Source of the DNA: Flagellimonas sp. HMM57 | GTDB taxonomy: Bacteria > Bacteroidota > Bacteroidia > Flavobacteriales > Flavobacteriaceae | Assembly (NCBI RefSeq): GCF_021390175.1 | Contig: NZ_CP090004.1 | Location: forward strand, 992,001 to 1,056,000 | Reading direction: 5' to 3' | DNA: 64,000 nt | Shown here: piece after piece, positions 1-64,000 of the stretch | How positions within the stretch are numbered: the stretch's first letter is position 1 | Layout of the letters: every line of letters begins with the position of its first letter | Program-made: the position numbers and the translations under genes | Notes under the pieces: generated by a model | Database searches by the model: none | What the model was told of the DNA's origin: nothing | Seen by the model: the letters and a program-made list of their open reading frames with translations, nothing else

Positions 1-236
1 TAGTTTTCTTCTATCATCGAAGCTATGGTCACCCAATACTCGGGGTTCATGTTGGAAGAATCTATGGGCTCATCGAAAGATATTCCCGTTATCTTACAAT
101 CCAATTGGTTCAATTCTGGAATATTCCCCATAAGCTCTTCAAAATCGAAAGCTCTGAGGGCTCCAGTCTCATAATCTTTCACCATACCTATAGTTCCGCC
201 GGTGTAAATGAGCAATATGTTTGTTTGGTTTTGCAT
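1..236 (-). CDS. ansA: type I L-asparaginase (N-terminal part, cut by window edge)
   Basis: Cytoplasmic-type asparaginase that hydrolyses asparagine to aspartate and ammonia. Only the first 78 residues are in the window. They start MQNQTNILLIYTGGTIGM, which carries the family's TGGTIG motif with the nucleophilic threonine, and later show DSSNMNPEYW, a second conserved block of the AnsA type. The start ATG lies 6 bp after the stop of tatD, so the two are almost certainly co-transcribed, tatD first. No signal peptide is seen, in keeping with type I. Family is clear; the rest of the gene lies beyond position 1. Confidence 0.88.
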   Translation of the reverse strand, partial: MQNQTNILLIYTGGTIGMVKDYETGALRAFDFEELMGNIPELNQLDCKITGISFDEPIDSSNMNPEYWVTIASMIEEN

Positions 237-242
237 CTTGTC

Positions 243-1010
243 CTAAATACTGAACACTTCTTTAGAATTTTCGGTTGTTATTGCAGCTATTTCCTCTTTG
301 GTTTTTCCATAAATTATAGAAAGTTTTTCCAAAACGTTCAAAATGTAGGAACTTTCGTTTCTTTTTCCTCTATATGGAACTGGTGCCAAATAGGGTGAAT
401 CCGTCTCGAGCACGATATGTTTTAAATCAATTTTGTCCAAGAATTGGTCAATCTTGCCATTTTTAAAAGTAGCAACACCACCTATGCCCAATTTCATATT
501 ATAAGATATTGCCTTATGTGCTTGCTCCAATGTTCCTGTAAAGCAATGAAAAATACCATATAGATCATTTGCTTTCTCTTGCGCTAAAATTTCAAATATT
601 TCATCAAAGGATTCCCTGCAATGTATCACAATGGGCAATCGAAATCTTTTGGCCAATCTAATTTGATAGATAAATGCTTCTTGCTGCTGTTTTAAAAAAG
701 TTTTGTCCCAATATAAATCGATGCCTATTTCTCCAACCGCATAAAATTTTCTATTTTCCAATTGCTGTTCCACATGTGCCAACTCTTCCTTAAAATTGTC
801 CTTCACATGGGTTGGATGTAATCCCATCATCAGAAAAATATTTTCGGGATAATCAGATTCTAAATCCAACATGGCTTTTGTATATGTTGAATCAATTGCC
901 GGAATAAAAAAACGTTCAACACCTGCCTGAATGGCTTTTTTCATGATATCGTCACGATCCTCGTCAAAAGCTTCACTATACAAATGTGTATGTGTATCGG
1001 TTATAATCAT
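243..1010 (-). CDS. tatD: TatD family metal-dependent hydrolase / DNase
   Basis: 255 residues, the usual length for TatD-family deoxyribonucleases, which use a two-metal TIM-barrel site. The metal-binding HTH at residues 7-9 (TDTHTHL), GEIGIDLYWD near 93, PIVIHCRES, GIFHCFTG and the closing ETDSPYLAP block are all present in the expected order. It heads a short operon with the asparaginase gene (6 bp gap). Members are cytoplasmic and are linked to DNA repair or quality control; which substrate this paralogue uses cannot be told from sequence. Confidence 0.92.
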   Translation of the reverse strand: MIITDTHTHLYSEAFDEDRDDIMKKAIQAGVERFFIPAIDSTYTKAMLDLESDYPENIFLMMGLHPTHVKDNFKEELAHVEQQLENRKFYAVGEIGIDLYWDKTFLKQQQEAFIYQIRLAKRFRLPIVIHCRESFDEIFEILAQEKANDLYGIFHCFTGTLEQAHKAISYNMKLGIGGVATFKNGKIDQFLDKIDLKHIVLETDSPYLAPVPYRGKRNESSYILNVLEKLSIIYGKTKEEIAAITTENSKEVFSI

Positions 1011-1119
1011 AAAGCAAAAATAGGTTTATCTTAGACGTTTGTAATAGTTGATTCGAATAAAAATAGCCCTGTAAAATGCTTCAATTAGCTCAGCATGACA
1101 AGTGGAACAATAAAAATGC

Positions 1120-1563
1120 ATGAAATCACTCCAGAAATTTCTTAAATCCAAAGATTATACTAGAATACCCTTATCGCTTACCGAGACCAATCATTTTGAA
1201 ATTGAAGCTAAAATCAATGGGGTACCTGGACGGTTCATTTTAGATACCGGAGCTTCCAACACCTGTGTAGGCATAGACAAAATCGAATTCTTTAAAATGG
1301 TTTCCGAAGTATCGGACATTAAGGCAGCAGGAGCAGGAGCCACAGAAATGGAAACCCTGGTTTCCACCAAGAACAAAATTAGAATTGGGGAGTGGAAAAA
1401 AAGCAAGCAAAAAATAGTATTGTTTGATTTGATACACGTAAACCATGCGTTAACCGCACACAATGTAACGCCAGTGGATGGCATCATAGGTGCCGATATT
1501 CTTAAAGAAGGTAAAGCGGTTATTGATTATAACAAGGAATGTCTGTTTTTAAAAAACAGATGA
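1120..1563 (+). CDS. retropepsin-like aspartic protease, single domain
   Basis: 147 residues with one retropepsin-like (clan AA) fold: the catalytic motif ILDTGASNTCVG at residues 40-51 and the later hydrophobic GIIGADIL block that forms the flap-side psi-loop in this family. Such proteins work as homodimers with one DTG per chain. There is no signal peptide or membrane segment, so the product should be cytoplasmic. It is divergent from tatD and convergent with odhB, alone in its unit. Another ATG four bases upstream is in a different frame. The substrate is unknown; bacterial members are little studied. Confidence 0.8.
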   Translation: MKSLQKFLKSKDYTRIPLSLTETNHFEIEAKINGVPGRFILDTGASNTCVGIDKIEFFKMVSEVSDIKAAGAGATEMETLVSTKNKIRIGEWKKSKQKIVLFDLIHVNHALTAHNVTPVDGIIGADILKEGKAVIDYNKECLFLKNR

Positions 1564-1582
1564 TAACTGTTGATTCGAACAT

Positions 1583-1621
1583 GGTCGAAGGTTTTATATC
1601 CGTTACATAAAACTCTCGACC
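1583..1621. terminator. inverted repeat between convergent genes, probable two-way terminator
   Basis: GGTCGAAGGTTTTAT at 1583-1597 pairs with ATAAAACTCTCGACC at 1607-1621 apart from two central mismatches, leaving a 9-base loop. It sits between the stops of the retropepsin gene (+) and odhB (-), where a shared terminator is expected. There is no long U-run on either side, so the call is moderate. Confidence 0.45.
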
Positions 1622-1641
1622 GTGCCCAAACAATCTTGTTT

Positions 1642-2880
1642 TTAAAGCTCTAATGCTTTCTTCACATCGCCATCCATTAATAATTCTTCCGGGCTTTCCA
1701 AAGCTTCTTTAACCGCTACCAAAAACCCTACGGATTCCTTACCATCTATTATTCTATGGTCATAAGAAAGCGCAACGTACATTATTGGAGCAATTGCAAT
1801 AAGACTATCCTTAACAATTGGTCTTTCAACAATATTGTGCATTCCTAAAATGGCGCTTTGTGGCGGATTGATTATTGGTGTCGACAGCATGGAACCAAAT
1901 ACGCCACCATTAGTGATGGTAAATGTACCGCCGGTCATCTCATCCACGGTAATCTCACCTTCCCGTGCACGAATGGCCAATCGTTTCACTTCAGCTTCTA
2001 CTCCTCTGAAACTTAGATTTTCAGCATTTCTGATTACCGGAACCATAAGTCCTTTTGGACCTGAAACAGCTATACTGATATCACAAAAGTCATAAGATAT
2101 CATCTCCTTGCCATCGATCATAGAGTTTACAGCCGGATACAGCTCCAAAGCCCTAACTACAGCTTTTGTAAAAAAGGACATAAAGCCTAAACTCACCCCA
2201 TGTTTTTCCTTGAAGGTTTCCTTGTATTCTTTCCGAAGCTCAAAAATGGGCGACATATCCACTTCGTTAAAAGTGGTCAACATTGCGGTTTCATTTTTAG
2301 CTGACACCAAACGCTCAGCAACTTTACGTCGCAACATAGAGAGTTTGGAGCGTGATTCGCCTCTATTGCCGCCCGTGGGAGTTCCCATGGAAGGAACGGC
2401 TTTTACTGCATCTTCTTTGGTGATACGACCATCTCTTCCTGAACCTGAAACAGAAGCGGGCGCTATACCCTTTTCATCAAGGATTTTCTTTGCTGCTGGT
2501 GATGGGGTGCCAGACGCATATGTTTTGGTCCGTTCTACCTCCTTCTTCTGAGGAGAGGTTTCTTTAGAATCAACTGTTTTGGGCTCTTCTTGTTTTTCAG
2601 GTTTTTCCTCTGCTGCCGGCGCATCGTTACCCTCTGGTTTTTCTGCACTGGTATCAATTAAACAAACCACCTCCCCTACTGCAACGGCGTCTCCCTCTTC
2701 AGCTTTTAAGGTAATGACCCCGCTTTCCTCCGCTGGGAGTTCTAACGTCGCCTTATCCGAATCTACCTCAGCGATTGCTTGGTCTTTCTCAACATAATCT
2801 CCATCTTGAACCAACCATTCTGCAATTTCCACTTCTGTGATGGATTCCCCAGGCGAGGGAACTTTCATTTCTAAAACCAT
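1642..2880 (-). CDS. odhB: dihydrolipoyllysine-residue succinyltransferase (2-oxoglutarate dehydrogenase E2)
   Basis: E2 core of the 2-oxoglutarate dehydrogenase complex in the TCA cycle; it moves succinyl groups from the lipoyl arm to CoA. 412 residues with three parts: lipoyl domain (residues 1-80, lipoyl-lysine K43 in VDSDKATLEL), an acidic Pro/Glu-rich linker, a peripheral subunit-binding domain (about 118-162, TPSPAAKKILDEKG then GRDGRITKEDA), and the catalytic domain ending in SYDHRIIDG with catalytic H375 and D379. The gene follows odhA by 26 bp on the same strand. The E3 subunit is not in the window. Confidence 0.96.
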   Translation of the reverse strand: MVLEMKVPSPGESITEVEIAEWLVQDGDYVEKDQAIAEVDSDKATLELPAEESGVITLKAEEGDAVAVGEVVCLIDTSAEKPEGNDAPAAEEKPEKQEEPKTVDSKETSPQKKEVERTKTYASGTPSPAAKKILDEKGIAPASVSGSGRDGRITKEDAVKAVPSMGTPTGGNRGESRSKLSMLRRKVAERLVSAKNETAMLTTFNEVDMSPIFELRKEYKETFKEKHGVSLGFMSFFTKAVVRALELYPAVNSMIDGKEMISYDFCDISIAVSGPKGLMVPVIRNAENLSFRGVEAEVKRLAIRAREGEITVDEMTGGTFTITNGGVFGSMLSTPIINPPQSAILGMHNIVERPIVKDSLIAIAPIMYVALSYDHRIIDGKESVGFLVAVKEALESPEELLMDGDVKKALEL

Positions 2881-2906
2881 GTTATTCTAGTTTTGATGCT
2901 ATAAAG

Positions 2907-5705
2907 TTATCTTAATTTCATGTTGTCCTTGGTCTTATCAAAGACGTAATCTATTACTTGGGCGTGCCTTCTTTGGGATCTCACCGCACTACCAGCCGCT
3001 GGAGCACCATAAAATCTTCTGGAAGCCACTCTAAATTGTTTTGCTTCATCAAAATGCATTAATAGATGGCCCCAAGCCCCCATATTTCTGGGTTCTTCCT
3101 GTGCCCAAACCACATCACCCGCATTTTTATATTTTTTTAGGACACTTTGTATTTCTTTGGTCGGTAGCGGGAACAATTGTTCCAAACGTACCAAGGCCAC
3201 ATCGTCTCGTTTTTCCTTTTCTTTTTTATCCAGTAGGTCATAATAAAACTTACCCGTACAGAAAACCAACGTTTTAATTTTTGAAACAGCCGCTTTTTCA
3301 TCATCGATCAATGGCTGAAAACTTCCGTTTGCCATCTCTTCTTTTGTTGACAATACTTTGGGATGCCTTAGCAAACTTTTCGGTGTAAAAACGACAAGTG
3401 GCTTTCTAAAATCGGCTTTCATTTGCCTACGTAACAAATGGAACATGTTTGCAGGTGTGGTCACATCTGCCATGTACATATTATCCTTTGCACATAATTG
3501 AAGATAACGTTCCATACGCGCCGAAGAGTGTTCAGCACCCTGGCCCTCATAACCATGAGGCAATAACAGCACAAGTCCGTTCTGTAATTTCCACTTATCC
3601 TCTGCGGAAGAGAGATATTGGTCAATGATAATTTGCGCTCCGTTACTAAAATCACCAAATTGTGCTTCCCATATGGTCAGCGTTTTTGGACTCGCCATTG
3701 CGTATCCGTAGTCAAAGCCCATTACGGCATATTCGGATAAAAGCGAATTGTAGATGTGGAATTTTCCATTTTGATTTTTACCCAAAGCATTTAATAGCGT
3801 AACCTCTTCTTCGTGCATTTCAGTTTTGATGACCGCATGGCGATGTGAGAAAGTTCCACGTTCCACATCTTGTCCTGTCATCCTAACATCATATCCCTCC
3901 TCTATCAATGAAGCATAAGCCAAGAGTTCCCCCATGGCCCAGTCCAACTGATTATCTTCAAAATACATTTTATTCCTGGCCCCTACCAGTCGTTCCAACT
4001 TTCTAAGGAATTTCTTTTCCTTGGGTAGAGCTGTAATGCTTTTGGCAACCTCATCCAGTTTTGAAAGTTCATAGGATGTATCTATAGGACTGAGCATAGC
4101 ATCTTCCGTCTTTTGGCTAAACCCTTCCCATTCATCCTTCATAAATGGGGTGATCCTAGTTTTTTCCACTTTGCGCGAATCAAGCAAATCTTCTTCGAGA
4201 TTCTTCTTGTACTCCGCTTCTAGTTGCTTTACGTAGTCTTTATCTATAATCCCCTGTTCAATCAGCTTTTCAGCATAGATATCCCTTGGATTTTTATGCT
4301 TGGATATTAACTTATAGAGCAGTGGTTGGGTAAATTTAGGTTCATCTCCTTCATTATGTCCGTATTTGCGATAGCCCAACAAGTCAAGAAAAATATCCCT
4401 TTTAAAGCGCATCCTATACTCCAAGGCAAAAATGGAAGCATGTACTACGGCCTCTGCATCATCTGCATTTACATGAAGTACCGGCGAGAGCGTAACCTTC
4501 CCAACATCGGTACAATATGTGGATGATCTAGCGTCCAGGTAATTGGTAGTAAACCCTATTTGATTGTTAACTATTATATGAATAGTTCCACCGGTATGGT
4601 ATCCTTCCAAACGGGCCATCTGTATAATCTCGTAAACAATGCCCTGGCCTGCAAAAGCTGCATCGCCATGCACCAATATGGGCAGTACCTCTGAGATATT
4701 TTCTTGATGATCACTATCTTGTTTTGCCCTTGTTATACCTTCCACAATCGAATTGACCGTTTCTAAGTGCGAAGGATTTGGAGCAATGTTCATGTTTACC
4801 ACCTTCCCTGAATCGGTCTCACGTCTGGAAGTCCAACCCAAGTGATATTTTACATCCCCATCAAAAATGGTTTCTTCATAATCCTTTCCATCAAACTCGC
4901 TGAAGATATCCTTTGGTGATTTACCAAAAATATTGGTAAGCACGCTTAACCTACCACGGTGCGCCATTCCCATGACAAACTGCTTCACCCCGGCATCTGC
5001 AGCCTTTTCAATGATTACGTCCAAAGCTGGAATGAGCGATTCCCCTCCTTCCAACGAAAAACGTTTTTGTCCTACGTATTTTGTGTGCAAAAAGCTTTCA
5101 AAAGAAACGGCTTCGTTTAGCTTTCGTAAGATATTTTTCTTTTCATCCGGTGAAAAAGTTGGGTGATTATCGTTGATATTTAAACGATTTTGAATCCACT
5201 GAATACGCTCTGGGGTACGTATGTACATATATTCGACCCCTATGGCATCACAATAAATACGTTCTAAATGGGAAACAATCTCCTTTAAGGAACTGGAACC
5301 TATCCCAATAATTTTCCCTGCATCAAATACGGTATCCAAATCCGCTTCGGACAAACCAAAATTGGATATTTCCAAAGTAGGTTCGTATTTCCTACGCTCT
5401 CTTACCGGATTTGTTTGTGTGAACAGGTGCCCACGAGAGCGATATCCATTTATTAGTCGAATAACCTCAAACTCCTTTTGAAGGGTCTCGGGCATTTCGA
5501 TTTCCCTTCCATTGGAAAGAACAACCTTTCCTCCATTTTCAGATTCGATACCAAGCTCTTCCAAAGAACCTTCCTGACCAAAATCAAAACCTTGAAAAAA
5601 AGCCCTCCAACTGGGCTCAAGACTATCGGGACTCGTTTGATATTTATCATACAGCTCCGCAAAAAATGAAGTATGCGCAGCATTTAAAAAAGAATATTTA
5701 TCCAT
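2907..5705 (-). CDS. odhA: 2-oxoglutarate dehydrogenase E1 component
   Basis: Thiamine-diphosphate E1 enzyme that decarboxylates 2-oxoglutarate and loads the lipoyl arm of OdhB. 932 residues, typical of the SucA/OdhA family. The N-terminus (LEPSWRAFFQGFDFG) is the E2-binding segment; GMAHRGRLSVL, HGDAAFAGQGIVYE and GGTIHIIVNNQIGFTT are the ThDP-binding and active-site blocks, and LLPHGYEGQGAEHSS lies in the transketolase-like half. It leads the odhA-odhB operon. Upstream, on the minus strand, TATTTTTG (5744-5751) matches the Bacteroidota -7 element, but no good -33 partner was seen at the right spacing. Confidence 0.97.
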   Translation of the reverse strand: MDKYSFLNAAHTSFFAELYDKYQTSPDSLEPSWRAFFQGFDFGQEGSLEELGIESENGGKVVLSNGREIEMPETLQKEFEVIRLINGYRSRGHLFTQTNPVRERRKYEPTLEISNFGLSEADLDTVFDAGKIIGIGSSSLKEIVSHLERIYCDAIGVEYMYIRTPERIQWIQNRLNINDNHPTFSPDEKKNILRKLNEAVSFESFLHTKYVGQKRFSLEGGESLIPALDVIIEKAADAGVKQFVMGMAHRGRLSVLTNIFGKSPKDIFSEFDGKDYEETIFDGDVKYHLGWTSRRETDSGKVVNMNIAPNPSHLETVNSIVEGITRAKQDSDHQENISEVLPILVHGDAAFAGQGIVYEIIQMARLEGYHTGGTIHIIVNNQIGFTTNYLDARSSTYCTDVGKVTLSPVLHVNADDAEAVVHASIFALEYRMRFKRDIFLDLLGYRKYGHNEGDEPKFTQPLLYKLISKHKNPRDIYAEKLIEQGIIDKDYVKQLEAEYKKNLEEDLLDSRKVEKTRITPFMKDEWEGFSQKTEDAMLSPIDTSYELSKLDEVAKSITALPKEKKFLRKLERLVGARNKMYFEDNQLDWAMGELLAYASLIEEGYDVRMTGQDVERGTFSHRHAVIKTEMHEEEVTLLNALGKNQNGKFHIYNSLLSEYAVMGFDYGYAMASPKTLTIWEAQFGDFSNGAQIIIDQYLSSAEDKWKLQNGLVLLLPHGYEGQGAEHSSARMERYLQLCAKDNMYMADVTTPANMFHLLRRQMKADFRKPLVVFTPKSLLRHPKVLSTKEEMANGSFQPLIDDEKAAVSKIKTLVFCTGKFYYDLLDKKEKEKRDDVALVRLEQLFPLPTKEIQSVLKKYKNAGDVVWAQEEPRNMGAWGHLLMHFDEAKQFRVASRRFYGAPAAGSAVRSQRRHAQVIDYVFDKTKDNMKLR

Positions 5706-5806
5706 AGACAGTTTACAGCTAAAACTTATCTGAAAAATTTAATCAAAAATACAATAAATAATACTAAAGACAGACCTCTCAACATATTGATAGCCTTGAA
5801 AATCTT

Positions 5807-6163
5807 TCAAGAACTATATCTGTGCTTGAACCAAACTTTCTGCCACTCTCTTTTCAACAATAAAAAGCAGACCTCGTCTGAAACATCAACCTCATCCATA
5901 GCGCTTATCCTCTGTATCGCCTGTTCTGGAATATCAACAACATAGAGCAGGTTTAAATATTGTTGATGTTTTTCCAATAGCAAGAAATAAATCTTTTCAT
6001 GCACCAGTTGTTTTAAATCGGCTGGAAGTACATCCAATGAAAAGTTCATCTTTATGTTTATCAATGAAAAGTCTTTTTTCAATTGCAGCAGAAAATTTTC
6101 ATAAAGCGGTTCTTTATGAATAAATTCCAATAGTTCAATACTGTTGTTAAAGTCGGGTGACAT
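5807..6163 (-). CDS. hypothetical protein, 118 residues
   Basis: I do not recognise a family. The protein is soluble and mostly helical by composition, rich in Leu, Lys and Glu, with no signal peptide, membrane segment or cysteine cluster. It begins MSPDFNNSIELLEFIHKEPL and ends with WQKVWFKHRYSS. It follows the amidohydrolase gene by 33 bp on the same strand and probably shares its transcript. Codon use looks like that of its neighbours. A real gene is likely because the frame fills the gap between two operons; no function is offered. Confidence 0.7.
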   Translation of the reverse strand: MSPDFNNSIELLEFIHKEPLYENFLLQLKKDFSLINIKMNFSLDVLPADLKQLVHEKIYFLLLEKHQQYLNLLYVVDIPEQAIQRISAMDEVDVSDEVCFLLLKREWQKVWFKHRYSS

Positions 6164-6196
6164 CTTTATGCTTATATTTCTACTTCAAACAAACAA

Positions 6197-7474
6197 TTAT
6201 TCCGATTTGTATACTTGTCCTTCTTTCATAACAAAGACAACATTTTCCAAGGTTTTGACGTTCTGCTCGGGATTTTCATCCACAGCAATGATATCGGCCA
6301 AAAAACCTTCCTTTAGCTGTCCTAAAGTATCCCCCATTCCTAAAAGTTCTGCATTGGTAATCGTTGCGGATTCGATTGCTTTCATAAGAGGCATTCCAGC
6401 TTCGACCATATAACCAAATTCCCTTGCATTTTCACCATGTGGGAACACCCCTGCATCTGTGCCAAAAGCGATAGGCACTCCTTTTTTGTACGCCTTACGA
6501 AACATCCCTTGTATTTTAGGGCCAATATCGCTTGCTTTTTTCGCAACAACTTCAGGAAAATAACCAGGAATTTTGGCTTTTTCCGTTACCTGCTTTCCTG
6601 CTGTAATCGTTGGAACCAAAAAAGAATTGTACTGAATCATTAAGTCCATGGTTTCTTCACTCATCAATGTACCGTGCTCAATTGTTTTTATTCCTCCTTT
6701 CACGGCACGTTGCATCCCTTCGTCACCGTGCGCATGAGCGGCGGTCAACATCCCGTAGTCTTTTGCGGTATCTGTGATTGCCTTTATCTCTTCAATGGTA
6801 AACTGAGGGTTTTGACCACTCTTTGCCACACTCAATACTCCACCCGTAGCTGTAATCTTAATAACATCCGAACCATTTTTGTAGCGCTGTCTTACTGCTT
6901 TTTTTCCATCTTCGGGGGAATTCACCACACCATCTTTTGGTCCGGGGTCTCCCATATCCGAACCTTTCATTCCATTTGTAGGGTCGGCATGTCCCCCTGT
7001 TGATGCAATCGCTTTTCCAGCAGTAAATATTCTTGGGCCAATCACCGTTCCCTTACTAATCGCTTTTCTTAACGCTATATTCACACCAGTTCCCCCTAAA
7101 TCGCGCACGGTAGTAAATCCTGCCATCAGTGTACTTTTTGCATATACCGTAGATTGGAAGGCTACATCCGCATCATTTAAAGTAAATCTCTCGATGTAAG
7201 ACTGTGGGCTTGATTGACTCTCGATATGGACATGCATATCAATGAAACCGGGCAGCACAGTCTTGTTTTTCAAATCAATGACCTTATCTCCAGCATTTCC
7301 GTTCCTATATCCATTTTCAATTGATTTTATATTCTTTCCAGAGATCACTATTGTTTTTTCTGATAGGATTTTACCGGATTTTACATCTACAATACTGCCA
7401 CAGTGTAAATACGTTTCTTGTGCAAACAGGAAAGAAGTAAAAAGGAAAAATGATACAAAAAGATTTTTCTTCAT
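6197..7474 (-). CDS. secreted amidohydrolase (imidazolonepropionase / Xaa-Pro dipeptidase-like)
   Basis: 425 residues of the amidohydrolase superfamily, exported: residues 1-19 (MKKNLFVSFFLFTSFLFAQ) are a clear signal peptide with cleavage after FAQ. The metal site is visible as HVH (H81, H83, in GFIDMHVHIES), a candidate bridging lysine in VIKITATGG, AHAHGDEG, EHGTLM and the FGTDAGVFPHG aspartate. This layout is that of the periplasmic metal-dependent hydrolases related to imidazolonepropionase and prolidase-type dipeptidases common in Bacteroidota. It leads a two-gene unit with the 118-residue protein. The substrate cannot be deduced; a dipeptide or cyclic amide is likely. Confidence 0.88.
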   Translation of the reverse strand: MKKNLFVSFFLFTSFLFAQETYLHCGSIVDVKSGKILSEKTIVISGKNIKSIENGYRNGNAGDKVIDLKNKTVLPGFIDMHVHIESQSSPQSYIERFTLNDADVAFQSTVYAKSTLMAGFTTVRDLGGTGVNIALRKAISKGTVIGPRIFTAGKAIASTGGHADPTNGMKGSDMGDPGPKDGVVNSPEDGKKAVRQRYKNGSDVIKITATGGVLSVAKSGQNPQFTIEEIKAITDTAKDYGMLTAAHAHGDEGMQRAVKGGIKTIEHGTLMSEETMDLMIQYNSFLVPTITAGKQVTEKAKIPGYFPEVVAKKASDIGPKIQGMFRKAYKKGVPIAFGTDAGVFPHGENAREFGYMVEAGMPLMKAIESATITNAELLGMGDTLGQLKEGFLADIIAVDENPEQNVKTLENVVFVMKEGQVYKSE

Positions 7475-7562
7475 CTTGATAGTGTTAGCTGATTATGTTT
7501 CTAAAAATAAGCATAGATTCCAGTTCTACCATGGAATGTACATCAACTTTTATCTAAAAAGA

Positions 7563-7587
7563 AAAGCCCGTCCAGAGGACAGGCTTT
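7563..7587 (-). terminator. intrinsic terminator after galE
   Basis: On the minus strand an 11-bp stem (AAAGCCTGTCC with GGACGGGCTTT, one G-U pair) closes a 3-base loop and runs straight into a T-rich tail (TTTTCTTTTTAG). It begins about 20 bp after the galE stop codon and fits a textbook Rho-independent terminator. Confidence 0.85.
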
Positions 7588-7606
7588 ATGTAAAGGGTAC
7601 ATTTTT

Positions 7607-8623
7607 TCAACTTCTAATCTTTTGCTCCCAATCCCATGCAGATTTTAGGGAGTCATCTAGAGAAGAGGTTGCTTTCCAGCCAAGGACTTCATTGGCTTTT
7701 TTTGTATCGGCATATGCCTGAATTACATCTCCAGGTCTTCTATCCACTATTTTGTAGTTCAGTTTTTTTCCAGAAACCCGCTCAAAACTCTGAATCACTT
7801 CGAGAACCGAACTTCCTTTACCTGTCCCTAGATTAAAAACTTCGTAATTTGAATCATTCTTTTGGTCCAGTAAGCGCTGTAATGCCTCAACATGGGCTTT
7901 GGCCAAATCAACGACATGGATATAATCCCTGACACAGGTACCATCTTCGGTTGGGTAATCATCTCCAAAAACCGAAAGTTGCTCACGTAGACCTATGCCT
8001 GTTTGCGTTATAAAAGGAATGAGGTTTTGTGGAACGCCTATGGGCAATTCACCTATTTCGACTGATGGATGAGCCCCTGTAGGGTTAAAATAACGAAGTG
8101 CTATTGCATTCAATTGTGGATTCACCTTGCACGTATCGCTTATTATTTCTTCACCTACTTGTTTTGTGTTCCCATAGGGCGATTCAGCTGGTTTTACCGG
8201 TGCGCTTTCTGTTATTGGCATAGTATCCGCCTGTCCATAAACCGTACAGGATGAACTAAAAATAAAACTGGCTCTTTCTTTTTTAACAAGCTCTTGCAAA
8301 ATGTAAACCAATACGCCAAGATTGTTTTCGTAATACAACAAAGGCTTCTCCACACTTTCACCAACTGCCTTTGAGGCTGCAAAGTGAATTATCCCATCAA
8401 TATCATTATGTTTTGCAAAGAATGCTTCAACTTTGGGTTTTTCCCGTAAATCCATTTTCTCAAAAATGGGTTTCTTTCCGGTTATGGCTTCAATACCATC
8501 CAAAACTTTTTCATCAGCATTGGAAAGGTTATCTATAATTACGACTTCAAAACCTTTTTTTTGAAGTTCGACTACGGTATGGGAACCTATAAATCCCAAT
8601 CCTCCGGTTACAAGTATTTTCAT
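7607..8623 (-). CDS. galE: UDP-glucose 4-epimerase
   Basis: Short-chain dehydrogenase-type epimerase that interconverts UDP-glucose and UDP-galactose with bound NAD. 338 residues, the normal GalE length. The nucleotide-binding TGGLGFIGSHT is at residues 6-16, the catalytic serine region SSSCTVYG at 123-130, and the YxxxK pair at Y150/K154 (SPYGNTKQ). The start lies 4 bp after the stop of the DegT-type aminotransferase gene, so both are in one operon that supplies nucleotide sugars for surface polysaccharide. A strong terminator follows. Confidence 0.94.
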   Translation of the reverse strand: MKILVTGGLGFIGSHTVVELQKKGFEVVIIDNLSNADEKVLDGIEAITGKKPIFEKMDLREKPKVEAFFAKHNDIDGIIHFAASKAVGESVEKPLLYYENNLGVLVYILQELVKKERASFIFSSSCTVYGQADTMPITESAPVKPAESPYGNTKQVGEEIISDTCKVNPQLNAIALRYFNPTGAHPSVEIGELPIGVPQNLIPFITQTGIGLREQLSVFGDDYPTEDGTCVRDYIHVVDLAKAHVEALQRLLDQKNDSNYEVFNLGTGKGSSVLEVIQSFERVSGKKLNYKIVDRRPGDVIQAYADTKKANEVLGWKATSSLDDSLKSAWDWEQKIRS

Positions 8624-8627
8624 TCTT

Positions 8628-9782
8628 TTATTGGTTTACAAAATCAATTACCAAGCTTGTGATAAATTCAATCTGTTCATCATCCAATTCAGTGTGCATC
8701 GGCAGTGAAATTACCTCTTCTATTAGTTGGTTCGTTACGGAGAAATCAGCTTCATTATAACGTTCATCCACATATGCTTTTTGTCTGTGCAAGGGAATGG
8801 GATAATATACACCACATGGAACGCCATTATCATTCAAATGTTGCACCAATGCATCTCTTTTTCCGTTTAGAATCCTTAGGGTATATTGATGAAAAACATG
8901 GCAATCGCATGTATCGCATATACCATCACAATCATTAACCGTTTTGGGCGTAACAATGTTGGCATGTCCATTGAACGCCTTGGAATACTTTTTGGCAGCC
9001 TCCCGTCTTTTAGCATTATAATTATCCAAATTCGGGAGTTTCGCTCTCAAAACAGCTGCTTGGATGGAGTCCAATCGTGAGTTTACGCCTACCACATCGT
9101 GATGGTATCTCTTGTACATTCCGTGGTTTACCATTCCACGTATGGTATGGGCCAAATCGTCATCGTTGGTAAAAATAGCGCCCCCATCCCCATAACATCC
9201 TAAATTTTTGGACGGAAAGAACGAGGTAGACGCCACATGCCCTATAGTGCCTGCCTTTTGCTTTTTTCCATTCTTAAATGTATGTGTGGCACCAATGGCC
9301 TGTGCATTGTCTTCAATAACATAGAGCCCATGTTTCTCTGCCAACTCCATAATGGCGTCCATATTGGCGCATTGTCCAAAAAGGTGTACCGGCACAATGG
9401 CTTTTGTTTTTGGCGTAATTGCTTTTTCTATGGCCGCAATATCGATATTGAACGTATCTGGCTCAACATCGACCAATACAGGAGTAAGATTCAACAGTGC
9501 TATGACCTCAACAGTTGCAGCAAAGGTAAAATCAGCCGTAATCACCTCATCACCGGGTTGCAATCCAAGTCCCATCATACATATTTGGAGTGCATCTGTA
9601 CCGTTTGCACATGGAATGACATGTTTCACCTGTAAATAAGCTTCTAACTCTTTTTGAAACTCATGAACCTGTGGGCCGTTTATAAACGCTGAAGAATCCA
9701 AAACTTCCGTTATGGAAGCATTTACCTTATTTTTAATGCCCTCGTATTGACCTTTAAGGTCGACCATCTGTATTTTATTCAT
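8628..9782 (-). CDS. DegT/DnrJ/EryC1/StrS family sugar aminotransferase with a cysteine cluster
   Basis: PLP enzyme of the DegT/StrS family that aminates nucleotide-linked keto-sugars. 384 residues; the internal aldimine lysine is K192 in FFPSKNLGCYGDGG, with ADFTFAAT and IEDNAQAIG also conserved. Odd feature: residues 285-294 read CDGICDTCDC, a CX3CX2CXC cluster placed in the loop just before the conserved VFHQYTLR strand, where most family members have no cysteines. It could bind zinc or an Fe-S cluster. Operon with galE (4 bp gap) points to surface polysaccharide or LPS sugar synthesis. The exact sugar is not predictable. Confidence 0.92.
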   Translation of the reverse strand: MNKIQMVDLKGQYEGIKNKVNASITEVLDSSAFINGPQVHEFQKELEAYLQVKHVIPCANGTDALQICMMGLGLQPGDEVITADFTFAATVEVIALLNLTPVLVDVEPDTFNIDIAAIEKAITPKTKAIVPVHLFGQCANMDAIMELAEKHGLYVIEDNAQAIGATHTFKNGKKQKAGTIGHVASTSFFPSKNLGCYGDGGAIFTNDDDLAHTIRGMVNHGMYKRYHHDVVGVNSRLDSIQAAVLRAKLPNLDNYNAKRREAAKKYSKAFNGHANIVTPKTVNDCDGICDTCDCHVFHQYTLRILNGKRDALVQHLNDNGVPCGVYYPIPLHRQKAYVDERYNEADFSVTNQLIEEVISLPMHTELDDEQIEFITSLVIDFVNQ

Positions 9783-9844
9783 CCAAATAAATTATGCCTT
9801 AAAATTAAGAAATTAACACACCATAACAACCTATTGATGAAAGA

Positions 9845-11107
9845 ATGTATTTTAGCGGAAATATGATACCGGTGCGATTTGTCTACACAATTTTAATTTC
9901 TATTTCTTGGGCCATCCTAAAGTTCATTGCACTTTTTAACCCCAAAATGAAATTGTTCGTCTCTGGAAGAAAGGAGGTCTTTCAAAAAATTGAAACAACT
10001 GTTTCCGATGGGGACAAATATATTTGGATGCATGTAGCGTCTTTAGGGGAATATGAGCAAGGGCTTCCCATTTTAGAACGGATAAAATCCAAGTATCCAT
10101 CCCATAAAATTGCACTTACCTTTTTCTCGCCATCAGGTTACGAGGTCAAGAAAAATACGAAAGTAGCGGACATCGTCATCTATCTACCAATGGATACCTT
10201 GTACAACGCAAAAAGATTTCTGGATAGTGTAAATCCAGAAATTGCCTTATTTATAAAGTATGAGATATGGCCCAATTACCTCTTTGAATTGAAAAAAAGA
10301 GCCATTCCAACACTATTGGTTTCAGCTATTTTTTCCAAAAGACAGATTTTTTTCAAAGCATATGGCGGGTTCATGCGAAAAAGTTTAGAGTCCTTCTCTC
10401 ATTTCTTTGTTCAAAATGAATCCTCAAAACAACTATTGACCTCCTTAAATTTTGAAAATGTTTCCGTTGGTGGTGATACCCGTTTTGACAGAGTTTCTGA
10501 GATTTTAAAACAAGACAATGTCTTGGACTTTATGAGAGACTTTAAAAAAAATGATTTTTGCTTTGTTGCGGGGAGCACCTGGCCAGAAGATGAGGAAATA
10601 CTTATTGACTTTATAAATTCCTCGGGGAAAACCATAAAATATGTAATCGCCCCTCACACCATAAAGCCTTCGCACATAGAAAAAATACAAGCGAATCTTT
10701 CCAAAAAGTCTATTTGCTATTCTAGTATTGGACAAGAAAACCTATCAGACTACGAGGTTCTCATAATAGATACTATTGGACTTTTGACAAAAATTTATAG
10801 TTATGCAGACGTGGCCTATGTAGGTGGAGCTTTTGCCACCGGACTCCACAATACCTTAGAACCAGCCGTATATGGCATCCCTGTTATCATAGGCCCTAAT
10901 TATTCAGGATTTAGGGAGGCGGAAGATCTGGTCGATAGAGGCGGTATCCATGTAATCACAGACAATACATCATTCGAGAGCTTGATGAACCGCTTTCATA
11001 CCGATACCGATTTTAAAAACACAACAGGGAACACAAACACAGAATATATCAAGGAGAATTTAGGTGCAACTGAACTTGTTATGGAGTTTATGCATGCGCT
11101 TCTTTGA
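9845..11107 (+). CDS. waaA: 3-deoxy-D-manno-octulosonic acid (Kdo) transferase
   Basis: GT30 glycosyltransferase that adds Kdo from CMP-Kdo to the lipid A precursor at the inner face of the cytoplasmic membrane. 420 residues. An N-terminal membrane anchor (about residues 8-30) is followed by WMHVASLGEYEQG, the family's first conserved block with the putative catalytic glutamate, LTFFSPSGYE, and the C-terminal YVGGAFATGLHNTLEPAVYGIPVIIGP donor-site block. The start at 9845 is used here; ATG 9863 would remove six residues and is equally credible. Divergent from the sugar aminotransferase, so this corner of the window serves outer-membrane glycolipid synthesis. Confidence 0.93.
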   Translation: MYFSGNMIPVRFVYTILISISWAILKFIALFNPKMKLFVSGRKEVFQKIETTVSDGDKYIWMHVASLGEYEQGLPILERIKSKYPSHKIALTFFSPSGYEVKKNTKVADIVIYLPMDTLYNAKRFLDSVNPEIALFIKYEIWPNYLFELKKRAIPTLLVSAIFSKRQIFFKAYGGFMRKSLESFSHFFVQNESSKQLLTSLNFENVSVGGDTRFDRVSEILKQDNVLDFMRDFKKNDFCFVAGSTWPEDEEILIDFINSSGKTIKYVIAPHTIKPSHIEKIQANLSKKSICYSSIGQENLSDYEVLIIDTIGLLTKIYSYADVAYVGGAFATGLHNTLEPAVYGIPVIIGPNYSGFREAEDLVDRGGIHVITDNTSFESLMNRFHTDTDFKNTTGNTNTEYIKENLGATELVMEFMHALL

Positions 11108-11139
11108 TTTTTTCCTAGTTTTAGCGAAATCAACCTATC

Positions 11140-12498
11140 ATGAACAACCGTATTTTTAGAATATCATTGACCGCCGCATTGGCGGGTTTTCTTTTTGGTT
11201 TTGACACTGTAGTCATCTCTGGCGCCAACCTACCCATTAAGGAACTTTGGGACACGACTCCATTGTTCCATGGAATTTTCATTATGAGCATGGCCTTGTG
11301 GGGTACCGTGCTTGGCTCATTATTTGGCGGTGTACCATGTGATAAACTAGGAAGAAAGAAAACATTGATATGGATTGGGGTCCTCTATTTTGTTTCCGCT
11401 TTGGGTTCAGCACTTGCCCATGACCCCTATCTTTTTTCTTTTTTTAGATTTATTGGAGGTGTTGGAGTCGGTGCTTCTTCGGTAGCTGCACCCATATATA
11501 TATCAGAAATTTCAACTCCGGACAATCGTGGCAAACTGGGCGCCATGTACCAGTTTAATATTGTTTTTGGAATTTTCATTGCTTTTATTTCCAATTATTT
11601 ATTAGAAGGATTTGGCGGTACAAATGATTGGCGCTGGATGTTGGGCGTAGAAGCAATTCCAGCACTGGCTTATACCGTTATGGTTTTGAGTATCCCCAAC
11701 AGTCCAAGATGGTTGATGATGAAACGACAAGATGAAGATGGTGCCCTTAGGACTCTGGAATATATCTCCAACAAAGAAGTAGCCATTAAAAGATTGAATG
11801 AAATAAAAGAAGCTCTGGGAAAGAGCTTTTCCAAGGATAGTTTATTTTCAGGAAAGTACAACAAACAATTGTTGCTAGCGTTTTTCCTGGCCTTCTTCAA
11901 TCAACTATCAGGAATAAACTTTATTCTTTATTACGCCCCCGAAATTTTGGAGCGTGCTGGATTGGCAGCTAAGGAATCACTTTTTAGTTCTATTTCCATA
12001 GGAATTGTCAATTTGATTTTTACGCTAGTCGGTATTCGCTTGATTGATCACTTGGGTCGAAAACAGCTCATGAAAATAGGCTCAATAGGCTATATTGTAA
12101 GTTTGGCAGTAGTTGGATGGTGTTTCTATAGTGATGCAAGTTCAACCTTACTACTTTCATTCATTTTGGTTTTTATTGCTTCGCATGCTATTGGACAAGG
12201 TGCTGTGATCTGGGTTTTTATTTCCGAAATATTCCCGAACAAAGTACGCGCATCCGGCCAATCTTGGGGTACGGGAACCCATTGGATTTTTGCAGCAATC
12301 ATTACTTTGGTAACGCCCATTTTCTTGGATGCTGACAAAGGAATTTTCAAAGACAATCCTTGGCCTATCTTTTTATTCTTTGCTTTAATGATGGTTTGCC
12401 AACTGGCATGGGTGCTATTCGTTATGCCGGAAACAAAAGGGGTTTCTTTAGAAGAGTTGGGCAAAAAATTAAGTGCTAAAAACACGAAGTCCAGCTAG
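11140..12498 (+). CDS. sugar porter family MFS transporter
   Basis: 452 residues with the 12 membrane segments of the major facilitator superfamily. Sugar-porter signatures are plain: GFLFGFDTVVISG in helix 1, DKLGRKK between helices 2 and 3, RFIGGVGVGASS, the PNSPRWL motif after helix 6, HLGRKQ between helices 8 and 9, and PETKG before the C-terminus. It is likely a proton-linked uptake system for a hexose or pentose at the inner membrane. It lies 32 bp after waaA and may be co-transcribed, but its role is separate. Substrate not predictable. Confidence 0.93.
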   Translation: MNNRIFRISLTAALAGFLFGFDTVVISGANLPIKELWDTTPLFHGIFIMSMALWGTVLGSLFGGVPCDKLGRKKTLIWIGVLYFVSALGSALAHDPYLFSFFRFIGGVGVGASSVAAPIYISEISTPDNRGKLGAMYQFNIVFGIFIAFISNYLLEGFGGTNDWRWMLGVEAIPALAYTVMVLSIPNSPRWLMMKRQDEDGALRTLEYISNKEVAIKRLNEIKEALGKSFSKDSLFSGKYNKQLLLAFFLAFFNQLSGINFILYYAPEILERAGLAAKESLFSSISIGIVNLIFTLVGIRLIDHLGRKQLMKIGSIGYIVSLAVVGWCFYSDASSTLLLSFILVFIASHAIGQGAVIWVFISEIFPNKVRASGQSWGTGTHWIFAAIITLVTPIFLDADKGIFKDNPWPIFLFFALMMVCQLAWVLFVMPETKGVSLEELGKKLSAKNTKSS

Positions 12499-12606
12499 CG
12501 GACATCATGCGGGACATGAGTAAAAAATATCCGTTAATCGAATAACCACATGGTATTTAGGATTGATGAATAAATATTTCCGTACATTGGAAGAAATAAC
12601 ACTATT

Positions 12607-12738
12607 ATGACTGATCAAGTTTCTTTTGGCAGTAAAATGCTGGTTGGCTTTTTACGGCTAATGGTATTCGTTCTTGTACTTATTCTTATCGCTATTCCTG
12701 TATGCATAGTATTGGATTTTCTAGGAATTTTAGGGTAA
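12607..12738 (+). CDS. 43-residue single-pass membrane peptide
   Basis: A small open frame from ATG 12607 to TAA 12736-12738. The product starts MTDQVSFGSKMLVGFLRLMV and has one long hydrophobic stretch (about residues 12-42) of Leu, Val and Ile with a proline inside, so it should span the inner membrane once. The start is preceded by a purine-rich AAGAAATAACACTATT. I recognise no family. It stands alone between the sugar porter and a convergent lipoprotein gene. The length is short enough that chance is possible; the strongly biased membrane composition is the main argument for it. Confidence 0.45.
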   Translation: MTDQVSFGSKMLVGFLRLMVFVLVLILIAIPVCIVLDFLGILG

Positions 12739-12805
12739 TTGACAAATAAATAACCGAGAATAGCTACATAATACCGTTTCTATCTGGAGAAATTTTTAAG
12801 CGCAC

Positions 12806-13432
12806 TTAAAAAATAACATCCTGTTCATGCATTGCATTGGTTATAGTCTTCACATAAGAGTCAATGGTTTTTTCAATTTTTACAGGTTCCATGATATCTA
12901 GATTACCCCTCCAAATAAGCTCTCTTTCCTTATCTACACAAATGCAATACAATGAGGTTTGGGCATTGTAGATATTGAAGGTCTCATGATCTTCAGAATT
13001 GTAATAAATGTCTTGATTATCAAGATAGTCTGAACTAAAACGAGTGTACATATCATTGAAACTATTTATTTTTCCCTTGAACGTACGCTTGTTTTCCGTA
13101 CCAACAACTTTGGTAAAAAGAATGGCATCAAATCCTTTCTCCAATAACTGTTCTTCAACTTCTGAAAGTTCCTCTTCCGATTTTTCCGAAGATGTAAACT
13201 CAACATCAAAAAGGTCTAAACTCCGCATTGCTTCCACACCCTCTTCCTTTAGCCTTTGGGCAAGTCTTGTTTCAAATGCCGCACGTACATCTTTATCTTC
13301 GGTCATACCTACCACAAGTACCTTGTACGCATCGAACAAAACAATATCCGGACTCTTCCAGGTGCTAACGAGCTTTGTAGATGAACAACCCGCTAGGAGC
13401 AACATACATAGGGCCACTAATTTTGGTTTCAT
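12806..13432 (-). CDS. lipoprotein of unknown function (DUF4136-like)
   Basis: 208 residues with a lipoprotein signal: LLLAGC places the lipidated cysteine at C16. The mature part begins SSTKLVSTWKSP, a pattern I associate with DUF4136-type lipoproteins, and contains an alternating alpha/beta region with a strongly acidic stretch at about 105-120 (SSEKSEEELSEVEEQ). It follows the hpf gene by 38 bp on the same strand, so it probably shares the low-oxygen promoter in front of hpf. Anchored in a membrane, most likely the outer one. The function is unknown. Confidence 0.75.
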   Translation of the reverse strand: MKPKLVALCMLLLAGCSSTKLVSTWKSPDIVLFDAYKVLVVGMTEDKDVRAAFETRLAQRLKEEGVEAMRSLDLFDVEFTSSEKSEEELSEVEEQLLEKGFDAILFTKVVGTENKRTFKGKINSFNDMYTRFSSDYLDNQDIYYNSEDHETFNIYNAQTSLYCICVDKERELIWRGNLDIMEPVKIEKTIDSYVKTITNAMHEQDVIF

Positions 13433-13470
13433 CGGAGTAAGTTTTATCGTTATATTGAAATTCCCATATG

Positions 13471-13773
13471 CTAATGTCTAATAAATACGCCTTGCCTTTT
13501 CTCTAGCTGCTTGTTCAGTTCATGAATGGTTTCTGCCATTGATTTTTCAAAGTTATCCGTTTTGGATTTTGCAAAAAGACGTGGTCCAGGGGCACTTAAT
13601 TCAATTTCGCATATCTTGCTTTCTTCTCCCGTTCTGTCATTTTCCAGTTTAAAAAGGACGTTGGCCTTTATGACCCAGCTGTATTTTTCCCCCAACTTAT
13701 CTAGCTTTTTGAACAAGATCTCGTTCAAGGATTCACTGGTTTTCATTTTTTGATATTGAATATTCACTACCAT
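13471..13773 (-). CDS. hpf: ribosome hibernation promoting factor, HPF/RaiA family
   Basis: 100 residues, matching the short HPF/RaiA family that binds the 30S decoding centre and silences idle ribosomes. The beta-alpha-beta-beta-beta-alpha order is visible: MVVNIQYQKMKTSESL, a Lys-rich first helix, KANVLFKLEN, CEIELSAPGPRLFAKS, and a last helix FEKSMAETIHELNKQLEKR. It lacks the long C-terminal dimerisation tail. It is first in a two-gene unit with a lipoprotein. A TGAC-N4-ATCA palindrome upstream over a perfect TAGATTTG -7 element suggests activation by a Crp/Fnr protein when oxygen falls, a natural time to park ribosomes. Confidence 0.87.
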   Translation of the reverse strand: MVVNIQYQKMKTSESLNEILFKKLDKLGEKYSWVIKANVLFKLENDRTGEESKICEIELSAPGPRLFAKSKTDNFEKSMAETIHELNKQLEKRQGVFIRH

Positions 13774-13798
13774 AACAAGTTGCTTTTTTGATTTATAC

Positions 13799-13841
13799 CA
13801 AATCTAGGAACTTGCCATATGCAAAAACATGACATCTATCA
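13799..13841 (-). promoter_or_regulatory. Crp/Fnr-type box and -7 element of hpf
   Basis: TGACATCTATCA at 13830-13841 is centred 29.5 bp upstream of the first base of TAGATTTG (13806 down to 13799), a perfect match to the Bacteroidota TAnnTTTG element. The start codon follows about 25 bp later. The same spacing recurs at nine other promoters in this window. Confidence 0.7.
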
Positions 13842-13860
13842 GTTTTCAAAAAATGAAAAC

Positions 13861-15177
13861 CTATTTAATTGAAAAAGGTTGACCCGTACTCTGTAAAACG
13901 GAGAACCAAAACTCACTCTCCAAATCTATTTTCTTCCGTTTTTTTGTGACTTCTACTATAGGTGCATAAACAAATCTATTGTTCACGGTACTAACAACAA
14001 ATTTAGTCTTTCCCGCCATGGCTCCATGTACAGCATGGTACGCCAATCTGCTGCAATAGACACTATCACTAGAGTTTGCAGGTGCACTTCTAATAATGTA
14101 ACTGGGATCTATGTATTTTATGGTTACGGGGAAATCCACAAAATGTTCTGCAATCTTATCTTTTAAAAAGATACCGATATCCTCATGCTTTACATTTCCA
14201 GATGCATCCTTGACCGTATTTTCACCTTCAAAGAGATGCTGGCCCGCACCTTCAGCAACTACAATAACAGCATGCTTTTTACGGTCCAAACGTTCTTTAA
14301 GAACCGCTAAAAATCCATTTTCTCCTTCTAAAGTAAAATCCATTTCGGGTATAAGCACAAAGTTTACGACAGGCATGGCCAAGGCCGCAGACGCCGCTAT
14401 AAATCCACTGTCCCGTCCCATAAGTTTGACGATGGAAATTCCGTTAAACGCACCCGCGGCTTCATTATGAGCATCCCGTAAGATTGGACTTGCCACATCA
14501 AAAGCAGTTTCAAAACCAAAAGATTCGTCTATCAAATCAATATCGTTATCTATGGTTTTGGGTATTCCCACCACACTGATGTTCTCATTTCTTTTTTGGA
14601 TTTCTTCACCTATGGCATTTACTCCTTTTAAAGTTCCGTCACCGCCTATGGCAAACAACATATCTACCTTGTTTTCTACAAGGGTATCTACCATTTTTGA
14701 GACATCTTGGCCACCACGAGAAGACCCTAGGAAGGTTCCTCCAAATTGATGGACGTCCCTAACTTTTTCTGGACTGAGTTCAACAAAACCATGGCCCATT
14801 TCGGGAATAAGGCCTTCATAGCCATACGGTATTCCGATTACTCTTTTTATATCGTAAAAGTAATGGAGTGCCATTACCACACCGCGTATGACATTATTGA
14901 TTCCTGGGCACAATCCGCCACAAGTAACGATAGCCGCTGTCGATTTACTTGGTTCAAAAAAAACATTTTGTCGTGGGCCCGCCTTTTCTAAACACTGAGG
15001 CGCTTCACTATTTTTTAGACATTGGTTGTAATTCTCCAAGGAGAGGTCGTATACCAATTTATCATCTTCCTTGATAAAACTAAAAATATTATCTCCCCTA
15101 ACAGTACTTAGCTGAAGGGGAGATTTAAATTTAGGTTCACCTAGACTTTCAATCTTAAATTTATTCTTGTTACTCAC
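13861..15177 (-). CDS. pfkA: ATP-dependent 6-phosphofructokinase (group with mixed ATP/PPi residues)
   Basis: 438 residues, longer than the 320-residue bacterial PfkA and alike in build to the long plant/protist ATP-PFK clade. It phosphorylates fructose 6-phosphate in glycolysis. GGDGT (residues 178-182) has Gly at the position that selects ATP, while PKTIDND (206-212) has Lys where E. coli PfkA has Gly and PPi enzymes have Lys; this mixed pair is known from ATP-using long PFKs. GGLCPGINNVIRG and MGRDSGFIA are the substrate loops. The start is GTG, with no ATG available upstream in frame. It lies 12 bp after pckA, so opposing steps of glycolysis and gluconeogenesis share a transcript. Confidence 0.92.
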   Translation of the reverse strand: MSNKNKFKIESLGEPKFKSPLQLSTVRGDNIFSFIKEDDKLVYDLSLENYNQCLKNSEAPQCLEKAGPRQNVFFEPSKSTAAIVTCGGLCPGINNVIRGVVMALHYFYDIKRVIGIPYGYEGLIPEMGHGFVELSPEKVRDVHQFGGTFLGSSRGGQDVSKMVDTLVENKVDMLFAIGGDGTLKGVNAIGEEIQKRNENISVVGIPKTIDNDIDLIDESFGFETAFDVASPILRDAHNEAAGAFNGISIVKLMGRDSGFIAASAALAMPVVNFVLIPEMDFTLEGENGFLAVLKERLDRKKHAVIVVAEGAGQHLFEGENTVKDASGNVKHEDIGIFLKDKIAEHFVDFPVTIKYIDPSYIIRSAPANSSDSVYCSRLAYHAVHGAMAGKTKFVVSTVNNRFVYAPIVEVTKKRKKIDLESEFWFSVLQSTGQPFSIK

Positions 15178-15189
15178 GTTTTCTTTTAA

Positions 15190-16818
15190 TTAAAAATGGT
15201 CATCCAAACTATGATGTGAATCAATTAGTGGACCACCGTTAAGGATTTCCTCTGAGGCTTGACTTGCAAATTTATCAAAGTTAATGTGGAACGAGTGTGC
15301 CAATTGAATGGCTTTACTAACATATGCTCCTTTTTGCAACCACGTGTTCATAGGATCTAATATTTCTGTTGGTACCCCGGGACAATACTTTGGCATATGC
15401 AACCCAAAAACAGGATGGGCATCAAAATCCACATCATCCAATTTACCTTCCAAGGCCGCAGATATCATTGCTCTGGTATACTTTAACTTTATTCTTGACC
15501 CAACTCCGTAAGGACCTCCGCTCCATCCAGTGTTAACGAGCCAAACATTGACTCCTGCTTCAGTCATCTTCTTGCTTAACATTTCAGCATAAACGGCTGG
15601 ATGCAATGGCATGAAAGGCTCTCCAAAACATGCCGAGAACGATGGTACTGGCTCATTAATACCGGCTTCCGTACCAGCTACCTTAGCAGTATATCCAGAA
15701 ATAAAGTGATATGCGGCTTGACCAGATGTTAATTTAGACATTGGAGGCAAAACACCAAAGGCATCGCACGTTAAGAAAAAGATATTTTTTGGGTTCGATG
15801 CATACGAAGGTTTTTGAATGTTATCAATATGGTCGATTGGATAACTTACCCTCGTATTTTGGGTTATGGAACTATCAAAATAATCCACTTCTCTGGTTCC
15901 TTCTTTAAAAACTACATTTTCTAATAACGCTCCAGGTCTAATCGCCCTATAGATATCTGGTTCTTTTTCTTCAGTTAAATCAATAACCTTTGCATAACAA
16001 CCGCCTTCAAAATTAAAAATGATGTTTTCAGCCGTCCAACCATGTTCATCATCTCCTATCAATTTTCTATCGGGATCTGCGGATAAGGTCGTTTTTCCAG
16101 TACCTGATAAGCCAAAGAAAATTGCGGTATCCTCTTTTTCGCCAACGTTTGCAGAACAGTGCATGGGCAAGACGTTCTTATCAACGGGCAATATTAAGTT
16201 CAATGCAGAAAAAATTCCTTTTTTTATTTCACCAGGATACTCCGACCCACCAACCAAGGCGACTTTACGCGTAAAATCAAGGATAGAGAAATTTCCAGCA
16301 ATAATTCCGAACTCCTCTGGATTAGGCGCTTCGTATCCAGGCGCACAAAGTACCAGCCATTCTTCTTCAAAGTCTTTCAGTTCTTCATCAGAAAGTCTTA
16401 AAAACATGTTTTTGACGAAGTAGTTGGACCATGGAAATTCAGTAACCGTACGAACATTCATAGTATAATCTGGATGAGAGCACACAGCGGCATCCCTTGC
16501 ATAAACCTCTTTATTAGAAAGATATTTAGTTATTTCGTCATAGAGTTTTTTAAAGTTATCTGGTGAAATTGGCTTATTGATTCTACCCCACCATACCCTA
16601 TCTTTGGTATAGTCATCTTTTACCAAAAAACGATCTTTGGGCGAACGCCCTGTAAACTTACCTGTATTTATGGATAGTGTACCATTTTCGGTTTCGGTGC
16701 CCATATCCTTTTCTACGGTAATTTTTTGAAGGGTTTCAGGATCTAAGTTCCAATGTACTCTGGCATTCTTAATTCCATACTTTTCCAATTCTTTTGTCTC
16801 TCTGATAATAGCTTTCAT
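15190..16818 (-). CDS. pckA: phosphoenolpyruvate carboxykinase (ATP)
   Basis: Converts oxaloacetate and ATP to phosphoenolpyruvate, CO2 and ADP, the entry step of gluconeogenesis, and can run in reverse in anaerobic flavobacteria. 542 residues, the expected ATP-type length. FTGRSPKDRF (residues 55-64), the P-loop GLSGTGKTTLS (236-246) with K242, the metal-binding DDEHGW region, and IDHIDNIQ/SGYTAK blocks are all intact. It leads a unit with pfkA (12 bp gap). The 253 bp before it contain a strong hairpin but no clear Crp/Fnr box. Confidence 0.97.
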   Translation of the reverse strand: MKAIIRETKELEKYGIKNARVHWNLDPETLQKITVEKDMGTETENGTLSINTGKFTGRSPKDRFLVKDDYTKDRVWWGRINKPISPDNFKKLYDEITKYLSNKEVYARDAAVCSHPDYTMNVRTVTEFPWSNYFVKNMFLRLSDEELKDFEEEWLVLCAPGYEAPNPEEFGIIAGNFSILDFTRKVALVGGSEYPGEIKKGIFSALNLILPVDKNVLPMHCSANVGEKEDTAIFFGLSGTGKTTLSADPDRKLIGDDEHGWTAENIIFNFEGGCYAKVIDLTEEKEPDIYRAIRPGALLENVVFKEGTREVDYFDSSITQNTRVSYPIDHIDNIQKPSYASNPKNIFFLTCDAFGVLPPMSKLTSGQAAYHFISGYTAKVAGTEAGINEPVPSFSACFGEPFMPLHPAVYAEMLSKKMTEAGVNVWLVNTGWSGGPYGVGSRIKLKYTRAMISAALEGKLDDVDFDAHPVFGLHMPKYCPGVPTEILDPMNTWLQKGAYVSKAIQLAHSFHINFDKFASQASEEILNGGPLIDSHHSLDDHF

Positions 16819-16972
16819 GATATTATTATTTTAAAATTTGTGTCCAAAAATCATAGACCACGATACAATTGCAACGCGGTTACAAAAACAATACTAGTGG
16901 TCACTCACCTTAAAAATCAAAAAACTATTAACGGGACTAAATCGTTACTTCACTCAAATTGTTATGGGCTAG

Positions 16973-17001
16973 AACCCGCATGCCCAGAGGCAATGCGGGT
17001 T
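16973..17001. other. GC-rich hairpin between DUF4914 and pckA
   Basis: AACCCGCAT (16973-16981) pairs with ATGCGGGTT (16993-17001); an inner GCC/GGC extends the stem around a CAGA loop with one bulged base. No U-run follows on either strand, so it is not a classical terminator. It may stop or protect the DUF4914 transcript, or act in the leader of pckA. The rest of 16819-17071 shows nothing further I can name. Confidence 0.5.
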
Positions 17002-17071
17002 AGCTCCAATCTAAAAGGTTCAAACCACTTTAAGGGCAATAACTTCATTGATTATATTTCATTCACTTCTT

Positions 17072-18958
17072 TTAAGAGTTAAATATTCGTTCGTAATCTT
17101 CTACTGAACCATTGTCCAAACAACATTCAATTATACGTCTGCCCAATGGGTTCAATGTATCATCTTGAAACTGTGCCAGTGTCTGGATAAAGAAATCATA
17201 CAATATTTTAGCACCTTGATCATATGCTTCTTTTCCAACTTCTTCCTGATATTCCACTTTTAGAAACCATTTTGGAATTTGCCGTCCTTCAACTTTCATG
17301 GTATTCATGGCATAACCCAATAGGCTGCATCTAGAAGCGCTTAGTCTATGCGGGGAAAAGTTTGCGTTACCTCTACGTGCAAGATATTCACGGCTAATCC
17401 ATTGCGGCATAAAGCTTGTTTTCCAAGCACCAATATGCTGATTTGGCGTGAGAATGTACTTCACCTTTGGGGTATTTTGTATTTGCTCGAGCAATAGATT
17501 GGCTTGTTTTACTTTTTTACCTGTGGCAAATGGCCAATAACTACCTACACCTTCACTACCAATACCTTTGGTCTGGATAATACTAGGATTTGCATGCCCT
17601 CTAGGTGCTACCAAACGCCATAGCCAAGCCAATGCCGGAGGCAAGATGTGCATCATACCAACAATTCCATAATTTGGGTTTTCCATGGTACAAGGTGGTG
17701 TTCGGAAACCAATGCTCCTGATATCGACCTTTACCGGTTTGGAGTATACGCCCGGTACAGATTCACGTGGTAAAATCACCCTTGGATTTGGACAGGGCAC
17801 TCCTGGTTCATCTTCCTTATGATCCCAAATCATTGCATGTCCACCCGGAACAGCTTCTATATTTAAAAACAGTAAAGGATTTTTCGGTTGTGCCGTGATT
17901 TTTTCAAGCATGGTATCCTTCCCATATTCATCAATATGGTCAACACGGACGAACCAAGCGTCTTCCGCATCCTCTAGCCATAACTTCTTCTTATCTTTTT
18001 GAAGATTAGGATGGCACAACGCCATATCATCGGTTACAGGTTCTAGATCACAGGTTCTTGGAAGTTCTATTGTACGCTCTTCACCAGTGAGCACATTCTT
18101 ACCCAATAACAGACTACCATCTGACTTTCGGTGGGGCAGTTGCAGCATTTCACTTTTACCACCACCACTTGCTCCTTCGTGCATCATGGTTATCACATTG
18201 TCATAAGGTGTAATAACACGTACTGTAGAACAGTGAGCAGTAACCCAACCTTCATCTTCCCCTTTACCGATCAACATTCCGTATACACCTTTTTTAGCAC
18301 TTGGCCCTGGATATAAATTGTATGCGAACATTTCGTATTTACCCGGTATTCTGTTGTGTACCACGACTTGTTTTCCTTCAAAATGGGTATGGCGAAAAGG
18401 TGGGGCAGCATATATTACTGCTTCTGGCGCAAAATCTTCAGGTAGTTTATCTGGATCAAGTATGCCTTGTAAAAGGGCCAGTCCCAGTCCAAAAAAACCT
18501 GTATTGGCGGGAATGATAGCTACTGCAGCATACCCCATGCCAGGTTGGCCGGCATTAAAATAAAACATTGCCAAATCCTGTGTTTTCAGCCATTCAAATG
18601 TTTCTTCCCTTAGCGAATCAAAAGCATAACCAAACCGTTTTTCAAAGGTAGGTTTATCTGTGGGCAGATCATCAGCTATCACCATACAGTCTGGATCGCG
18701 TCGACGCATGTATGCTTCGGTATAGTTGGCTGCAATACCATTTTTTGTACGGGCCACTTCAGCTTCAAGATAGCTGCGCCCATCTGGCAAATCGAATCGC
18801 ACTTCATGAAAGTTGCTCTCTTTACCGCCAGCGGCCAGCTCTACCAATTCCTGTGCATTTCTTGCAACAGTAACACTTGGTGCTACTTCCAGCAAGTCTT
18901 CTAGTTCCTTAATGCTACCAACCGGGAGCTTTTCTAGGGTCATTTCCATTTCGGTCAT
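17072..18958 (-). CDS. DUF4914 family protein, PEPCK-like P-loop enzyme of unknown function
   Basis: 628 residues that I associate with DUF4914. No signal peptide or membrane segment. A phosphate-binding loop GASGGGKSEM spans residues 262-271 and is preceded by VITMMHEG; in pckA, the next gene downstream, the equivalent element is GLSGTGKTT. Further conserved-looking blocks are PNYGIVGMMHILPPALAW, APRGHANPSI and HRLSASRCSLLGYAM. The likeness to phosphoenolpyruvate carboxykinase is my inference from the loop and the setting; the product has no known reaction. It lies 69 bp after the SLC13 gene and may belong to the usp-SLC13 unit, placing it near carboxylate transport and PEP/oxaloacetate metabolism. 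Confidence 0.75.
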   Translation of the reverse strand: MTEMEMTLEKLPVGSIKELEDLLEVAPSVTVARNAQELVELAAGGKESNFHEVRFDLPDGRSYLEAEVARTKNGIAANYTEAYMRRRDPDCMVIADDLPTDKPTFEKRFGYAFDSLREETFEWLKTQDLAMFYFNAGQPGMGYAAVAIIPANTGFFGLGLALLQGILDPDKLPEDFAPEAVIYAAPPFRHTHFEGKQVVVHNRIPGKYEMFAYNLYPGPSAKKGVYGMLIGKGEDEGWVTAHCSTVRVITPYDNVITMMHEGASGGGKSEMLQLPHRKSDGSLLLGKNVLTGEERTIELPRTCDLEPVTDDMALCHPNLQKDKKKLWLEDAEDAWFVRVDHIDEYGKDTMLEKITAQPKNPLLFLNIEAVPGGHAMIWDHKEDEPGVPCPNPRVILPRESVPGVYSKPVKVDIRSIGFRTPPCTMENPNYGIVGMMHILPPALAWLWRLVAPRGHANPSIIQTKGIGSEGVGSYWPFATGKKVKQANLLLEQIQNTPKVKYILTPNQHIGAWKTSFMPQWISREYLARRGNANFSPHRLSASRCSLLGYAMNTMKVEGRQIPKWFLKVEYQEEVGKEAYDQGAKILYDFFIQTLAQFQDDTLNPLGRRIIECCLDNGSVEDYERIFNS

Positions 18959-19027
18959 TTTATATTTGATTTATTGCGTGATATTCTTATTATGATTAGT
19001 ATCTCTTATTCAATTCAAAAGTTATGT

Positions 19028-20866
19028 TCAAAAACTCCAAACCAACGGCACTATCAATATCGTTGCTATAAAAAACAGCAGCAATAACGGTCCACCTACC
19101 CTGATATAGTCAATAAACTTATATCCCCCAGAAGACATTACCATGGCATTTGTGGTAGTACCTACAGGAGTTAAAAATGCTGTTGAAGCGCTTATGGCAA
19201 CCGTAATTAAATATGGCTTTGGAGAAACACCCAATGATGTTGCCGCCAATAAAGCTATTGGTGCCATGAGCACTGCAGTGGCAGAATTATTAATGGTTTG
19301 GCTAAACGCCGTCGTCAGTAAAAAAATACCGCCCAGAAGAACTGTTGGATGTATGCTCCCCAACATATCCACTAATCCATTAGCTGCCATTTCGGCGACC
19401 CCTGTCTTTTGAAGAGCAGTCCCCATGGGTATCATAGCGGCAATCATAACAACACTTGTCCAGCTAATACCTTTATATGCTTTTGATATAGGTACGCATC
19501 GTGTCAACAACATAATTCCCGCACAAATGAGCGCAGCTATCGCGCCGGGGAACACTTTAAACACTAAGAGCAATATCATTAAGATAAGAGTTCCCATAGC
19601 TATGTAGCTTCTTGTGCTGAGTGTAGCAACATTTTTGGAGAGTGCTTCAGGACTACCAGAAATAACCACATTCTCGTATAGCGACTTTAAGGTTTCTATG
19701 TTTTCCCAAGGACCTCGTATTACAAAAGCATCACCTGCTTCCATTTTTATCTTACCCGAAAGTGGTCTGTTATTTCTTGATGCGGCCAGCAATTGGACCC
19801 CAGCCCTTTTTAAATAATTTCCCAAGTTTATGGTCCTACCTACGAAAATAGAGTTTGGTGTCAATAGCATTTCTGCCATACCTACTTCTTGATTGATCAA
19901 TTCGTTTTTTAACGTGTCCATTTCCGCAGGTGTTGGAATGACGCCCAAACTAAATTTTAAGACCAATTTATCGACTGCCTCAGGCGTTCCCTTCACGGTA
20001 ATGATATCATGATACCGCATTTCCGTATCAGGTTCGGGAAGCTCTACAAATTGTGGCACTCTTTTTTTGAGCGGGCTTGGGTGCCTTCGCTTTAAACGCA
20101 TAACAACTACCTTATGGGTGCCTTCAAAATCCCAATCTCCAATTTTAGTGTTTATCAAAGGAGACATAGATCGAATTCTCAGTCGATATAAATTGTCCCC
20201 AATACTATAGTTTGAAATCCATTTGTGCATTTCTGCATCAATATCCGCAGGCCTTTCATTGGTCTGCCTTTTGGGCAATAATCGATATCCTATGTATCTG
20301 AAATAAACGATGGCGATAATCAGCAATGGCAAACCTATAAGACCAAATTCGAAGAATGAGAACCCTTCAAGATTATTCTCAATAAGTGTATTGCTCGCTA
20401 TAATGTTTGGCGGTGTACCCGTTAAGGTCAATAATCCACCTGTATTTGAACCAAACGCTACCGGCATTAATAATTTTGATGGCAGTGTCCCTGCACTCCA
20501 AGCTGCTGAAACAGTTACCGGAAGTAAAGCTGCAACCGTTCCTGTATTACTAACAAAGCCTGAAAGAACGCTGGCGCCCAATGTAACAATGACCAGTAAT
20601 TTTGGCACGCTTTTACCAGCCCAGCTTACAAAACGCTGACCGGCCAGAGCCGTCCAACCAGTTCTCGATAATCCCTCACCAATAATGAACAGTGCGGCTA
20701 TCATGATTACCGTGGTGTTACTAAAACCACCAAGGGTCTCACTAACATTAAGTATCCCTGTCAAATAAAGCGACAACATTGACATTAGTGCCACAACATC
20801 TGGTTGAAATTTCCCCCAGACAAACAAAGTAATTGTAATACCTAGTATTACGAGTAGTGTTAACAT
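19028..20866 (-). CDS. SLC13/DASS family permease with RCK-C (TrkA-C) domains
   Basis: 612 residues. Two membrane halves (about 1-195 and 415-612), each with a re-entrant hairpin signature (SNTGTVAALLP and INNSATAVLMAP, the SNT/NNS substrate and sodium motifs of the DASS family), flank a soluble middle with two RCK-C-type domains (about 215-300 and 325-405, the second holding DAFVIRGPWENI). Such proteins carry di- or tricarboxylates or sulfate into the cell with sodium; RCK-C domains suggest ligand gating. It follows a usp gene by 22 bp and precedes DUF4914. With pckA close by, a C4-dicarboxylate is an attractive substrate, but that is inference. Confidence 0.88.
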   Translation of the reverse strand: MLTLLVILGITITLFVWGKFQPDVVALMSMLSLYLTGILNVSETLGGFSNTTVIMIAALFIIGEGLSRTGWTALAGQRFVSWAGKSVPKLLVIVTLGASVLSGFVSNTGTVAALLPVTVSAAWSAGTLPSKLLMPVAFGSNTGGLLTLTGTPPNIIASNTLIENNLEGFSFFEFGLIGLPLLIIAIVYFRYIGYRLLPKRQTNERPADIDAEMHKWISNYSIGDNLYRLRIRSMSPLINTKIGDWDFEGTHKVVVMRLKRRHPSPLKKRVPQFVELPEPDTEMRYHDIITVKGTPEAVDKLVLKFSLGVIPTPAEMDTLKNELINQEVGMAEMLLTPNSIFVGRTINLGNYLKRAGVQLLAASRNNRPLSGKIKMEAGDAFVIRGPWENIETLKSLYENVVISGSPEALSKNVATLSTRSYIAMGTLILMILLLVFKVFPGAIAALICAGIMLLTRCVPISKAYKGISWTSVVMIAAMIPMGTALQKTGVAEMAANGLVDMLGSIHPTVLLGGIFLLTTAFSQTINNSATAVLMAPIALLAATSLGVSPKPYLITVAISASTAFLTPVGTTTNAMVMSSGGYKFIDYIRVGGPLLLLFFIATILIVPLVWSF

Positions 20867-20888
20867 AGTATAGTTGTTGAAATTGGTA

Positions 20889-21680
20889 TTAATCCAAGGT
20901 TAAAACAGGGATTTCCGAATGCAAAGTCAACAGTTTTGTCAAGCGCCCCTCCGATGGGGTGCTATTTTTTGTATGATTTCTGGGCAGAATTGCCAAAAGG
21001 TCAATATTCTTCTTTGTGATATAATCCAAAATTCCTTCCTCCACATCTTGATTTTTACTAAAAGCATGTTCTTCGTAAAAATGCTCCAAGTAGTATTTGA
21101 GTAGATTTTCATTGCTATCTACAATAGACTCTTCTGCATAAACGGACTCTTTATAAATTGTCAATACATGCACCCTAGAGTCAAAGGTTCTGGAAATATC
21201 CAGAAGTGTACGCAACACTTCTTTATCGTCTATTTTCTCATTGCCCAAAACCAAGGCTATGTCATTGGGTTCTTTAATATCACATCCAAACGGCACTGAT
21301 ATTACGGGGCAGTTGGCCTCCAATGCCAATCTAGATGTATTTGTTATGGCCTCGTCCGTACTTTTGTCCCCCATGGTTCCCATAACTATTAAATTGGCCT
21401 CATGCTCCTCTTGTGTTTCAAGAATCTTTTTTATGATTTCCCCTTTGGCCGTAATAAAAGAAGGAGTATTTTTCACTTTTCGTTGAAACGATTTCAAAAC
21501 GTTGGAGAAATCTATTTTTAAAGTTTCTTCCTCAGACTCCGTTATTGGCATAGAGGCTACGTACAACGCTAATATGTCGACATCCCTATTTGGTCCAGCT
21601 AAGCTCATTGCATACTTCATAGCATTTATCGAGGCTTCTGAAAAATCAAAAGGAATTAAAAATTTAGTGATTAGATTCAT
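20889..21680 (-). CDS. universal stress protein, two-domain
   Basis: 263 residues, two tandem Usp folds. The first starts KFLIPFDFSEASINAMKYA and ends MGTMGDKSTDEAITNTSRLAL with a decayed GX2GX9G(S/T) ATP loop; the second (from about residue 140) is more degenerate and ends EIPVLTLD. It opens a probable unit usp-SLC13-DUF4914. A TGAC-N4-ATCA box over a perfect TAATTTTG element lies upstream, the same arrangement as for the other low-oxygen promoters here. It is the first of three usp genes in the window; binding of ATP cannot be assumed because both loops are weak. Confidence 0.88.
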   Translation of the reverse strand: MNLITKFLIPFDFSEASINAMKYAMSLAGPNRDVDILALYVASMPITESEEETLKIDFSNVLKSFQRKVKNTPSFITAKGEIIKKILETQEEHEANLIVMGTMGDKSTDEAITNTSRLALEANCPVISVPFGCDIKEPNDIALVLGNEKIDDKEVLRTLLDISRTFDSRVHVLTIYKESVYAEESIVDSNENLLKYYLEHFYEEHAFSKNQDVEEGILDYITKKNIDLLAILPRNHTKNSTPSEGRLTKLLTLHSEIPVLTLD

Positions 21681-21714
21681 ACCTGAAAGATTTAAATGAC
21701 AAAATTCATGACTT

Positions 21715-21757
21715 CAAAATTATAGCTGGACACGGACCTAAAACATGACGGAAATCA
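21715..21757 (-). promoter_or_regulatory. Crp/Fnr-type box and -7 element of the first usp gene
   Basis: TGACGGAAATCA at 21746-21757, centred 29.5 bp upstream of TAATTTTG (21722 down to 21715), a perfect TAnnTTTG. The usp start codon is at 21680. One half-site is TGAC rather than TGAT. Confidence 0.62.
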
Positions 21758-21871
21758 GGTTTTGGATATTTAGCATGAGAAAACTCGATTTCTATTTTTT
21801 CACAATGGACAAAGAAGAAATTTTGGACATATTGGCTATCTTTAAAATCATTTTAAAAAACGACTGAGCAC

Positions 21872-22828
21872 ATGGAAATTGTTATAGGAATAGACATTGG
21901 TGGAACCAAGACCAAAATTGGATTGGTGGACAAAAATGGAAAATGCCTTGTCAAAACTTTCTTTAGAACCAAGGAGTTTCCAGATTTGGATACTTATCTT
22001 GATAAAATCCGTAGCACATCGGAAGAACTTATTGAAAATTTAGGAAAGAAGGTCACTATTCTGGGGTGCGGTATTGGAGCACCAAACGCTTCTAGCAAAA
22101 GAGGAACTATAGAAAACGCCAGTAATCTGCTTTGGAAAGGCAGTGTTCCCATTCTTGAAAAATTGAAGGAACGTATGGATATGCCCATGAGAATCATGAA
22201 CGATGCGAGTGCTGCCGCATTGGGTGAAATGCTTTTTGGACGAGGTAGGAACATGACCGATTTTATAGTAGTAACATTGGGCACAGGTTTTGGTGCCGGC
22301 ATTGTTGCCAATGGGCAACTCATAGACGGCTATGATGGTTTTGCAGGAGAATTGGGCCATGTAGACATGACCATAGGGGACGGTAGATTAACAGGACTGG
22401 GGGTTCGAGGCGGACTGGAGGCCTATGTTTCCGCAACAGGTCTAAAGCGTACTATAATGTATATGTTGAGCAAATATATGGTGGATTCAAGATTTAAGGA
22501 CGTAGCCTACAATGACCTTCATGGAGAAGATATCACCAAAGCTGCCGAAGAAGGTGATGTTATTGCTGTAAAGGCATTTGATTATACTGCAAAAATAATG
22601 GCGTTGGCGTTGGCAAATTTTACCGCTTTTACCCAACCTGAAGCTTTTATTTTAATGGGCGGTCTTGTCAATAGTGGAAAGTGGATAAAAGAACCCCTAG
22701 AGAAATATTTTAACGAATACCTTTTAGATGTATATAAAGGTAAGGTCAAACTACTGGAATCTGGAATGGATGGTAAAACTGCTGCCATTTGTGGCGCTGC
22801 TGCGCTCATATGGGAAGACAAAAAATAA
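21872..22828 (+). CDS. ROK family sugar kinase-like protein
   Basis: 318 residues of the ROK family (repressors, ORFs, kinases) without the DNA-binding N-terminus, so a kinase type. The phosphate-1 motif IGIDIGGTKTKIGLVD is at residues 4-19 and the ROK signature region runs LGTGFGAGIVANGQLIDGYDGFAGELGHVDM. The zinc motif usually found after GHV (CXCGX2GC) is gone: the same place reads TIGDGRLTGLGVRGGLEAYVS with no cysteine. Several active ROK glucokinases keep that zinc site, so activity may differ. It is likely a cytoplasmic glucose or N-acetyl-hexosamine kinase. It stands alone, divergent from the usp operon. Confidence 0.88.
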   Translation: MEIVIGIDIGGTKTKIGLVDKNGKCLVKTFFRTKEFPDLDTYLDKIRSTSEELIENLGKKVTILGCGIGAPNASSKRGTIENASNLLWKGSVPILEKLKERMDMPMRIMNDASAAALGEMLFGRGRNMTDFIVVTLGTGFGAGIVANGQLIDGYDGFAGELGHVDMTIGDGRLTGLGVRGGLEAYVSATGLKRTIMYMLSKYMVDSRFKDVAYNDLHGEDITKAAEEGDVIAVKAFDYTAKIMALALANFTAFTQPEAFILMGGLVNSGKWIKEPLEKYFNEYLLDVYKGKVKLLESGMDGKTAAICGAAALIWEDKK

Positions 22829-23005
22829 ATTTCTTGTTTACCTTTCAATTGGGCATTGTATTTTTTAGAAATTTCCTAGGACTTTTTAACTATTTATAGC
22901 CCACAAAATCAATTTCTTAAATCATAGGGAAATAGTTTCAGTTAGAAATAGACCTGTTTCAACATCGTCTTATTGCTTTCATATTTTAAGGTTCTACCTT
23001 TGGAA

Positions 23006-23049
23006 TGATAAGTATCATATTTATTCGAATCATTAAAAGCAAAACTTTG
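23006..23049 (+). promoter_or_regulatory. Crp/Fnr-type box and -7 element of the DUF2490 gene
   Basis: TGATAAGTATCA at 23006-23017, a perfect palindrome in both half-sites, centred 30.5 bp upstream of AAACTTTG (23042-23049), one mismatch from TAnnTTTG. The start codon is at 23075. Confidence 0.68.
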
Positions 23050-23074
23050 CATATCAATATTCAAAGCGGCTTTT

Positions 23075-23791
23075 ATGGGAGGTGCAAAGCAATTTCCATT
23101 TTTTGTTTTTTTCACAACATTTTTTATTCTAACCCACACAACTTCTTACGGACAAGGCAATAGTGAAGACAGGTCTGGCTCTTGGCTTGTTCTTTATGGC
23201 ACTAACAAAATCCATGAGAAATGGAGCATTCCGCTCGTAGGTATCCTTAGACATCACGACATGTTCGAAAAATATGAATTCGTATTTGTAAGAACAGGAC
23301 TGTCCTATAAAATTAACAACCACTCTGCCTTTACAACTGGAGTCGCCTATTTGAGTTCAAGGAGCTATACCGGATCTGAAGAATTTAGCAATGCGACACA
23401 GTTTTGGGTTTATGAGGAATATAGTTTAAAATCAAAATCAAAAAGAAACAAAATTTCACATAGGTGGCGATTGGAAACCCGATGGAAAAAAAACGCCGAT
23501 GACCTTCATATCAATAATAGATTAAGGTATCGACTTCAGTTTGTTAAATCCTTGTACAAAAATGTCTACTTCAGAACTTTTAATGAGTTCTTTATAAATA
23601 TAGAACCCAAACTGTTCAATCAAAATAGATTTTATATCGGCCTGGGGCAAACAATATCACCATCTCTTAAGGTAGGTATTGGATACTTAAAAAATCATTT
23701 TGATAAATCCGATCATGATGTGGTTAGGATGTCATTAACCTTTAAAACCGACTTTACCAAAAAAGATATGGCACATAATACTACAGAATAA
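23075..23791 (+). CDS. DUF2490 family outer-membrane beta-barrel protein
   Basis: 238 residues. Residues 1-26 form a signal peptide ending TSYGQG. The mature part has alternating beta-strand composition with many aromatic residues (RSGSWLVLYGTNKIHEKWSI; YKINNHSAFTTGVAYL; HRWRLETRW; RLRYRLQF; FNQNRFYIGLGQTI), the look of the DUF2490 family of small outer-membrane barrels. It ends in a short polar tail after FKTDF. A clear Crp/Fnr box lies upstream, so it is probably made at low oxygen, next to a tonB gene with the same kind of promoter. What it carries or does is not known. Confidence 0.82.
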   Translation: MGGAKQFPFFVFFTTFFILTHTTSYGQGNSEDRSGSWLVLYGTNKIHEKWSIPLVGILRHHDMFEKYEFVFVRTGLSYKINNHSAFTTGVAYLSSRSYTGSEEFSNATQFWVYEEYSLKSKSKRNKISHRWRLETRWKKNADDLHINNRLRYRLQFVKSLYKNVYFRTFNEFFINIEPKLFNQNRFYIGLGQTISPSLKVGIGYLKNHFDKSDHDVVRMSLTFKTDFTKKDMAHNTTE

Positions 23792-23830
23792 GGCTGTCAT
23801 GGAACATGAAAACTATTTATCATCCATACC

Positions 23831-23873
23831 TGATTATTATCATATTTTATTTTTTAACCCCTGCATAACTTTA
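23831..23873 (+). promoter_or_regulatory. Crp/Fnr-type box and -7 element of tonB
   Basis: TGATTATTATCA at 23831-23842, centred 29.5 bp upstream of TAACTTTA (23866-23873), one mismatch from TAnnTTTG. The start codon is at 23896, about 20 bases after the expected transcription start. Confidence 0.7.
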
Positions 23874-23895
23874 TCTCAATTAAATAAGAAAAGTC

Positions 23896-24618
23896 ATGAA
23901 ACCAAAAAAGAACCCCAACGCAGATATAGGACGCAATAGCAGTCTTTATTTTATGATAGGTCTTACTTCCGTGCTCTTTGTAACGTGGCAATCATTAGAA
24001 GTGAAGACATATGAGAAGGAATCCGATTTTGCAAATGTAATCGAAGTAATGGACGATCTTAATGAGGATGTCCCGATTACGGAAACCGTGTTGACCGCAC
24101 CACCGCCACCACCGCCGGCAGCTCCAGATGTCATAGAGATTATTGAAGATGTAGAGGACATTGAGGAAACTATTATTGAAAGTACAGAAAGTAGCCAAGA
24201 AGTTTTTGTGGAAGATGCCGTAAGCATAGAAGATGTTGAAGTTGGCGAAATGGAGGAAGAAGAGATAGTGCCCTTTGCCATTATCGAAAATGTTCCCGTT
24301 TTCCCGGGATGTGAGAATTTGAATTCGGAAGAAGAGCGTAAAGCTTGTTTTAACAGAATGGTGCAGGAACATGTGAAAAAGCACTTTAAATACCCTCCCA
24401 CCGCTCTTGAAATGGGAATTACAGGTAAAGTATACGTGCAGTTCGTAATCGACTCCAAGGGAAGAGTAACGGAAATCAAAAAAAGAGGGCCAGATAGATT
24501 ATTGGAAGATGAAGCCGCACGAATCATTGCAGCACTTCCTACGGTAAAACCTGGTGTACAAAGAGGGAAAGCTGTCAAAGTCAACTACGGAATTCCAATA
24601 AACTTTGTAATGCAGTAA
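23896..24618 (+). CDS. tonB: TonB family energy-transducing protein
   Basis: 240 residues. A single membrane anchor (about 15-33, SLYFMIGLTSVLFVTW) follows a short cytoplasmic tail; a proline run (APPPPPPAAP, near 68-77) and a long acidic periplasmic spacer lead to the TonB C-terminal domain (about 150-240) with YPPTALEMGITGKVYVQFVIDSKG and a final VNYGIPINFVMQ strand. It should couple the proton-motive force to TonB-dependent receptors. No exbB/exbD is nearby. The Crp/Fnr box in front marks it as a low-oxygen paralogue. A strong terminator follows. Confidence 0.9.
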   Translation: MKPKKNPNADIGRNSSLYFMIGLTSVLFVTWQSLEVKTYEKESDFANVIEVMDDLNEDVPITETVLTAPPPPPPAAPDVIEIIEDVEDIEETIIESTESSQEVFVEDAVSIEDVEVGEMEEEEIVPFAIIENVPVFPGCENLNSEEERKACFNRMVQEHVKKHFKYPPTALEMGITGKVYVQFVIDSKGRVTEIKKRGPDRLLEDEAARIIAALPTVKPGVQRGKAVKVNYGIPINFVMQ

Positions 24619-24639
24619 CTAACTTAGCCATTTTTTATT

Positions 24640-24670
24640 AGAGGCTCCAGAACACTTAGTCGGAGCCTCT
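24640..24670. terminator. intrinsic terminator between tonB and the convergent hydrolase gene
   Basis: A perfect 9-bp stem AGAGGCTCC / GGAGCCTCT (24640-24648 with 24662-24670) is followed by eight T on the plus strand. A T-run also sits on the other side for minus-strand transcripts (the plus strand reads TTTTTTATT ahead of the stem only as A-rich sequence on the minus side), so it mainly serves tonB. Confidence 0.88.
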
Positions 24671-24679
24671 TTTTTTGTA

Positions 24680-25876
24680 TTAAAACCAGTCAGTATTCAA
24701 GTATTCTTTATTTCTGGAAGCGGTTTCTCTGCTTTTGACCACCAAATGTGTTTTATCAAACTGTCTTGCCCTATAGCCCAAAAGGTGAAAAATAGATTTG
24801 GCCAGAAACCTTGCCACTCTTTGATCGACCAAAAGTGCATCTTTCTTTAACGATTCCCATCGAATTCCTGGAAACCTCACCAAAAGATGGTCCGCTTTTA
24901 TTTTGCGAAGACCTTTCGATATCCATAAAAGTATTGTTGGAATCGACCGTACGTAATAAAATCCTTCATTACCTTGGTTTTGGTATAGGGGCATAAAAAT
25001 CTGCTTTCTCCCTTTGGCCTTTAGAATGGCATTATTCTCCAAGGCTACATTTTCACCATCCGAAATCTCCTGAAAATTCACGAATCCAGGAAGCATCTTA
25101 AAATCGATTCCATGTTTTATATCGTACTGATAATAAATCTCGTAAAACTTATTCGACACCGCACTGGAGTTTAAAACTCCATTTCTGAGTGCGGCCATTT
25201 CGTTGGTGGATAAATTGACAGAATTCGTCAGTGCCAACGTAAAATGGACAAAATCAATACAATTTTTTATGGCATTGATATCATCATGTTGACCACTTTC
25301 ATAACCCATTGACACATAGCCCAGTTCATTGATAAAACTTAGTAAAGCTCCTACCAAATATTCCTCTATTCCCAAAACAATGGGCAGTGGGTAGTTCATT
25401 GCAAATTTCCTATTCAGTAAGCTATCGTTTAAAACTATAAATGGTGAGGTTTCACTAGATGTGGTATGTAAATCTATAAAGTAAAATGGAGGGGTGCTTT
25501 TCTCTAAAATCCCATTGAACAAGGCGTACAATTCCAGTAATTCTTTTTCTTCATCCGTCTCCTGTTCTTCTTTGCCCTTAATCTCATCAATCCTATCAGG
25601 CGACCAAATCCTATTTAAATCTTCAGTCTGAAATCGTACATTCTTTTCAAGTGCCCTTAAATTTCCCGCAATGGCATAAATTTCTCCATAAATTGACTTT
25701 TGCCTGAGTTTTAATTCACGAATAACGTGTTTAAGGGCAAATATTCCAGCTGGCTCATTGCCATGTATTCCCGCAAAAAAAATCACAGTAGGTCCGCTCC
25801 CATCACCTTTAAGATGGTCTATGATTCGTTCAACCTCTGCCGTCTCGTTAAGGGCATGACTATATACTTTTGGCAT
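24680..25876 (-). CDS. succinylglutamate desuccinylase / aspartoacylase family zinc hydrolase
   Basis: 398 residues of the M14-related AstE/AspA family, zinc enzymes that split N-acyl amino acids. The zinc site is visible: AGIHGNEP with H38 and E41, and FIDLHTTS with H137; DLNRIW (about 86-91) matches the substrate-carboxylate block DLNR of aspartoacylase, and GYESGQHDD carries a candidate catalytic glutamate. No signal peptide, so cytoplasmic. The first 17 bases overlap the end of the GCS2-CBS gene, implying coupled translation. A ligase that makes, and a hydrolase that cuts, an amide bond in one operon suggests a linked cycle on an N-acyl or gamma-glutamyl compound; this is inference. Confidence 0.85.
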   Translation of the reverse strand: MPKVYSHALNETAEVERIIDHLKGDGSGPTVIFFAGIHGNEPAGIFALKHVIRELKLRQKSIYGEIYAIAGNLRALEKNVRFQTEDLNRIWSPDRIDEIKGKEEQETDEEKELLELYALFNGILEKSTPPFYFIDLHTTSSETSPFIVLNDSLLNRKFAMNYPLPIVLGIEEYLVGALLSFINELGYVSMGYESGQHDDINAIKNCIDFVHFTLALTNSVNLSTNEMAALRNGVLNSSAVSNKFYEIYYQYDIKHGIDFKMLPGFVNFQEISDGENVALENNAILKAKGRKQIFMPLYQNQGNEGFYYVRSIPTILLWISKGLRKIKADHLLVRFPGIRWESLKKDALLVDQRVARFLAKSIFHLLGYRARQFDKTHLVVKSRETASRNKEYLNTDWF

Positions 25877-27725
25877 GTTCCAAGTCCACTTTACTGATTA
25901 TACCCACTAAATTTGAACCTATACAAACTGGCAAACAGCCAATTTCGTAATCGTTCATTAATTGTTTTGCTGTTGCTATGGTTGTTCTCGGCTGGACTGT
26001 TACTACTTTTTTTATCATGATGTCAGAAATTTTAGTCTCCTTTTCTTTCTGAACGTTTCTCAGTTCTTCGATATGGCTCCAGGTCAATAGCCCCGTAAGC
26101 TCCCCATTGTTATTTTCAACAGGAATGTGGTGAATATTGTTCCATTGCATTATAGATAGAGCTAAATCAATATAATCATCCTCATAGAGTTTCATGAGCT
26201 TGGTAGACATGATCTGTCCAACCCATTTATAAGATGATTTACCATTATTAACTTCTTCTAGGTTAGGCCACGTATGTACTGGCATATCTTTTAGTTGATT
26301 TACAGAGATAGTTTTTGTCAATGCGACCAAAACACTATCCAATTTCATATGCTTTCGTAAGTTTCTAAAATTCTCCACTTGCCACTCTGCCCCTGTACCT
26401 TTTTTTGTTCTGGCTTTTATAATTCCAAGCAATCTATCAATATCTTTCTCATCAACACCATGCTTTTTTAAACCTTCATAAGCTATTGGCAGCAATTCAT
26501 TTATTATTAATTTTTTAAGTGTTATAGGCTTCCCCAGCCAGAAAAAAACGGTCTGCCTGCCCGTTCTCGCAGCTTTTATGAAATTAAGTTTGGCTTCTTT
26601 GAAATCCATAATACCGGGCATATCATCAAACTTTTTTGGTCTTCCGACCATTAGTCCTACCCAAAAAGCAAAATTTGCAATTTCATCAATTGCTGTAGGT
26701 CCAGATGGAATATACCTATTCTCAATGCGCAGGTGGGGCTTTCCATTACCAACCCCGTAACACGGTCGGTTCCAGCGATAAACCGTTCCATTGTATAGAT
26801 TGAGTGCATCCAATTTAGGGATGCCTCCATTTTTTAATACCTCCAAAGACTCTTTCTCTATAGCCTTGGTCAAAACAATGCGGTGCGTTGAAATATCCTC
26901 TTTAAAGATTTCCACTACAGAATCTTTCTGCCAATGATTTCCAAAACCAACTCTGGCAACCTGCTCTTTTAGCGCATAAGTCCATTTCCTAGTATCCAAA
27001 CTTTGTTGAAATAAAGCAATACGGGTCTCTTTCCAAAGTTCCCTGCCCAATAAAAGAGGAGAATTACAACAAACTCCCAAAACTGGACCTGCTATAGCCT
27101 GCGACCAATTATAGCTTTTGATAAAATCTTTGGGAGGAATCTGTAAATGAAGTTGAAAACTGGTATTGCACGCTTCAAAAAGAACAGAATCATGGCGTAG
27201 CGTCAATTCATCTACGCCTCTAATTTTTAATGCAAAATGATCTCCCCGGAACGATTTTAAAACTTCATTAAGTTTATAGTAACGTGGAATGGGTGTCATA
27301 AAATCGATACCCAACTCGTTTTTACTAATGGTAGGCAGAATACCGGTCAACAGGATATGTATTCCCAGCTCTTTCGCTTTTGTGCGAGCCTTATTGAGCA
27401 ATTCGCCGAGTTGTTTTTCCACTCTAGAAAAGCAGTTTCCGCTCAATTGAAATGGATCTAGATTTATTTCGAGATTATAACTCGCCAATTCTGTAGTAAA
27501 ATGCGGGTCATCGATATGCTCTAGAAGATCTAAGGATTTTCCAGATGGCCTAAATTCGTTATCTACCAGACACATTTCTTGTTCGGCACCTATTCTTACG
27601 ATACCGTCCTCAATTAAATTTTGCTCTAAAAGAAGCTCAAGAGCCTTAATATCATTAAGCAAGTGCTTCACAAAAGCTTTGCGCTCTTGATCATCGAACT
27701 TACTTTTAGGAATATGTTCTCCCAT
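25860..27725 (-). CDS. GCS2-type carboxylate-amine ligase fused to a CBS domain pair
   Basis: 621 residues. Residues about 20-450 are a glutamate-cysteine ligase family 2 (YbdK-like) domain: RIGAEQEMCLVD opens the ATP and glutamate site, followed by ELASYNLEINL and HLRIENRYIPSGPT. Residues 502-621 hold two CBS motifs (VGQIMSTKLMKL and KISDIMIKKVVTV), which in other enzymes bind AMP, ATP or SAM and adjust activity. GCS2 proteins usually end near 370-400 residues, so the fusion is the unusual point. It overlaps the zinc-hydrolase gene downstream. An upstream TGAC-N4-GTCA palindrome suggests Crp/Fnr control. The true amino-acid partners are not predictable. Confidence 0.88.
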   Translation of the reverse strand: MGEHIPKSKFDDQERKAFVKHLLNDIKALELLLEQNLIEDGIVRIGAEQEMCLVDNEFRPSGKSLDLLEHIDDPHFTTELASYNLEINLDPFQLSGNCFSRVEKQLGELLNKARTKAKELGIHILLTGILPTISKNELGIDFMTPIPRYYKLNEVLKSFRGDHFALKIRGVDELTLRHDSVLFEACNTSFQLHLQIPPKDFIKSYNWSQAIAGPVLGVCCNSPLLLGRELWKETRIALFQQSLDTRKWTYALKEQVARVGFGNHWQKDSVVEIFKEDISTHRIVLTKAIEKESLEVLKNGGIPKLDALNLYNGTVYRWNRPCYGVGNGKPHLRIENRYIPSGPTAIDEIANFAFWVGLMVGRPKKFDDMPGIMDFKEAKLNFIKAARTGRQTVFFWLGKPITLKKLIINELLPIAYEGLKKHGVDEKDIDRLLGIIKARTKKGTGAEWQVENFRNLRKHMKLDSVLVALTKTISVNQLKDMPVHTWPNLEEVNNGKSSYKWVGQIMSTKLMKLYEDDYIDLALSIMQWNNIHHIPVENNNGELTGLLTWSHIEELRNVQKEKETKISDIMIKKVVTVQPRTTIATAKQLMNDYEIGCLPVCIGSNLVGIISKVDLEHAKSI

Positions 27726-27756
27726 GCCTAAGAACTTGATGGTTGCTGTACATCTA

Positions 27757-27799
27757 CTAAACTACAAAGCATCTGTCAATAAAAATATGACGGTTGTCA
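27757..27799 (-). promoter_or_regulatory. Crp/Fnr-like box and -7 element of the GCS2-CBS operon
   Basis: TGACGGTTGTCA at 27788-27799 is a perfect palindrome with TGAC in both arms. Its centre is 29.5 bp upstream of TAGTTTAG (27764 down to 27757), one mismatch from TAnnTTTG. The spacing agrees with the other boxes although both half-sites depart from TGAT. Confidence 0.5.
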
Positions 27800-27821
27800 T
27801 GTGCAAGAAAAGCCTCGTTCC

Positions 27822-27864
27822 TGATAATTATCATATTTTTTATTGGTGCGTCATTTTAATTTTG
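27822..27864 (+). promoter_or_regulatory. Crp/Fnr-type box and -7 element of hemN
   Basis: TGATAATTATCA at 27822-27833, a perfect palindrome, centred 29.5 bp upstream of TAATTTTG (27857-27864), a perfect TAnnTTTG. The hemN start codon is at 27885. Only 22 bp separate this box from the divergent one of the GCS2-CBS gene. Confidence 0.78.
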
Positions 27865-27884
27865 AACAGTAACAATATCCTACT

Positions 27885-29243
27885 ATGTGCCAACTTGTTC
27901 AAAAATATAATGTTCCAGGTCCCAGATATACCAGTTATCCTACGGTACCATACTGGGATTTGGACAATTTTTCTGGCAAACTCTGGAAGGAAACTGTTTT
28001 AAAGGCGTTTACCGACAACCCAGAGGATGGCATAAGCATTTATATTCACCTTCCATTCTGCGAAAGCATGTGCACGTTCTGTGGTTGCCACAAGCGAATC
28101 ACAAAAAGGCACGAAGTTGAACTTCCCTATGTTAATACCGTTTTGAAGGAATGGCAGTTGTACTGTGAACTTTTAGGGGCGAAGCCAAAAATCAAAGAAA
28201 TTCATCTTGGTGGAGGCACCCCAACATTTTTCTCACCAAAACATTTAAGAATACTTGTAGAAGGAATACTGAGGCTTGGAAAAAAAGCTTCTGATTCTCA
28301 ATTTAGCTTTGAAGGTCATCCAAATAACACTTCAAAGGCACACCTACAGGCTCTTTTTGATGTGGGGTTTAGAAGAGTCTGTTTTGGTGTGCAAGATTAC
28401 AACCAGAAGGTTCAAAAGGCCATAAACAGGATTCAACCTTTTGAAAATGTTAGAAAGGTAACTGAATGGGCAAGGGAAATAGGATATACATCCATTGGAC
28501 ACGATATCATATATGGATTGCCTTTTCAAGATTCCAAGGATGTAGAAATAACCATTGCAAAGACCAATGCGCTCAAACCAGATAGAATTGCTTTTTACAG
28601 CTATGCACACGTACCTTGGTTAAAAGGTAACGGCCAACGCGGTTACAAAGAGGGCGATTTACCCACTTCTTTAGAAAAAAAGGAACAATACGAATTGGGC
28701 AAAAAAATGTTGACGGATTTTGGATATAAAGATGTAGGCATGGATCATTTTGCACTTGAAACAGATAGTTTACACAAGGCTATGGTCAAGGGAAACCTTC
28801 ACCGTAATTTTATGGGCTATACCTCATCCAAAACCAAACTAATGATTGGTTTGGGAGCCTCTAGCATTGGGGACAGTTGGTATGGTTTTGCACAGAATGT
28901 GAAAGGCTTGGAGGAATACGAGCACTTGGTATCCGCCGGTGTAATCCCAATTTACAGGGGACATATATTAACCAAAGAGGACCAGATTATAAGAAAACAT
29001 ATACTCAATATTATGTGCCAGTTTGAAACAAACTGGGGATTGGGCGAGGCACAGATACGAGATTTTCAGAAAATCATTGATAATTTATCGGAACTGGAAT
29101 CCGATGGTTTGGTGAACATTGAATCCAATGGAATCAAGGTCACTAAAAAAGGCAGGCCTTTTGTTAGAAACATTAGCATGGCCTTTGATTTAAAATTACA
29201 TCGAAAAAAACCAGAGACCCGATTATTCTCAATGACCGTTTAA
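27885..29243 (+). CDS. hemN: oxygen-independent coproporphyrinogen III oxidase
   Basis: Radical SAM enzyme that converts coproporphyrinogen III to protoporphyrinogen IX without oxygen, needed for haem supply when air is scarce. 452 residues, the full HemN length. The cluster motif CESMCTFCGC gives C59, C63, C66 and the extra C68 (CX3CX2CXC) that marks true HemN rather than HemW. PGPRYTSYPT near the N-terminus and GGGTPTFFSP, GFRRVCFGVQD and GMDHFALETD are further HemN blocks. It is followed after 17 bp by a usp gene. A perfect Crp/Fnr box drives it, and the cbb3 oxidase genes that need the haem are in the same window. Confidence 0.97.
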   Translation: MCQLVQKYNVPGPRYTSYPTVPYWDLDNFSGKLWKETVLKAFTDNPEDGISIYIHLPFCESMCTFCGCHKRITKRHEVELPYVNTVLKEWQLYCELLGAKPKIKEIHLGGGTPTFFSPKHLRILVEGILRLGKKASDSQFSFEGHPNNTSKAHLQALFDVGFRRVCFGVQDYNQKVQKAINRIQPFENVRKVTEWAREIGYTSIGHDIIYGLPFQDSKDVEITIAKTNALKPDRIAFYSYAHVPWLKGNGQRGYKEGDLPTSLEKKEQYELGKKMLTDFGYKDVGMDHFALETDSLHKAMVKGNLHRNFMGYTSSKTKLMIGLGASSIGDSWYGFAQNVKGLEEYEHLVSAGVIPIYRGHILTKEDQIIRKHILNIMCQFETNWGLGEAQIRDFQKIIDNLSELESDGLVNIESNGIKVTKKGRPFVRNISMAFDLKLHRKKPETRLFSMTV

Positions 29244-29260
29244 CCATTAAAAAGAAACAA

Positions 29261-30082
29261 ATGAAAAGTATAATTGTACCCGTAGATTTTTCAGAACAAT
29301 CAGAAAAAGCACTAAAAGCAGCAGCTACGCTATCTAAAAATAGCAATGCTGAACTGGTAGTGTTACATATGCTGGAACTTTCTCCGGCCATTATGAGCGA
29401 ATCTGGTTACGTATCACAAGAACAAGTAGTACACCTTATAAAAATAGGGGAGCAACGTTTTTCTGACTTTTTGGACAAACCCTATCTAAAAGATGTAAAA
29501 GTCATTCCTGTAATCAAACATTATAAGGTATTTAGCGAGGTTAACGAAATCGTGAAAAAGCACAATGCCGACTTGGTTGTTATGGGATCACATGGTACAG
29601 ATGGGTTACAAGAAGTATTTATAGGGTCCAACACCGAGCGTGTAGTACGAACTTCTGATGTTCCCGTACTGGTAATTAAAGGAGACGAGAAGAAGTTTAC
29701 CCCTGAACGTTTTGTTTTTGCATGTGATTTTAAGGAGGAAAATGTTCCGGCACTTAAGCAAGCCGTTAAAATTGCGGAATTGTTCAAATCTAAATTACAT
29801 CTTGTGTATATAAATACGCCAGGGGATGAATTTTTAAGCACCGAGGATGCCTACAATAGAATTTCAAGATTCTTGAACATTGCCAAACTAGGCTTGGAGG
29901 TTGAAATCTATAATGATTATACTGTTGAAAAAGGAGTTCTCAATTACAGCGAAAGTATAGCTGCCGACCTTATTGGAATTCCTACGCACGGTAGACGTGG
30001 ATTGTCACATTTCTTTATGGGCAGTATTGGCGAAGATATTGCCAACCATTCCGAAACACCGGTCATCACATTTAAAATATAG
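29261..30082 (+). CDS. universal stress protein, two-domain, in operon with hemN
   Basis: 273 residues, two Usp folds. The first ends VMGSHGTDGLQEVFIGSNTERVV, which keeps a complete GX2GX9GS ATP loop; the second ends IPTHGRRGLSHFFMGSIGEDIA, also a complete loop, so unlike the other usp products here both halves should bind ATP. It follows hemN by 17 bp and is thus under the hemN Crp/Fnr promoter. The cytoplasmic role is unknown; the setting says low oxygen. Confidence 0.92.
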   Translation: MKSIIVPVDFSEQSEKALKAAATLSKNSNAELVVLHMLELSPAIMSESGYVSQEQVVHLIKIGEQRFSDFLDKPYLKDVKVIPVIKHYKVFSEVNEIVKKHNADLVVMGSHGTDGLQEVFIGSNTERVVRTSDVPVLVIKGDEKKFTPERFVFACDFKEENVPALKQAVKIAELFKSKLHLVYINTPGDEFLSTEDAYNRISRFLNIAKLGLEVEIYNDYTVEKGVLNYSESIAADLIGIPTHGRRGLSHFFMGSIGEDIANHSETPVITFKI

Positions 30083-30084
30083 TT

Positions 30085-30124
30085 GATTGATTTTTTTGAT
30101 TGATTTTTTTTGATTGATTTTTTT
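30085..30124. repeat. three tandem GATTGA-T7/8 units
   Basis: GATTGA followed by 7, 8 and 7 T recurs three times head to tail (starts at 30085, 30098 and 30112), directly after the usp stop codon and before the terminator hairpin. The T-runs could vary by slippage. It may also act as a U-rich upstream part of the termination region. Confidence 0.8.
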
Positions 30125-30133
30125 GAGATTACG

Positions 30134-30164
30134 AAATGGGGAGCTTTTTAAAGGCTCCCCATTT
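30134..30164. terminator. hairpin between convergent usp and ClbS/DfsB genes
   Basis: A perfect 11-bp stem AAATGGGGAGC / GCTCCCCATTT (30134-30144 with 30154-30164) has a 9-base T/A-rich loop. The last base touches the stop codon of the minus-strand gene. No long U-run follows on the plus side (TACTTT), but location and strength argue for a shared terminator. Confidence 0.7.
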
Positions 30165-30661
30165 TACTTTTTAGCTTTTCTAATAAGTTTATAAGCCCAA
30201 TCATAATGACTCGATAATACCCCTATCAAATAGGCTCCTACAGCATTATTGCCGGTCCATTCATAACGCTTGCGCTCAAACAATTCTTCATTGGTATGTG
30301 AATCTACGATTTTCATGACTTCCGCATGGGTTGCATCAAATCGTGATTTAATTTCGTTCAAATGCAAAGTGGAGTATTTTTCACGAATTTCCCTATTTAA
30401 TGCTGGAATTGTACGCCAGTTATATCCCTTGGCAGGAATATCTGGTTTTTCCCCTTTCATACCAACGGTGTACCAGTCCAAGAACATTAAATGCCAATGG
30501 TGCAAATGCCCTAGCACATCCCGTATATTTCTATTCATAGTCCCTTCGGGGAAATCCTTCTCTTGCTCCTCCTGAGAAAAAGAGACGATATAGTCATTCA
30601 ACTTTTTAAAGTTCTCCGTACTTAATTCCAGTAAGTCCTTTTTTATTTTCGGTCGTGCCAT
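30164..30661 (-). CDS. ClbS/DfsB family four-helix bundle protein
   Basis: 165 residues of the ClbS/DfsB branch of DinB-like four-helix proteins. DVLGHLHHWHLMFLDWYTVG gives the helix-2 histidines; the central PAKGYNWRTIPALNREI is typical of the ClbS/DfsB group, and the C-terminus has LIGVLSSHYDWAYKLI. ClbS protects E. coli against colibactin; most relatives have no known substrate. It is the last gene of the long minus-strand run behind the cbb3 cluster and starts 1 bp after the preceding DinB-like gene ends. Cytoplasmic. Confidence 0.85.
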   Translation of the reverse strand: MARPKIKKDLLELSTENFKKLNDYIVSFSQEEQEKDFPEGTMNRNIRDVLGHLHHWHLMFLDWYTVGMKGEKPDIPAKGYNWRTIPALNREIREKYSTLHLNEIKSRFDATHAEVMKIVDSHTNEELFERKRYEWTGNNAVGAYLIGVLSSHYDWAYKLIRKAKK

Positions 30662-30662
30662 A

Positions 30663-31118
30663 TCATATACGTTTTTTTAGTTGTTTCAAGTGCTTTTTGA
30701 TGTGGGCGTCCACTATTTGCAAATGTTCCAGTCTCGTATAATCCCTAGAGCCTTGTTTGTAAGGAATATATTGGACCGAAGTATTAAAAATATGCCTTTG
30801 TATACTTCGTTGGGCTTTGCCAAACCTATCTAATAGTGTAGCTATATCTACATCACGCATCGAATCGACGCTCTGTTTGTTTACATCAGAAAGCTTGCCT
30901 TTCAAAACATTTGGCTTAAGCTCCGTCGCAACACATTTAAGGTTACGTTCAAAGCTCTCATGCCAAAACACAAGATGACCTAAAATATCTTTGGCACTCC
31001 AAAGCGTATTGATTCTTTTGCTGTAATCGTATTCCTTACTAAAGAAAAGATAAACATCTTCTATGGTTTCATTCAACCTTTTCAGTGAGTCTTTTATATC
31101 TCCTTCAAAATTGTTCAC
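30663..31118 (-). CDS. DinB-like four-helix protein, GTG start
   Basis: 151 residues. LWSAKDILGHLVFWHESFERN is the second-helix pattern of DinB/ClbS-like proteins, and the C-terminal VDAHIKKHLKQLKKRI supplies another helix with a histidine. It appears a diverged paralogue of the ClbS/DfsB gene immediately downstream. Translation must begin at GTG (31116-31118): no ATG is open in frame upstream, and AAGGAAG stands just before it as a ribosome binding site. It lies 21 bp after the acyl-CoA hydrolase gene. Function unknown. Confidence 0.75.
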   Translation of the reverse strand: MNNFEGDIKDSLKRLNETIEDVYLFFSKEYDYSKRINTLWSAKDILGHLVFWHESFERNLKCVATELKPNVLKGKLSDVNKQSVDSMRDVDIATLLDRFGKAQRSIQRHIFNTSVQYIPYKQGSRDYTRLEHLQIVDAHIKKHLKQLKKRI

Positions 31119-31139
31119 CTTCCTTAGAAGAGGAAACAG

Positions 31140-32408
31140 TTATCTATTGAAACGCTCAAAAGCAGCCTTTTCCAATGTTGCACGATGGTCTGGATGCGCA
31201 ATGGAAATAAGTTCCTTTGCACGTTGTTGTAAGTTTTTACCATAAAGATTAACAACACCAAACTCGGTTGCTACATAATGAACGTGTGCCCTTGTCGTGG
31301 TAACGCCTGCACCCTCCTTTAAGAATGGTGTAATTTTAGAAATTCCCTTATTGGTGACCGAGGGCATTGCAAAAATAGGCTTGCCCCCAGGTGAAAGCGA
31401 AGCGCCTCTTATAAAGTCCATTTGGCCACCCACCCCAGAAAATTGATAGCTTCCTATAGTATCTGCACAAACCTGGCCGGTCAGATCAATTTCAATGGCA
31501 CTATTGATAGCCGTTACTTTGGGATTTCTACGAATTCTAGCGGTATCGTTGGTATACCCCGAATCCCTAAAGTCACATATTGGGTTATCATCTATAAAAT
31601 CATATAGTTTTCTAGACCCAACCGCAAAACAGCTAACGATCTTACCCCGTTTAACTGCCTTTTCCTCTCCGGTAATTACACCACTTTCGATTAATGGCAG
31701 CACTCCATCAGAAAACATTTCTGTATGAATGCCAAGACGTTTATGATTATTGAGGTTAGCCAGTACAGCATTGGGAATATTACCGATGCCCATCTGCAAC
31801 GTAGCACCATCTTCAATTAAAGAAGCTACATTGATACCAATTTTTTGCTCTATATCGGATATTACGCCACTTTCGTGTTCATGTATGGGGCGATCTACCT
31901 CTGTGGCAAACTCAATTTCATCTACATGTACAATACCGGTTCCATGCGTTCTGGGAACGCTTGGATTAATTTGTGCTATTATCTTCTTCGCAGTTCTTAT
32001 AGCCGGCAGTGCAACATCTACGGAAACGCCCAAAGAACAATAGCCATGTTTATCAGGAACAGAAACCTGTACAATGGCAACATCCAATGGTAAAATGTTT
32101 CTTTTGAACAACCAAGGAATCTCACTTAAAAAAATCGGAATATAACCAGCATTGGGTGTATTTACACTTTTCCTTACGTTACCCCCAACAAAACAAGAAT
32201 TCAAAGCAAAGGAATTGATATAGGGTTCTTCAGTATATTTAGCATCTCCCTCTGTATGGATGGAGACAATTTCTATATCCTTTAACTCTTTGTGACGGTC
32301 GCAAAGTGCATTGACAAGCTCATTGGGAGTCATTGCCGCTCCTTGAACAAAAACACGGTCACCTGATTTAACTACTTTTACTACTTCTTCTGCTGATGTT
32401 ATTTTCAC
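31140..32408 (-). CDS. acetyl-CoA hydrolase / CoA-transferase family protein
   Basis: 422 residues of the Cat1/4-hydroxybutyrate CoA-transferase family, which moves or splits acyl-CoA thioesters. The catalytic glutamate is E230 in LGIHTEMFSDGV, the oxyanion block QMGIGNIPNAVL precedes it, and GVGGQMDFIRGASLSPGGKP is the CoA-site signature. Translation starts at GTG (32406-32408). It lies 14 bp after the SafE-like gene at the tail of the cbb3 oxidase run, an unusual place for a CoA enzyme; acetate or succinate overflow at low oxygen would make sense, but the acyl group is not known. Confidence 0.9.
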   Translation of the reverse strand: MKITSAEEVVKVVKSGDRVFVQGAAMTPNELVNALCDRHKELKDIEIVSIHTEGDAKYTEEPYINSFALNSCFVGGNVRKSVNTPNAGYIPIFLSEIPWLFKRNILPLDVAIVQVSVPDKHGYCSLGVSVDVALPAIRTAKKIIAQINPSVPRTHGTGIVHVDEIEFATEVDRPIHEHESGVISDIEQKIGINVASLIEDGATLQMGIGNIPNAVLANLNNHKRLGIHTEMFSDGVLPLIESGVITGEEKAVKRGKIVSCFAVGSRKLYDFIDDNPICDFRDSGYTNDTARIRRNPKVTAINSAIEIDLTGQVCADTIGSYQFSGVGGQMDFIRGASLSPGGKPIFAMPSVTNKGISKITPFLKEGAGVTTTRAHVHYVATEFGVVNLYGKNLQQRAKELISIAHPDHRATLEKAAFERFNR

Positions 32409-32422
32409 GTTTTAATTATTTT

Positions 32423-33133
32423 TTAGGGTTCATGACATTCAATTGCAGAGGATACTAAATCTGTAGGAGCGACTTTGGGAGAAACATATGGAATTCCCAA
32501 CCCAAGCCCCCTGATGATAAAAAGTACCCCAATCAACAATACAAATATCGGAACCAATTTTCGAATTTTAGATTTTATCGGACTCCCCAATAACCCTTCG
32601 GAAAAGACTACTAAAGTCATTAATGGAACAGTGCCTGCTCCAAAAAGTACCATGTAAAGTCCCCCTTGCAATGGGTTACCAAAGGCAATGGCACCCAACA
32701 ACGCCATATATACTAATCCACAAGGCAAGAATCCATTTAAGAACCCAATGGTCAAAAACGCATCTGGGGTCTTTTTTTTAAGTTCTGCACCTAGTTTTGA
32801 TTTCACTTTTCCCAGAACTTTATAAATAGGTCTTGAAAATTGATACTTATTAAAATATTTACTTGGCAGCACTACCAAAAGAATCATAATCACACCTATA
32901 CCAATGGATAATTTTTGCTGCATCCCAAACAACGATAGTCCCTTGCCCAAAAAGCCAAAGAGCATACCAATTATTCCATATGCCAACAAACGTCCTGAAT
33001 GGTAGATAAAAAGCTGCGTTGCTTTTTTGACCTTGTTATCCCTTTCCAACGGCAACATAAAGGCTATGGGTCCGCACATGCCCAAACAGTGCAGACTTCC
33101 CAATAAACCCAATGCCAGAGCGGATAACAACAT
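32423..33133 (-). CDS. sulfite exporter TauE/SafE family membrane protein of the cbb3 cluster
   Basis: 236 residues, six or seven membrane segments. It opens LLSALALGLLGSLHCLGMCGPIAFMLPL, the HCXGMCGP motif of the COG2836-type proteins that sit beside ccoGHI genes and are linked to copper or cytochrome oxidase assembly. FLNGFLPCGLVYMAL is the second conserved half with an NGFLPCG motif. It starts 3 bp after ccoH, so translation is likely coupled. The His/Cys/Met pattern would suit metal handling; direct proof for this branch is thin. Confidence 0.82.
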   Translation of the reverse strand: MLLSALALGLLGSLHCLGMCGPIAFMLPLERDNKVKKATQLFIYHSGRLLAYGIIGMLFGFLGKGLSLFGMQQKLSIGIGVIMILLVVLPSKYFNKYQFSRPIYKVLGKVKSKLGAELKKKTPDAFLTIGFLNGFLPCGLVYMALLGAIAFGNPLQGGLYMVLFGAGTVPLMTLVVFSEGLLGSPIKSKIRKLVPIFVLLIGVLFIIRGLGLGIPYVSPKVAPTDLVSSAIECHEP

Positions 33134-33136
33134 ATT

Positions 33137-33583
33137 CTAATAGACCAGTTTCTCTTTGTGCAAAAAGTGTTTACCTTGGTATTGCCATTTTATTTTAATG
33201 TCCCAGCGACCGTCCAGCAAGCTATTGTCAGGTATGAGCAAATGTGTTTTGGACAAACTTATAGGAAAGTCAACATCCAAATGCTTGTTAGACGGTCTGT
33301 AAAGGGACACTGTACCTTTAATTTTTTTATGGTCGTACTGTTCTGGAAAGAAAATCTTTAACCCTTCTTCGGATTTCTCCAGTTTTAGGTCTACGCCCAT
33401 TTCTGAAGCTGAGTTAGAAGCATCGATTTCTTTTTGATATGCCAATTCCTGTTTGTAGTAATCATCGGTCACCAAATCATGGTTTACACTATCGTCCATG
33501 CTCATTCTTACCACAAAATAGAGTATAAACGAAATGAACGCTATAAAAGCCAGTACGATACTTGTTCCCCAATTTAATTTCAT
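33137..33583 (-). CDS. ccoH: FixH/CcoH family cbb3 oxidase assembly protein
   Basis: 148 residues with one N-terminal membrane segment (about 5-25, TSIVLAFIAFISFILYFVV) and a periplasmic beta domain. MSMDDSVNHDLVTDDYYKQELAYQKEID is the FixH signature region with the DYY motif, and the later part SLYRPSNKHLDVDFPI fits the family fold. FixH/CcoH assists assembly and stability of the cbb3 oxidase. It lies between ccoG and the SafE-like gene. Confidence 0.88.
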   Translation of the reverse strand: MKLNWGTSIVLAFIAFISFILYFVVRMSMDDSVNHDLVTDDYYKQELAYQKEIDASNSASEMGVDLKLEKSEEGLKIFFPEQYDHKKIKGTVSLYRPSNKHLDVDFPISLSKTHLLIPDNSLLDGRWDIKIKWQYQGKHFLHKEKLVY

Positions 33584-33632
33584 AATCTTATTTTAAACGT
33601 TAAGCAAAAGGCCTAAAACATTCTATACCAAC

Positions 33633-35041
33633 TCAATGATAACTCCGTGGGGCCAAAAATTGGGTCACGGTAGTCTCTATAAGTTTCTCTCCACTGTATA
33701 CTCCAATTTTCAACCTATCCTTGTCTCCAGTCAATGCCGAGCTATTGATTTCTATGAACAACGTTCCTTCTGCCAGTTGTTCTGCCGATACCTTGAAACC
33801 AGCTTGGGATACCATCTTAATCTCTCCCTTGTGTGACATCAGCTGAAAACTGATATCCTCGATGTCATCAGATGTTTTGTTCAATATTTTATAGGTATAC
33901 ACATTACTGATGATGTTGTTGGCCTTTCTTTCGTACAATTGACCCGGAAGCCTTAGGATATTTGCTTCCAGTTCATTTCTAAGAAAAAGCATTCCAATCA
34001 AAACCCCTGTCAATATGGTCAAAACTGCCGTATACCCTTTCATACGGGCGGTAAACCTAAACTTGGATTTTTTGTTTATCTCATCTTCACTGGCGTAACG
34101 AATAAGCCCTTTGGGCTTTTGGATGCTTTCCATGATATGGTCGCATTCGTCTATACATGCCGTGCAGTTCACACATTCCAGTTGTGTTCCGTTACGAATA
34201 TCTATTCCAGTGGGGCAAACATTTACACATTGAAAGCAATCGATACAATCACCATGGCCCAAAGCATCCCTGTCTTCGTTTTTTCTGAACTTCTTTCTAC
34301 CGTTGTCCCCTTCCCCCGTTGATGGTCATAGGCCACCACTATGGATTTATCATCCAAAAGAACACCTTGCAACCTACCATATGGACAAGCTATAATGCAT
34401 ACCTGTTCCCGAAACCAGGCAAATACGAAGTAAAAGACCCCTGTAAAAATCAATAAGGAAATCATTGTTCCCAAATGCGCCATGGGACCATCCAGAATGT
34501 ATCGAATCAGTTTGTCGCTTCCTATCAAATAGGCCAGAAAGATGTTGGCTATCAGAAACGATATGATAAAAAACACAGTCCATTTCAGCGTTCGCTTTCT
34601 AATTTTTTTACCGTTCCAAGGTGATTTGTCCAACCGCATCTGTGCTCCACGGTCACCATCTATCCAATATTCTATCCTGCGGAAAACCATCTCCATAAAA
34701 ATGGTCTGCGGACACATCCAACCACAAAAAATACGTCCATAAGCCACAGTAAAAAGCGCAATGAAAACGACACCTGCAATCATTGAAATGACCACCAAGT
34801 GAAAATCTTGGGGCCAAAAAGGAAATCCGAAGATATTGAACCGTCTTTCCAAGACGTTGAACAACAGGAATTGGTTTCCATTTATTTTGATAAATGGTGC
34901 TGCAAACAAGAAAATTAGGAGTCCATAACTTACATATTTACGGTATTCAAAAAACCTGCCTTTGGGCTTTTTGGGATAAATCCAAGCTCTTTTACCGTCT
35001 TCGGCGATAGTTCCTATGGAATCTCTAAAATTCTCTTCCAT
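33633..35041 (-). pseudogene. ccoG: ccoG, cbb3 oxidase accessory ferredoxin-like protein, broken by a one-base frameshift
   Basis: CcoG (FixG/RdxA) is a membrane 4Fe-4S protein that reduces copper for cbb3 assembly. The first frame (35041-34223) gives residues to VVAYDHQRG with YGRIFCGWMCPQTIFME and CIIACPYGRLQG; the second frame (to 33633) gives GDCIDCFQCVNVCPTGIDIRNG and ECVNCTACIDECD, both ferredoxin motifs, and the periplasmic Ig-like end. The break lies at plus-strand C-run 34313-34317. One more G there (six instead of five) would read QRGEGDNGRKKFRKNEDRD and join the frames into about 470 residues, the full family length. No other damage is seen, so it may be a sequencing error. Confidence 0.9.
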
Positions 35042-35110
35042 TCAGTTTAGTTTTCAACTCCTCCATCCTTCCCGCACCTTCATTCATCTCTTAAAAGGTG
35101 CCATTATTTA

Positions 35111-36064
35111 TTAGTTCATGGCAACATCTGTAGAATCTACAGCTTGTTCTGCTGGAACTGCTTCTTCTGTTTTTTCTGATTCAGAGGCGTCTGGATCTAC
35201 CCAAATCTCACCTTCCGGTGCCTTGGGATTCGCCGGCGTGGTACCTCCCAAGGTCAAGATGTAACTTGCCACTTGTGCCATTTCAGCAGGCTTTAAGCTT
35301 TGTTTCCATGCAATCATACCCTTACCATCACGTCCGCCTTCAGATATGGTGTTAAAGACATTTTTGATGCCCCCACCCAAAATCCAATACTCATCCGTTA
35401 GGTTCGGGCCAATTCCACCGCCACCATCTGCCATATGACAGGCAACACAGTTCGTGGTAAAGATTTTTTCACCTGCGCTCAAATCCGATGCATCAGCAAG
35501 AAATTCAACAGTGTTCACATCCACCAAATCCTTTGCTGTTTTCTTATATTCTTCTATAGCAATTTTAGCAGCTGCAACTTCTTGTTCGTATTCCAGTTTT
35601 TGATCATAATCCCCTGCAATATGAAAACGTATTAAATACACTATTGCAAAAACAATGGTTGCATAAAACATGTATACCCACCAAGGAGGCAAAACGTTGT
35701 CAAGCTCACGAATACCATCATAGTTGTGATCCATGATAATCTCTCCTTCTTTTTCAATGGCACGGGTCTTTGTAAGGCGCTTGTAGATGTTATTGATCCA
35801 GGTCCATTCCCGTTTTTTGTTCTTTGCTTCCAGATAACGCTCTTTGGCTTCAGGAGAAAGGGTTAGCAACATTACGTTTTCAATGGAACTCAAAATCAAT
35901 TCAATAGCTATCAAAATCAGTAATACCATTAGCATAAAGAACTGCGTAATAGGGTATTCGATAATGGCTGGTTTATCACCTGAATCTATAAAGTACTCCA
36001 TTAATCCGAAGATGATGAAGAATAGGACCGGAATGCGTATCCACCAAGGTGTTCTTGTGCTCAT
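35111..36064 (-). CDS. ccoP: cbb3-type cytochrome c oxidase subunit III
   Basis: 317 residues. Two N-terminal membrane segments (about 10-26 and 42-60) and a third (about 128-146, WWVYMFYATIVFAIVYLI) precede a single c-type haem domain with CVACH at 206-210 and the methionine ligand in GMIAWKQSLK. Most proteobacterial CcoP proteins carry two haem sites; one is usual in Bacteroidota. The tail after LTLGG is acidic and low complexity. It starts 4 bp after the CcoQ-like gene. Confidence 0.93.
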   Translation of the reverse strand: MSTRTPWWIRIPVLFFIIFGLMEYFIDSGDKPAIIEYPITQFFMLMVLLILIAIELILSSIENVMLLTLSPEAKERYLEAKNKKREWTWINNIYKRLTKTRAIEKEGEIIMDHNYDGIRELDNVLPPWWVYMFYATIVFAIVYLIRFHIAGDYDQKLEYEQEVAAAKIAIEEYKKTAKDLVDVNTVEFLADASDLSAGEKIFTTNCVACHMADGGGGIGPNLTDEYWILGGGIKNVFNTISEGGRDGKGMIAWKQSLKPAEMAQVASYILTLGGTTPANPKAPEGEIWVDPDASESEKTEEAVPAEQAVDSTDVAMN

Positions 36065-36068
36065 AATA

Positions 36069-36254
36069 CTAATTTTGGTTATGGTAATCGTTATCTAAAG
36101 GGAGTTCTTCCATTTCTTTTATATGTGCTTTGGTAGCTGTAAAAACCCACCAAAACAGCAATACGAAAAACACGAAGAAAATCAATAAGGATATCATAGG
36201 GTAACTTGCGATACCTTCTATACTCTCCATATGGTTCTTAACAAATTTCAACAT
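36069..36254 (-). CDS. ccoQ: CcoQ-like small cbb3 oxidase subunit
   Basis: 61 residues with one membrane segment (about 20-42, PMISLLIFFVFFVLLFWWVF) and a short charged C-terminal tail rich in Glu and Asn. Size, position between ccoNO and ccoP, and the aromatic end of the helix match CcoQ, which stabilises the oxidase. Sequence identity is too low for more than positional evidence. Confidence 0.78.
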   Translation of the reverse strand: MLKFVKNHMESIEGIASYPMISLLIFFVFFVLLFWWVFTATKAHIKEMEELPLDNDYHNQN

Positions 36255-36323
36255 GGCTAAATAGCTTTTTAGATGTTAGACCGTAACTCCAAAAGTCTTG
36301 TGTCTTTCATCTTAATTTTTAAC

Positions 36324-38534
36324 TTATTCTTTTTCTTTATTTTCTGATAACAATCCGTCGTTGTCCTTAATTTTAATGTCTGTACCCAATCGCTGTAAAT
36401 AAGCTATCAAGGATACTATTTCCCTATCGCGCATCTGTATAAAATCCTCACCGTTTTCTTGGGCATATTTTTTATCTGCTTCATAGGTTTTTACAAACTC
36501 TGGGTCAGAATACAGATTTTTCTCAATTTGTAATGCTTGTTCCGCCATAGATTGCTCCGCGTTGGCTATATCTTCTGGCGTATAGGGAACCCCTAGCTTG
36601 ACCATCACCTCCATTTTACTCTGGACCGCACTTCTATCATGTTCGCTGGTGACCAACCATTGATAGGCGGGCATTATGGAACCTGATGAGGTACTTTGCG
36701 GATCGTACATGTGATTTAAGTGCCAGTTATCAGAGTATTTTCCTCCCACTCGTAATAAATCGGGACCTGTTCTTTTACTTCCCCAGAGGAAAGGATGGTC
36801 GTAAACGAACTCTCCCGCCTTTGCATATTCACCATAGCGTTCCACCTCGCTCCTGAACGGTCTTATCATTTGCGAGTGACAACCTACACAACCTTCTCGG
36901 ATATAGAGGTCACGCCCTTCCAGTTCTAAAGGCGTATATGGCTTAACACTTGTAATTGTCGGAATGTTGGATTTAACCAATATGGTCGGTACAATTTGAA
37001 TTATCCCACCTATTAAAATTGCAACTGTAGCCAAAATTGTAAGCTGCACAGGTCTACGCTCTAACCAGTTATGGAAGGTTTCACCAGCAACACGTCTTTT
37101 GGAAACTCTTGTCAAAGCTGGCGCTTCTGCCAATTCATCTTCTACAGAGCTACCTTTTCTGATCGTTACAACAATATTATATACTAAAATAAGCATCCCC
37201 GCGATGTACATTGTACCTCCAATGGCACGCATCCAGTACATGGGGATAATCTGAGTAACGGTCTCTAGAAAGTTTCCGTATACCAAGGTTCCATCTGGGT
37301 TAAAATCCTTCCACATTAATGCCTGGGTAAATCCGGCCACATACATTGGTAGCGCGTACAGTATAATTCCCAAAGTACCTATCCAAAAATGTAGATTGGC
37401 CAAACCTTTTGAGTAAAGTGTCGTCTTGAACATCTTTGGAACCAACCAGTAAATCATACCAAACGTAAGAAAACCGTTCCAAGCCAATGCTCCCACGTGC
37501 ACGTGTGCAATAATCCAGTCACTAAAGTGAGCAATTGCATTCACATTTTTTAGGGATAGCATCGGTCCTTCAAAAGTGGCCATACCATAACCTGTAATTG
37601 CCACTACCATAAACTTTAGTGTGGCATCACTTCTTACTTTATCCCACACACCGCGCAAGGTCAACAATCCATTGATCATACCACCCCATGATGGTGCAAT
37701 GAGCATTACCGAGAATACAACGCCAAGGTTTTGAGCCCAATCTGGTAAAGCAGAGTACAATAAATGGTGGGGGCCTGCCCAGATATAGATGAATATCAAT
37801 GACCAGAAATGGACTATGGAAAGACGGTATGAATATATAGGTCTATTCGCTGCTTTTGGAACAAAATAATACATCAGCCCCAAAAATGGTGTGGTCAAGA
37901 AGAAAGCCACGGCATTATGACCGTACCACCACTGCACCAATGCATCTTGGACACCTGCATATACCGAATAACTTTTCAATGCCGTAACGGGCAACTCCAA
38001 ACTGTTGAAAATATGCAGTACGGCAACCGTAACGAATGTAGCCAAATAGAACCATATTGCCACGTAGAGATGGCGCTGTCTTCTTTTTAAAATCGTACCG
38101 ATCAAGTTCCAACCAAAAACGACCCAAACCACGGCAATGGCCAAATCTATAGGCCATTCCAATTCTGCATATTCTTTTGATGTGGTATACCCCAAAGGCA
38201 ATGTAATGGCCGCTGCCACAATAATCAATTGCCAGCCCCAGAAATTAAAATTACTTAGAAAGTCATTGAACATTCTGGCTTTTAGGAGTCGCTGCGTGGA
38301 ATAATACACCCCTGCAAAAATGGCGTTCCCCACAAAGGCAAAAATCACCGCATTAGTGTGCAAAGGACGTAACCGCCCAAAACTGAGCCATGATATACCG
38401 TCCGTAACATTGGGAAACAAAAACATAAAAGCCAGTAGTAGCCCTACCAGCATTCCAACAACACCCCATAGCATGGTGGCATATAAAAACTTTTGTACGA
38501 TCTTATTGTCGTAGCTAAATTGTTGTATTTCCAT
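36324..38534 (-). CDS. ccoNO: cbb3-type cytochrome c oxidase, fused subunits I and II
   Basis: 736 residues joining CcoN (about 1-465) and CcoO (about 485-736), a fusion typical of Bacteroidota. In CcoN the haem and CuB ligands appear as RPLHTNAV, VQWWYGHNAVAFF (H206), WAGPHHLLYSALPDW (H256, H257) and IIAHVHVGALAWNG (H344, H346). In CcoO the haem c motif is CVGCH at 549-553 with EREGC-like lead-in and the YGEYAKAGEFVYDHPFLWGSKRTGPDL block, and a MPAYQWL methionine. It reduces oxygen to water at the inner membrane with high affinity and pumps protons. It starts 2 bp after ccoS. Confidence 0.97.
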   Translation of the reverse strand: MEIQQFSYDNKIVQKFLYATMLWGVVGMLVGLLLAFMFLFPNVTDGISWLSFGRLRPLHTNAVIFAFVGNAIFAGVYYSTQRLLKARMFNDFLSNFNFWGWQLIIVAAAITLPLGYTTSKEYAELEWPIDLAIAVVWVVFGWNLIGTILKRRQRHLYVAIWFYLATFVTVAVLHIFNSLELPVTALKSYSVYAGVQDALVQWWYGHNAVAFFLTTPFLGLMYYFVPKAANRPIYSYRLSIVHFWSLIFIYIWAGPHHLLYSALPDWAQNLGVVFSVMLIAPSWGGMINGLLTLRGVWDKVRSDATLKFMVVAITGYGMATFEGPMLSLKNVNAIAHFSDWIIAHVHVGALAWNGFLTFGMIYWLVPKMFKTTLYSKGLANLHFWIGTLGIILYALPMYVAGFTQALMWKDFNPDGTLVYGNFLETVTQIIPMYWMRAIGGTMYIAGMLILVYNIVVTIRKGSSVEDELAEAPALTRVSKRRVAGETFHNWLERRPVQLTILATVAILIGGIIQIVPTILVKSNIPTITSVKPYTPLELEGRDLYIREGCVGCHSQMIRPFRSEVERYGEYAKAGEFVYDHPFLWGSKRTGPDLLRVGGKYSDNWHLNHMYDPQSTSSGSIMPAYQWLVTSEHDRSAVQSKMEVMVKLGVPYTPEDIANAEQSMAEQALQIEKNLYSDPEFVKTYEADKKYAQENGEDFIQMRDREIVSLIAYLQRLGTDIKIKDNDGLLSENKEKE

Positions 38535-38536
38535 AT

Positions 38537-38743
38537 TTATTGGTTTGTACTTTTAGTTAGTTTAATTTCTTTTTCGTTAGTGCTGTCTTTTGAATTAGGT
38601 AGGAGTTCATCCTCAAAGAGCATACGTACGGATGGAGTATATGCATCATCATACTGACCACTCTTTACCGAAAGGACAAAGGCGGCAAAAAAAACTATAG
38701 CTACAGAAATGCTTATAGCCAATAACACATATATAACACTCAT
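38537..38743 (-). CDS. ccoS: CcoS family cbb3 oxidase assembly protein
   Basis: 68 residues: one N-terminal membrane helix (MSVIYVLLAISISVAIVFF) followed by VKSGQYDDAYTPSVRMLFED, the GQYDD(x)5-RMLF signature of CcoS. CcoS is needed to insert haem and copper into cbb3 oxidase. It has its own Crp/Fnr box, centred 55 bp upstream of its start and overlapping the 3' end of ccoI, so the structural genes can be expressed without reading through ccoI. Confidence 0.92.
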   Translation of the reverse strand: MSVIYVLLAISISVAIVFFAAFVLSVKSGQYDDAYTPSVRMLFEDELLPNSKDSTNEKEIKLTKSTNQ

Positions 38744-38761
38744 ACCTACCTTAATTTAGCG

Positions 38762-38804
38762 TAAATCTACTTTTACCTTTAATTTCAAAAAATGATATAT
38801 ATCA
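38762..38804 (-). promoter_or_regulatory. Crp/Fnr-type box and -7 element of the ccoS-ccoNOQP operon
   Basis: TGATATATATCA at 38793-38804, a perfect palindrome centred 29.5 bp upstream of TAGATTTA (38769 down to 38762), one mismatch from TAnnTTTG. The box overlaps the stop codon of ccoI. Confidence 0.75.
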
Positions 38805-41201
38805 GCTTTCATTAATTTTTATTTTTCTTCCTAATATATTGGTGAAAAGTGTTGTAAAAACAACGATACTTATTGAACTTAAAGGCATTAGAATAGCAGC
38901 CACTACTGGCTGCAACTGCCCCGTAACCGCAAAATACAATCCAACAATGTTATAGCACAAGGAGAGAAGAAAACTCAATTTTATAACTTGAATCGACTTT
39001 CTGGACATTTTGATAAATAGGGATAACTTGCTTAGGACGGAAGCATCTAAAATAGCATCACAAGCAGGTGAAAAAACATTGATGTTTTCTGAAACAGAGA
39101 TTCCAACATTACTTTGCGCCAAAGCTCCCGCATCATTTAGACCATCGCCGACCATCAACACATTTCTATCTTTTTGTAATCCTTTTATATATTCAAGTTT
39201 GTTCTCAGGTTTTTGATTAAACAATAAATCAGTGTTTTCTGGAAGTATTTTTTTGAGCTGCTCTTTTTCTCCGTCATTATCCCCGGAAAGAATTCCAAGT
39301 TGCATGTGTTCTCCCAAGGAATTAAAAAGTTTCCCCACTCCTTGTCTGTATTTATTTTTGAACACGAAACATCCCTTGTAATTCTCATCCGAGCTAATAT
39401 AAACAGTCGTACTTGTATTAGCAGCAGTGGAATTGCTCCCAACATAGCTTGCAGAGCCTACTTTAATGGAATGTTCCTTTGACCTGCCCTCTACCCCTTT
39501 ACCGGTATGTTCTTGAAACTCATCCAAGGTCATAATAGCATTGGATTTTAAAATTTCGTAAAGTGACCGGCTTAAAGGATGGTTTGAAGCGCGCAATGTG
39601 GTTTTTAGCAATGCTGTTTCAGCTTCTGTCAATGCTACTCCTTCATATAAAATAGTGTCTTTTTCCGTAGTCGTAATTGTTCCTGTCTTATCAAAAATTG
39701 CAGTATTCACTTTAGCTAACCGCTCTATTACGTTCGTATTCTTAAGGTAGAATTTATGCTTTCCAAATATGCGTAGCATGTTCCCCAAGGTGAAAGGTGC
39801 CGCCAACGCAATGGCACATGGACAGGCAATGATCAGCACCGCCGTAAAAACATTGAGTGCCATGCTTGGCATATAGAACAACCAGTATGCAGTAGCTATA
39901 AAAGCAATAGTCAAGATACCAATGGTAAAACGTTTCCCAATACTGTCTGTTAGTGTTTGGAACGCTGTTACCTTATCTTTAGCAAAAACTGAATTTCCCC
40001 ATAGCTGGGTAAGGTAACTTTGGGACACGGATTTTAACACTTCCACCTCCAGAACGCCCGAAAGCTGTTTTCCACCTGCAAAAAGCCTCTCTCCAGATTG
40101 CCTAAAGACCGCTTGGGACTCCCCTGTAACAAAACTATAGTCTATTTCTGCCATTCCTTTAATAAGAATACAGTCTACTGGAATGATTTCGTTGCTCCTA
40201 ATTAGGAGACGGTCTCCTATTTTGATGTTATAGATTTGGATATTCTCCTCATCTCCATTAGTCTTTAACTTGGTCACCGCGATTGGAAAATAGGATTTGT
40301 AATCACGCTCAAAAGAAAGGAAAGCATATGTTTTTTGTTGAAAGAACTTTCCGAGCAATAAGAAAAATACCAACCCGGTAAGGCTATCAAAAAAGCCAGA
40401 CCCCAAATCAAAAACAATATCTACGGTACTCCTCAAGAACAATGTTAGAATACCCAAAGCAATGGGAACGTCAATATTCAATAGTTTAGACCGTAATCCC
40501 TTGTAGGCCGATATGAAATAACCGCTACCCGCATAAAACACCACCGGCAACGAAAAGGCAAACATTAACCAACGAAATACGAATTTGTATTGATCTAGCC
40601 AGAATTCCTCTACTTCAAAATATTCTGGAAATGAAAACAACATCACGTTCCCAAAGGCAAAACCTGCGACACCCAACTTATAAGTAAGAGAACGGTCCAC
40701 CTTTTTTTCTTTCTTATTGTATTCGTCCAGAGAAATGTATGGCTCATACCCTATACTGCCCAACATAAGCACTAAACGCTTCAATGAAAAGTCGTTAGTG
40801 GTGTAGGTTACCCGAATCGTTTTTTTTGGAAAGTTTACTTGAGAGTTTGTAATGGATGAATTTAGACGGTTTAGGTTTTCCAATACCCAAATACATGAAC
40901 TACAATGAATGGATGGAATACTTAAGTTGACAACTTGTATTCCTTCATCATTAAATGCAACCAACTTTTCAACAATATCCTGATTGTCCAAAAAATCATA
41001 TTTCCGTTGAATTTTCTTATTAGGCGCAGTACCAGCCCTTTCCTCTATATCATAGAAGTTGGAAAGTCCATTGGTGGTAAAAATCTCATAGACCGTTTTA
41101 CAGCCATTACAACAAAACTCCTTTTCATCAAAAAGTACCTTTGTCCTATTGCAATCATCACCACAATGATAACATTTGGAATCAATCATACACATTCGCA
41201 T
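38802..41201 (-). CDS. ccoI: cbb3 oxidase-associated copper-exporting P-type ATPase
   Basis: 799 residues, P1B ATPase that moves copper for cbb3 oxidase assembly (CcoI/FixI). The N-terminus has a cysteine-rich element CYHCGDDCNRT then FCCNGCKTVY, followed by an HMA domain with IHCSSCIWVLENL. The transport motif is CPC in IIACPCAIALAAP, the phosphorylation site IFDKTGTITT, and the hinge MVGDGLNDAGALA. The longest frame starts at 41201 (MRMCMIDSK); the ATG at 41189 would begin MIDSKCYHCG, looks more like the family and gives a leader of about 20 bases, so it is the likelier start. It shares a divergent regulatory region with a Crp/Fnr gene. Confidence 0.95.
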   Translation of the reverse strand: MRMCMIDSKCYHCGDDCNRTKVLFDEKEFCCNGCKTVYEIFTTNGLSNFYDIEERAGTAPNKKIQRKYDFLDNQDIVEKLVAFNDEGIQVVNLSIPSIHCSSCIWVLENLNRLNSSITNSQVNFPKKTIRVTYTTNDFSLKRLVLMLGSIGYEPYISLDEYNKKEKKVDRSLTYKLGVAGFAFGNVMLFSFPEYFEVEEFWLDQYKFVFRWLMFAFSLPVVFYAGSGYFISAYKGLRSKLLNIDVPIALGILTLFLRSTVDIVFDLGSGFFDSLTGLVFFLLLGKFFQQKTYAFLSFERDYKSYFPIAVTKLKTNGDEENIQIYNIKIGDRLLIRSNEIIPVDCILIKGMAEIDYSFVTGESQAVFRQSGERLFAGGKQLSGVLEVEVLKSVSQSYLTQLWGNSVFAKDKVTAFQTLTDSIGKRFTIGILTIAFIATAYWLFYMPSMALNVFTAVLIIACPCAIALAAPFTLGNMLRIFGKHKFYLKNTNVIERLAKVNTAIFDKTGTITTTEKDTILYEGVALTEAETALLKTTLRASNHPLSRSLYEILKSNAIMTLDEFQEHTGKGVEGRSKEHSIKVGSASYVGSNSTAANTSTTVYISSDENYKGCFVFKNKYRQGVGKLFNSLGEHMQLGILSGDNDGEKEQLKKILPENTDLLFNQKPENKLEYIKGLQKDRNVLMVGDGLNDAGALAQSNVGISVSENINVFSPACDAILDASVLSKLSLFIKMSRKSIQVIKLSFLLSLCYNIVGLYFAVTGQLQPVVAAILMPLSSISIVVFTTLFTNILGRKIKINES

Positions 41202-41213
41202 TTATACCTCATA

Positions 41214-41287
41214 CAAAGGTGTACCATAGCGAATGGAAAAAACATGATAAATATCAGTTTTTAAGGAAGTTACCACCATTACCTTTG
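41214..41287. promoter_or_regulatory. shared Crp/Fnr-type box for divergent ccoI and crp/fnr promoters
   Basis: One palindrome TGATAAATATCA (41245-41256) is centred 29.5 bp from the -7 element on both sides: CACCTTTG on the minus strand (41221 down to 41214) for ccoI and TACCTTTG on the plus strand (41280-41287) for the regulator. The plus-strand element ends only 4 bp before the regulator's ATG (41292), so its transcript is probably leaderless or nearly so. Confidence 0.75.
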
Positions 41288-41291
41288 CGGT

Positions 41292-41972
41292 ATGAAAAGG
41301 TGTACGACCATAAAGGCACAACAATTAAGAAATTTTGAATCACTTTCTAAAATGGCTTTGAATAGGGTTTTAGAAACTTCAGAATCGATGTTCGTACCCA
41401 AGGGCACTATTGTCTTTAAGGAAAACCAACTTTTGAACAAGCTGTACTGTATTAAGGAAGGGGCCTGCAAATTTAGCACGTTCGATAACTTGGGAAGGGA
41501 GCACATCTTACGTTTTTTGGGAAAAGGTGACATTATGGGGAAACGTTCCATAATATCGAACAAAGGAGCCAATGTGACGGCTACAGCATTAACGGAAACC
41601 GCACTATGTTGTTTTGATAAAAGTGAGATACAGTACAATCTAAAAACTAATACTGATTTTTGTAACGACCTGTTACACGCGTTTATAGAAGATGCCAATG
41701 CTATTGATAAAACAAGAACCATTTATTGCGCAAACAAAGGCATTAAACAACGATTAGCACAACTATTGCTATATCTGGCAGAGAAATTTGGACAAGACCC
41801 TGACGGAAAATTAATGATACGACTGAAACGTGAAGATATGGCTTCTGTTCTAGGGACTTCTCAAGAATATATCATCAATTTATTGACCCATTTTAAGAAC
41901 AAAGGATTTCTAGATGTAAACAGGAGCGAAATCGTTTTAAATTCTAAAGAAGAGCTTAGAGAATTGATTTAA
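41292..41972 (+). CDS. Crp/Fnr family transcription regulator (first paralogue)
   Basis: 226 residues: cyclic-nucleotide-type beta-roll (about 15-130), dimer helix, and a winged helix with recognition segment GTSQEYIINLLTHF. Compared with E. coli FNR (GLTVETISRLLGRF) the contact Glu is kept but Arg is Asn. Cysteines occur at C4, C53, C59, C106 and C107, without the N-terminal FNR cluster spacing. The gene faces ccoI across a shared Crp/Fnr box and is likely autoregulated. The upstream TAnnTTTG element lies so close that translation may start on a leaderless mRNA. Which signal it senses is unknown. Confidence 0.88.
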   Translation: MKRCTTIKAQQLRNFESLSKMALNRVLETSESMFVPKGTIVFKENQLLNKLYCIKEGACKFSTFDNLGREHILRFLGKGDIMGKRSIISNKGANVTATALTETALCCFDKSEIQYNLKTNTDFCNDLLHAFIEDANAIDKTRTIYCANKGIKQRLAQLLLYLAEKFGQDPDGKLMIRLKREDMASVLGTSQEYIINLLTHFKNKGFLDVNRSEIVLNSKEELRELI

Positions 41973-42046
41973 TATGAACCTAAAAAATTACAGTTTTTTT
42001 TAATTGAATAAACCGTAATTTTACGTGTCAGGTAAACCAAACAGTT

Positions 42047-42736
42047 ATGCAAAGCAGATGTGAGAATTGTATCGTACGTCAGTTCAACTCGTTACGAGCT
42101 ATGAGCAAAGAAGAGTTAAAAGCCGTTTCAGATTCCAAAACAACCAAATCAATTAAAAAAGGGGAACCTTTATTTGAGGAAGGTGATAAACTGAATGGAG
42201 TGTATTGCGTACGCAACGGTGTTTCCAAACTTTCCAAGTTAAGCTCAAACGGCAAAGATCAAATTGTTAAGCTAGCTTCCACAGGAGAAGTAATCGGACA
42301 GCGTTCGGTCGTTGCACAGGAAACCGCTAATCTTTCTGCCATTGCAGTTAATGATATGGAAGTTTGTTTTATTCCAAAAGAGACCATAAACCACACACTT
42401 CAAAAAAATCCAAACTTTACACTCGAGGTATTGCGACATATGGCCCACGACCTAAAGGAAGCGGACGATGTAATCGTGAATATGTCTCAAAAGACCGTGA
42501 AACAGCGTATTGCCGAAGCTTTCTTATACTTAAAGAATAATTTTGGCGAGGACGAAGATGGCTTTTTGGCACTATCGTTATCCAGAGAAGATATATCTAA
42601 CGTTGTAGGTACCGCTACAGAATCTGCAATTCGAATAATTTCAGAATTCAAGAAAAAAGGACTTATTCATACCTCTGGCAAGAAGGTGGGCATAAAGAAT
42701 GAACGCAAGTTGGTAGAACTTGTAGAAGGGTTCTAA
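42047..42736 (+). CDS. Crp/Fnr family transcription regulator, FNR-like (second paralogue)
   Basis: 229 residues. The N-terminus MQSRCENCIVRQFNSL puts C5 and C8 in a CX2C pair like the start of the FNR cluster motif; further cysteines are C54 and C107, so four in all, the number FNR uses, though spacing differs. The recognition helix GTATESAIRIISEF keeps both Glu and Arg of the CRP/FNR core contacts with TGA, which suits the TGAY boxes in this window. An oxygen-sensing role is therefore likely but unproven. It stands 74 bp after the first paralogue. A TAATTTTA element (42016-42023) lies inside a small palindrome CGTAATTTTACG upstream. Confidence 0.9.
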   Translation: MQSRCENCIVRQFNSLRAMSKEELKAVSDSKTTKSIKKGEPLFEEGDKLNGVYCVRNGVSKLSKLSSNGKDQIVKLASTGEVIGQRSVVAQETANLSAIAVNDMEVCFIPKETINHTLQKNPNFTLEVLRHMAHDLKEADDVIVNMSQKTVKQRIAEAFLYLKNNFGEDEDGFLALSLSREDISNVVGTATESAIRIISEFKKKGLIHTSGKKVGIKNERKLVELVEGF

Positions 42737-42757
42737 ATAGGCGCTTCTTTTAAAAGC

Positions 42758-42800
42758 TGATAATTGTCATAGTCTCCCCTTTTACTTAACGCTAATTTTA
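42758..42800 (+). promoter_or_regulatory. Crp/Fnr-type box and -7 element of the third usp gene
   Basis: TGATAATTGTCA at 42758-42769, centred 29.5 bp upstream of TAATTTTA (42793-42800), one mismatch from TAnnTTTG. The start ATG at 42823 is about 18 bases from the expected transcription start. Confidence 0.68.
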
Positions 42801-42822
42801 TTACATCCTTAGAAATAGCGTG

Positions 42823-43725
42823 ATGCAAAAGATTTTAATACCTACAGATTTTTCAGACAATGCATGGAATGCCATTAATTATGCCATGCAGTTGTTCCGC
42901 AACAAACGTTGCACTTTTTATTTACTCAATACGTACACCCCCGTAATTCCGAGTAGCCGATTTATGGCAAAAATGATAGACGGGGTGAGTATCGTAGATG
43001 CCGTAAGAAATGCTTCTGAACAGGGCTTGAACAAAACAGTGGATAGGATTAAGAGCAAATATGGGAACACAAACCATAACTTTGAGACCATTTCATCCTT
43101 TAACTTGTTAGTTGAGGAGGTAAAGGATATTGTAGATGCATTTGAGATCAATCTAGTGATTACGGGAACCAAAGGGGCTTCGGGAATCGATGAAGTTTTT
43201 ATGGGAAGTAATTCTGTTCGCATCATCAAGAACACCAAAAGATGTCCTGTCCTAGCAATTCCCCAGTACTTTGACTTTGTTACACCCTCAGAGATTGCTT
43301 TTGCAACGGATTTTAATCGTTTTTATACGACGTCAGAACTAAGGCCGCTGCTCGATTTAGCAAAAATGTTTCAAGCAACCGTTCGTATTGTCCATGTTCA
43401 ATATGGTATAAAAGCGCTATCCGAATTACAACAGTTCAATTTAAATATGTTGAGAAGGTACATGAGCGATACGGAGCACTATGTGCATACGGTATCCGAA
43501 CTCAATTCAGTTTCGAAGACTCTAGAGATTTTTTCTCAGGAACTGGACATTCATTTGTTAGCACTTTTGAACTACCAGCATAGCTATATGGAAAAAATGA
43601 CCCGTGAACCTATTGTTAAACGAACAGCGTTCCATACGCAAATTCCTTTATTGGTCATTCCAGAATTAGGAATGAACGGCGTTTCAAAGCAGCAAATAGA
43701 AAAAGAGCAAACTGTTTCCAGGTAA
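42823..43725 (+). CDS. universal stress protein, two-domain
   Basis: 300 residues from ATG 42823; a GTG three bases earlier would add one residue but is the weaker choice. The first Usp fold starts QKILIPTDFSDNAWNAINYA and keeps a full ATP loop, TGTKGASGIDEVFMGSNSVRII. The second (from about residue 150) starts EIAFATDFNRFYT and has lost its loop, ending TQIPLLVIPELG. It lies behind the Crp/Fnr pair with its own box, the third usp of the same promoter class in the window. Confidence 0.92.
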   Translation: MQKILIPTDFSDNAWNAINYAMQLFRNKRCTFYLLNTYTPVIPSSRFMAKMIDGVSIVDAVRNASEQGLNKTVDRIKSKYGNTNHNFETISSFNLLVEEVKDIVDAFEINLVITGTKGASGIDEVFMGSNSVRIIKNTKRCPVLAIPQYFDFVTPSEIAFATDFNRFYTTSELRPLLDLAKMFQATVRIVHVQYGIKALSELQQFNLNMLRRYMSDTEHYVHTVSELNSVSKTLEIFSQELDIHLLALLNYQHSYMEKMTREPIVKRTAFHTQIPLLVIPELGMNGVSKQQIEKEQTVSR

Positions 43726-43849
43726 CCCAGAAACTGCATGTCTGTTCTTTCCATATTCATAGTGTAAACCCTTGCGGTATCCGTTACCCTTGCTATCTTT
43801 ATATGAACAATTTTGTTCCGTATAGCAACTTTTCACATATAGGAAGGAA

Positions 43850-44785
43850 ATGGATAAACATAGTCTTACAGCATGCCATAATCGGATAAAGCCATTTATT
43901 CAAAATACTCCGGTACTTACATCAAGGCTTATTGATGCGATGGTCAATTCCCAACTTTTTTTTAAGTGCGAAAATTTTCAAAAGATGGGTGCTTTTAAAA
44001 TGAGGGGCGCCACCAATGCTATTATGGGACTTTCTGACCAACAAAAGGCAAATGGGGTCGTTACCCATTCATCAGGTAATTTTGCACAAGCACTATCCTT
44101 AGCGGCAAAAAGCCTGAATGTCAGCGCATATATTGTGATGCCTTCCAGTGCCCCACAGGTAAAAAAAGATGCCGTTAAGGCCTATGGCGGAAAAATTATT
44201 GAATGTGAACCTACGCTATCAGCCAGGGAAAAGACCACAAAAAAAATAGCACGGGAAACAGGAGCAACATTTCTTCATCCATCTAATGATGATGCCGTAA
44301 TTTTAGGACAGGGCACCGCCTGTGTAGAACTGCTGGAACTCTATCCTGATCTGGACTACGTAATAGCTCCAGTAGGGGGAGGAGGCCTTATTGCCGGCAC
44401 TGCATTGGCAGCCCATCATTTTGGAACTAATTGTAAAGTAATCGGCGGCGAACCTTTTGAAGTAGATGATGCTTATAGGTCTTTGAAAAGCGGGGTTATT
44501 GAAACCAATATAACAACCAATACGATTGCCGACGGACTCAAGACCCAATTAGGAGACCGAAACTTCCCAATTATCCAACAATACGTAGAATGGATAATAC
44601 GAGTAACGGAAGAAGAGATAATCAGTGCTATGCGAATTATCTGGGAACGCTTAAAAATAGTATGTGAGCCTTCTTGTGCCGTAGCACTGGCTGCAGTTTT
44701 AAGGGAAAAGAACCAGTTTGCCAATAAGAAAATTGGCATAATCATTTCCGGTGGCAATGTAGATTTGGGAGAATTGCCTTTTTAA
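43850..44785 (+). CDS. threonine/serine dehydratase or serine racemase, PLP fold type II
   Basis: 311 residues. The PLP lysine is K49 region in GAFKMRGATNAI, the substrate loop SSGNFAQA and the phosphate-binding GGGGLIAGT follow in order, and the C-terminus ends ISGGNVDLGELPF. There is no ACT regulatory domain, so it belongs to the short catabolic/racemase group (TdcB or serine racemase like) rather than biosynthetic IlvA. It deaminates threonine or serine to a keto acid and ammonia, or racemises serine. Promoter elements CTTG, 19 bp, TATCTTTA (43794-43801) precede it. Monocistronic. Confidence 0.88.
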   Translation: MDKHSLTACHNRIKPFIQNTPVLTSRLIDAMVNSQLFFKCENFQKMGAFKMRGATNAIMGLSDQQKANGVVTHSSGNFAQALSLAAKSLNVSAYIVMPSSAPQVKKDAVKAYGGKIIECEPTLSAREKTTKKIARETGATFLHPSNDDAVILGQGTACVELLELYPDLDYVIAPVGGGGLIAGTALAAHHFGTNCKVIGGEPFEVDDAYRSLKSGVIETNITTNTIADGLKTQLGDRNFPIIQQYVEWIIRVTEEEIISAMRIIWERLKIVCEPSCAVALAAVLREKNQFANKKIGIIISGGNVDLGELPF

Positions 44786-44873
44786 GATTCAAAATTCACT
44801 TCAAATTGCATTAAGAATGCACTAGAACAGCTTCAAAAATGTCTTGTCTACGTTTAGTTCAAATTTCCTTGGT

Positions 44874-46025
44874 CTATTCTAAAGAAAAAACTGTTTCATT
44901 TTTTCCAGCTTTTACCTTTTTTTTATGCTTTCCCCAATATATGAGGAATCCAGTTACTGGCAGACTTGCAATTAAAATACTTATCAAAAAAGCTAAAATC
45001 TTGCCTGGTATTCCAGCTATGGCTCCTACGTGTATGTCATAGTTCATGCGAAGGACTTTATCCGACAAGGCCATCTCCTTGTATTTTCTATAAATGGTCT
45101 CCGAAGGTACCGGTGCTAAGGTATTTTGGTCAAAAAAAAGATAGTCCGAATTATAGTATACACCATCAGTATTTGAAACCTCAACATAGATACTACTTGT
45201 TGCCGAATGCGGATAATGTATTTCAAAACTACTGGCTTGAGGGTTTGTACGCCAGAGCTTGGGTAAAAGTCTATCTATCGGTTTCTTATCGCTGGCATCT
45301 ATAAATCCTTCTTCACTTTCCGGAATGAGGAACATCACATTTTTTTGACCGCCAATAGCGCTATAAAGGCCAGATTGAAACCAATCGTACGACATAGCAA
45401 GCCCCGTCACAGCAAATATGAGTGCAAAAAGACAGGCATAAAATCCAACTATGGAATGCAAGTCGAAGTTTTTGCGTCGCCATCGCGTTGTAGATTTCCA
45501 TTGAAACTTAAGGCGTTGTCCAAGGTGTTTGCGCTTTTTGGGCCACCAAAGTATAATTCCCGATAAAACCATGACCAAAAACACAAGGATAGAAATTCCC
45601 ACAACTTGTTCTCCTATTACATGGGGCAACCAGAGATACATATGGCCATCCAGTACAAAAGCAAAAAATCCGCTCAAATGATCTTCAATATGCAGCAACT
45701 CACCTGAATACGGGTTTAAATAGGCACTTTGGTAAAATAACGGCTCTTCTTGATAATAAATCGCTTCAATTGCTTGTCCTGGCTTATTATAAACAGTACC
45801 ATGCAAAGAGATATCGGGATAGATTTCATAAGCCAATTCTTTTACTTCCGAAGGTGATAGAACAGATTTGTTTTCTATGGCCACGTTTTTGTACCCATTT
45901 TTCAATCCTTTAATTTCGTCTTTAAACGCCCACATTGCCCCAGTAATTGCTACAATAAAGACAACTATCCCGCTTGTCAGCCCTAGTATCTTATGTGTGG
46001 TCCTGGTGATTTGTTTAAAGTTCAT
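44874..46025 (-). CDS. PepSY-associated transmembrane protein (iron uptake)
   Basis: 383 residues with four membrane helices typical of PepSY_TM proteins: ITRTTHKILGLTSGIVVFIVAITGAMWAF at the N-terminus, VVGISILVFLVMVLSGIILWW, FDLHSIVGFYACLFALIFAVTGL and a final pair near the C-terminus. Conserved histidines in the helices (THKILG, DLHSIVG, DIHVGAI) could bind haem, as in the related ferric reductases of siderophore systems. It lies 37 bp after a siderophore-type TonB receptor on the same strand, so it likely reduces or handles the imported iron complex at the inner membrane. Confidence 0.88.
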   Translation of the reverse strand: MNFKQITRTTHKILGLTSGIVVFIVAITGAMWAFKDEIKGLKNGYKNVAIENKSVLSPSEVKELAYEIYPDISLHGTVYNKPGQAIEAIYYQEEPLFYQSAYLNPYSGELLHIEDHLSGFFAFVLDGHMYLWLPHVIGEQVVGISILVFLVMVLSGIILWWPKKRKHLGQRLKFQWKSTTRWRRKNFDLHSIVGFYACLFALIFAVTGLAMSYDWFQSGLYSAIGGQKNVMFLIPESEEGFIDASDKKPIDRLLPKLWRTNPQASSFEIHYPHSATSSIYVEVSNTDGVYYNSDYLFFDQNTLAPVPSETIYRKYKEMALSDKVLRMNYDIHVGAIAGIPGKILAFLISILIASLPVTGFLIYWGKHKKKVKAGKNETVFSLE

Positions 46026-46062
46026 TGTAAGGATTACCCGTTCGTATTTCGTAAAAATAAAA

Positions 46063-48489
46063 CTAAAACCTGTAAGTCACATTGGCCAATACGGCACGTG
46101 GCTGTTGCGGATTAATGGTAGACCAACCTGTATAATATTCAAGATTGGTCGCATTGTTCAATTTTAAGGTGATACGGTATTTATCGGCCTCGTAAAAGGC
46201 GGAGGCATTATATACCGTGTATGCTGGCAGGGTAAAATTCCCTGTGGTCGTATAGTTCTTAACAAACCGTTCACTTGCACCATTAAAGCCAAAACCCAAT
46301 CCAAAACCTTTGAGCTTTTCAAATTGAAAGGCGTAGCTTGCCCAGAAATTGTATAAATTCCTTGGACCAGCTTCAAGAGGTCTTTTATTAAGTATCAAAG
46401 GGTCATCTGTTCTTGTTGTCTCACTATCATTGTAACTATAGCCTCCACGAGCGTTAAGCCCTCTTATAGGATTTGCATTAAGCTCAAGTTCCACTCCCCT
46501 GCTTTCAATTTCTCCATTTGCAATAAAATTGAAAGGGTTTGCCGGGTCTTGTATGACACGATTTTTTACAGTAATGTCGTAATAGCTTATCGTACCGTTC
46601 AATCTATTTCCGAGAAAATTTGCTTTTAAACCGCCTTCAAGCTGATTTGCCTGTTCTGGATCAAATGTTTGTAAAGTCTGTGCACCTGCTTCTGGATCTC
46701 CGACCAATTGTGGGGCTACATTGTTAAATCCATTTTGATAGTTAGCAAATACAGATAGTTTGTTCGCTATGGGTTGATACATAATACCAACTTTTGGAGA
46801 AAGGGCGGTTTGTGCAAAATCATCTTCCTCGTCGAGCAAATCACCATCATTGTCAAATCTATCCAATCGTAAACCGAGCATAATGGAAAGCTGTGGGGTA
46901 AAATTGATGACATCGGAAACATACAAACTGTAAATACTGTATTCTGAATTATTATTCCCGATAGCTGTATTTTCCAGTGCCGCATCAACTCCAGCGGTTG
47001 AAAGTGGGAATGTATCCTCCTCGATTACATCTGGGGTAAAGGGGTTGTCACCACTCGATACACCCTCGGGTGTGGTATTGCCGTAGAAAACAAAACCACT
47101 ACTGTTATCCGTCGTAGTCACATTTAGGTAATCCAGACCAATGACCATTCTGTTCCTTAATCCGGCAACCTTAAAATCACCAATGAAATTTTGTTGCACA
47201 TCGATTGTATTGGTGTTAGAATTCTGCTTGCTTACAAAGCGGGTAAATGTATCTCCGCCCAAAATGCCAAATTCAAACAAATACGTGTAATATCCACTTG
47301 TTGAAGTCGCGCTTGTTGACAACAACGTTTGTGATTGCCATGCATCAGAAAGTTTATAATCCATTTCTAACCGATAATTCTGCGTCGGATTTTGAAGGGT
47401 GAGCTCGTTACTCGTAAAAGATAGCTTGTTATTATAATTAAGCTCATCCAAATTTTGAGCTTCTGTAGGTGCGGTCCTGTTCAAAAATAAAAAGGTAGGA
47501 TTGGTCTGCTCTGCTTGGGTAATTTCACCATAGAAGGAAAATGACAACCTATTGTTAACCCTGTAGGACAATGATGGCGCTACAAAAAAGGATTTTCTAA
47601 ATCCGGCATCTTGAAAGCTTTGCTCTGTACTGTATGAAGAATTAAGCCTAAAGTATAGGTTTTCATCTTTATCCAGCGCCGTATTGAAATCCCCGACTAT
47701 TTGGTTAAAGCCAAAAGAACCTGAGGTAAAAGAGAGTGAACCGCCAGAGCCTATGTATGGCTTTTTGGTGACAACATTGATGAGACCGCCATAGGATGAA
47801 ACCGCATTCCCGAACAATGTGGCGGATGGACCTTTAATGACTTCGATACGCTCTATATTTGCGGGGTTTATTGTTCCATTGGTCAATCCCGGAAGACCGT
47901 TTACCAATTGCGGTTGTACCGAAAAACCCCTTAACGCGTAATATCCCGCACCATCGCCTCCACGTCCTGTAGATGCCCAAAGGTTCTCAACACCAGTGGC
48001 ATTTTTAAGTGCATCGTCAAAATTAACGACTACTTGCGATTCCAATAATTCAGTAGTAACCGTACTATATACCTGAGTATTCTCTATATCTTTTAATGGA
48101 AGCTTGGAAACATAGGCTGTCTCCTTTCTAGAAAATTTATTGCGGCGCTCTCCTTGGACTACAACCTCATTGAGAACCTCATTCCCTTCATATAAAACTA
48201 TAGTTCCTAGATTTTCATTCGCGCCAGAAACTATTGTTATATTGATTTCTCTAGATCTGAACCCCAAATAGGATAGTTTGAGCACATTGTTATCAGTTGG
48301 AATACCAGTAATGGAAAAACTGCCATCTGAATCTGTTTGCCCACCAATAGCGGTATTCAAGACCATGAGGTTAACGCCCATGAGCGGTTCGTTATTACCA
48401 TCGACAACGATTCCGGAAATGGTTCCTGTTTGTGCATTTACAATGGTAAAGAAGAGTAAAAAAGCAGTTAAAGAAATACCAAATTTCAT
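46063..48489 (-). CDS. TonB-dependent siderophore receptor
   Basis: 808 residues. Signal peptide (1-19, ending VNAQ), a carboxypeptidase-regulatory-like domain (about 22-105, GTISGIVVDGNNEPLMGVNL), plug domain (about 130-240) with ALRGFSVQPQLVNGLPG and IERIEVIKGPSATLFGN, and a 22-strand barrel ending AVLANVTYRF with terminal Phe. The plug sequence is that of siderophore receptors (FhuE/FpvA/IutA type). It takes up an iron complex across the outer membrane with TonB. It leads a unit with a PepSY_TM gene and has an iron-box-like operator directly upstream. Confidence 0.94.
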   Translation of the reverse strand: MKFGISLTAFLLFFTIVNAQTGTISGIVVDGNNEPLMGVNLMVLNTAIGGQTDSDGSFSITGIPTDNNVLKLSYLGFRSREINITIVSGANENLGTIVLYEGNEVLNEVVVQGERRNKFSRKETAYVSKLPLKDIENTQVYSTVTTELLESQVVVNFDDALKNATGVENLWASTGRGGDGAGYYALRGFSVQPQLVNGLPGLTNGTINPANIERIEVIKGPSATLFGNAVSSYGGLINVVTKKPYIGSGGSLSFTSGSFGFNQIVGDFNTALDKDENLYFRLNSSYSTEQSFQDAGFRKSFFVAPSLSYRVNNRLSFSFYGEITQAEQTNPTFLFLNRTAPTEAQNLDELNYNNKLSFTSNELTLQNPTQNYRLEMDYKLSDAWQSQTLLSTSATSTSGYYTYLFEFGILGGDTFTRFVSKQNSNTNTIDVQQNFIGDFKVAGLRNRMVIGLDYLNVTTTDNSSGFVFYGNTTPEGVSSGDNPFTPDVIEEDTFPLSTAGVDAALENTAIGNNNSEYSIYSLYVSDVINFTPQLSIMLGLRLDRFDNDGDLLDEEDDFAQTALSPKVGIMYQPIANKLSVFANYQNGFNNVAPQLVGDPEAGAQTLQTFDPEQANQLEGGLKANFLGNRLNGTISYYDITVKNRVIQDPANPFNFIANGEIESRGVELELNANPIRGLNARGGYSYNDSETTRTDDPLILNKRPLEAGPRNLYNFWASYAFQFEKLKGFGLGFGFNGASERFVKNYTTTGNFTLPAYTVYNASAFYEADKYRITLKLNNATNLEYYTGWSTINPQQPRAVLANVTYRF

Positions 48490-48495
48490 TTACGG

Positions 48496-48530
48496 TTATT
48501 TAGAATTATTAAAAATAAAGTGCAAATGTA
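48496..48530 (-). promoter_or_regulatory. iron-box-like operator and promoter of the siderophore receptor
   Basis: On the minus strand the promoter is TTAG, 19 bp, TACATTTG (48530 down to 48523), a perfect -7 element. Just downstream, over the expected transcription start, lies a 23-bp imperfect palindrome (48496-48518): TTATTTTTAAT, one base, then ATTCTAAATAA when read toward the gene. The same sequence marks two other iron gene promoters in the window. Confidence 0.68.
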
Positions 48531-48829
48531 AACGTTATTTGGAATGATTCTAAGAAATTTACATTAATCTTTTTCTCCTTTTTGCAACTAGTTATTAAGC
48601 AACGGATTACTGGATAAAATAGTTCCATGTAAGGATCACGGAATCTTTGTTGGAGCATGTCTCTTCCAATAACTACAAACATTGAGAGTTAACATAAGTA
48701 ACTTTAGTTTTGAGTTGGAACTAGGCATTAATTTTTAATCTGTATTCTATATATACATAAGGAGTAGAAGTTTAAACACCCTCGATTGAGGGCGTTTTTG
48801 ATTGCTAAAAAACTCAAATAAACGCTGAA
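48531..48829. other. intergenic stretch with one hairpin
   Basis: Between the receptor promoter and the lipoprotein gene, about 300 bp hold no frame I can support. A hairpin at 48775-48796 (AACACCCTC / GAGGGCGTT, 4-base loop) follows the lipoprotein gene on the minus strand; read that way its nine pairs include one G-U, so it probably ends the receptor-lipoprotein operon, although the U-run (TTTTT) is better placed for plus-strand transcripts. Confidence 0.55.
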
Positions 48830-50187
48830 TTATTCTTGTAGTTTCACTAACTGTGTTGCAATACCGCCTGCCGTAATGTTAAAGATATTAAAGCTCGTAT
48901 CCGTAGCTGGATCATATTCATAATACCCGTTTATGCCTGCCTCTTGATTAAATGTCTGAAAATACATTTTATCATCATATTTATACCCAAATGGATATCC
49001 AAACCCAGCTGTAAACGGAATATCCTCGATTACCATTGCCGTTTGCGCATTTAAATCCAATTTCGCCCATCGTGAATTTGCACCGTTGATAACAAGATTC
49101 CGAAGTTCATTAAACTCAGCTTCCGTGGCAGTTCCCGCTCCTACCAACTGCAATAATTCCAATACTCTTGCATCATCGGCTTTTGCAGAAATAGCAGCAT
49201 AAGCAATACCGCTGGCACCATATGTGGTTCCCGTTACAAACTGTGCAACAACAAAGTTAAATCCTAAAAAGTCTACAGGGTTAAATCTATAGCTTGGGTC
49301 AAAATCAGTACTTCCGGCCGGAATCTTCAAGATTTGCGGCCTTGACCGTGGAGCAGCTGTGGGACCCGCCTGCCCATCTAAACTGTAGGAGCCTTGGCAC
49401 GTTATGTAAATATTTCCTTGTTCATCCACAACACTGTTTTCCATCCCCCGGGTTATAGGATATGTAGCATCTGCCAACTCTGCCGTGGATTCCCATGCCA
49501 TTGCATTCATATCAATAACTTCTACATAAACATTGGTTTGGTCATAAAAAGGCCCTGTTGAAGGAATATCCGTAATCAAAGGTAAAAACACCTTATTATC
49601 CTGAGGTCTATAAATAATCTGAAAATAAGAATTACGCTGGTCATCTTCCTCTGTAAAAGTAATCGCCTGTGACAAATCTATTTCTTGTATAAATTCCATG
49701 GTCAAAGGATTGAATACAAACAACTTTTGCGTATCAAATACTGTATAAACTCCCATATTGTCATTCAAAATCTTTATGTTCGAAACCTGGGCTGTTGTTG
49801 GAATAGTTCCAGCAGCAATAACTTGACCTGATTCCTCATCAACTGCGTATCGGCTCAATTCAAAGTTCTCATTGTCCAGAGGGCCTCCGTATGCAAAGTT
49901 TTTATAAACAATCTCAGGATAATACCCAGAAAATGAATTAAACTGAGTCAAATCGAGATTACCAACTGGTTTTGAATCTACATATCCAGCAAACGTAGCA
50001 TTTCCCCCGTGGTAGATGCAAATGCAGAAACAATAAAACCTTCCGTTTTGAATAAGTCTTCATCAGGCCCTTCAGTCCCTTGACCTTGGTTCACGGTTAC
50101 TTCAGTAACCACTGCCTCAGGTTCACATGAACCAAAGAACACAAATAATGAACTCAATATCGCTATAAACTTGCTATTGGTTTTCAT
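48830..50187 (-). pseudogene. DUF4374-like beta-propeller lipoprotein, broken by a one-base frameshift
   Basis: The start ATG (50187) gives MKTNSKFIAILSSLFVFFGS and then the lipid-anchor cysteine C21. The frame runs to ASTTGEMLRLLDM and stops; the second frame, open from there to 48830, holds the rest (GYVDSKPVGNLDLTQF and onward to TQLVKLQE). The break is at plus-strand C-run 50004-50008: six G instead of five would read STTGGNATFAGYVDSKP and give about 452 residues. The repeat-like strands (KLFVFNPLTMEFIQEIDLS) suggest a beta-propeller, and such lipoproteins commonly follow TonB receptors in iron loci. It starts 4 bp after the receptor gene. No other damage is visible, so error or slippage is more likely than decay. 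Confidence 0.82.
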
Positions 50188-50191
50188 TGTA

Positions 50192-52564
50192 TTAAAAATT
50201 TGAGATTTCATATATGAGTTTAAAATTATAGTTGCGCCCTGGACGCGGAATGCTAAAATTGTCAAATAAGTCTTCGTCTGTAATATTGACAACATTGAAT
50301 GCAGCTGTAAACTTGTCATCAAAGAATCGGAGCGAAAAACCTGCATCCAGTCTATTTTGTTCAGGAACAAATGCGTTGGGATTTGTTTCTATGGTATCTC
50401 CTGCACCAACAATTACAAAGTTGAACGAATCTACATGGTTAAACAATCCATATAAGCGCACACCAACTCCAGTATTCAAAAAATTGTCTTTAGACCATGA
50501 TAGCTCCGTATTAAAAAAGAAACTTGGGGTATTGGGAAAAGGGCTATCTACCAAAAAATCGTTCGTAACACCGGAGTTTACGAAAGAAACAAAGATTTTA
50601 TCAATGTAACTCACATTTGAGGTCCAGTCAAAATTCTTTAAAAAATTGAACTTTAATTCACCTTCTATCCCTTTTGAACTAACGTCTTCAGCATTTACAT
50701 AACGAAGTGGTGTACGGTTAACATCCAAAAAAATGATATCCCGTTGATTTCTAATAAATGCATTGGTCGTTAAAGAAAATGCATAATCATCATTGAACTG
50801 CTTTGAAAAAAGGAGCCCTAGATTATAATTGTCACTTTCTTCTGGAGCTATCTCTCCGTTGGGGACTATCCCAGTAGCATTACCTGCAAACTGAAAAATT
50901 TCTGGAATCAAAAACCCACGTTCATAGGAACCTCGTATAGATAAATTATCGGAAATAGTATATTTAAGGCCAGCGTTCCACCCAAAAAAACCTTCGGTCT
51001 GTTCTATGATTTGCTGGCTATTGAATTCAATAGCCGATAGGTTATACGTATAATATTTCAATGCGGAAGAGAACTCCAGTTTGTTGTCCAAGTACCCACC
51101 CTCATATTGTAGCCCGGTAATATTCTTGGTGATTTTCTGCTCCGGAATGATTTCAAATTCAGTAGGCTCATTAATATCAAAATCCTTTATTTCCCTTCTT
51201 TGGTTGGCCAATAGGTTACTTAGGATAAGTCTATTATTTTCAGAAATATCAAAATTTAACGATGTCCTATTTACAACACTTTTGGTAGTGGTCTCTGTAA
51301 GTGCAGGAGTTCCTTCGTTAAACTCTCCCGGCCTGTTCCTAAAAATCACCTCTCCCAACCAGTTGTATGCATTTGCGGTCGTATCCACAAACTTTATAAG
51401 CTCGTCGCTATAATTTGTAACGGTCCTAAGTTTTAACTTATCCTTCAAAATCGTTTTGTCATACTTGGCTACAACGGACACATTTTCCCGTTCTCCTACT
51501 GCTTCCCCAAAAGCAAGATTTGTAATTTGCAAGCCATTTTGAATCTCCCGGAAAGAATTGAGGTAGTTGAAATTGATTTGAGCATTGTCCGTCCAGCTTT
51601 TATTTGTCGTCCCCAACGAAGCCGATGTGTACTGTAGACGATACATATCGTGAAAACGACGAATATTCTGATTTTCGATTTCTATTGGTGGTGCGCCTGC
51701 TGATGCAAAAGGATTATTGACCAATAAGTCTGCCCGAAACGTGTAGTCATTATCGGAATAGTTGATTCCGCTTGCCAGACTAAGGAAATTATCGTTACCA
51801 TCCGTTAGGGTCATGTTTATATCAGCGAGGTGGGTATTAAAGGAACCCAAGCTATAGGAAGCCTTAATTCGGTTGGTATATTTTGTCTCTGTTATAATAT
51901 TGATTCCTCCACCCAATGCATCCGTTCCAATATCGACAGGCAATACACCTTTGTATACATCCACCCTTTTAATATCCGTTAGGGGCAATGTGGCTAAATC
52001 AAGGCCTGGATATAAAAATTCCAATGGAATACCATCAATATAAACCCGTACCGCTGTTCCGTTTAATCCGTTAATTGAAATATCTGAATTGTCTCCCAAC
52101 GAACCAGAACGCCTTATCCGAACCCCAGAAATACGGTCTATTGCATCTGTAATAATATTGGTTTGGGCAACAATATCCGCAAGCTCAAAGCTTCCAATAG
52201 TAATTGCTTTTTCCGCTTGCTCTGTTGCAGTTTTCTTTCCTTGTACGATCACATCGTCCAGTTGTTGTGCACTCTCCGCGAGAACAAAATCGAGTTTTAA
52301 ATCTTTGTCAACTGTGATGGTACGGACAACAGTTTCAAAACCAAGCGAACTCACCGTTACCATGTACTCTCCAGTCTTAACGTTTGGGATACGGTAGCTT
52401 CCATTATTCTCTGCAATGGCGTATTTATTGTTTTTGTCAAGTGCAATACTAGCAAAGGCCAATGGTTGTCCATCATCACTAGTGATCGTACCTGTAATCT
52501 CAAATCTGTTTTGGGCAAAGAGGGTTATTGGAAGAAATAAAAAAACAACTATAGTTCGTATCAT
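50192..52564 (-). CDS. TonB-dependent outer-membrane receptor (iron or haem complex)
   Basis: 790 residues. Signal peptide 1-17 (ending TLFAQ), carboxypeptidase-regulatory-like domain (about 20-98, ITGTITSDDGQPLAFASI), plug (about 118-230) with DISINGLNGTAVRVYIDGIPLE and IKRVDVYKGVLPVDIG, and a beta-barrel ending GRNYNFKLIYEISNF with terminal Phe. It is followed by the lipoprotein gene after 4 bp and preceded by a PepSY protein gene. An iron-box-like operator overlaps its promoter. The ligand is not predictable; the setting says iron. Confidence 0.92.
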   Translation of the reverse strand: MIRTIVVFLFLPITLFAQNRFEITGTITSDDGQPLAFASIALDKNNKYAIAENNGSYRIPNVKTGEYMVTVSSLGFETVVRTITVDKDLKLDFVLAESAQQLDDVIVQGKKTATEQAEKAITIGSFELADIVAQTNIITDAIDRISGVRIRRSGSLGDNSDISINGLNGTAVRVYIDGIPLEFLYPGLDLATLPLTDIKRVDVYKGVLPVDIGTDALGGGINIITETKYTNRIKASYSLGSFNTHLADINMTLTDGNDNFLSLASGINYSDNDYTFRADLLVNNPFASAGAPPIEIENQNIRRFHDMYRLQYTSASLGTTNKSWTDNAQINFNYLNSFREIQNGLQITNLAFGEAVGERENVSVVAKYDKTILKDKLKLRTVTNYSDELIKFVDTTANAYNWLGEVIFRNRPGEFNEGTPALTETTTKSVVNRTSLNFDISENNRLILSNLLANQRREIKDFDINEPTEFEIIPEQKITKNITGLQYEGGYLDNKLEFSSALKYYTYNLSAIEFNSQQIIEQTEGFFGWNAGLKYTISDNLSIRGSYERGFLIPEIFQFAGNATGIVPNGEIAPEESDNYNLGLLFSKQFNDDYAFSLTTNAFIRNQRDIIFLDVNRTPLRYVNAEDVSSKGIEGELKFNFLKNFDWTSNVSYIDKIFVSFVNSGVTNDFLVDSPFPNTPSFFFNTELSWSKDNFLNTGVGVRLYGLFNHVDSFNFVIVGAGDTIETNPNAFVPEQNRLDAGFSLRFFDDKFTAAFNVVNITDEDLFDNFSIPRPGRNYNFKLIYEISNF

Positions 52565-52589
52565 TTCTGGTCAGTTCTTCAATTGAAGA

Positions 52590-52637
52590 CAAACTTAAAA
52601 TATTATTTTTAATTATTCTAAATAAAAATAATATTTT
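52590..52637 (-). promoter_or_regulatory. iron-box-like operator and promoter of the second receptor
   Basis: Minus-strand promoter TTAG, 20 bp, TAAGTTTG (52597 down to 52590). The spacer holds the 23-bp element (52603-52625; plus strand TTATTTTTAAT then ATTCTAAATAA). A wider perfect inverted repeat of 15 bp also spans it: AAAATATTATTTTTA (52597-52611) with its complement at 52623-52637, 11 bp apart. Confidence 0.7.
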
Positions 52638-52656
52638 AAGAGTGCCTCATTATCAA

Positions 52657-54327
52657 CTAACTATCCTTTGATACGGATTGTAGTACGGCGGACCTTTCTT
52701 CTTGGGATTCAGGTTTTGTTGTTAGTTTGTTTTCTGAATCCCTCAAAATATTATGGGCAGTGCTGTTTTTAGTATTCAAATTGAACTGGCAGACAAGCAA
52801 ACCAAATACGCCAATAATAAGCCAAGTTGCATCTACGCTAAATACATAGTATTGTCCGTTCACTAATGTTTTCCATATCCAATCGCCCGTAATGACACCA
52901 TTTATCACAGGTATACAGAGTCCAAAAACACTTCCCAAAAAGATATAGTTACGGTTTAGTTTGCGATAGTTGTTCCAAAAAAGACCTATGAGTGTAAGTA
53001 ACAGCCAACCCAAAAAGAAAATCGTATTCACGTAAAACACCCTTTCAATCATTTCTAAAGGAACCAGTTTATTGGCAATGAATATAAGCGCCAATGCCGG
53101 AAACATGGATAAGCTAATCGCCAGATAGAATTTTGTTACCCTATGGTGAAACCTACGTTGTTTATCCGTATACTTATTGTTGTCACGTGCTGTACGCCAA
53201 ATCATTACACCACTTAGGATGATGTAGCATGTAATCATCGCAAGAATGAAATAGATAATCTTGAGAAAAATACCTCCAAAAGTGGCGTAGTGCAATTTTA
53301 TCAATACACCATAAGTTCCTTTCGAATAGGTTTTGTTATCAGGCTCAACAGCTTGTAATAGTTTGCCATCCTTATAACCGTAAACAAAAATACCATCGCC
53401 AGTGATTCCTTTTTTATCATTGAATATTACATTAACGGTACCATCTTCTTTTCCAAAATTTCTGGCATAGATATACGTTATGGGAGTTTCAGGATACGAG
53501 GTACTAACATTTTCATAGATGCTGTTAATGCTCACTCCATTATCAATTACTCTGGCATTCTTATCGTATTTAATTCCCGCATCTGGACGTACAGCCTTGA
53601 TGACTTCATTGGTATCCCCATCAAACATAAGAAAAGCACTAGGTGCCAATAAGAGTAGGGATAGTCCCAATAACGCACCCGTTACTGCATATACTATTTG
53701 GAATGGCAATGTTATGATTCCTAATGATATATGGCCATTGGTCCAAATCTGTTTCCATTTACCTTTTGTTGTAAAGGAATAGAACTTGTTTACAATATTC
53801 TTCCAATGTGTTAGCACACCCGTAAAAACAGCAAACAAAAAGAAAAATGCCACAAAACCAGATAGATAAATACCAATAACGGGTAATTGATGAAAGTAAT
53901 GAAGCTCATAAATAGTTCGAGCCATATGGGTCATGGGTTCTGTTCCATATGACAATACTTTGTATTCAGTTGGATGAATGGAAGCAGCGAATCTCTCGGT
54001 TACATCAGAACCATTGGTTTTACTTCCATAAAATTCAATTAAAGGATTCATCCTACTTGGTGGAACAAAACCAAATTGTTCACTCTGGTCAAAACCTTCA
54101 ATGTTTTCTGTGACAGTTGCTACTATTTTATTGTAATCAACCTCTCCAGGGTTTACTGCTCCGATTCTAGCGTTTGGATTTTCCCATTGATAGAGTTCAT
54201 CCATAAATAGCGCCACTGCACCAGCGTAGAAACAAACAAACAAAGCAAAACTTATCACAATACCAGATACGGTATGTGTATGGAACATCGCATTGTGCAA
54301 TCTTGGTTTTAAAGCTTTTAATTTCAT
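52657..54327 (-). CDS. PepSY domain transmembrane protein of an iron uptake operon
   Basis: 556 residues from ATG 54327; a TTG just before it would add one residue and is unlikely. N-terminal FHTHTVSGIVISFALFVCFYAGAVALF is the PepSY_TM first helix with its histidines; later helices include LSGFVAFFFLFAVFTGVLTHW, NGHISLGIITLPFQIVYAVTGALLG and IYFILAMITCYIILSGVMIW, with four more hydrophobic segments near the C-terminus, so longer than the other PepSY protein here. It probably acts in reductive release of imported iron. It is third in a unit behind two small membrane proteins and before the second receptor. Confidence 0.87.
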   Translation of the reverse strand: MKLKALKPRLHNAMFHTHTVSGIVISFALFVCFYAGAVALFMDELYQWENPNARIGAVNPGEVDYNKIVATVTENIEGFDQSEQFGFVPPSRMNPLIEFYGSKTNGSDVTERFAASIHPTEYKVLSYGTEPMTHMARTIYELHYFHQLPVIGIYLSGFVAFFFLFAVFTGVLTHWKNIVNKFYSFTTKGKWKQIWTNGHISLGIITLPFQIVYAVTGALLGLSLLLLAPSAFLMFDGDTNEVIKAVRPDAGIKYDKNARVIDNGVSINSIYENVSTSYPETPITYIYARNFGKEDGTVNVIFNDKKGITGDGIFVYGYKDGKLLQAVEPDNKTYSKGTYGVLIKLHYATFGGIFLKIIYFILAMITCYIILSGVMIWRTARDNNKYTDKQRRFHHRVTKFYLAISLSMFPALALIFIANKLVPLEMIERVFYVNTIFFLGWLLLTLIGLFWNNYRKLNRNYIFLGSVFGLCIPVINGVITGDWIWKTLVNGQYYVFSVDATWLIIGVFGLLVCQFNLNTKNSTAHNILRDSENKLTTKPESQEERSAVLQSVSKDS

Positions 54328-54358
54328 CAAACTAGATTTTACGTATTAGTTCCTTTAA

Positions 54359-54640
54359 CTACTTGTTCAAAAAAATAATTGAAGCAAAAATGATTGTCAG
54401 TAAAATATACAGACCCCAAACTTTCCAGCCGTTTTTGGCCATAAATGACAAAACCAATAGTAGGGCCCACAGTAAAAAAGAAGTATATGCAGTGGTTATT
54501 ATCAAGCCTCCTTTTTCCGTTAAGAGGCTTCCAAGTGCATTATGGGCAAAGATGGTAACCAGATAGCCTCCTAAAATACCTGCACTGATCTTTAAAAAAC
54601 GTTGCCCCGTGCTCGATAAGTGTTTTTTATTTGCTGGCAT
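54359..54640 (-). CDS. small membrane protein of the iron uptake operon (DUF3649-like)
   Basis: 93 residues with three membrane segments (ILGGYLVTIFAHNALGSLL, IITTAYTSFLLWALLLVLSFMA and LYILLTIIFASIIFL). The pattern resembles the short iron-uptake membrane proteins (DUF3649 type) that accompany PepSY proteins and TonB receptors in other phyla; I base this on size, topology and setting, not on clear sequence identity. It starts 1 bp after the upstream small gene and lies 31 bp before the PepSY gene. Confidence 0.7.
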   Translation of the reverse strand: MPANKKHLSSTGQRFLKISAGILGGYLVTIFAHNALGSLLTEKGGLIITTAYTSFLLWALLLVLSFMAKNGWKVWGLYILLTIIFASIIFLNK

Positions 54641-54641
54641 T

Positions 54642-54959
54642 TTAGATGAGATTTTCCATTACTATAATTACCAGGCTCAAACCCGCAAAGAGATACACAT
54701 ATTTTTGATTTAAAGGCAGCAGGGTAATTATTAGTCCTAAGGCAAGCATTACCGTTATCATGAATATGACCAAAGCTGTGGCAAAATCAAATTGGACAGT
54801 AAATATTAGAATAGAAAGCAAAAAAACAATGTAAGCCACTACCCTAGTTAACACTGGTTTTTGCCGTGCTCTTATTCCAACGAAGTTTAAAAATTGTGGA
54901 AAATGCTTCGATTTTGCATAGAGCAATAAACTACCTACAAACACAAGTACTACACCCAC
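54642..54959 (-). CDS. small membrane protein, first gene of the iron uptake operon (DUF3325-like), GTG start
   Basis: 105 residues, three or four membrane segments (MGVVLVFVGSLLLY, VVAYIVFLLSILIFTVQF, ALVIFMITVMLALGLIITLLP, YLFAGLSLVIIVM) with a Lys/Arg-rich loop after the first. The layout is like DUF3325 proteins found with DUF3649 and PepSY genes. The start must be GTG (54957-54959), since no ATG is open upstream in frame. It is the first gene behind an iron-box-like promoter. Confidence 0.7.
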   Translation of the reverse strand: MGVVLVFVGSLLLYAKSKHFPQFLNFVGIRARQKPVLTRVVAYIVFLLSILIFTVQFDFATALVIFMITVMLALGLIITLLPLNQKYVYLFAGLSLVIIVMENLI

Positions 54960-54995
54960 GCTTTTGATTTTTGATGCGTCAAAATTTTATGTTCA

Positions 54996-55037
54996 CAAAC
55001 ATACTTATTATTTTTAATAGTTCTAAATAAAAATAAT
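54996..55037 (-). promoter_or_regulatory. iron-box-like operator and promoter of the PepSY operon
   Basis: Minus-strand promoter TTAG, 19 bp, TATGTTTG (55003 down to 54996). Its spacer holds the third copy of the AT-rich element; ATTATTTTTA (55007-55016) and TAAAAATAAT (55028-55037) form a perfect 10-bp inverted repeat with an 11-bp spacer (ATAGTTCTAAA), the same spacer length as in the copy at 52.6 kb. Confidence 0.7.
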
Positions 55038-55139
55038 GTTTGATTATGAAAGATTAACATTATTCAATACTAATTTCTACTACTCAAATCAATATTTCAA
55101 TTTGTAATATTTGTAATTTTCCTGTAAAGAAAATCTCCC

Positions 55140-56321
55140 ATGCAACACCATATACTCATTAACATCTGTGCCATTTTTGGTGTAGCGACAGCAGTCATCA
55201 TAATTTGTAAGTTTTTAAAAATCAGGTATATTATTGGCTACTTGATCACTGGAGTGCTTCTTAGCCCGAACACAAGCCAGTATTTTGCCGATATGGAAGA
55301 GGTAGATGTCTATGCAGAAATTGGCATCATATTACTGCTATTTACCGTTGGATTGGAATTTTCATTCAGTAACCTAAAGAAAATACAGAAATACGTTTTG
55401 GGTGGAGGAAGTGCCCAGGTGTTTTTTACCATCATCCTAACTGCTGCACTTATTTGGTTATTAATGCGACCAAGTGTAGAAGAGAGTATTTTTTGGGGAT
55501 TTTTATATGCGTTGAGCAGTACGGCAATTGTTGTAAAGACCTTACAGGATAGAAATAAGATTACCACCCCACACGGCAAATTCATTCTGGCGGTATTGTT
55601 GTTTCAAGATATTATGATCGTGCCATTGATGCTTTTCACGCCAATTTTAGCAGGTGCTGGTGACGACCCTTTGACCGCTTTGTTATGGTTATTGGGGAAG
55701 TTGGTATTAATGGGTGGGATTGCTTATGTTTTGGCTAGGTTTGTCATTCCTTTTTTCTTAAAAACGGTGATGAAAGTACAAAGCCAAGAAGTGTTTTTAA
55801 TTGCCACTGTTTTTATTGTAACGGGCATTGCACTGCTTACGGAACAATTAGGGCTATCACTGGCTCTAGGTGCTTTTATCGCCGGATTGATCATTGCCGA
55901 GACCGACTACAACCATATGGCCATATCTTGTTTTTTGCCTTTTCGATATGTATTCATGAGTTTCTTTTTTATCTCTATGGGAATGCTTTTGAACTATGAA
56001 ATATTCCTGACGGATTTAGGTTGGATCGTTTTCTGGACCTTATTTGCTTTTGCAGTGAAAGCTATTGCCGGAATCTTGGCCGTAAAAGTCATGAAATTGG
56101 ATTGGAAAACCGCCATAGCTGTTGGGTTTTCAATTGCTCAAATAGGGGAATTTTCCTTTGTGTTGGCACAAAGTGGTTTGGAATACGAACTTATAAGTGC
56201 CACAAATTATCAAATATTTTTAGCGGTATCCATTATCCTCATGTCATTGACCCCCTTCATTGTCGGTAACGCAGAAAAAATACAGCCAGCTTTGTTAAAA
56301 TTAAAATCTAAAAATGCCTAG
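55140..56321 (+). CDS. monovalent cation:proton antiporter-2 (KefB/CPA2) membrane domain
   Basis: 393 residues, about 12 membrane segments of the CPA2 family. IRYIIGYLITGVLLSP, EIGIILLLFTVGLEFS, ALSSTAIVVKTLQD, LLFQDIMIVPLML and SLALGAFIAGLIIAETDY are hallmark blocks of KefB/KefC-like potassium or sodium/proton antiporters. The C-terminal NAD-binding RCK domain of KefB is missing: the protein ends ten residues after the last helix. The next gene, a glutaredoxin-like protein, overlaps it by 8 bp. It is divergent from the iron-regulated PepSY operon. Confidence 0.9.
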   Translation: MQHHILINICAIFGVATAVIIICKFLKIRYIIGYLITGVLLSPNTSQYFADMEEVDVYAEIGIILLLFTVGLEFSFSNLKKIQKYVLGGGSAQVFFTIILTAALIWLLMRPSVEESIFWGFLYALSSTAIVVKTLQDRNKITTPHGKFILAVLLFQDIMIVPLMLFTPILAGAGDDPLTALLWLLGKLVLMGGIAYVLARFVIPFFLKTVMKVQSQEVFLIATVFIVTGIALLTEQLGLSLALGAFIAGLIIAETDYNHMAISCFLPFRYVFMSFFFISMGMLLNYEIFLTDLGWIVFWTLFAFAVKAIAGILAVKVMKLDWKTAIAVGFSIAQIGEFSFVLAQSGLEYELISATNYQIFLAVSIILMSLTPFIVGNAEKIQPALLKLKSKNA

Positions 56322-56565
56322 TCTAAAACTATACGGAACCGATTGGTGTATGAAATCTTCCGCCTTGCGAAACTATATGCAGTCAAAATGGATAACGTTC
56401 GAGGACTTTAATGTAGAAACCGATAAGGAAGCCGAAGAAACGGTTCGCTCATTATATGATGGCAAATTAAAATTCCCCACTGTAACCTACGGGCCCGAAT
56501 TCATCAAAAATCCAAGCGTACAAGAACTCTCTGCATTTCTAGCAAAAAATGGGATTTCAGACTAA
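56314..56565 (+). CDS. glutaredoxin-like protein, monothiol-type site
   Basis: 83 residues, a single thioredoxin-fold domain. The active site reads DWCMKSSALRNYM, that is CMKS at residues 12-15, with one cysteine instead of the CPYC of dithiol glutaredoxins, and the cis-proline KFPTVTYG is in place. LKLYGTDWC at the start matches small glutaredoxins. The frame overlaps the end of the antiporter gene by 8 bp, so the two are translationally coupled; a redox or glutathione input to the antiporter, which lacks its own RCK domain, is a reasonable guess. Cytoplasmic. Confidence 0.85.
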   Translation: MPSLKLYGTDWCMKSSALRNYMQSKWITFEDFNVETDKEAEETVRSLYDGKLKFPTVTYGPEFIKNPSVQELSAFLAKNGISD

Positions 56566-56603
56566 TGCTATCAAATCCTAAGAGTAAACAATTCATGAAA
56601 TAA

Positions 56604-59039
56604 TCACAATCTGGACTTCTCAGAATCTGCCCCTGTTTTTGTTTTTGCATCCCTCACTTTCTTATTGCCAAAAGGATAAGAATACGCAACTTGGAAAATT
56701 TGGGAAAAACCGGATTCTGGCCTATACCTTACATTAAATATATCCCCAAAAGCTTCCCTAGTGAGGGTGCCTACACGGGAACGTATATCAAACGTCCTGA
56801 AAATATCGTTTACCGAAAATTGAAAACTACTTCCATTTTTAAATTCTTTTTTCAGACCTACATTTAAAACACCAAAACCAAAAACTTTACCACTTCCGTT
56901 AAAATGGCGAGAAGTATACCAACCCGATAGCTCCAAAGAGAAATTCTTTGGGAAACGCATGGTTTGGTTTCCATTGAAGTTAAAGTGTATGTAATCGTGA
57001 GTGATTTTTTCATCCGTATGCGATAATTTGAATTCACGAACTCCCAAAGTACCATTAAGATTCATACTCCACCAATGGGTAAAACGAATAGGGATATTGG
57101 TCTGTATATCTATACTTCGCTGATAATCCATGTTTACCGGTGCTATAACCGCTACATTGCTCTGTGCGTTACGGGTAATTTGAAAACGGGAAATTGGATT
57201 TTTCTCATTTGAAGTCAATATCGAAATGCTAAATGATTTGTTATTGTAGGTAAGGGCAATATTGTCCGTAATTGCCGGAAGCAATTGTGGGTTTCCACTA
57301 AATACGGAAGTAGGACTATTGTAAATCAAAAAAGAGGCCAAATCTGCATAGTCGGGTCGTGTAATACGTTTGTTGTAGGCCAGATTCAAGGCTGTAGTAT
57401 CCGAAAAAGAATGGGTTACGAATACCGAAGGGAAAAGTCTTCCAAAGCTACGGTTCAATGTAGTATCATCAAAATTCTGGTCCCAATACTCGTAGCGCAG
57501 TCCAACTTGACCCTTTAGCTTTTTATTAAATTCGTAGTCGGCAAGGGAATACATGGCACCTATTCTTTCTTCATTTTCGATACTACTTATAAAACGATCG
57601 TCAGCCACAAACTCATCATCTTGTAAAATTTCGATACGGGCATCATTCACCGTTTTGGATAATGACCCTTTTATTCCAGTCTCAATGGATAAATTTTCGT
57701 TTGCAATGTGTTTATAATCCAATTGTATTACACCAACATTAATATCAGTCTCATTGACTCCACGGTTGCCACGATTATAGATTTCATTATCAGGTTGAAA
57801 AGAATCTCCATTTTCGTCCAAATACGAACTATCCACTCTATTAGGTCTTTGGTTATTATAATTAATGTAATCTGCTGTAAAAGTCAAAGTGCTCGCCTCG
57901 GTCTTCTTTTCGTAATAGGCAGAAGCATTAACGTTTTTTAAGGTGCCATTGGCATTCAACCTGATTTGAGCCTCTAAAAAAGGAGCATCCATAAAATCAT
58001 ATAGCCCCCGATTGCGAACCATACTCATTGACCTTGATTGATTGTACAACACGTTTGCTCCAAAATAGGATACTTCGGAAAGTCGAAAATCATAACCGAG
58101 ATTGATATTATGGTTTCGGTTGATCTGTTGTGCTCGATTGGTGAAATCAATACCCGTATTACCACCTAAAGCAGGAATTTCTGTGGTACCAACCCCTCTG
58201 AAACCCGAAAAAGTATCATCATAGGAAAAGGTATACGAACCAAATACGCTGGCGCGTTCACCACCATAATTAAGAGAAAGTCCTGTGGTCTGCTTTGCAC
58301 CTTCTCCATAACCTGCACTAAGATTTAGGTTTCCACGGATACCAAGGTTTTCATTTTTTGCCATCACAATATTGATGATGCCTGCATTCCCATCCAAGTC
58401 GTATCGCGCCGAAGGGTTGGTCAACAATTCTATTTTCTCAATGTTATCGGCACTCGTTCCATTCAACATCGTAATCAAATCGGCAGTGGGAATCCGTTGT
58501 ACTTTACCATTAATCATGATTAACGTGCCACTCTTTCCGTTAAGCGAAAAACTATTGTTCTGTAGATCTAAAATTACGCCTGGGGAACGCTCCAATAATT
58601 GTAAGGCGGTACTTCCCTTCGTCAAAATACTCTGCTGAACATTGACCACGCTGCCCTCCTGGGTTCGTTGAATAAGTCTCCGTTGCCCAGTAATCTCAAC
58701 ACCTTGCAACGAAGTAACTTCTTCCGTCAACACAATAGTGGGAAAATGTTTGGTCAGATTGGCATTTGACAGGATAAAGGGTTCGGAATTCCATGTCTGA
58801 AAGGATAAAAGAGAAATGCGAAGGGTATATGTACCTTCTTTATTGAAATCAATTTCAAACAGACCATCGTCATTGGTAATGGTTCCCGTTTGCATTATGG
58901 AATCAGGAATAGTGTATACCATGATATTAGCATACGCAATCGGATTGCCATTTGCATCGGTAACCGAACCTGATAGTTGTCCTAACATCATCTTAGAAGA
59001 TCCTAAAAAAAGAACAATGGAAATATAATATAACTTCAT
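56604..59039 (-). CDS. outer-membrane beta-barrel receptor (TonB-dependent type) beside a LytS/LytTR pair
   Basis: 811 residues from ATG 59039 (MKLYYISIVLFLGSSKMMLG, a proper signal peptide); the frame is open to 59108 but the extra 23 residues would sit before the signal. A carboxypeptidase-regulatory-like domain (LSGSVTDANGNPIAYANI) and a plug-like domain (LIMINGKVQRIPTADL; IEKIELLTNPSARYDLDGNAGIINIV) precede a barrel of the outer-membrane protein beta-barrel family, ending FQVAYSYPFGNKKVRDAKTK. The ligand is unknown. It faces a sensor kinase/response regulator pair, a common layout for regulated receptors. Confidence 0.88.
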   Translation of the reverse strand: MKLYYISIVLFLGSSKMMLGQLSGSVTDANGNPIAYANIMVYTIPDSIMQTGTITNDDGLFEIDFNKEGTYTLRISLLSFQTWNSEPFILSNANLTKHFPTIVLTEEVTSLQGVEITGQRRLIQRTQEGSVVNVQQSILTKGSTALQLLERSPGVILDLQNNSFSLNGKSGTLIMINGKVQRIPTADLITMLNGTSADNIEKIELLTNPSARYDLDGNAGIINIVMAKNENLGIRGNLNLSAGYGEGAKQTTGLSLNYGGERASVFGSYTFSYDDTFSGFRGVGTTEIPALGGNTGIDFTNRAQQINRNHNINLGYDFRLSEVSYFGANVLYNQSRSMSMVRNRGLYDFMDAPFLEAQIRLNANGTLKNVNASAYYEKKTEASTLTFTADYINYNNQRPNRVDSSYLDENGDSFQPDNEIYNRGNRGVNETDINVGVIQLDYKHIANENLSIETGIKGSLSKTVNDARIEILQDDEFVADDRFISSIENEERIGAMYSLADYEFNKKLKGQVGLRYEYWDQNFDDTTLNRSFGRLFPSVFVTHSFSDTTALNLAYNKRITRPDYADLASFLIYNSPTSVFSGNPQLLPAITDNIALTYNNKSFSISILTSNEKNPISRFQITRNAQSNVAVIAPVNMDYQRSIDIQTNIPIRFTHWWSMNLNGTLGVREFKLSHTDEKITHDYIHFNFNGNQTMRFPKNFSLELSGWYTSRHFNGSGKVFGFGVLNVGLKKEFKNGSSFQFSVNDIFRTFDIRSRVGTLTREAFGDIFNVRYRPESGFSQIFQVAYSYPFGNKKVRDAKTKTGADSEKSRL

Positions 59040-59288
59040 TTGCATGGATTTGAACGCAAGTAGCACCAATCCGTATCGCCTTGAAAAAGAGAATGACCAA
59101 GTGTGCATTTATAAGCACCACAGGAAGAAACCATCCTTTTTTGGATGAATTTGCATCGATAAAAACCATAAAATGTATTTGGTCAATAAAAACCTACCTG
59201 ACGTCAAGTTAAAAGAGGTGGTATTTTACAAAAAAAGTTTATCGTTGTACCTTGTGTTATTCACAACCCATTAATTCTCAAGAGAACT

Positions 59289-60413
59289 ATGCCCACAAAT
59301 GCCATCTGGGTCTTTTTAGAACGTTATAAGCTACATCATGTGCTTTTTTGGGCAGGATACCATTTTGCATGGTGGACACTGTTCGCAGGTAGCGTAAACG
59401 AGGTATTGGAATCACTTGCAAAACCTTACACAATCGTTAAGTATCTTGGTTACGTAGTATACCAAGCTGTTGGGGTCTATTTTTGTTTGTATGTACTCAT
59501 TCCCAAGTTACTGCAAAAGGAAAAGTACCTTATCTTCTTTGTTTCGACTATTGCCGTTGTAGTGTTGATGTCAACTGTTATTACCGGCAATTACTTTGTT
59601 GCCGCGACCGTAGCCAATGCCAACGTATACGAACTTTTCAACATATCGCCTGCTACTCCTTTTAGTATTTTTAGATACAATGCTTTTCCATCATGTATCG
59701 CGGCCACAACATTGGGCATGAGCATTAAATTGGCTAAAATCTGGGTTGTAGCACAAAAGCGGCAACAAATATTGGAAAAAGAGAAATTAGAAACGGAACT
59801 AAAATTCCTGAAATCACAGTTCAACCCCCATTTTTTGTTCAATACCATCAATTCCATTTTTGTGTTGATCAATAAAAATCCAAAAATGGCGTCCGATTCC
59901 TTGGTGAAATTTTCCAACCTACTGCGCTACCAACTATACGATTGCAACAGTTCCAAAATTCCGCTCAAAAATGAACTGGCTTATATTGAAAGCTTTATAG
60001 AACTGGAAAGTCTACGGCAAAATCAAAATTTTGAATTGAAGGTCAATATTCAAGAATTTGATGAAAGCTTGACCATTGCCCCTTTTATTTTATTGCCATT
60101 TATTGAAAATGCCTTCAAACATCTGTCAGAAGACCAAAAGCTCAAGAAATGGATTCATTTGAACATAATTTTAGAAGATGGAGCATTACAATTTGAACTG
60201 GAGAACAGTGCAGATTTTGAGTTACGACATACTCTGCCAAACGAAGCTGCATATAGTGGATTGGGGCTCCAAAACGTGAAACGACGATTGGCAATAATCT
60301 ATCCAAACGAGCATATCCTTATTATCACTAAGGGAAAGGATACGCATACCATAAAACTACAGTTGCAATTAGAAGAAGAAGCTTCGATATCTTTAACAAA
60401 AGTAAGCGGATGA
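59289..60413 (+). CDS. LytS-type sensor histidine kinase (His_kinase family)
   Basis: 374 residues. Four N-terminal membrane segments (about 16-36, 52-72, 80-100, 130-152), a coiled linker (QKRQQILEKEKLETELKFLKS), the phosphorylation block QFNPHFLFNTINSI with H181, and an ATPase domain with LLPFIENAFKH and GLGLQNVKRRL. The short integral-membrane sensor region has no recognisable ligand domain. It ends 4 bp inside the response regulator gene (ATGA overlap), a strong sign of a two-gene operon. Confidence 0.94.
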   Translation: MPTNAIWVFLERYKLHHVLFWAGYHFAWWTLFAGSVNEVLESLAKPYTIVKYLGYVVYQAVGVYFCLYVLIPKLLQKEKYLIFFVSTIAVVVLMSTVITGNYFVAATVANANVYELFNISPATPFSIFRYNAFPSCIAATTLGMSIKLAKIWVVAQKRQQILEKEKLETELKFLKSQFNPHFLFNTINSIFVLINKNPKMASDSLVKFSNLLRYQLYDCNSSKIPLKNELAYIESFIELESLRQNQNFELKVNIQEFDESLTIAPFILLPFIENAFKHLSEDQKLKKWIHLNIILEDGALQFELENSADFELRHTLPNEAAYSGLGLQNVKRRLAIIYPNEHILIITKGKDTHTIKLQLQLEEEASISLTKVSG

Positions 60414-61138
60414 TGAACTGTATCGTTATAGACGATGAGCCTTTGGCCCGAGAATGCATTGTCAATTATATTGACCAGGTTGATTTTATGCAATGTGTGG
60501 GCACTGGTATTTCTGCACTTGATATTCCCCAATTACTAGGAAGTTTTGAGGTTGATGTATTGTTTTTGGATGTGCAAATGCCTATGATGAACGGACTTGA
60601 GTATTTAAAGTCCAATCCTAAACCTCCAATGACCATCTTGACCACCGCTTTCCCTAATTATGCCATTCAGGGGTTTGATTTGAATGTATTGGACTATCTA
60701 CTCAAACCCATTTCGTTCAGTCGTTTTTTTACAGCAGCGACAAAGGCCAAACAGCAAATGGAACTTTTGCAAAGACATCAAATTCCTATAAGCAAAGAAG
60801 AGGAACGCACCTGTTTTTTTGTTAAGTGTGATGGAAAATATGAGAAGATTTATCATGATGCTGTTCTTTTTGTTCAGGCCTTACAAAACTACGTAACCAT
60901 ACAAACCGATAAACGAAAATATATAAGTCTGTTATCGCTAAAGAACGTAATCGAAAAGTTGGATTCCAATGCTTTTTTACAGGTACACAAATCGTACATC
61001 GTTGCTTTGGATAAAATCGAAGGAGTGGCACAGCACGAAATACAAATAGGGTCACATAAGATTCCTTTAAGTCGTAATTACAAGAAAGAAGTGCTGCCAA
61101 AGATTTTAGGTGGAAACTTGTGGAACGGCAAGGTTTAA
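60410..61138 (+). CDS. LytTR family response regulator
   Basis: 242 residues. Receiver domain 1-120 with acidic pocket VIDDEPLA and phosphorylated D54 in VLFLDVQMPMMNG, plus LLKPISFSRF with the conserved Lys. C-terminal LytTR DNA-binding domain (about 142-240) with FFVKCDGKYEKIYHDAVLFV, ALQNYVTIQT and FLQVHKSYIVALDKIEG. The start overlaps the kinase gene by 4 bp; a second ATG at 60413 would drop one residue. The obvious target is the divergent outer-membrane receptor gene, but I could not see a convincing LytTR direct repeat in the 250 bp between them. Confidence 0.95.
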   Translation: MMNCIVIDDEPLARECIVNYIDQVDFMQCVGTGISALDIPQLLGSFEVDVLFLDVQMPMMNGLEYLKSNPKPPMTILTTAFPNYAIQGFDLNVLDYLLKPISFSRFFTAATKAKQQMELLQRHQIPISKEEERTCFFVKCDGKYEKIYHDAVLFVQALQNYVTIQTDKRKYISLLSLKNVIEKLDSNAFLQVHKSYIVALDKIEGVAQHEIQIGSHKIPLSRNYKKEVLPKILGGNLWNGKV

Positions 61139-61302
61139 TGCATTTCTTACGAGAAGTTATGTACTAATATGCAAATCATTTCATGTATCAAAATTATCCC
61201 ACTCATAGAGATGTTGTTGTTCCAATAAATAATCCCAAAGAGTCTTTACCCCCTTTTAGAAATAAAAAAGACCCTTCATGAAGAAGAGCCTTTATCAAAA
61301 TG
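61139..61302. other. gene-free stretch downstream of the LytTR gene
   Basis: No supported frame. It holds the tRNA-Leu terminator at its right end. The whole interval 61139-61493 is otherwise only the tRNA gene and AT-rich sequence before the dipeptidase. Confidence 0.6.
61267..61293 (-). terminator. intrinsic terminator after tRNA-Leu
   Basis: Minus strand: AAAGGCTCTTC pairs with GAAGGGTCTTT (two G-U pairs) around a TTCAT loop and runs into TTTTTTATTT. It begins ten bases after the tRNA 3' end. Confidence 0.82.
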
Positions 61303-61384
61303 TGCGGGCGGAGAGACTCGAACTCTCACACCTCGCGGCACTAGATCCTAAGTCTAGCGTGTCTACCAATTCCACCACGCCCGC
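61303..61384 (-). tRNA. tRNA-Leu (anticodon UAG)
   Basis: 82 bases with a 7-bp acceptor stem (GCGGGCG / CGCCCGC) and discriminator A. The anticodon stem CTAGA/TCTAG frames the loop CTTAGGA, giving anticodon TAG (plus-strand CTA at 61348-61350). A long variable arm (GTGCCGCGAGGTGT region) marks a class II tRNA, and GTTCGAGTC is the T loop. CCA is not encoded. An intrinsic terminator follows. Confidence 0.95.
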
Positions 61385-61493
61385 TTGTTGACCCGAATAA
61401 TCGGGCTGCAAATATAAATCAATTTTTCATTTCTCAAATACACTCTTTTTAAAAAGTTCTTTTTGTAATTTTAAACTCCTTTTAAAAAACCAT

Positions 61494-62888
61494 ATGGACC
61501 AGATAAAAAATTACATTTCCCAACATAAAGATAGATTTATCAATGAACTTTTAGAGCTATTACGAAAACCATCAATAAGCGCCGATTCTGCTTTTTCGCA
61601 AGATGTAATCGAGACGGCCAACATGGTAGAACAATCTTTAAAAGATGCTGGTTGCGATATAACGGAAATATGTGAAACCAAAGGATATCCCGTAGTATAT
61701 GGCGAAAAAATAATTGACCCTAAATTACCCACCGTATTGGTCTATGGCCATTATGACGTACAACCGCCCGACCCTATGGAGTTATGGACTTCACCTCCAT
61801 TTGAGCCCGTCATCAAGAAAACCGAACTACACCCCGAAGGAGCGATTTTCGCCAGAGGTGCTTGTGATGACAAGGGTCAGATGTACATGCACGTGAAAGC
61901 CGCTGAATTTATGATCAAAAACGAAGTACTGCCTTGCAATATCAAATTTATGATCGAAGGAGAAGAAGAAGTAGGCAGTGATAGTTTAGCAGAATTCCTA
62001 GAAGACCATAAAGAAAAGCTTTCCAATGACATTATTTTGATTTCCGATACGGGAATGATGGCCAATGATGTACCTTCCATTACTACGGGATTAAGGGGAT
62101 TAAGTTATGTTGAGGTAGAGGTCACCGGTCCCAATAGGGATTTGCATTCAGGAATATACGGTGGTGCCGTACCCAACCCTATAAACGTTCTCAACAAGAT
62201 GATTGCCTCATTACATGATGAGGACAATCATATTACTATTCCAGGTTTTTATGATAAGGTTGAGATAGTTTCTGAAGCAGAACGTGCAGAAATGGCCAAA
62301 GCCCCATTCAATTTAGAAAACTATAAAAAAGCTTTGGATATTGATGATGTTCAAGGAGAGAAGGGTTTTTCTACTCCAGAAAGGTACGCTATTCGTCCAA
62401 CTTTGGATGTTAACGGAATTTGGGGAGGATACACCGGCGAAGGTGCAAAGACCGTCATTGCCAGCAAGGCCTACGCCAAAATTTCGATGCGCTTGGTTCC
62501 ACATCAAGACCCAGATGAAATTACGGAATTGTTCACCAAACATTTTGAGGCGATAGCCCCTAAAAGTGTCAAGGTAAAAGTTACGCCCCACCATGGAGGT
62601 CTACCGTATGTCACCAATATTGACAGTATCGGTTACCAGGCAGCAGCAAAAGCCTATGAAACTACTTTTGACAAAACACCAATACCTGAACGTACGGGAG
62701 GAAGTATTCCCATAGTTGCACTATTTGAAGAGGTTTTGAAAAGCAAGACGATTCTAATGGGTTTTGGACTGGATAGTGATGCTATACATTCACCTAATGA
62801 ACACTTTGGCGTATGGAATTATTTAAAGGGTATTGAGACCATTCCATATTTCTATAAGTACTTCACCAAATTAAATAGCGGCCACTAA
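61494..62888 (+). CDS. M20 family dipeptidase
   Basis: 464 residues, cytoplasmic two-zinc peptidase of the M20 family (carnosinase/PepV-like branch). Metal and catalytic residues are visible: YGHYDVQPPDP (H86, D88), RGACDDKGQ (bridging Asp at 125 or 126), IEGEEEVGS (general-base Glu157 and metal Glu158), DTGM and the C-terminal IHSPNEHFGVWNYLKG histidine. LHSGIYGGAVPNP marks the dimerisation (lid) domain. It splits dipeptides, often those with N-terminal beta-Ala or non-standard bonds. It may read through into the downstream membrane protein gene (29 bp gap). Confidence 0.93.
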   Translation: MDQIKNYISQHKDRFINELLELLRKPSISADSAFSQDVIETANMVEQSLKDAGCDITEICETKGYPVVYGEKIIDPKLPTVLVYGHYDVQPPDPMELWTSPPFEPVIKKTELHPEGAIFARGACDDKGQMYMHVKAAEFMIKNEVLPCNIKFMIEGEEEVGSDSLAEFLEDHKEKLSNDIILISDTGMMANDVPSITTGLRGLSYVEVEVTGPNRDLHSGIYGGAVPNPINVLNKMIASLHDEDNHITIPGFYDKVEIVSEAERAEMAKAPFNLENYKKALDIDDVQGEKGFSTPERYAIRPTLDVNGIWGGYTGEGAKTVIASKAYAKISMRLVPHQDPDEITELFTKHFEAIAPKSVKVKVTPHHGGLPYVTNIDSIGYQAAAKAYETTFDKTPIPERTGGSIPIVALFEEVLKSKTILMGFGLDSDAIHSPNEHFGVWNYLKGIETIPYFYKYFTKLNSGH

Positions 62889-62917
62889 AAAACTTTTTCC
62901 ATAGCCCCGTACGAATA

Positions 62918-63403
62918 ATGTTAAAAGCATTTCTTTTTGCACTGCTCAATGGTATGGCAGCAGTCGCATACAATTACTATTGGTACAGTTATTTTGATCT
63001 TCCCAGTTTAATCGTGATTTTGGCCACTGGCTTTTTGGTGATGTTTGTTTCGAGTTTTATTTTATGGAGACTATTCGATAGCATTCCGAACAGCTCTATC
63101 TACTTTACGCCAATTTTAGCAGGTCTACCGGTTGGATTATCGGCACCCTTTTTCTGGCAAGCTCTTACTATATTGGGAAATCGTTTGTGTTACCTCTGGT
63201 TTGGCGAGTGTGTGCCCGTGTATGAAGATGCTCCCCCACCCTTCACGCTTAAAGGTGTTTTAGGTGTCTTGATGTTTCGTTTTTTTCCACTTGTCTTTTC
63301 TGCAATTTATGCAGCCATTGGCACCATTCTTATTGGCATTTTGGTTAATATAATGGTGAAAAAACGGAAGACAACAGACATTGGCTTAACTAAGGATACA
63401 TAA
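62918..63403 (+). CDS. hypothetical integral membrane protein, 161 residues
   Basis: Four predicted membrane segments (about 3-22, 29-51, 61-86 and 112-146) and a short basic C-terminal tail (KKRKTTDIGLTKDT). A loop between helices 3 and 4 has two cysteines and two prolines (RLCYLWFGECVPVYEDAPPP). I recognise no family. It follows the dipeptidase gene by 29 bp. Codon use is like the neighbours. Confidence 0.72.
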   Translation: MLKAFLFALLNGMAAVAYNYYWYSYFDLPSLIVILATGFLVMFVSSFILWRLFDSIPNSSIYFTPILAGLPVGLSAPFFWQALTILGNRLCYLWFGECVPVYEDAPPPFTLKGVLGVLMFRFFPLVFSAIYAAIGTILIGILVNIMVKKRKTTDIGLTKDT

Positions 63404-63492
63404 CAAAGTTATCTGAACCTTCATTGTAGGATTGCTGATAGAGATAATACTAAACCACAAAAAACATCTATTCAATCTCAAAAAATATTACT

Positions 63493-63551
63493 CTACATTT
63501 GTAGAAATAATATTTTATTCTATATTTGTAGAACAACTTCTAATAGTGTAG
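63493..63551 (+). promoter_or_regulatory. BlaI-type operators over the blaI promoter
   Basis: CTACATTTGTAG (63493-63504) is a perfect palindrome of the TACANNTGTA type bound by BlaI/MecI repressors; CTATATTTGTAG (63520-63531) is a second copy with one mismatch, and CTAATAGTGTAG (63540-63551) a weak third. The TTTG of the first and the TATATTTG of the second form a Bacteroidota promoter with exactly 19 bp spacing, so repressor and polymerase must compete. Confidence 0.85.
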
Positions 63552-63554
63552 AAA

Positions 63555-63920
63555 ATGAAGCTAACAAAATCGGAAGAAGAACTCATGAATATTCTATGGA
63601 AGCGCAAGAAGGCTTTTATGAAAGATTTATTAGATGCATTTCCAGAGCCCAAGCCTGCCACCACCACAGTGGCAACATTGTTAAAACGGATGACCGACAA
63701 AGGCTTTGTGACCTATAAAAGTTATGGACGCTCGCGTGAATACGTTCCTTTAGTAAAGAAGAAAGACTATTTCTCAAAACATGTGAACGGTCTCATTAAA
63801 AATTTCTTTAATAACAGCCCAGGACAATTTGCTTCTTTCTTTACTCAAGAAACCAACCTTAGCAAATCTGAACTTGAAGAACTGAAGAAGTTGATCGATA
63901 GCGAAATCAAAAAGAAGTAA
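63555..63920 (+). CDS. blaI: BlaI/MecI/CopY family transcription repressor
   Basis: 121 residues, the standard length. The winged helix starts KLTKSEEELMNILWKRKKAFMKDLL and the wing region reads TTTVATLLKRMTDKGFVTYKSYGRSREYVPLV; the C-terminal helices form the dimer part that BlaR1-type proteases cut. It is followed 2 bp later by an M56 peptidase gene. In Bacteroidota such pairs often control surface or stress genes rather than beta-lactamases, and no beta-lactamase is in the window. Autoregulation is expected from the operators upstream. Confidence 0.95.
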   Translation: MKLTKSEEELMNILWKRKKAFMKDLLDAFPEPKPATTTVATLLKRMTDKGFVTYKSYGRSREYVPLVKKKDYFSKHVNGLIKNFFNNSPGQFASFFTQETNLSKSELEELKKLIDSEIKKK

Positions 63921-63922
63921 CG

Positions 63923-64000
63923 GTGTTAGCATACCTTGTAAAATCTGGTGCCTGCATGGCGATTCTCCTATTCTTTTACAAACTTCTACTGGAAAGAGAA
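63923..64000 (+). CDS. BlaR1/M56-type membrane peptidase (N-terminal part, cut by window edge)
   Basis: The first 26 codons run from a GTG start 2 bp after the blaI stop: VLAYLVKSGACMAILLFFYK then LLLERE, the first membrane helix of M56-family sensors in Bacteroidota, which carry TonB-like or antirepressor domains further on. The start GTG fits the gap; no ATG is nearer. The rest, including the HEXXH site, lies outside the window, so the call leans on position after blaI. Confidence 0.82.
   Translation, partial: MLAYLVKSGACMAILLFFYKLLLERE

Follow-up and report, generated by a model that had tools for sequence, protein, structure and literature searches.

Gene content and palindromes of the window

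The window, by which we mean the whole stretch of 64,000 nucleotides analysed here, belongs to a Flavobacteriaceae genome whose nearest named relatives are Flagellimonas/Muricauda; the source organism is a marine bacterium. Genes for a cbb3-type oxidase, its copper ATPase, HemN, several universal stress proteins and two neighbouring Crp/Fnr proteins (FnrA and FnrB) are accompanied by palindromes of the form TGAY-N4-RTCA (Table 1). A first-pass annotation had claimed nine such palindromes, and all of them were found where it placed them. Its count of ten promoters is also borne out, as the palindrome at 41245 serves both ccoI and fnrA. The list of member genes was correct apart from the GCS2 label of the CBS-domain protein, which corresponds to a sub-threshold Pfam match only (E 0.0065, 16.3 bits versus a cut-off of 21). 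The palindrome of the ccoS-ccoN promoter overlaps the end of ccoI.

Table 1. Palindromes, putative -7 elements and associated genes in the window. Gap, number of bases separating the palindrome from the -7 element.
Feature	Coordinates	Strand	Remarks
hpf (Ribosomal_S30AE)	13471..13773	-	
Palindrome TGATAGATGTCA	13830..13841	-	hpf promoter; -7 TAGATTTG at 13799-13806, gap 23
Universal stress protein	20889..21680	-	Heads minus-strand run: DASS transporter, DUF4914, pckA, pfk (putative unit)
Palindrome TGATTTCCGTCA	21746..21757	-	Promoter of usp 20889-21680; -7 TAATTTTG at 21715-21722, gap 23
Palindrome TGATAAGTATCA	23006..23017	+	DUF2490 promoter; -7 AAACTTTG at 23042-23049, gap 24
DUF2490 protein	23075..23791	+	
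Palindrome TGATTATTATCA	23831..23842	+	tonB promoter; -7 TAACTTTA at 23866-23873, gap 23 (18/19 genus loci)
TonB_C protein	23896..24618	+	
CBS-domain protein	25860..27725	-	GCS2-like part below Pfam cut-off
Palindrome TGACAACCGTCA	27788..27799	-	CBS-domain gene promoter; -7 TAGTTTAG at 27757-27764, gap 23 (23/29 genus loci)
Palindrome TGATAATTATCA	27822..27833	+	hemN-usp promoter; -7 TAATTTTG at 27857-27864, gap 23 (29/29 genus loci)
hemN, oxygen-independent coproporphyrinogen III oxidase	27885..29243	+	TIGR00538 above cut-off
Universal stress protein	29261..30082	+	After hemN
ccoNO fusion (COX1 + FixO)	36324..38534	-	
ccoS (FixS)	38537..38743	-	
Palindrome TGATATATATCA	38793..38804	-	ccoS-ccoN promoter; -7 TAGATTTA at 38762-38769, gap 23 (73/74 named relatives)
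ccoI copper P-type ATPase	38802..41201	-	
Two-way palindrome TGATAAATATCA	41245..41256		Between ccoI and fnrA; -7 TACCTTTG at 41280-41287 (+), CACCTTTG at 41214-41221 (-)
FnrA, Crp/Fnr protein	41292..41972	+	
FnrB, Crp/Fnr protein	42047..42736	+	
Palindrome TGATAATTGTCA	42758..42769	+	Just 3' of fnrB, usp promoter; -7 TAATTTTA at 42793-42800, gap 23 (78/78 named relatives)
Universal stress protein	42820..43725	+	

The annotation had placed the palindrome centres 29.5 or 30.5 bp from the first base of a TAnnTTTG-like -7 element. A gap of 23 equals the former distance and was found in nine promoters, while DUF2490 (23006) had gap 24; as the latter value recurs in 17/19 genus loci, the spacing is not absolutely fixed. 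When the 18 sides of the nine palindromes were scanned with up to one mismatch to TAnnTTTG, nine -7 elements fell at gap 23 and one at gap 24, and no other gap in the range 5-59 collected more than three. Four of the ten -7 elements are exact (13830, 21746, 27822 and 41245 forward), and the remaining six carry one mismatch each, conserved at ccoI, ccoS and usp. The window holds 13 palindromes in total, a number that no single one of 100 shuffles attained (mean, 4.8); the four additional ones (5575, 5638, 15212 and 61868) have no -7 element with up to one mismatch at gaps 22-24. Rfam searches at the gathering threshold returned nothing but one tRNA, and a sigma-70 scan gave no useful output, Bacteroidota promoters being outside its coverage.

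Spacing in the whole genome and in the family

The genome (one contig, 4.16 Mb) contains 285 palindromes, versus 143 matches of a reversed-pattern control. Palindromes followed by TAnnTTTG after 8-38 bases numbered 31 (control, 9), of which 11 were at gap 23; with the shorter TAnnTTT and 14-32 bases, 80 were detected (control, 26), 22 of them at gap 23 and 7 at the next highest gap. The controlled genome-wide scan proposed in the first-pass annotation thus came out in its favour. Gap 23 was the top gap in nine other genomes as well, with shares of 10/19 (G054), 8/14 (G053), 10/19 (G042), 10/15 (G007), 16/27 (G056), 19/33 (G047), 26/51 (G025), 16/21 (G038) and 28/45 in G328, from a different family; pooling five among the first seven gave 54/94. 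Across the 60 genomes of the family, 471 matches of the exact pair were counted, distributed over 57 of them, compared to 10 matches of the reversed pattern. The predicted regulon is genome- and family-wide rather than a local cluster.

In the ccoI/fnr, ccoS and usp region, the -7 elements at gap 23 are retained in 73-78 of 78 relatives, and other gaps reach at most five each at the ccoI/fnr site. The invariance of the TGA/TCA letters at these 78 loci is partly built in, because the search pattern selected the sites; presence in 78/78 and the positions of the -7 elements are not. Could an AT-rich genome simply yield TGAY-N4-RTCA near TAnnTTTG by chance, the good cases having been picked? Relaxed -7 matches are indeed common (background of 0.93% per position with up to one mismatch), but a single-gap peak in ten genomes whose histograms are not flat, the scarcity of reversed matches, this conservation and the location of the sites outside ORFs, described below, leave composition with practically no likelihood.

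Promoter geometry, placement and downstream genes

PMC9723704 locates TAnnTTTG at -12 to -5 in Flavobacterium psychrophilum, which together with gap 23 puts the palindrome centre at -41.5, the class II position; the gap peaks likewise predict an activator site centred near -41.5. No -33 element was found behind the palindrome: a TTG occurs within -36..-28 in 12/131 sites and G amounts to 4-14% at -34..-29 in the 131 sites alone, so that the upstream core element is absent or weak. Comparative evidence supports the earlier proposal of a low-oxygen regulon in which an activator at the class II position takes over from the -33 contact. Beside the core of the 131 sites, the outer base on one flank is A (0.51) or T (0.21); on the opposite flank it is T (0.68).

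The annotation would have been contradicted by pairs as common in coding regions as in promoters, which is not what was found, as 38 of the 40 sites sampled in relatives, and 11/11 in the own genome, lay wholly outside ORFs >150 aa. With flanks of 1.5 kb on both sides, one of the 40 was inside and another partly inside such an ORF, versus 0/11 in the own genome. An initial count of 3/131 sites inside ORFs >150 aa, made on stretches having just 160 bp upstream, is a lower bound because 18/120 sites have a stop-free frame, on either strand, across the palindrome and these ~160 bp. An ORF starts within 250 bp downstream in 120/131 sites (median 25 bp); the other 11 have no ORF of at least 60 aa starting within that distance.

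The palindrome at 41245, with both -7 elements at gap 23 and both kept in 73/78 named relatives, is a conserved, predicted two-way promoter. Two-way palindromes as a general feature were rejected, a far-side -7 element at gap 23 appearing in 7/131 sites versus 2.7 on average for the remaining gaps.

Downstream genes comprised hemN (9), ccoN (9), cytochrome c (7), Thioredoxin_9 (6), usp (4), PTA (4), PFL (4), hpf (3), POR (2) and OmpW (2), plus others; 45/120 downstream proteins were unclustered singletons. Upregulation of the cbb3 oxidase and heme enzymes under oxygen limitation is described for F. psychrophilum in PMC9723704.

Candidate regulators and their link to the sites

FnrB contains both cNMP_binding and HTH_Crp_2 domains and four cysteines (C5-x2-C8, C54 and C107), all present in 109/109 FnrB-type sequences. 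In the alignment with FNR, C5, C8 and C107 match FNR cysteines, the third N-terminal cysteine is absent and C54 faces an Ala. FnrB lacks the C-x2-C-x5-C plus C122 pattern of FNR, scores 111.6 bits against NCBIfam NF008365 (cut-off 228), and the sites differ in their outer bases from TTGAT-N4-ATCAA, although the core is TGAY-N4-RTCA. FnrB, the probable switch protein, is an unusual cousin of the E. coli oxygen sensor FNR.

FnrB is likely the one of the two neighbouring regulators that binds and activates at the palindromes. The two-way palindrome is followed first by fnrA, whose product retains cysteines at the 5, 54 and 107 positions (Ile at 8), as would suit an activator of the window promoters. 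However, no fnrA was found in 8 of 11 named loci listed, where the sites persist, and FnrA has Asn in place of the recognition-helix Arg present in 108/109 FnrB-type rows (one gap), so this assignment is quite improbable. FnrA could be a competitor for the palindromes.

Eleven family genomes lack FnrB but retain the sites; they encode a receiver-Crp response regulator, in which receiver and Crp domains form one protein (19/19 relatives' proteins). These share the key recognition-helix residues of FnrB, including the Arg in 19/19, and a PAS histidine kinase adjoins the regulator in the three loci examined of the 19 (L182, L173 and L189). Mean sites per genome were 9.2 with FnrB-type proteins (39 genomes), 8.5 with receiver-Crp only (11) and 0.5 without a match (6). 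Sites were present in 7/10 family genomes with neither type of match, namely nine in G048 (82% complete), three in G051 and one each in G010, G046, G023, G052 and G055. The exact pair is rare in genomes lacking a protein predicted to be a suitable Crp/Fnr reader. In the window genome, FnrB and FnrA were the sole matches at E 1e-10.

A carbon-responsive MalR/Crp-type regulator might read the palindromes instead. In PMC8510549, Crp/Fnr proteins of the present bacterial group (Flavobacteriia) are predicted as carbon sensors, with Flavobacteriales and Saprospiraceae homologues placed near MalR and carbon sensing predicted for a Flavobacteriales MAG; the query there, however, was a weight matrix from Bacteroides MalR. 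Against this reading, which we regard as very unlikely, stand the targets (cbb3 oxidase, hemN, PFL, POR and PTA), a site number that tracks FnrB or receiver-Crp, and the four conserved cysteines of FnrB. MalR/Cur-type regulators of Bacteroides share superfamily and phylum with FnrB and differ in exerting carbon control; a carbon-responsive character is opposed here by the target list only.

Proposed mechanism

We consider it quite probable, from comparative sequence data, that the window is the core of an FnrB-driven class II low-oxygen regulon, including Fe-S sensing, feedback and receiver-Crp readers elsewhere. An FnrB dimer would bind ATGAY-N4-RTCAT centred at -41.5, substitute for the -33 element and, at a TAnnTTTG-like -7 element standing alone, recruit RNA polymerase with its housekeeping sigma factor, acting as activator rather than repressor at the predicted start sites. 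The one-mismatch -7 elements of 6/10 window promoters may keep basal transcription low. From the palindrome at 41245, transcription would run one way into ccoI and the other way into the regulator genes, giving the proposed circuit feedback on itself, and in other genera the operator would be read by the receiver-Crp response regulator beside its PAS kinase.

Oxygen, the presumed signal, would probably be sensed by an FnrB cluster on C5, C8, C54 and C107, the role of FNR's third N-terminal cysteine falling to C54; its nearness to the other cysteines is what we assume from jelly-roll topology. FnrB could instead bind the palindromes but dispense with an Fe-S cluster, relying on a redox disulfide between C54 and C107 or sensing another ligand (heme, NO). 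In the alignment, these two cysteines fall on beta-roll strands that presumably lie side by side, which would suit a disulfide too. Yet the N-terminal CxxC is equally invariant (109/109), and in a sister group a CxxCx4C motif resembling that of FNR goes along with Phe at position 54, which fits a role of C54 as substitute fourth ligand; sensing without a cluster is rather unlikely. Cysteines and operator-type helix can part, since in a sister family three FnrB-like proteins (L335, L337 and L339) keep the helix with none of the four cysteines. The 417 sequences of the cysteine comparison (120 entries listed out of 6007 and out of 1333 hits, plus the study loci) are not independent events because they come mostly from two clades.

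Relation to known systems

We read the system as a variant within the FNR/FixK kind. FNR acts from the class II position at -41.5 on anaerobic targets such as PFL. The predicted FnrB system shares with it a Crp/Fnr-family activator whose cysteines lie close to the N-terminus and at the position of C122, and a near-FNR core (TGAT-N4-ATCA), and ompW is an anaerobic target in the E. coli FNR regulon (PMC4886647). Unlike FNR, FnrB has C54 and no third N-terminal cysteine, its recognition helix has Ile for the Ser of FNR, the outer base of the site is A instead of T, and a Bacteroidota -7 without a -33 box is used.

In rhizobia, FixK-type activation operates under an oxygen-sensing two-component system. 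There, FixLJ-FixK or hFixL-FxkR-FixK switch on the cbb3 oxidase set (fixNOQP) through an activator of Crp type (PMC7888657). A Crp-type regulator, a predicted activator here, with the cbb3 oxidase set as target is common to both, and so is, in relatives, a PAS histidine kinase adjoining the receiver-type regulator (3/3 loci checked). Unlike in FixLJ-FixK, the relatives fuse receiver and Crp in one protein, and the window genome shows only its two Crp/Fnr proteins. The Anr regulon of Pseudomonas includes usp and cbb3 targets and combines sigma-70 -35/-10 promoters with the canonical cysteines of FNR, unlike the lone Bacteroidota -7 and the altered cysteine set here. Both regulons have hemN as target, which is among the conserved Anr targets (PMC6588701). 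Among the matches listed, drawn largely from the openly accessible literature, no paper defined an oxygen regulon of Flavobacteriia or an operator of FNR type in them.

The fixed family-wide promoter code lets regulons be predicted directly across a large, mostly aquatic bacterial group, and it offers a clean test case for activator function at the unusual promoters of Bacteroidota. With about even chances in our estimate, Bacteroidota have an FNR lineage of their own, in which the cNMP beta-roll (C54), instead of the N-terminal loop, has come to supply the fourth Fe-S ligand and whose operator was taken over in several genera by receiver-Crp proteins, one code being read by an Fe-S sensor or a phosphorelay. 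The natural cysteine swap provides a handle on the requirements of an FNR cluster.

A palindrome at a fixed distance from the -7 element

The window, which covers bases 992001-1056000 of a single contig of 4.16 Mb, carries 13 TGAYN4RTCA palindromes against 4.8 expected. For nine of them a -7 element with at most one mismatch to TAnnTTTG was found at a gap of 23 bases, or of 24 in the case of DUF2490, and the remaining four have no such element at either gap. The putative promoter targets number ten (hpf, usp, DUF2490, tonB, a CBS-domain protein, hemN-usp, ccoS-ccoN, ccoI, fnrA-fnrB and usp). The arrangement proposed in the first-pass annotation, in which palindromes with a fixed-distance -7 element serve ten promoters, proved to be real.

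A scan of the whole genome gave 285 copies of the palindrome, compared to 143 for the reversed pattern used as control. Combined with TAnnTTTG at gaps of 8-38 the palindrome gave 31 matches versus 9, with 11 of the 31 at gap 23, and combined with TAnnTTT at gaps of 14-32 it gave 80 versus 26, with 22 of the 80 at gap 23; the genome-wide scan suggested earlier for this pair thus revealed a gap-23 excess. Among 60 genomes of the Flavobacteriaceae, one per genus, 57 contain the gap-23 pair, with 471 occurrences in total versus 10 of the reversed pattern. In a phylum sample, 124 of 296 genomes have a match, including all 30 family genomes drawn, and the others have 0 to 11 sites except for G328, a genome from another family, whose 28 gap-23 sites are the highest count in the sample. 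G328 encodes an FnrB-like protein (L334) with a second Crp gene adjoining.

Coordinates of the features discussed (window positions unless a contig is given)
Feature	Position	Strand	Remark
fnrA	41292-41972	+	Crp/Fnr protein
fnrB	42047-42736	+	Crp/Fnr protein, likely activator
Palindrome	41245		-7 element on both sides
ccoS -7 element	38762-38769		
ccoI -7 element	41214-41221		
usp -7 element	42793-42800		
ccoG	33633-35041	-	broken into two ORFs in different frames
ccoG, ORF	34223-35041	-	
ccoG, ORF	33633-34262	-	
DUF4914 protein	17072-18958		1015 bits; inside a usp-headed run with pckA and pfk
Further gap-23 site	G000:C1:2505996-2506221		L017, L356

The split of ccoG may reflect either a true frameshift or an assembly error; in one compared locus (L061) the two ccoG parts have coordinates compatible with one frame.

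Site placement and promoter architecture

Placement was assessed for 131 sites, comprising 11 of the own genome and 120 of the 460 others, the latter from 15 genomes. At 120 of the 131, a start codon opening a frame of 60 aa or more lies within 250 bp, with a median distance of 25 bp from the -7 element to the start codon, and no such ORF begins within that distance at the other 11. In short stretches an open frame crossed the site in 18 of 120 cases; when rechecked with longer flanks, one of 40 sampled sites lay inside an ORF of more than 150 aa and another one partly so, and none of the 11 own sites did. The pair is thus not as common in coding regions as in promoters, a possibility that the first-pass annotation had raised.

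The base profile of the 131 sites exhibits the palindrome with a weak A/T pair on its outer edges and a T-rich stretch from -33 to -30, with no clear signal between this stretch and -12; TTG occurs inside -36 to -28 at 12 sites. As TAnnTTTG corresponds to -12 to -5 in F. psychrophilum (PMC9723704), the palindrome centre is placed at -41.5.

Conservation among relatives

The ccoI-fnr region is intact in 78 of 80 loci from named relatives, and these 78 were used for the counts. All of them retain the palindrome. At gap 23, the fnr side carries a -7 element with at most one mismatch in 73 loci, 72 of them with an exact match; on the ccoI side all 78 loci have such an element, each time with one mismatch, and any other gap yields a -7 element in at most five loci. 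Both -7 elements of this two-way promoter are near invariant, and the spacer means are 53% (forward) and 68% (reverse). A single CRP dimer is able to serve divergent promoters, according to older work in E. coli.

Named relatives also retain the usp site (78/78) and the ccoS site (73/74). Within the genus the site is conserved at hemN (29/29 loci), the CBS gene (23/29) and tonB (18/19), and of the 19 DUF2490 loci 17 have gap 24 and two have gap 23. The single mismatch to TAnnTTTG was itself retained at ccoS (71/74), usp (78/78) and ccoI (78/78), as if these three -7 elements were weak by selection.

Gene content of the putative regulon

The 120 downstream proteins comprise 75 in 21 clusters and 45 singletons. 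The larger clusters are hemN (9), ccoN (9), cytochrome c (7), Thioredoxin_9 (6) and usp (4), followed by phosphotransacetylase (4), pyruvate formate-lyase (4), hpf (3) and metallo-lactamase/rhodanese (3); small ones include OmpW (2) and pyruvate:ferredoxin oxidoreductase (2, both from one genome). Pfam was run on 20 downstream proteins in all, seven of them own, and several clusters have no family assigned within this set. The named functions are mostly akin to the anaerobic set familiar from FNR, Anr and FixK, with support from PMC6588701 and PMC4886647. Oxygen limitation in F. psychrophilum increases cbb3 oxidase and heme synthesis, according to PMC9723704. The reading of a class-II activator responding to low oxygen, put forward in the annotation, is sound to the limit of the sequence. 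The system would be an FNR/FixK variant of low-oxygen control adapted to the promoters of Bacteroidota, and two unusual features are predicted that can be tested, a moved cysteine and a regulator swap. Carbon sensing has been predicted for Crp/Fnr homologues of Flavobacteriales (PMC8510549). Our literature search, which covered mostly top-ranked matches, found no description of the operator, of the way C54 is arranged or of the swap to a receiver-Crp protein.

The further gap-23 site adjoins a frame of 202 aa that matches HTH_Crp_2 weakly, and it precedes a 147-aa gene for which no Pfam family was found.

FnrB and its cysteines

HTH_Crp_2 gave six matches in the own genome, of which four exceed the family cut-off, the best two being FnrB and FnrA. 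Named relatives of FnrB come from Flagellimonas and Muricauda (Flavobacteriaceae), with 98% identity to the protein of Flagellimonas sp. 389. An FnrA-type gene is present in about a dozen of the 80 named loci, and in others fnrB lies directly behind the palindrome; FnrA looks like a lineage-restricted paralogue situated between the shared promoter and fnrB. E192, I195 and R196 are found in 108 of 109 FnrB rows, the exception being a gap, and residue 196 of FnrA is Asn.

All 109 FnrB-type proteins have C5, C8, C54 and C107, as do those of the family genomes (n = 39). The 20 loci from other families gave 10 proteins with all four cysteines, three receiver-Crp proteins and seven others without the set, of which L335, L337 and L339 show a helix like that of FnrB. 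When aligned to solved FNR chains, C5, C8 and C107 fall on FNR cysteines and C54 falls on an alanine; FNR has a third N-terminal cysteine, whereas FnrB lacks it. In a sister group the N-terminal motif is C-x2-C-x4-C and residue 54 is Phe. The jelly-roll topology would put the two beta-roll cysteines on neighbouring strands.

We cross-tabulated 417 distinct sequences, among the matches listed plus the compared loci, in what is mostly a contrast between two clades. CxxC and C107 occur together in 367, of which 242 have C54 without the third cysteine and 124 the third cysteine without C54; both are present in one, and no sequence lacks both. Of the rest, 49 lack CxxC and one carries it but lacks C107. 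This exclusivity, mostly a two-clade contrast, is the pattern that a moved cluster ligand would predict. Three FnrB-like proteins from another family of the order (L335, L337 and L339), with the helix TATESAIR, have none of the four cysteines.

Receiver-Crp proteins as candidate regulators

The 60 family genomes were sorted into regulator classes by eye from protein matches. An FnrB-type protein occurs in 39 (mean 9.2 sites), and another 11 have only Crp proteins of about 350 aa (mean 8.5). Four genomes show nothing beyond other weak matches, with site counts of 1, 1, 3 and 9, and in six there is no match (0, 0, 0, 1, 1 and 1). In nine further genomes, five of them without an FnrB-type protein, 23 was always the top gap. 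All 19 of the proteins of about 350 aa that were fetched, covering all 11 genomes, have receiver, cNMP_binding and HTH_Crp_2 domains, and all 19 have the equivalents of E192, I195 and R196; the single Asn among 20 rows of receiver length is due to L112, an FnrA-type gene.

Behind the receiver-Crp gene, a palindrome about 8-61 bp on and then usp follow in 14 of 19 loci, the same order as after fnrB in the window, and this order is absent in the other five. A PAS histidine kinase gene lies immediately upstream in the three loci checked. Across L171-L189, this kinase (in those three loci), receiver-Crp, the palindrome and at least one usp form a recurrent cassette, which is found in family genomes both with and without FnrB.
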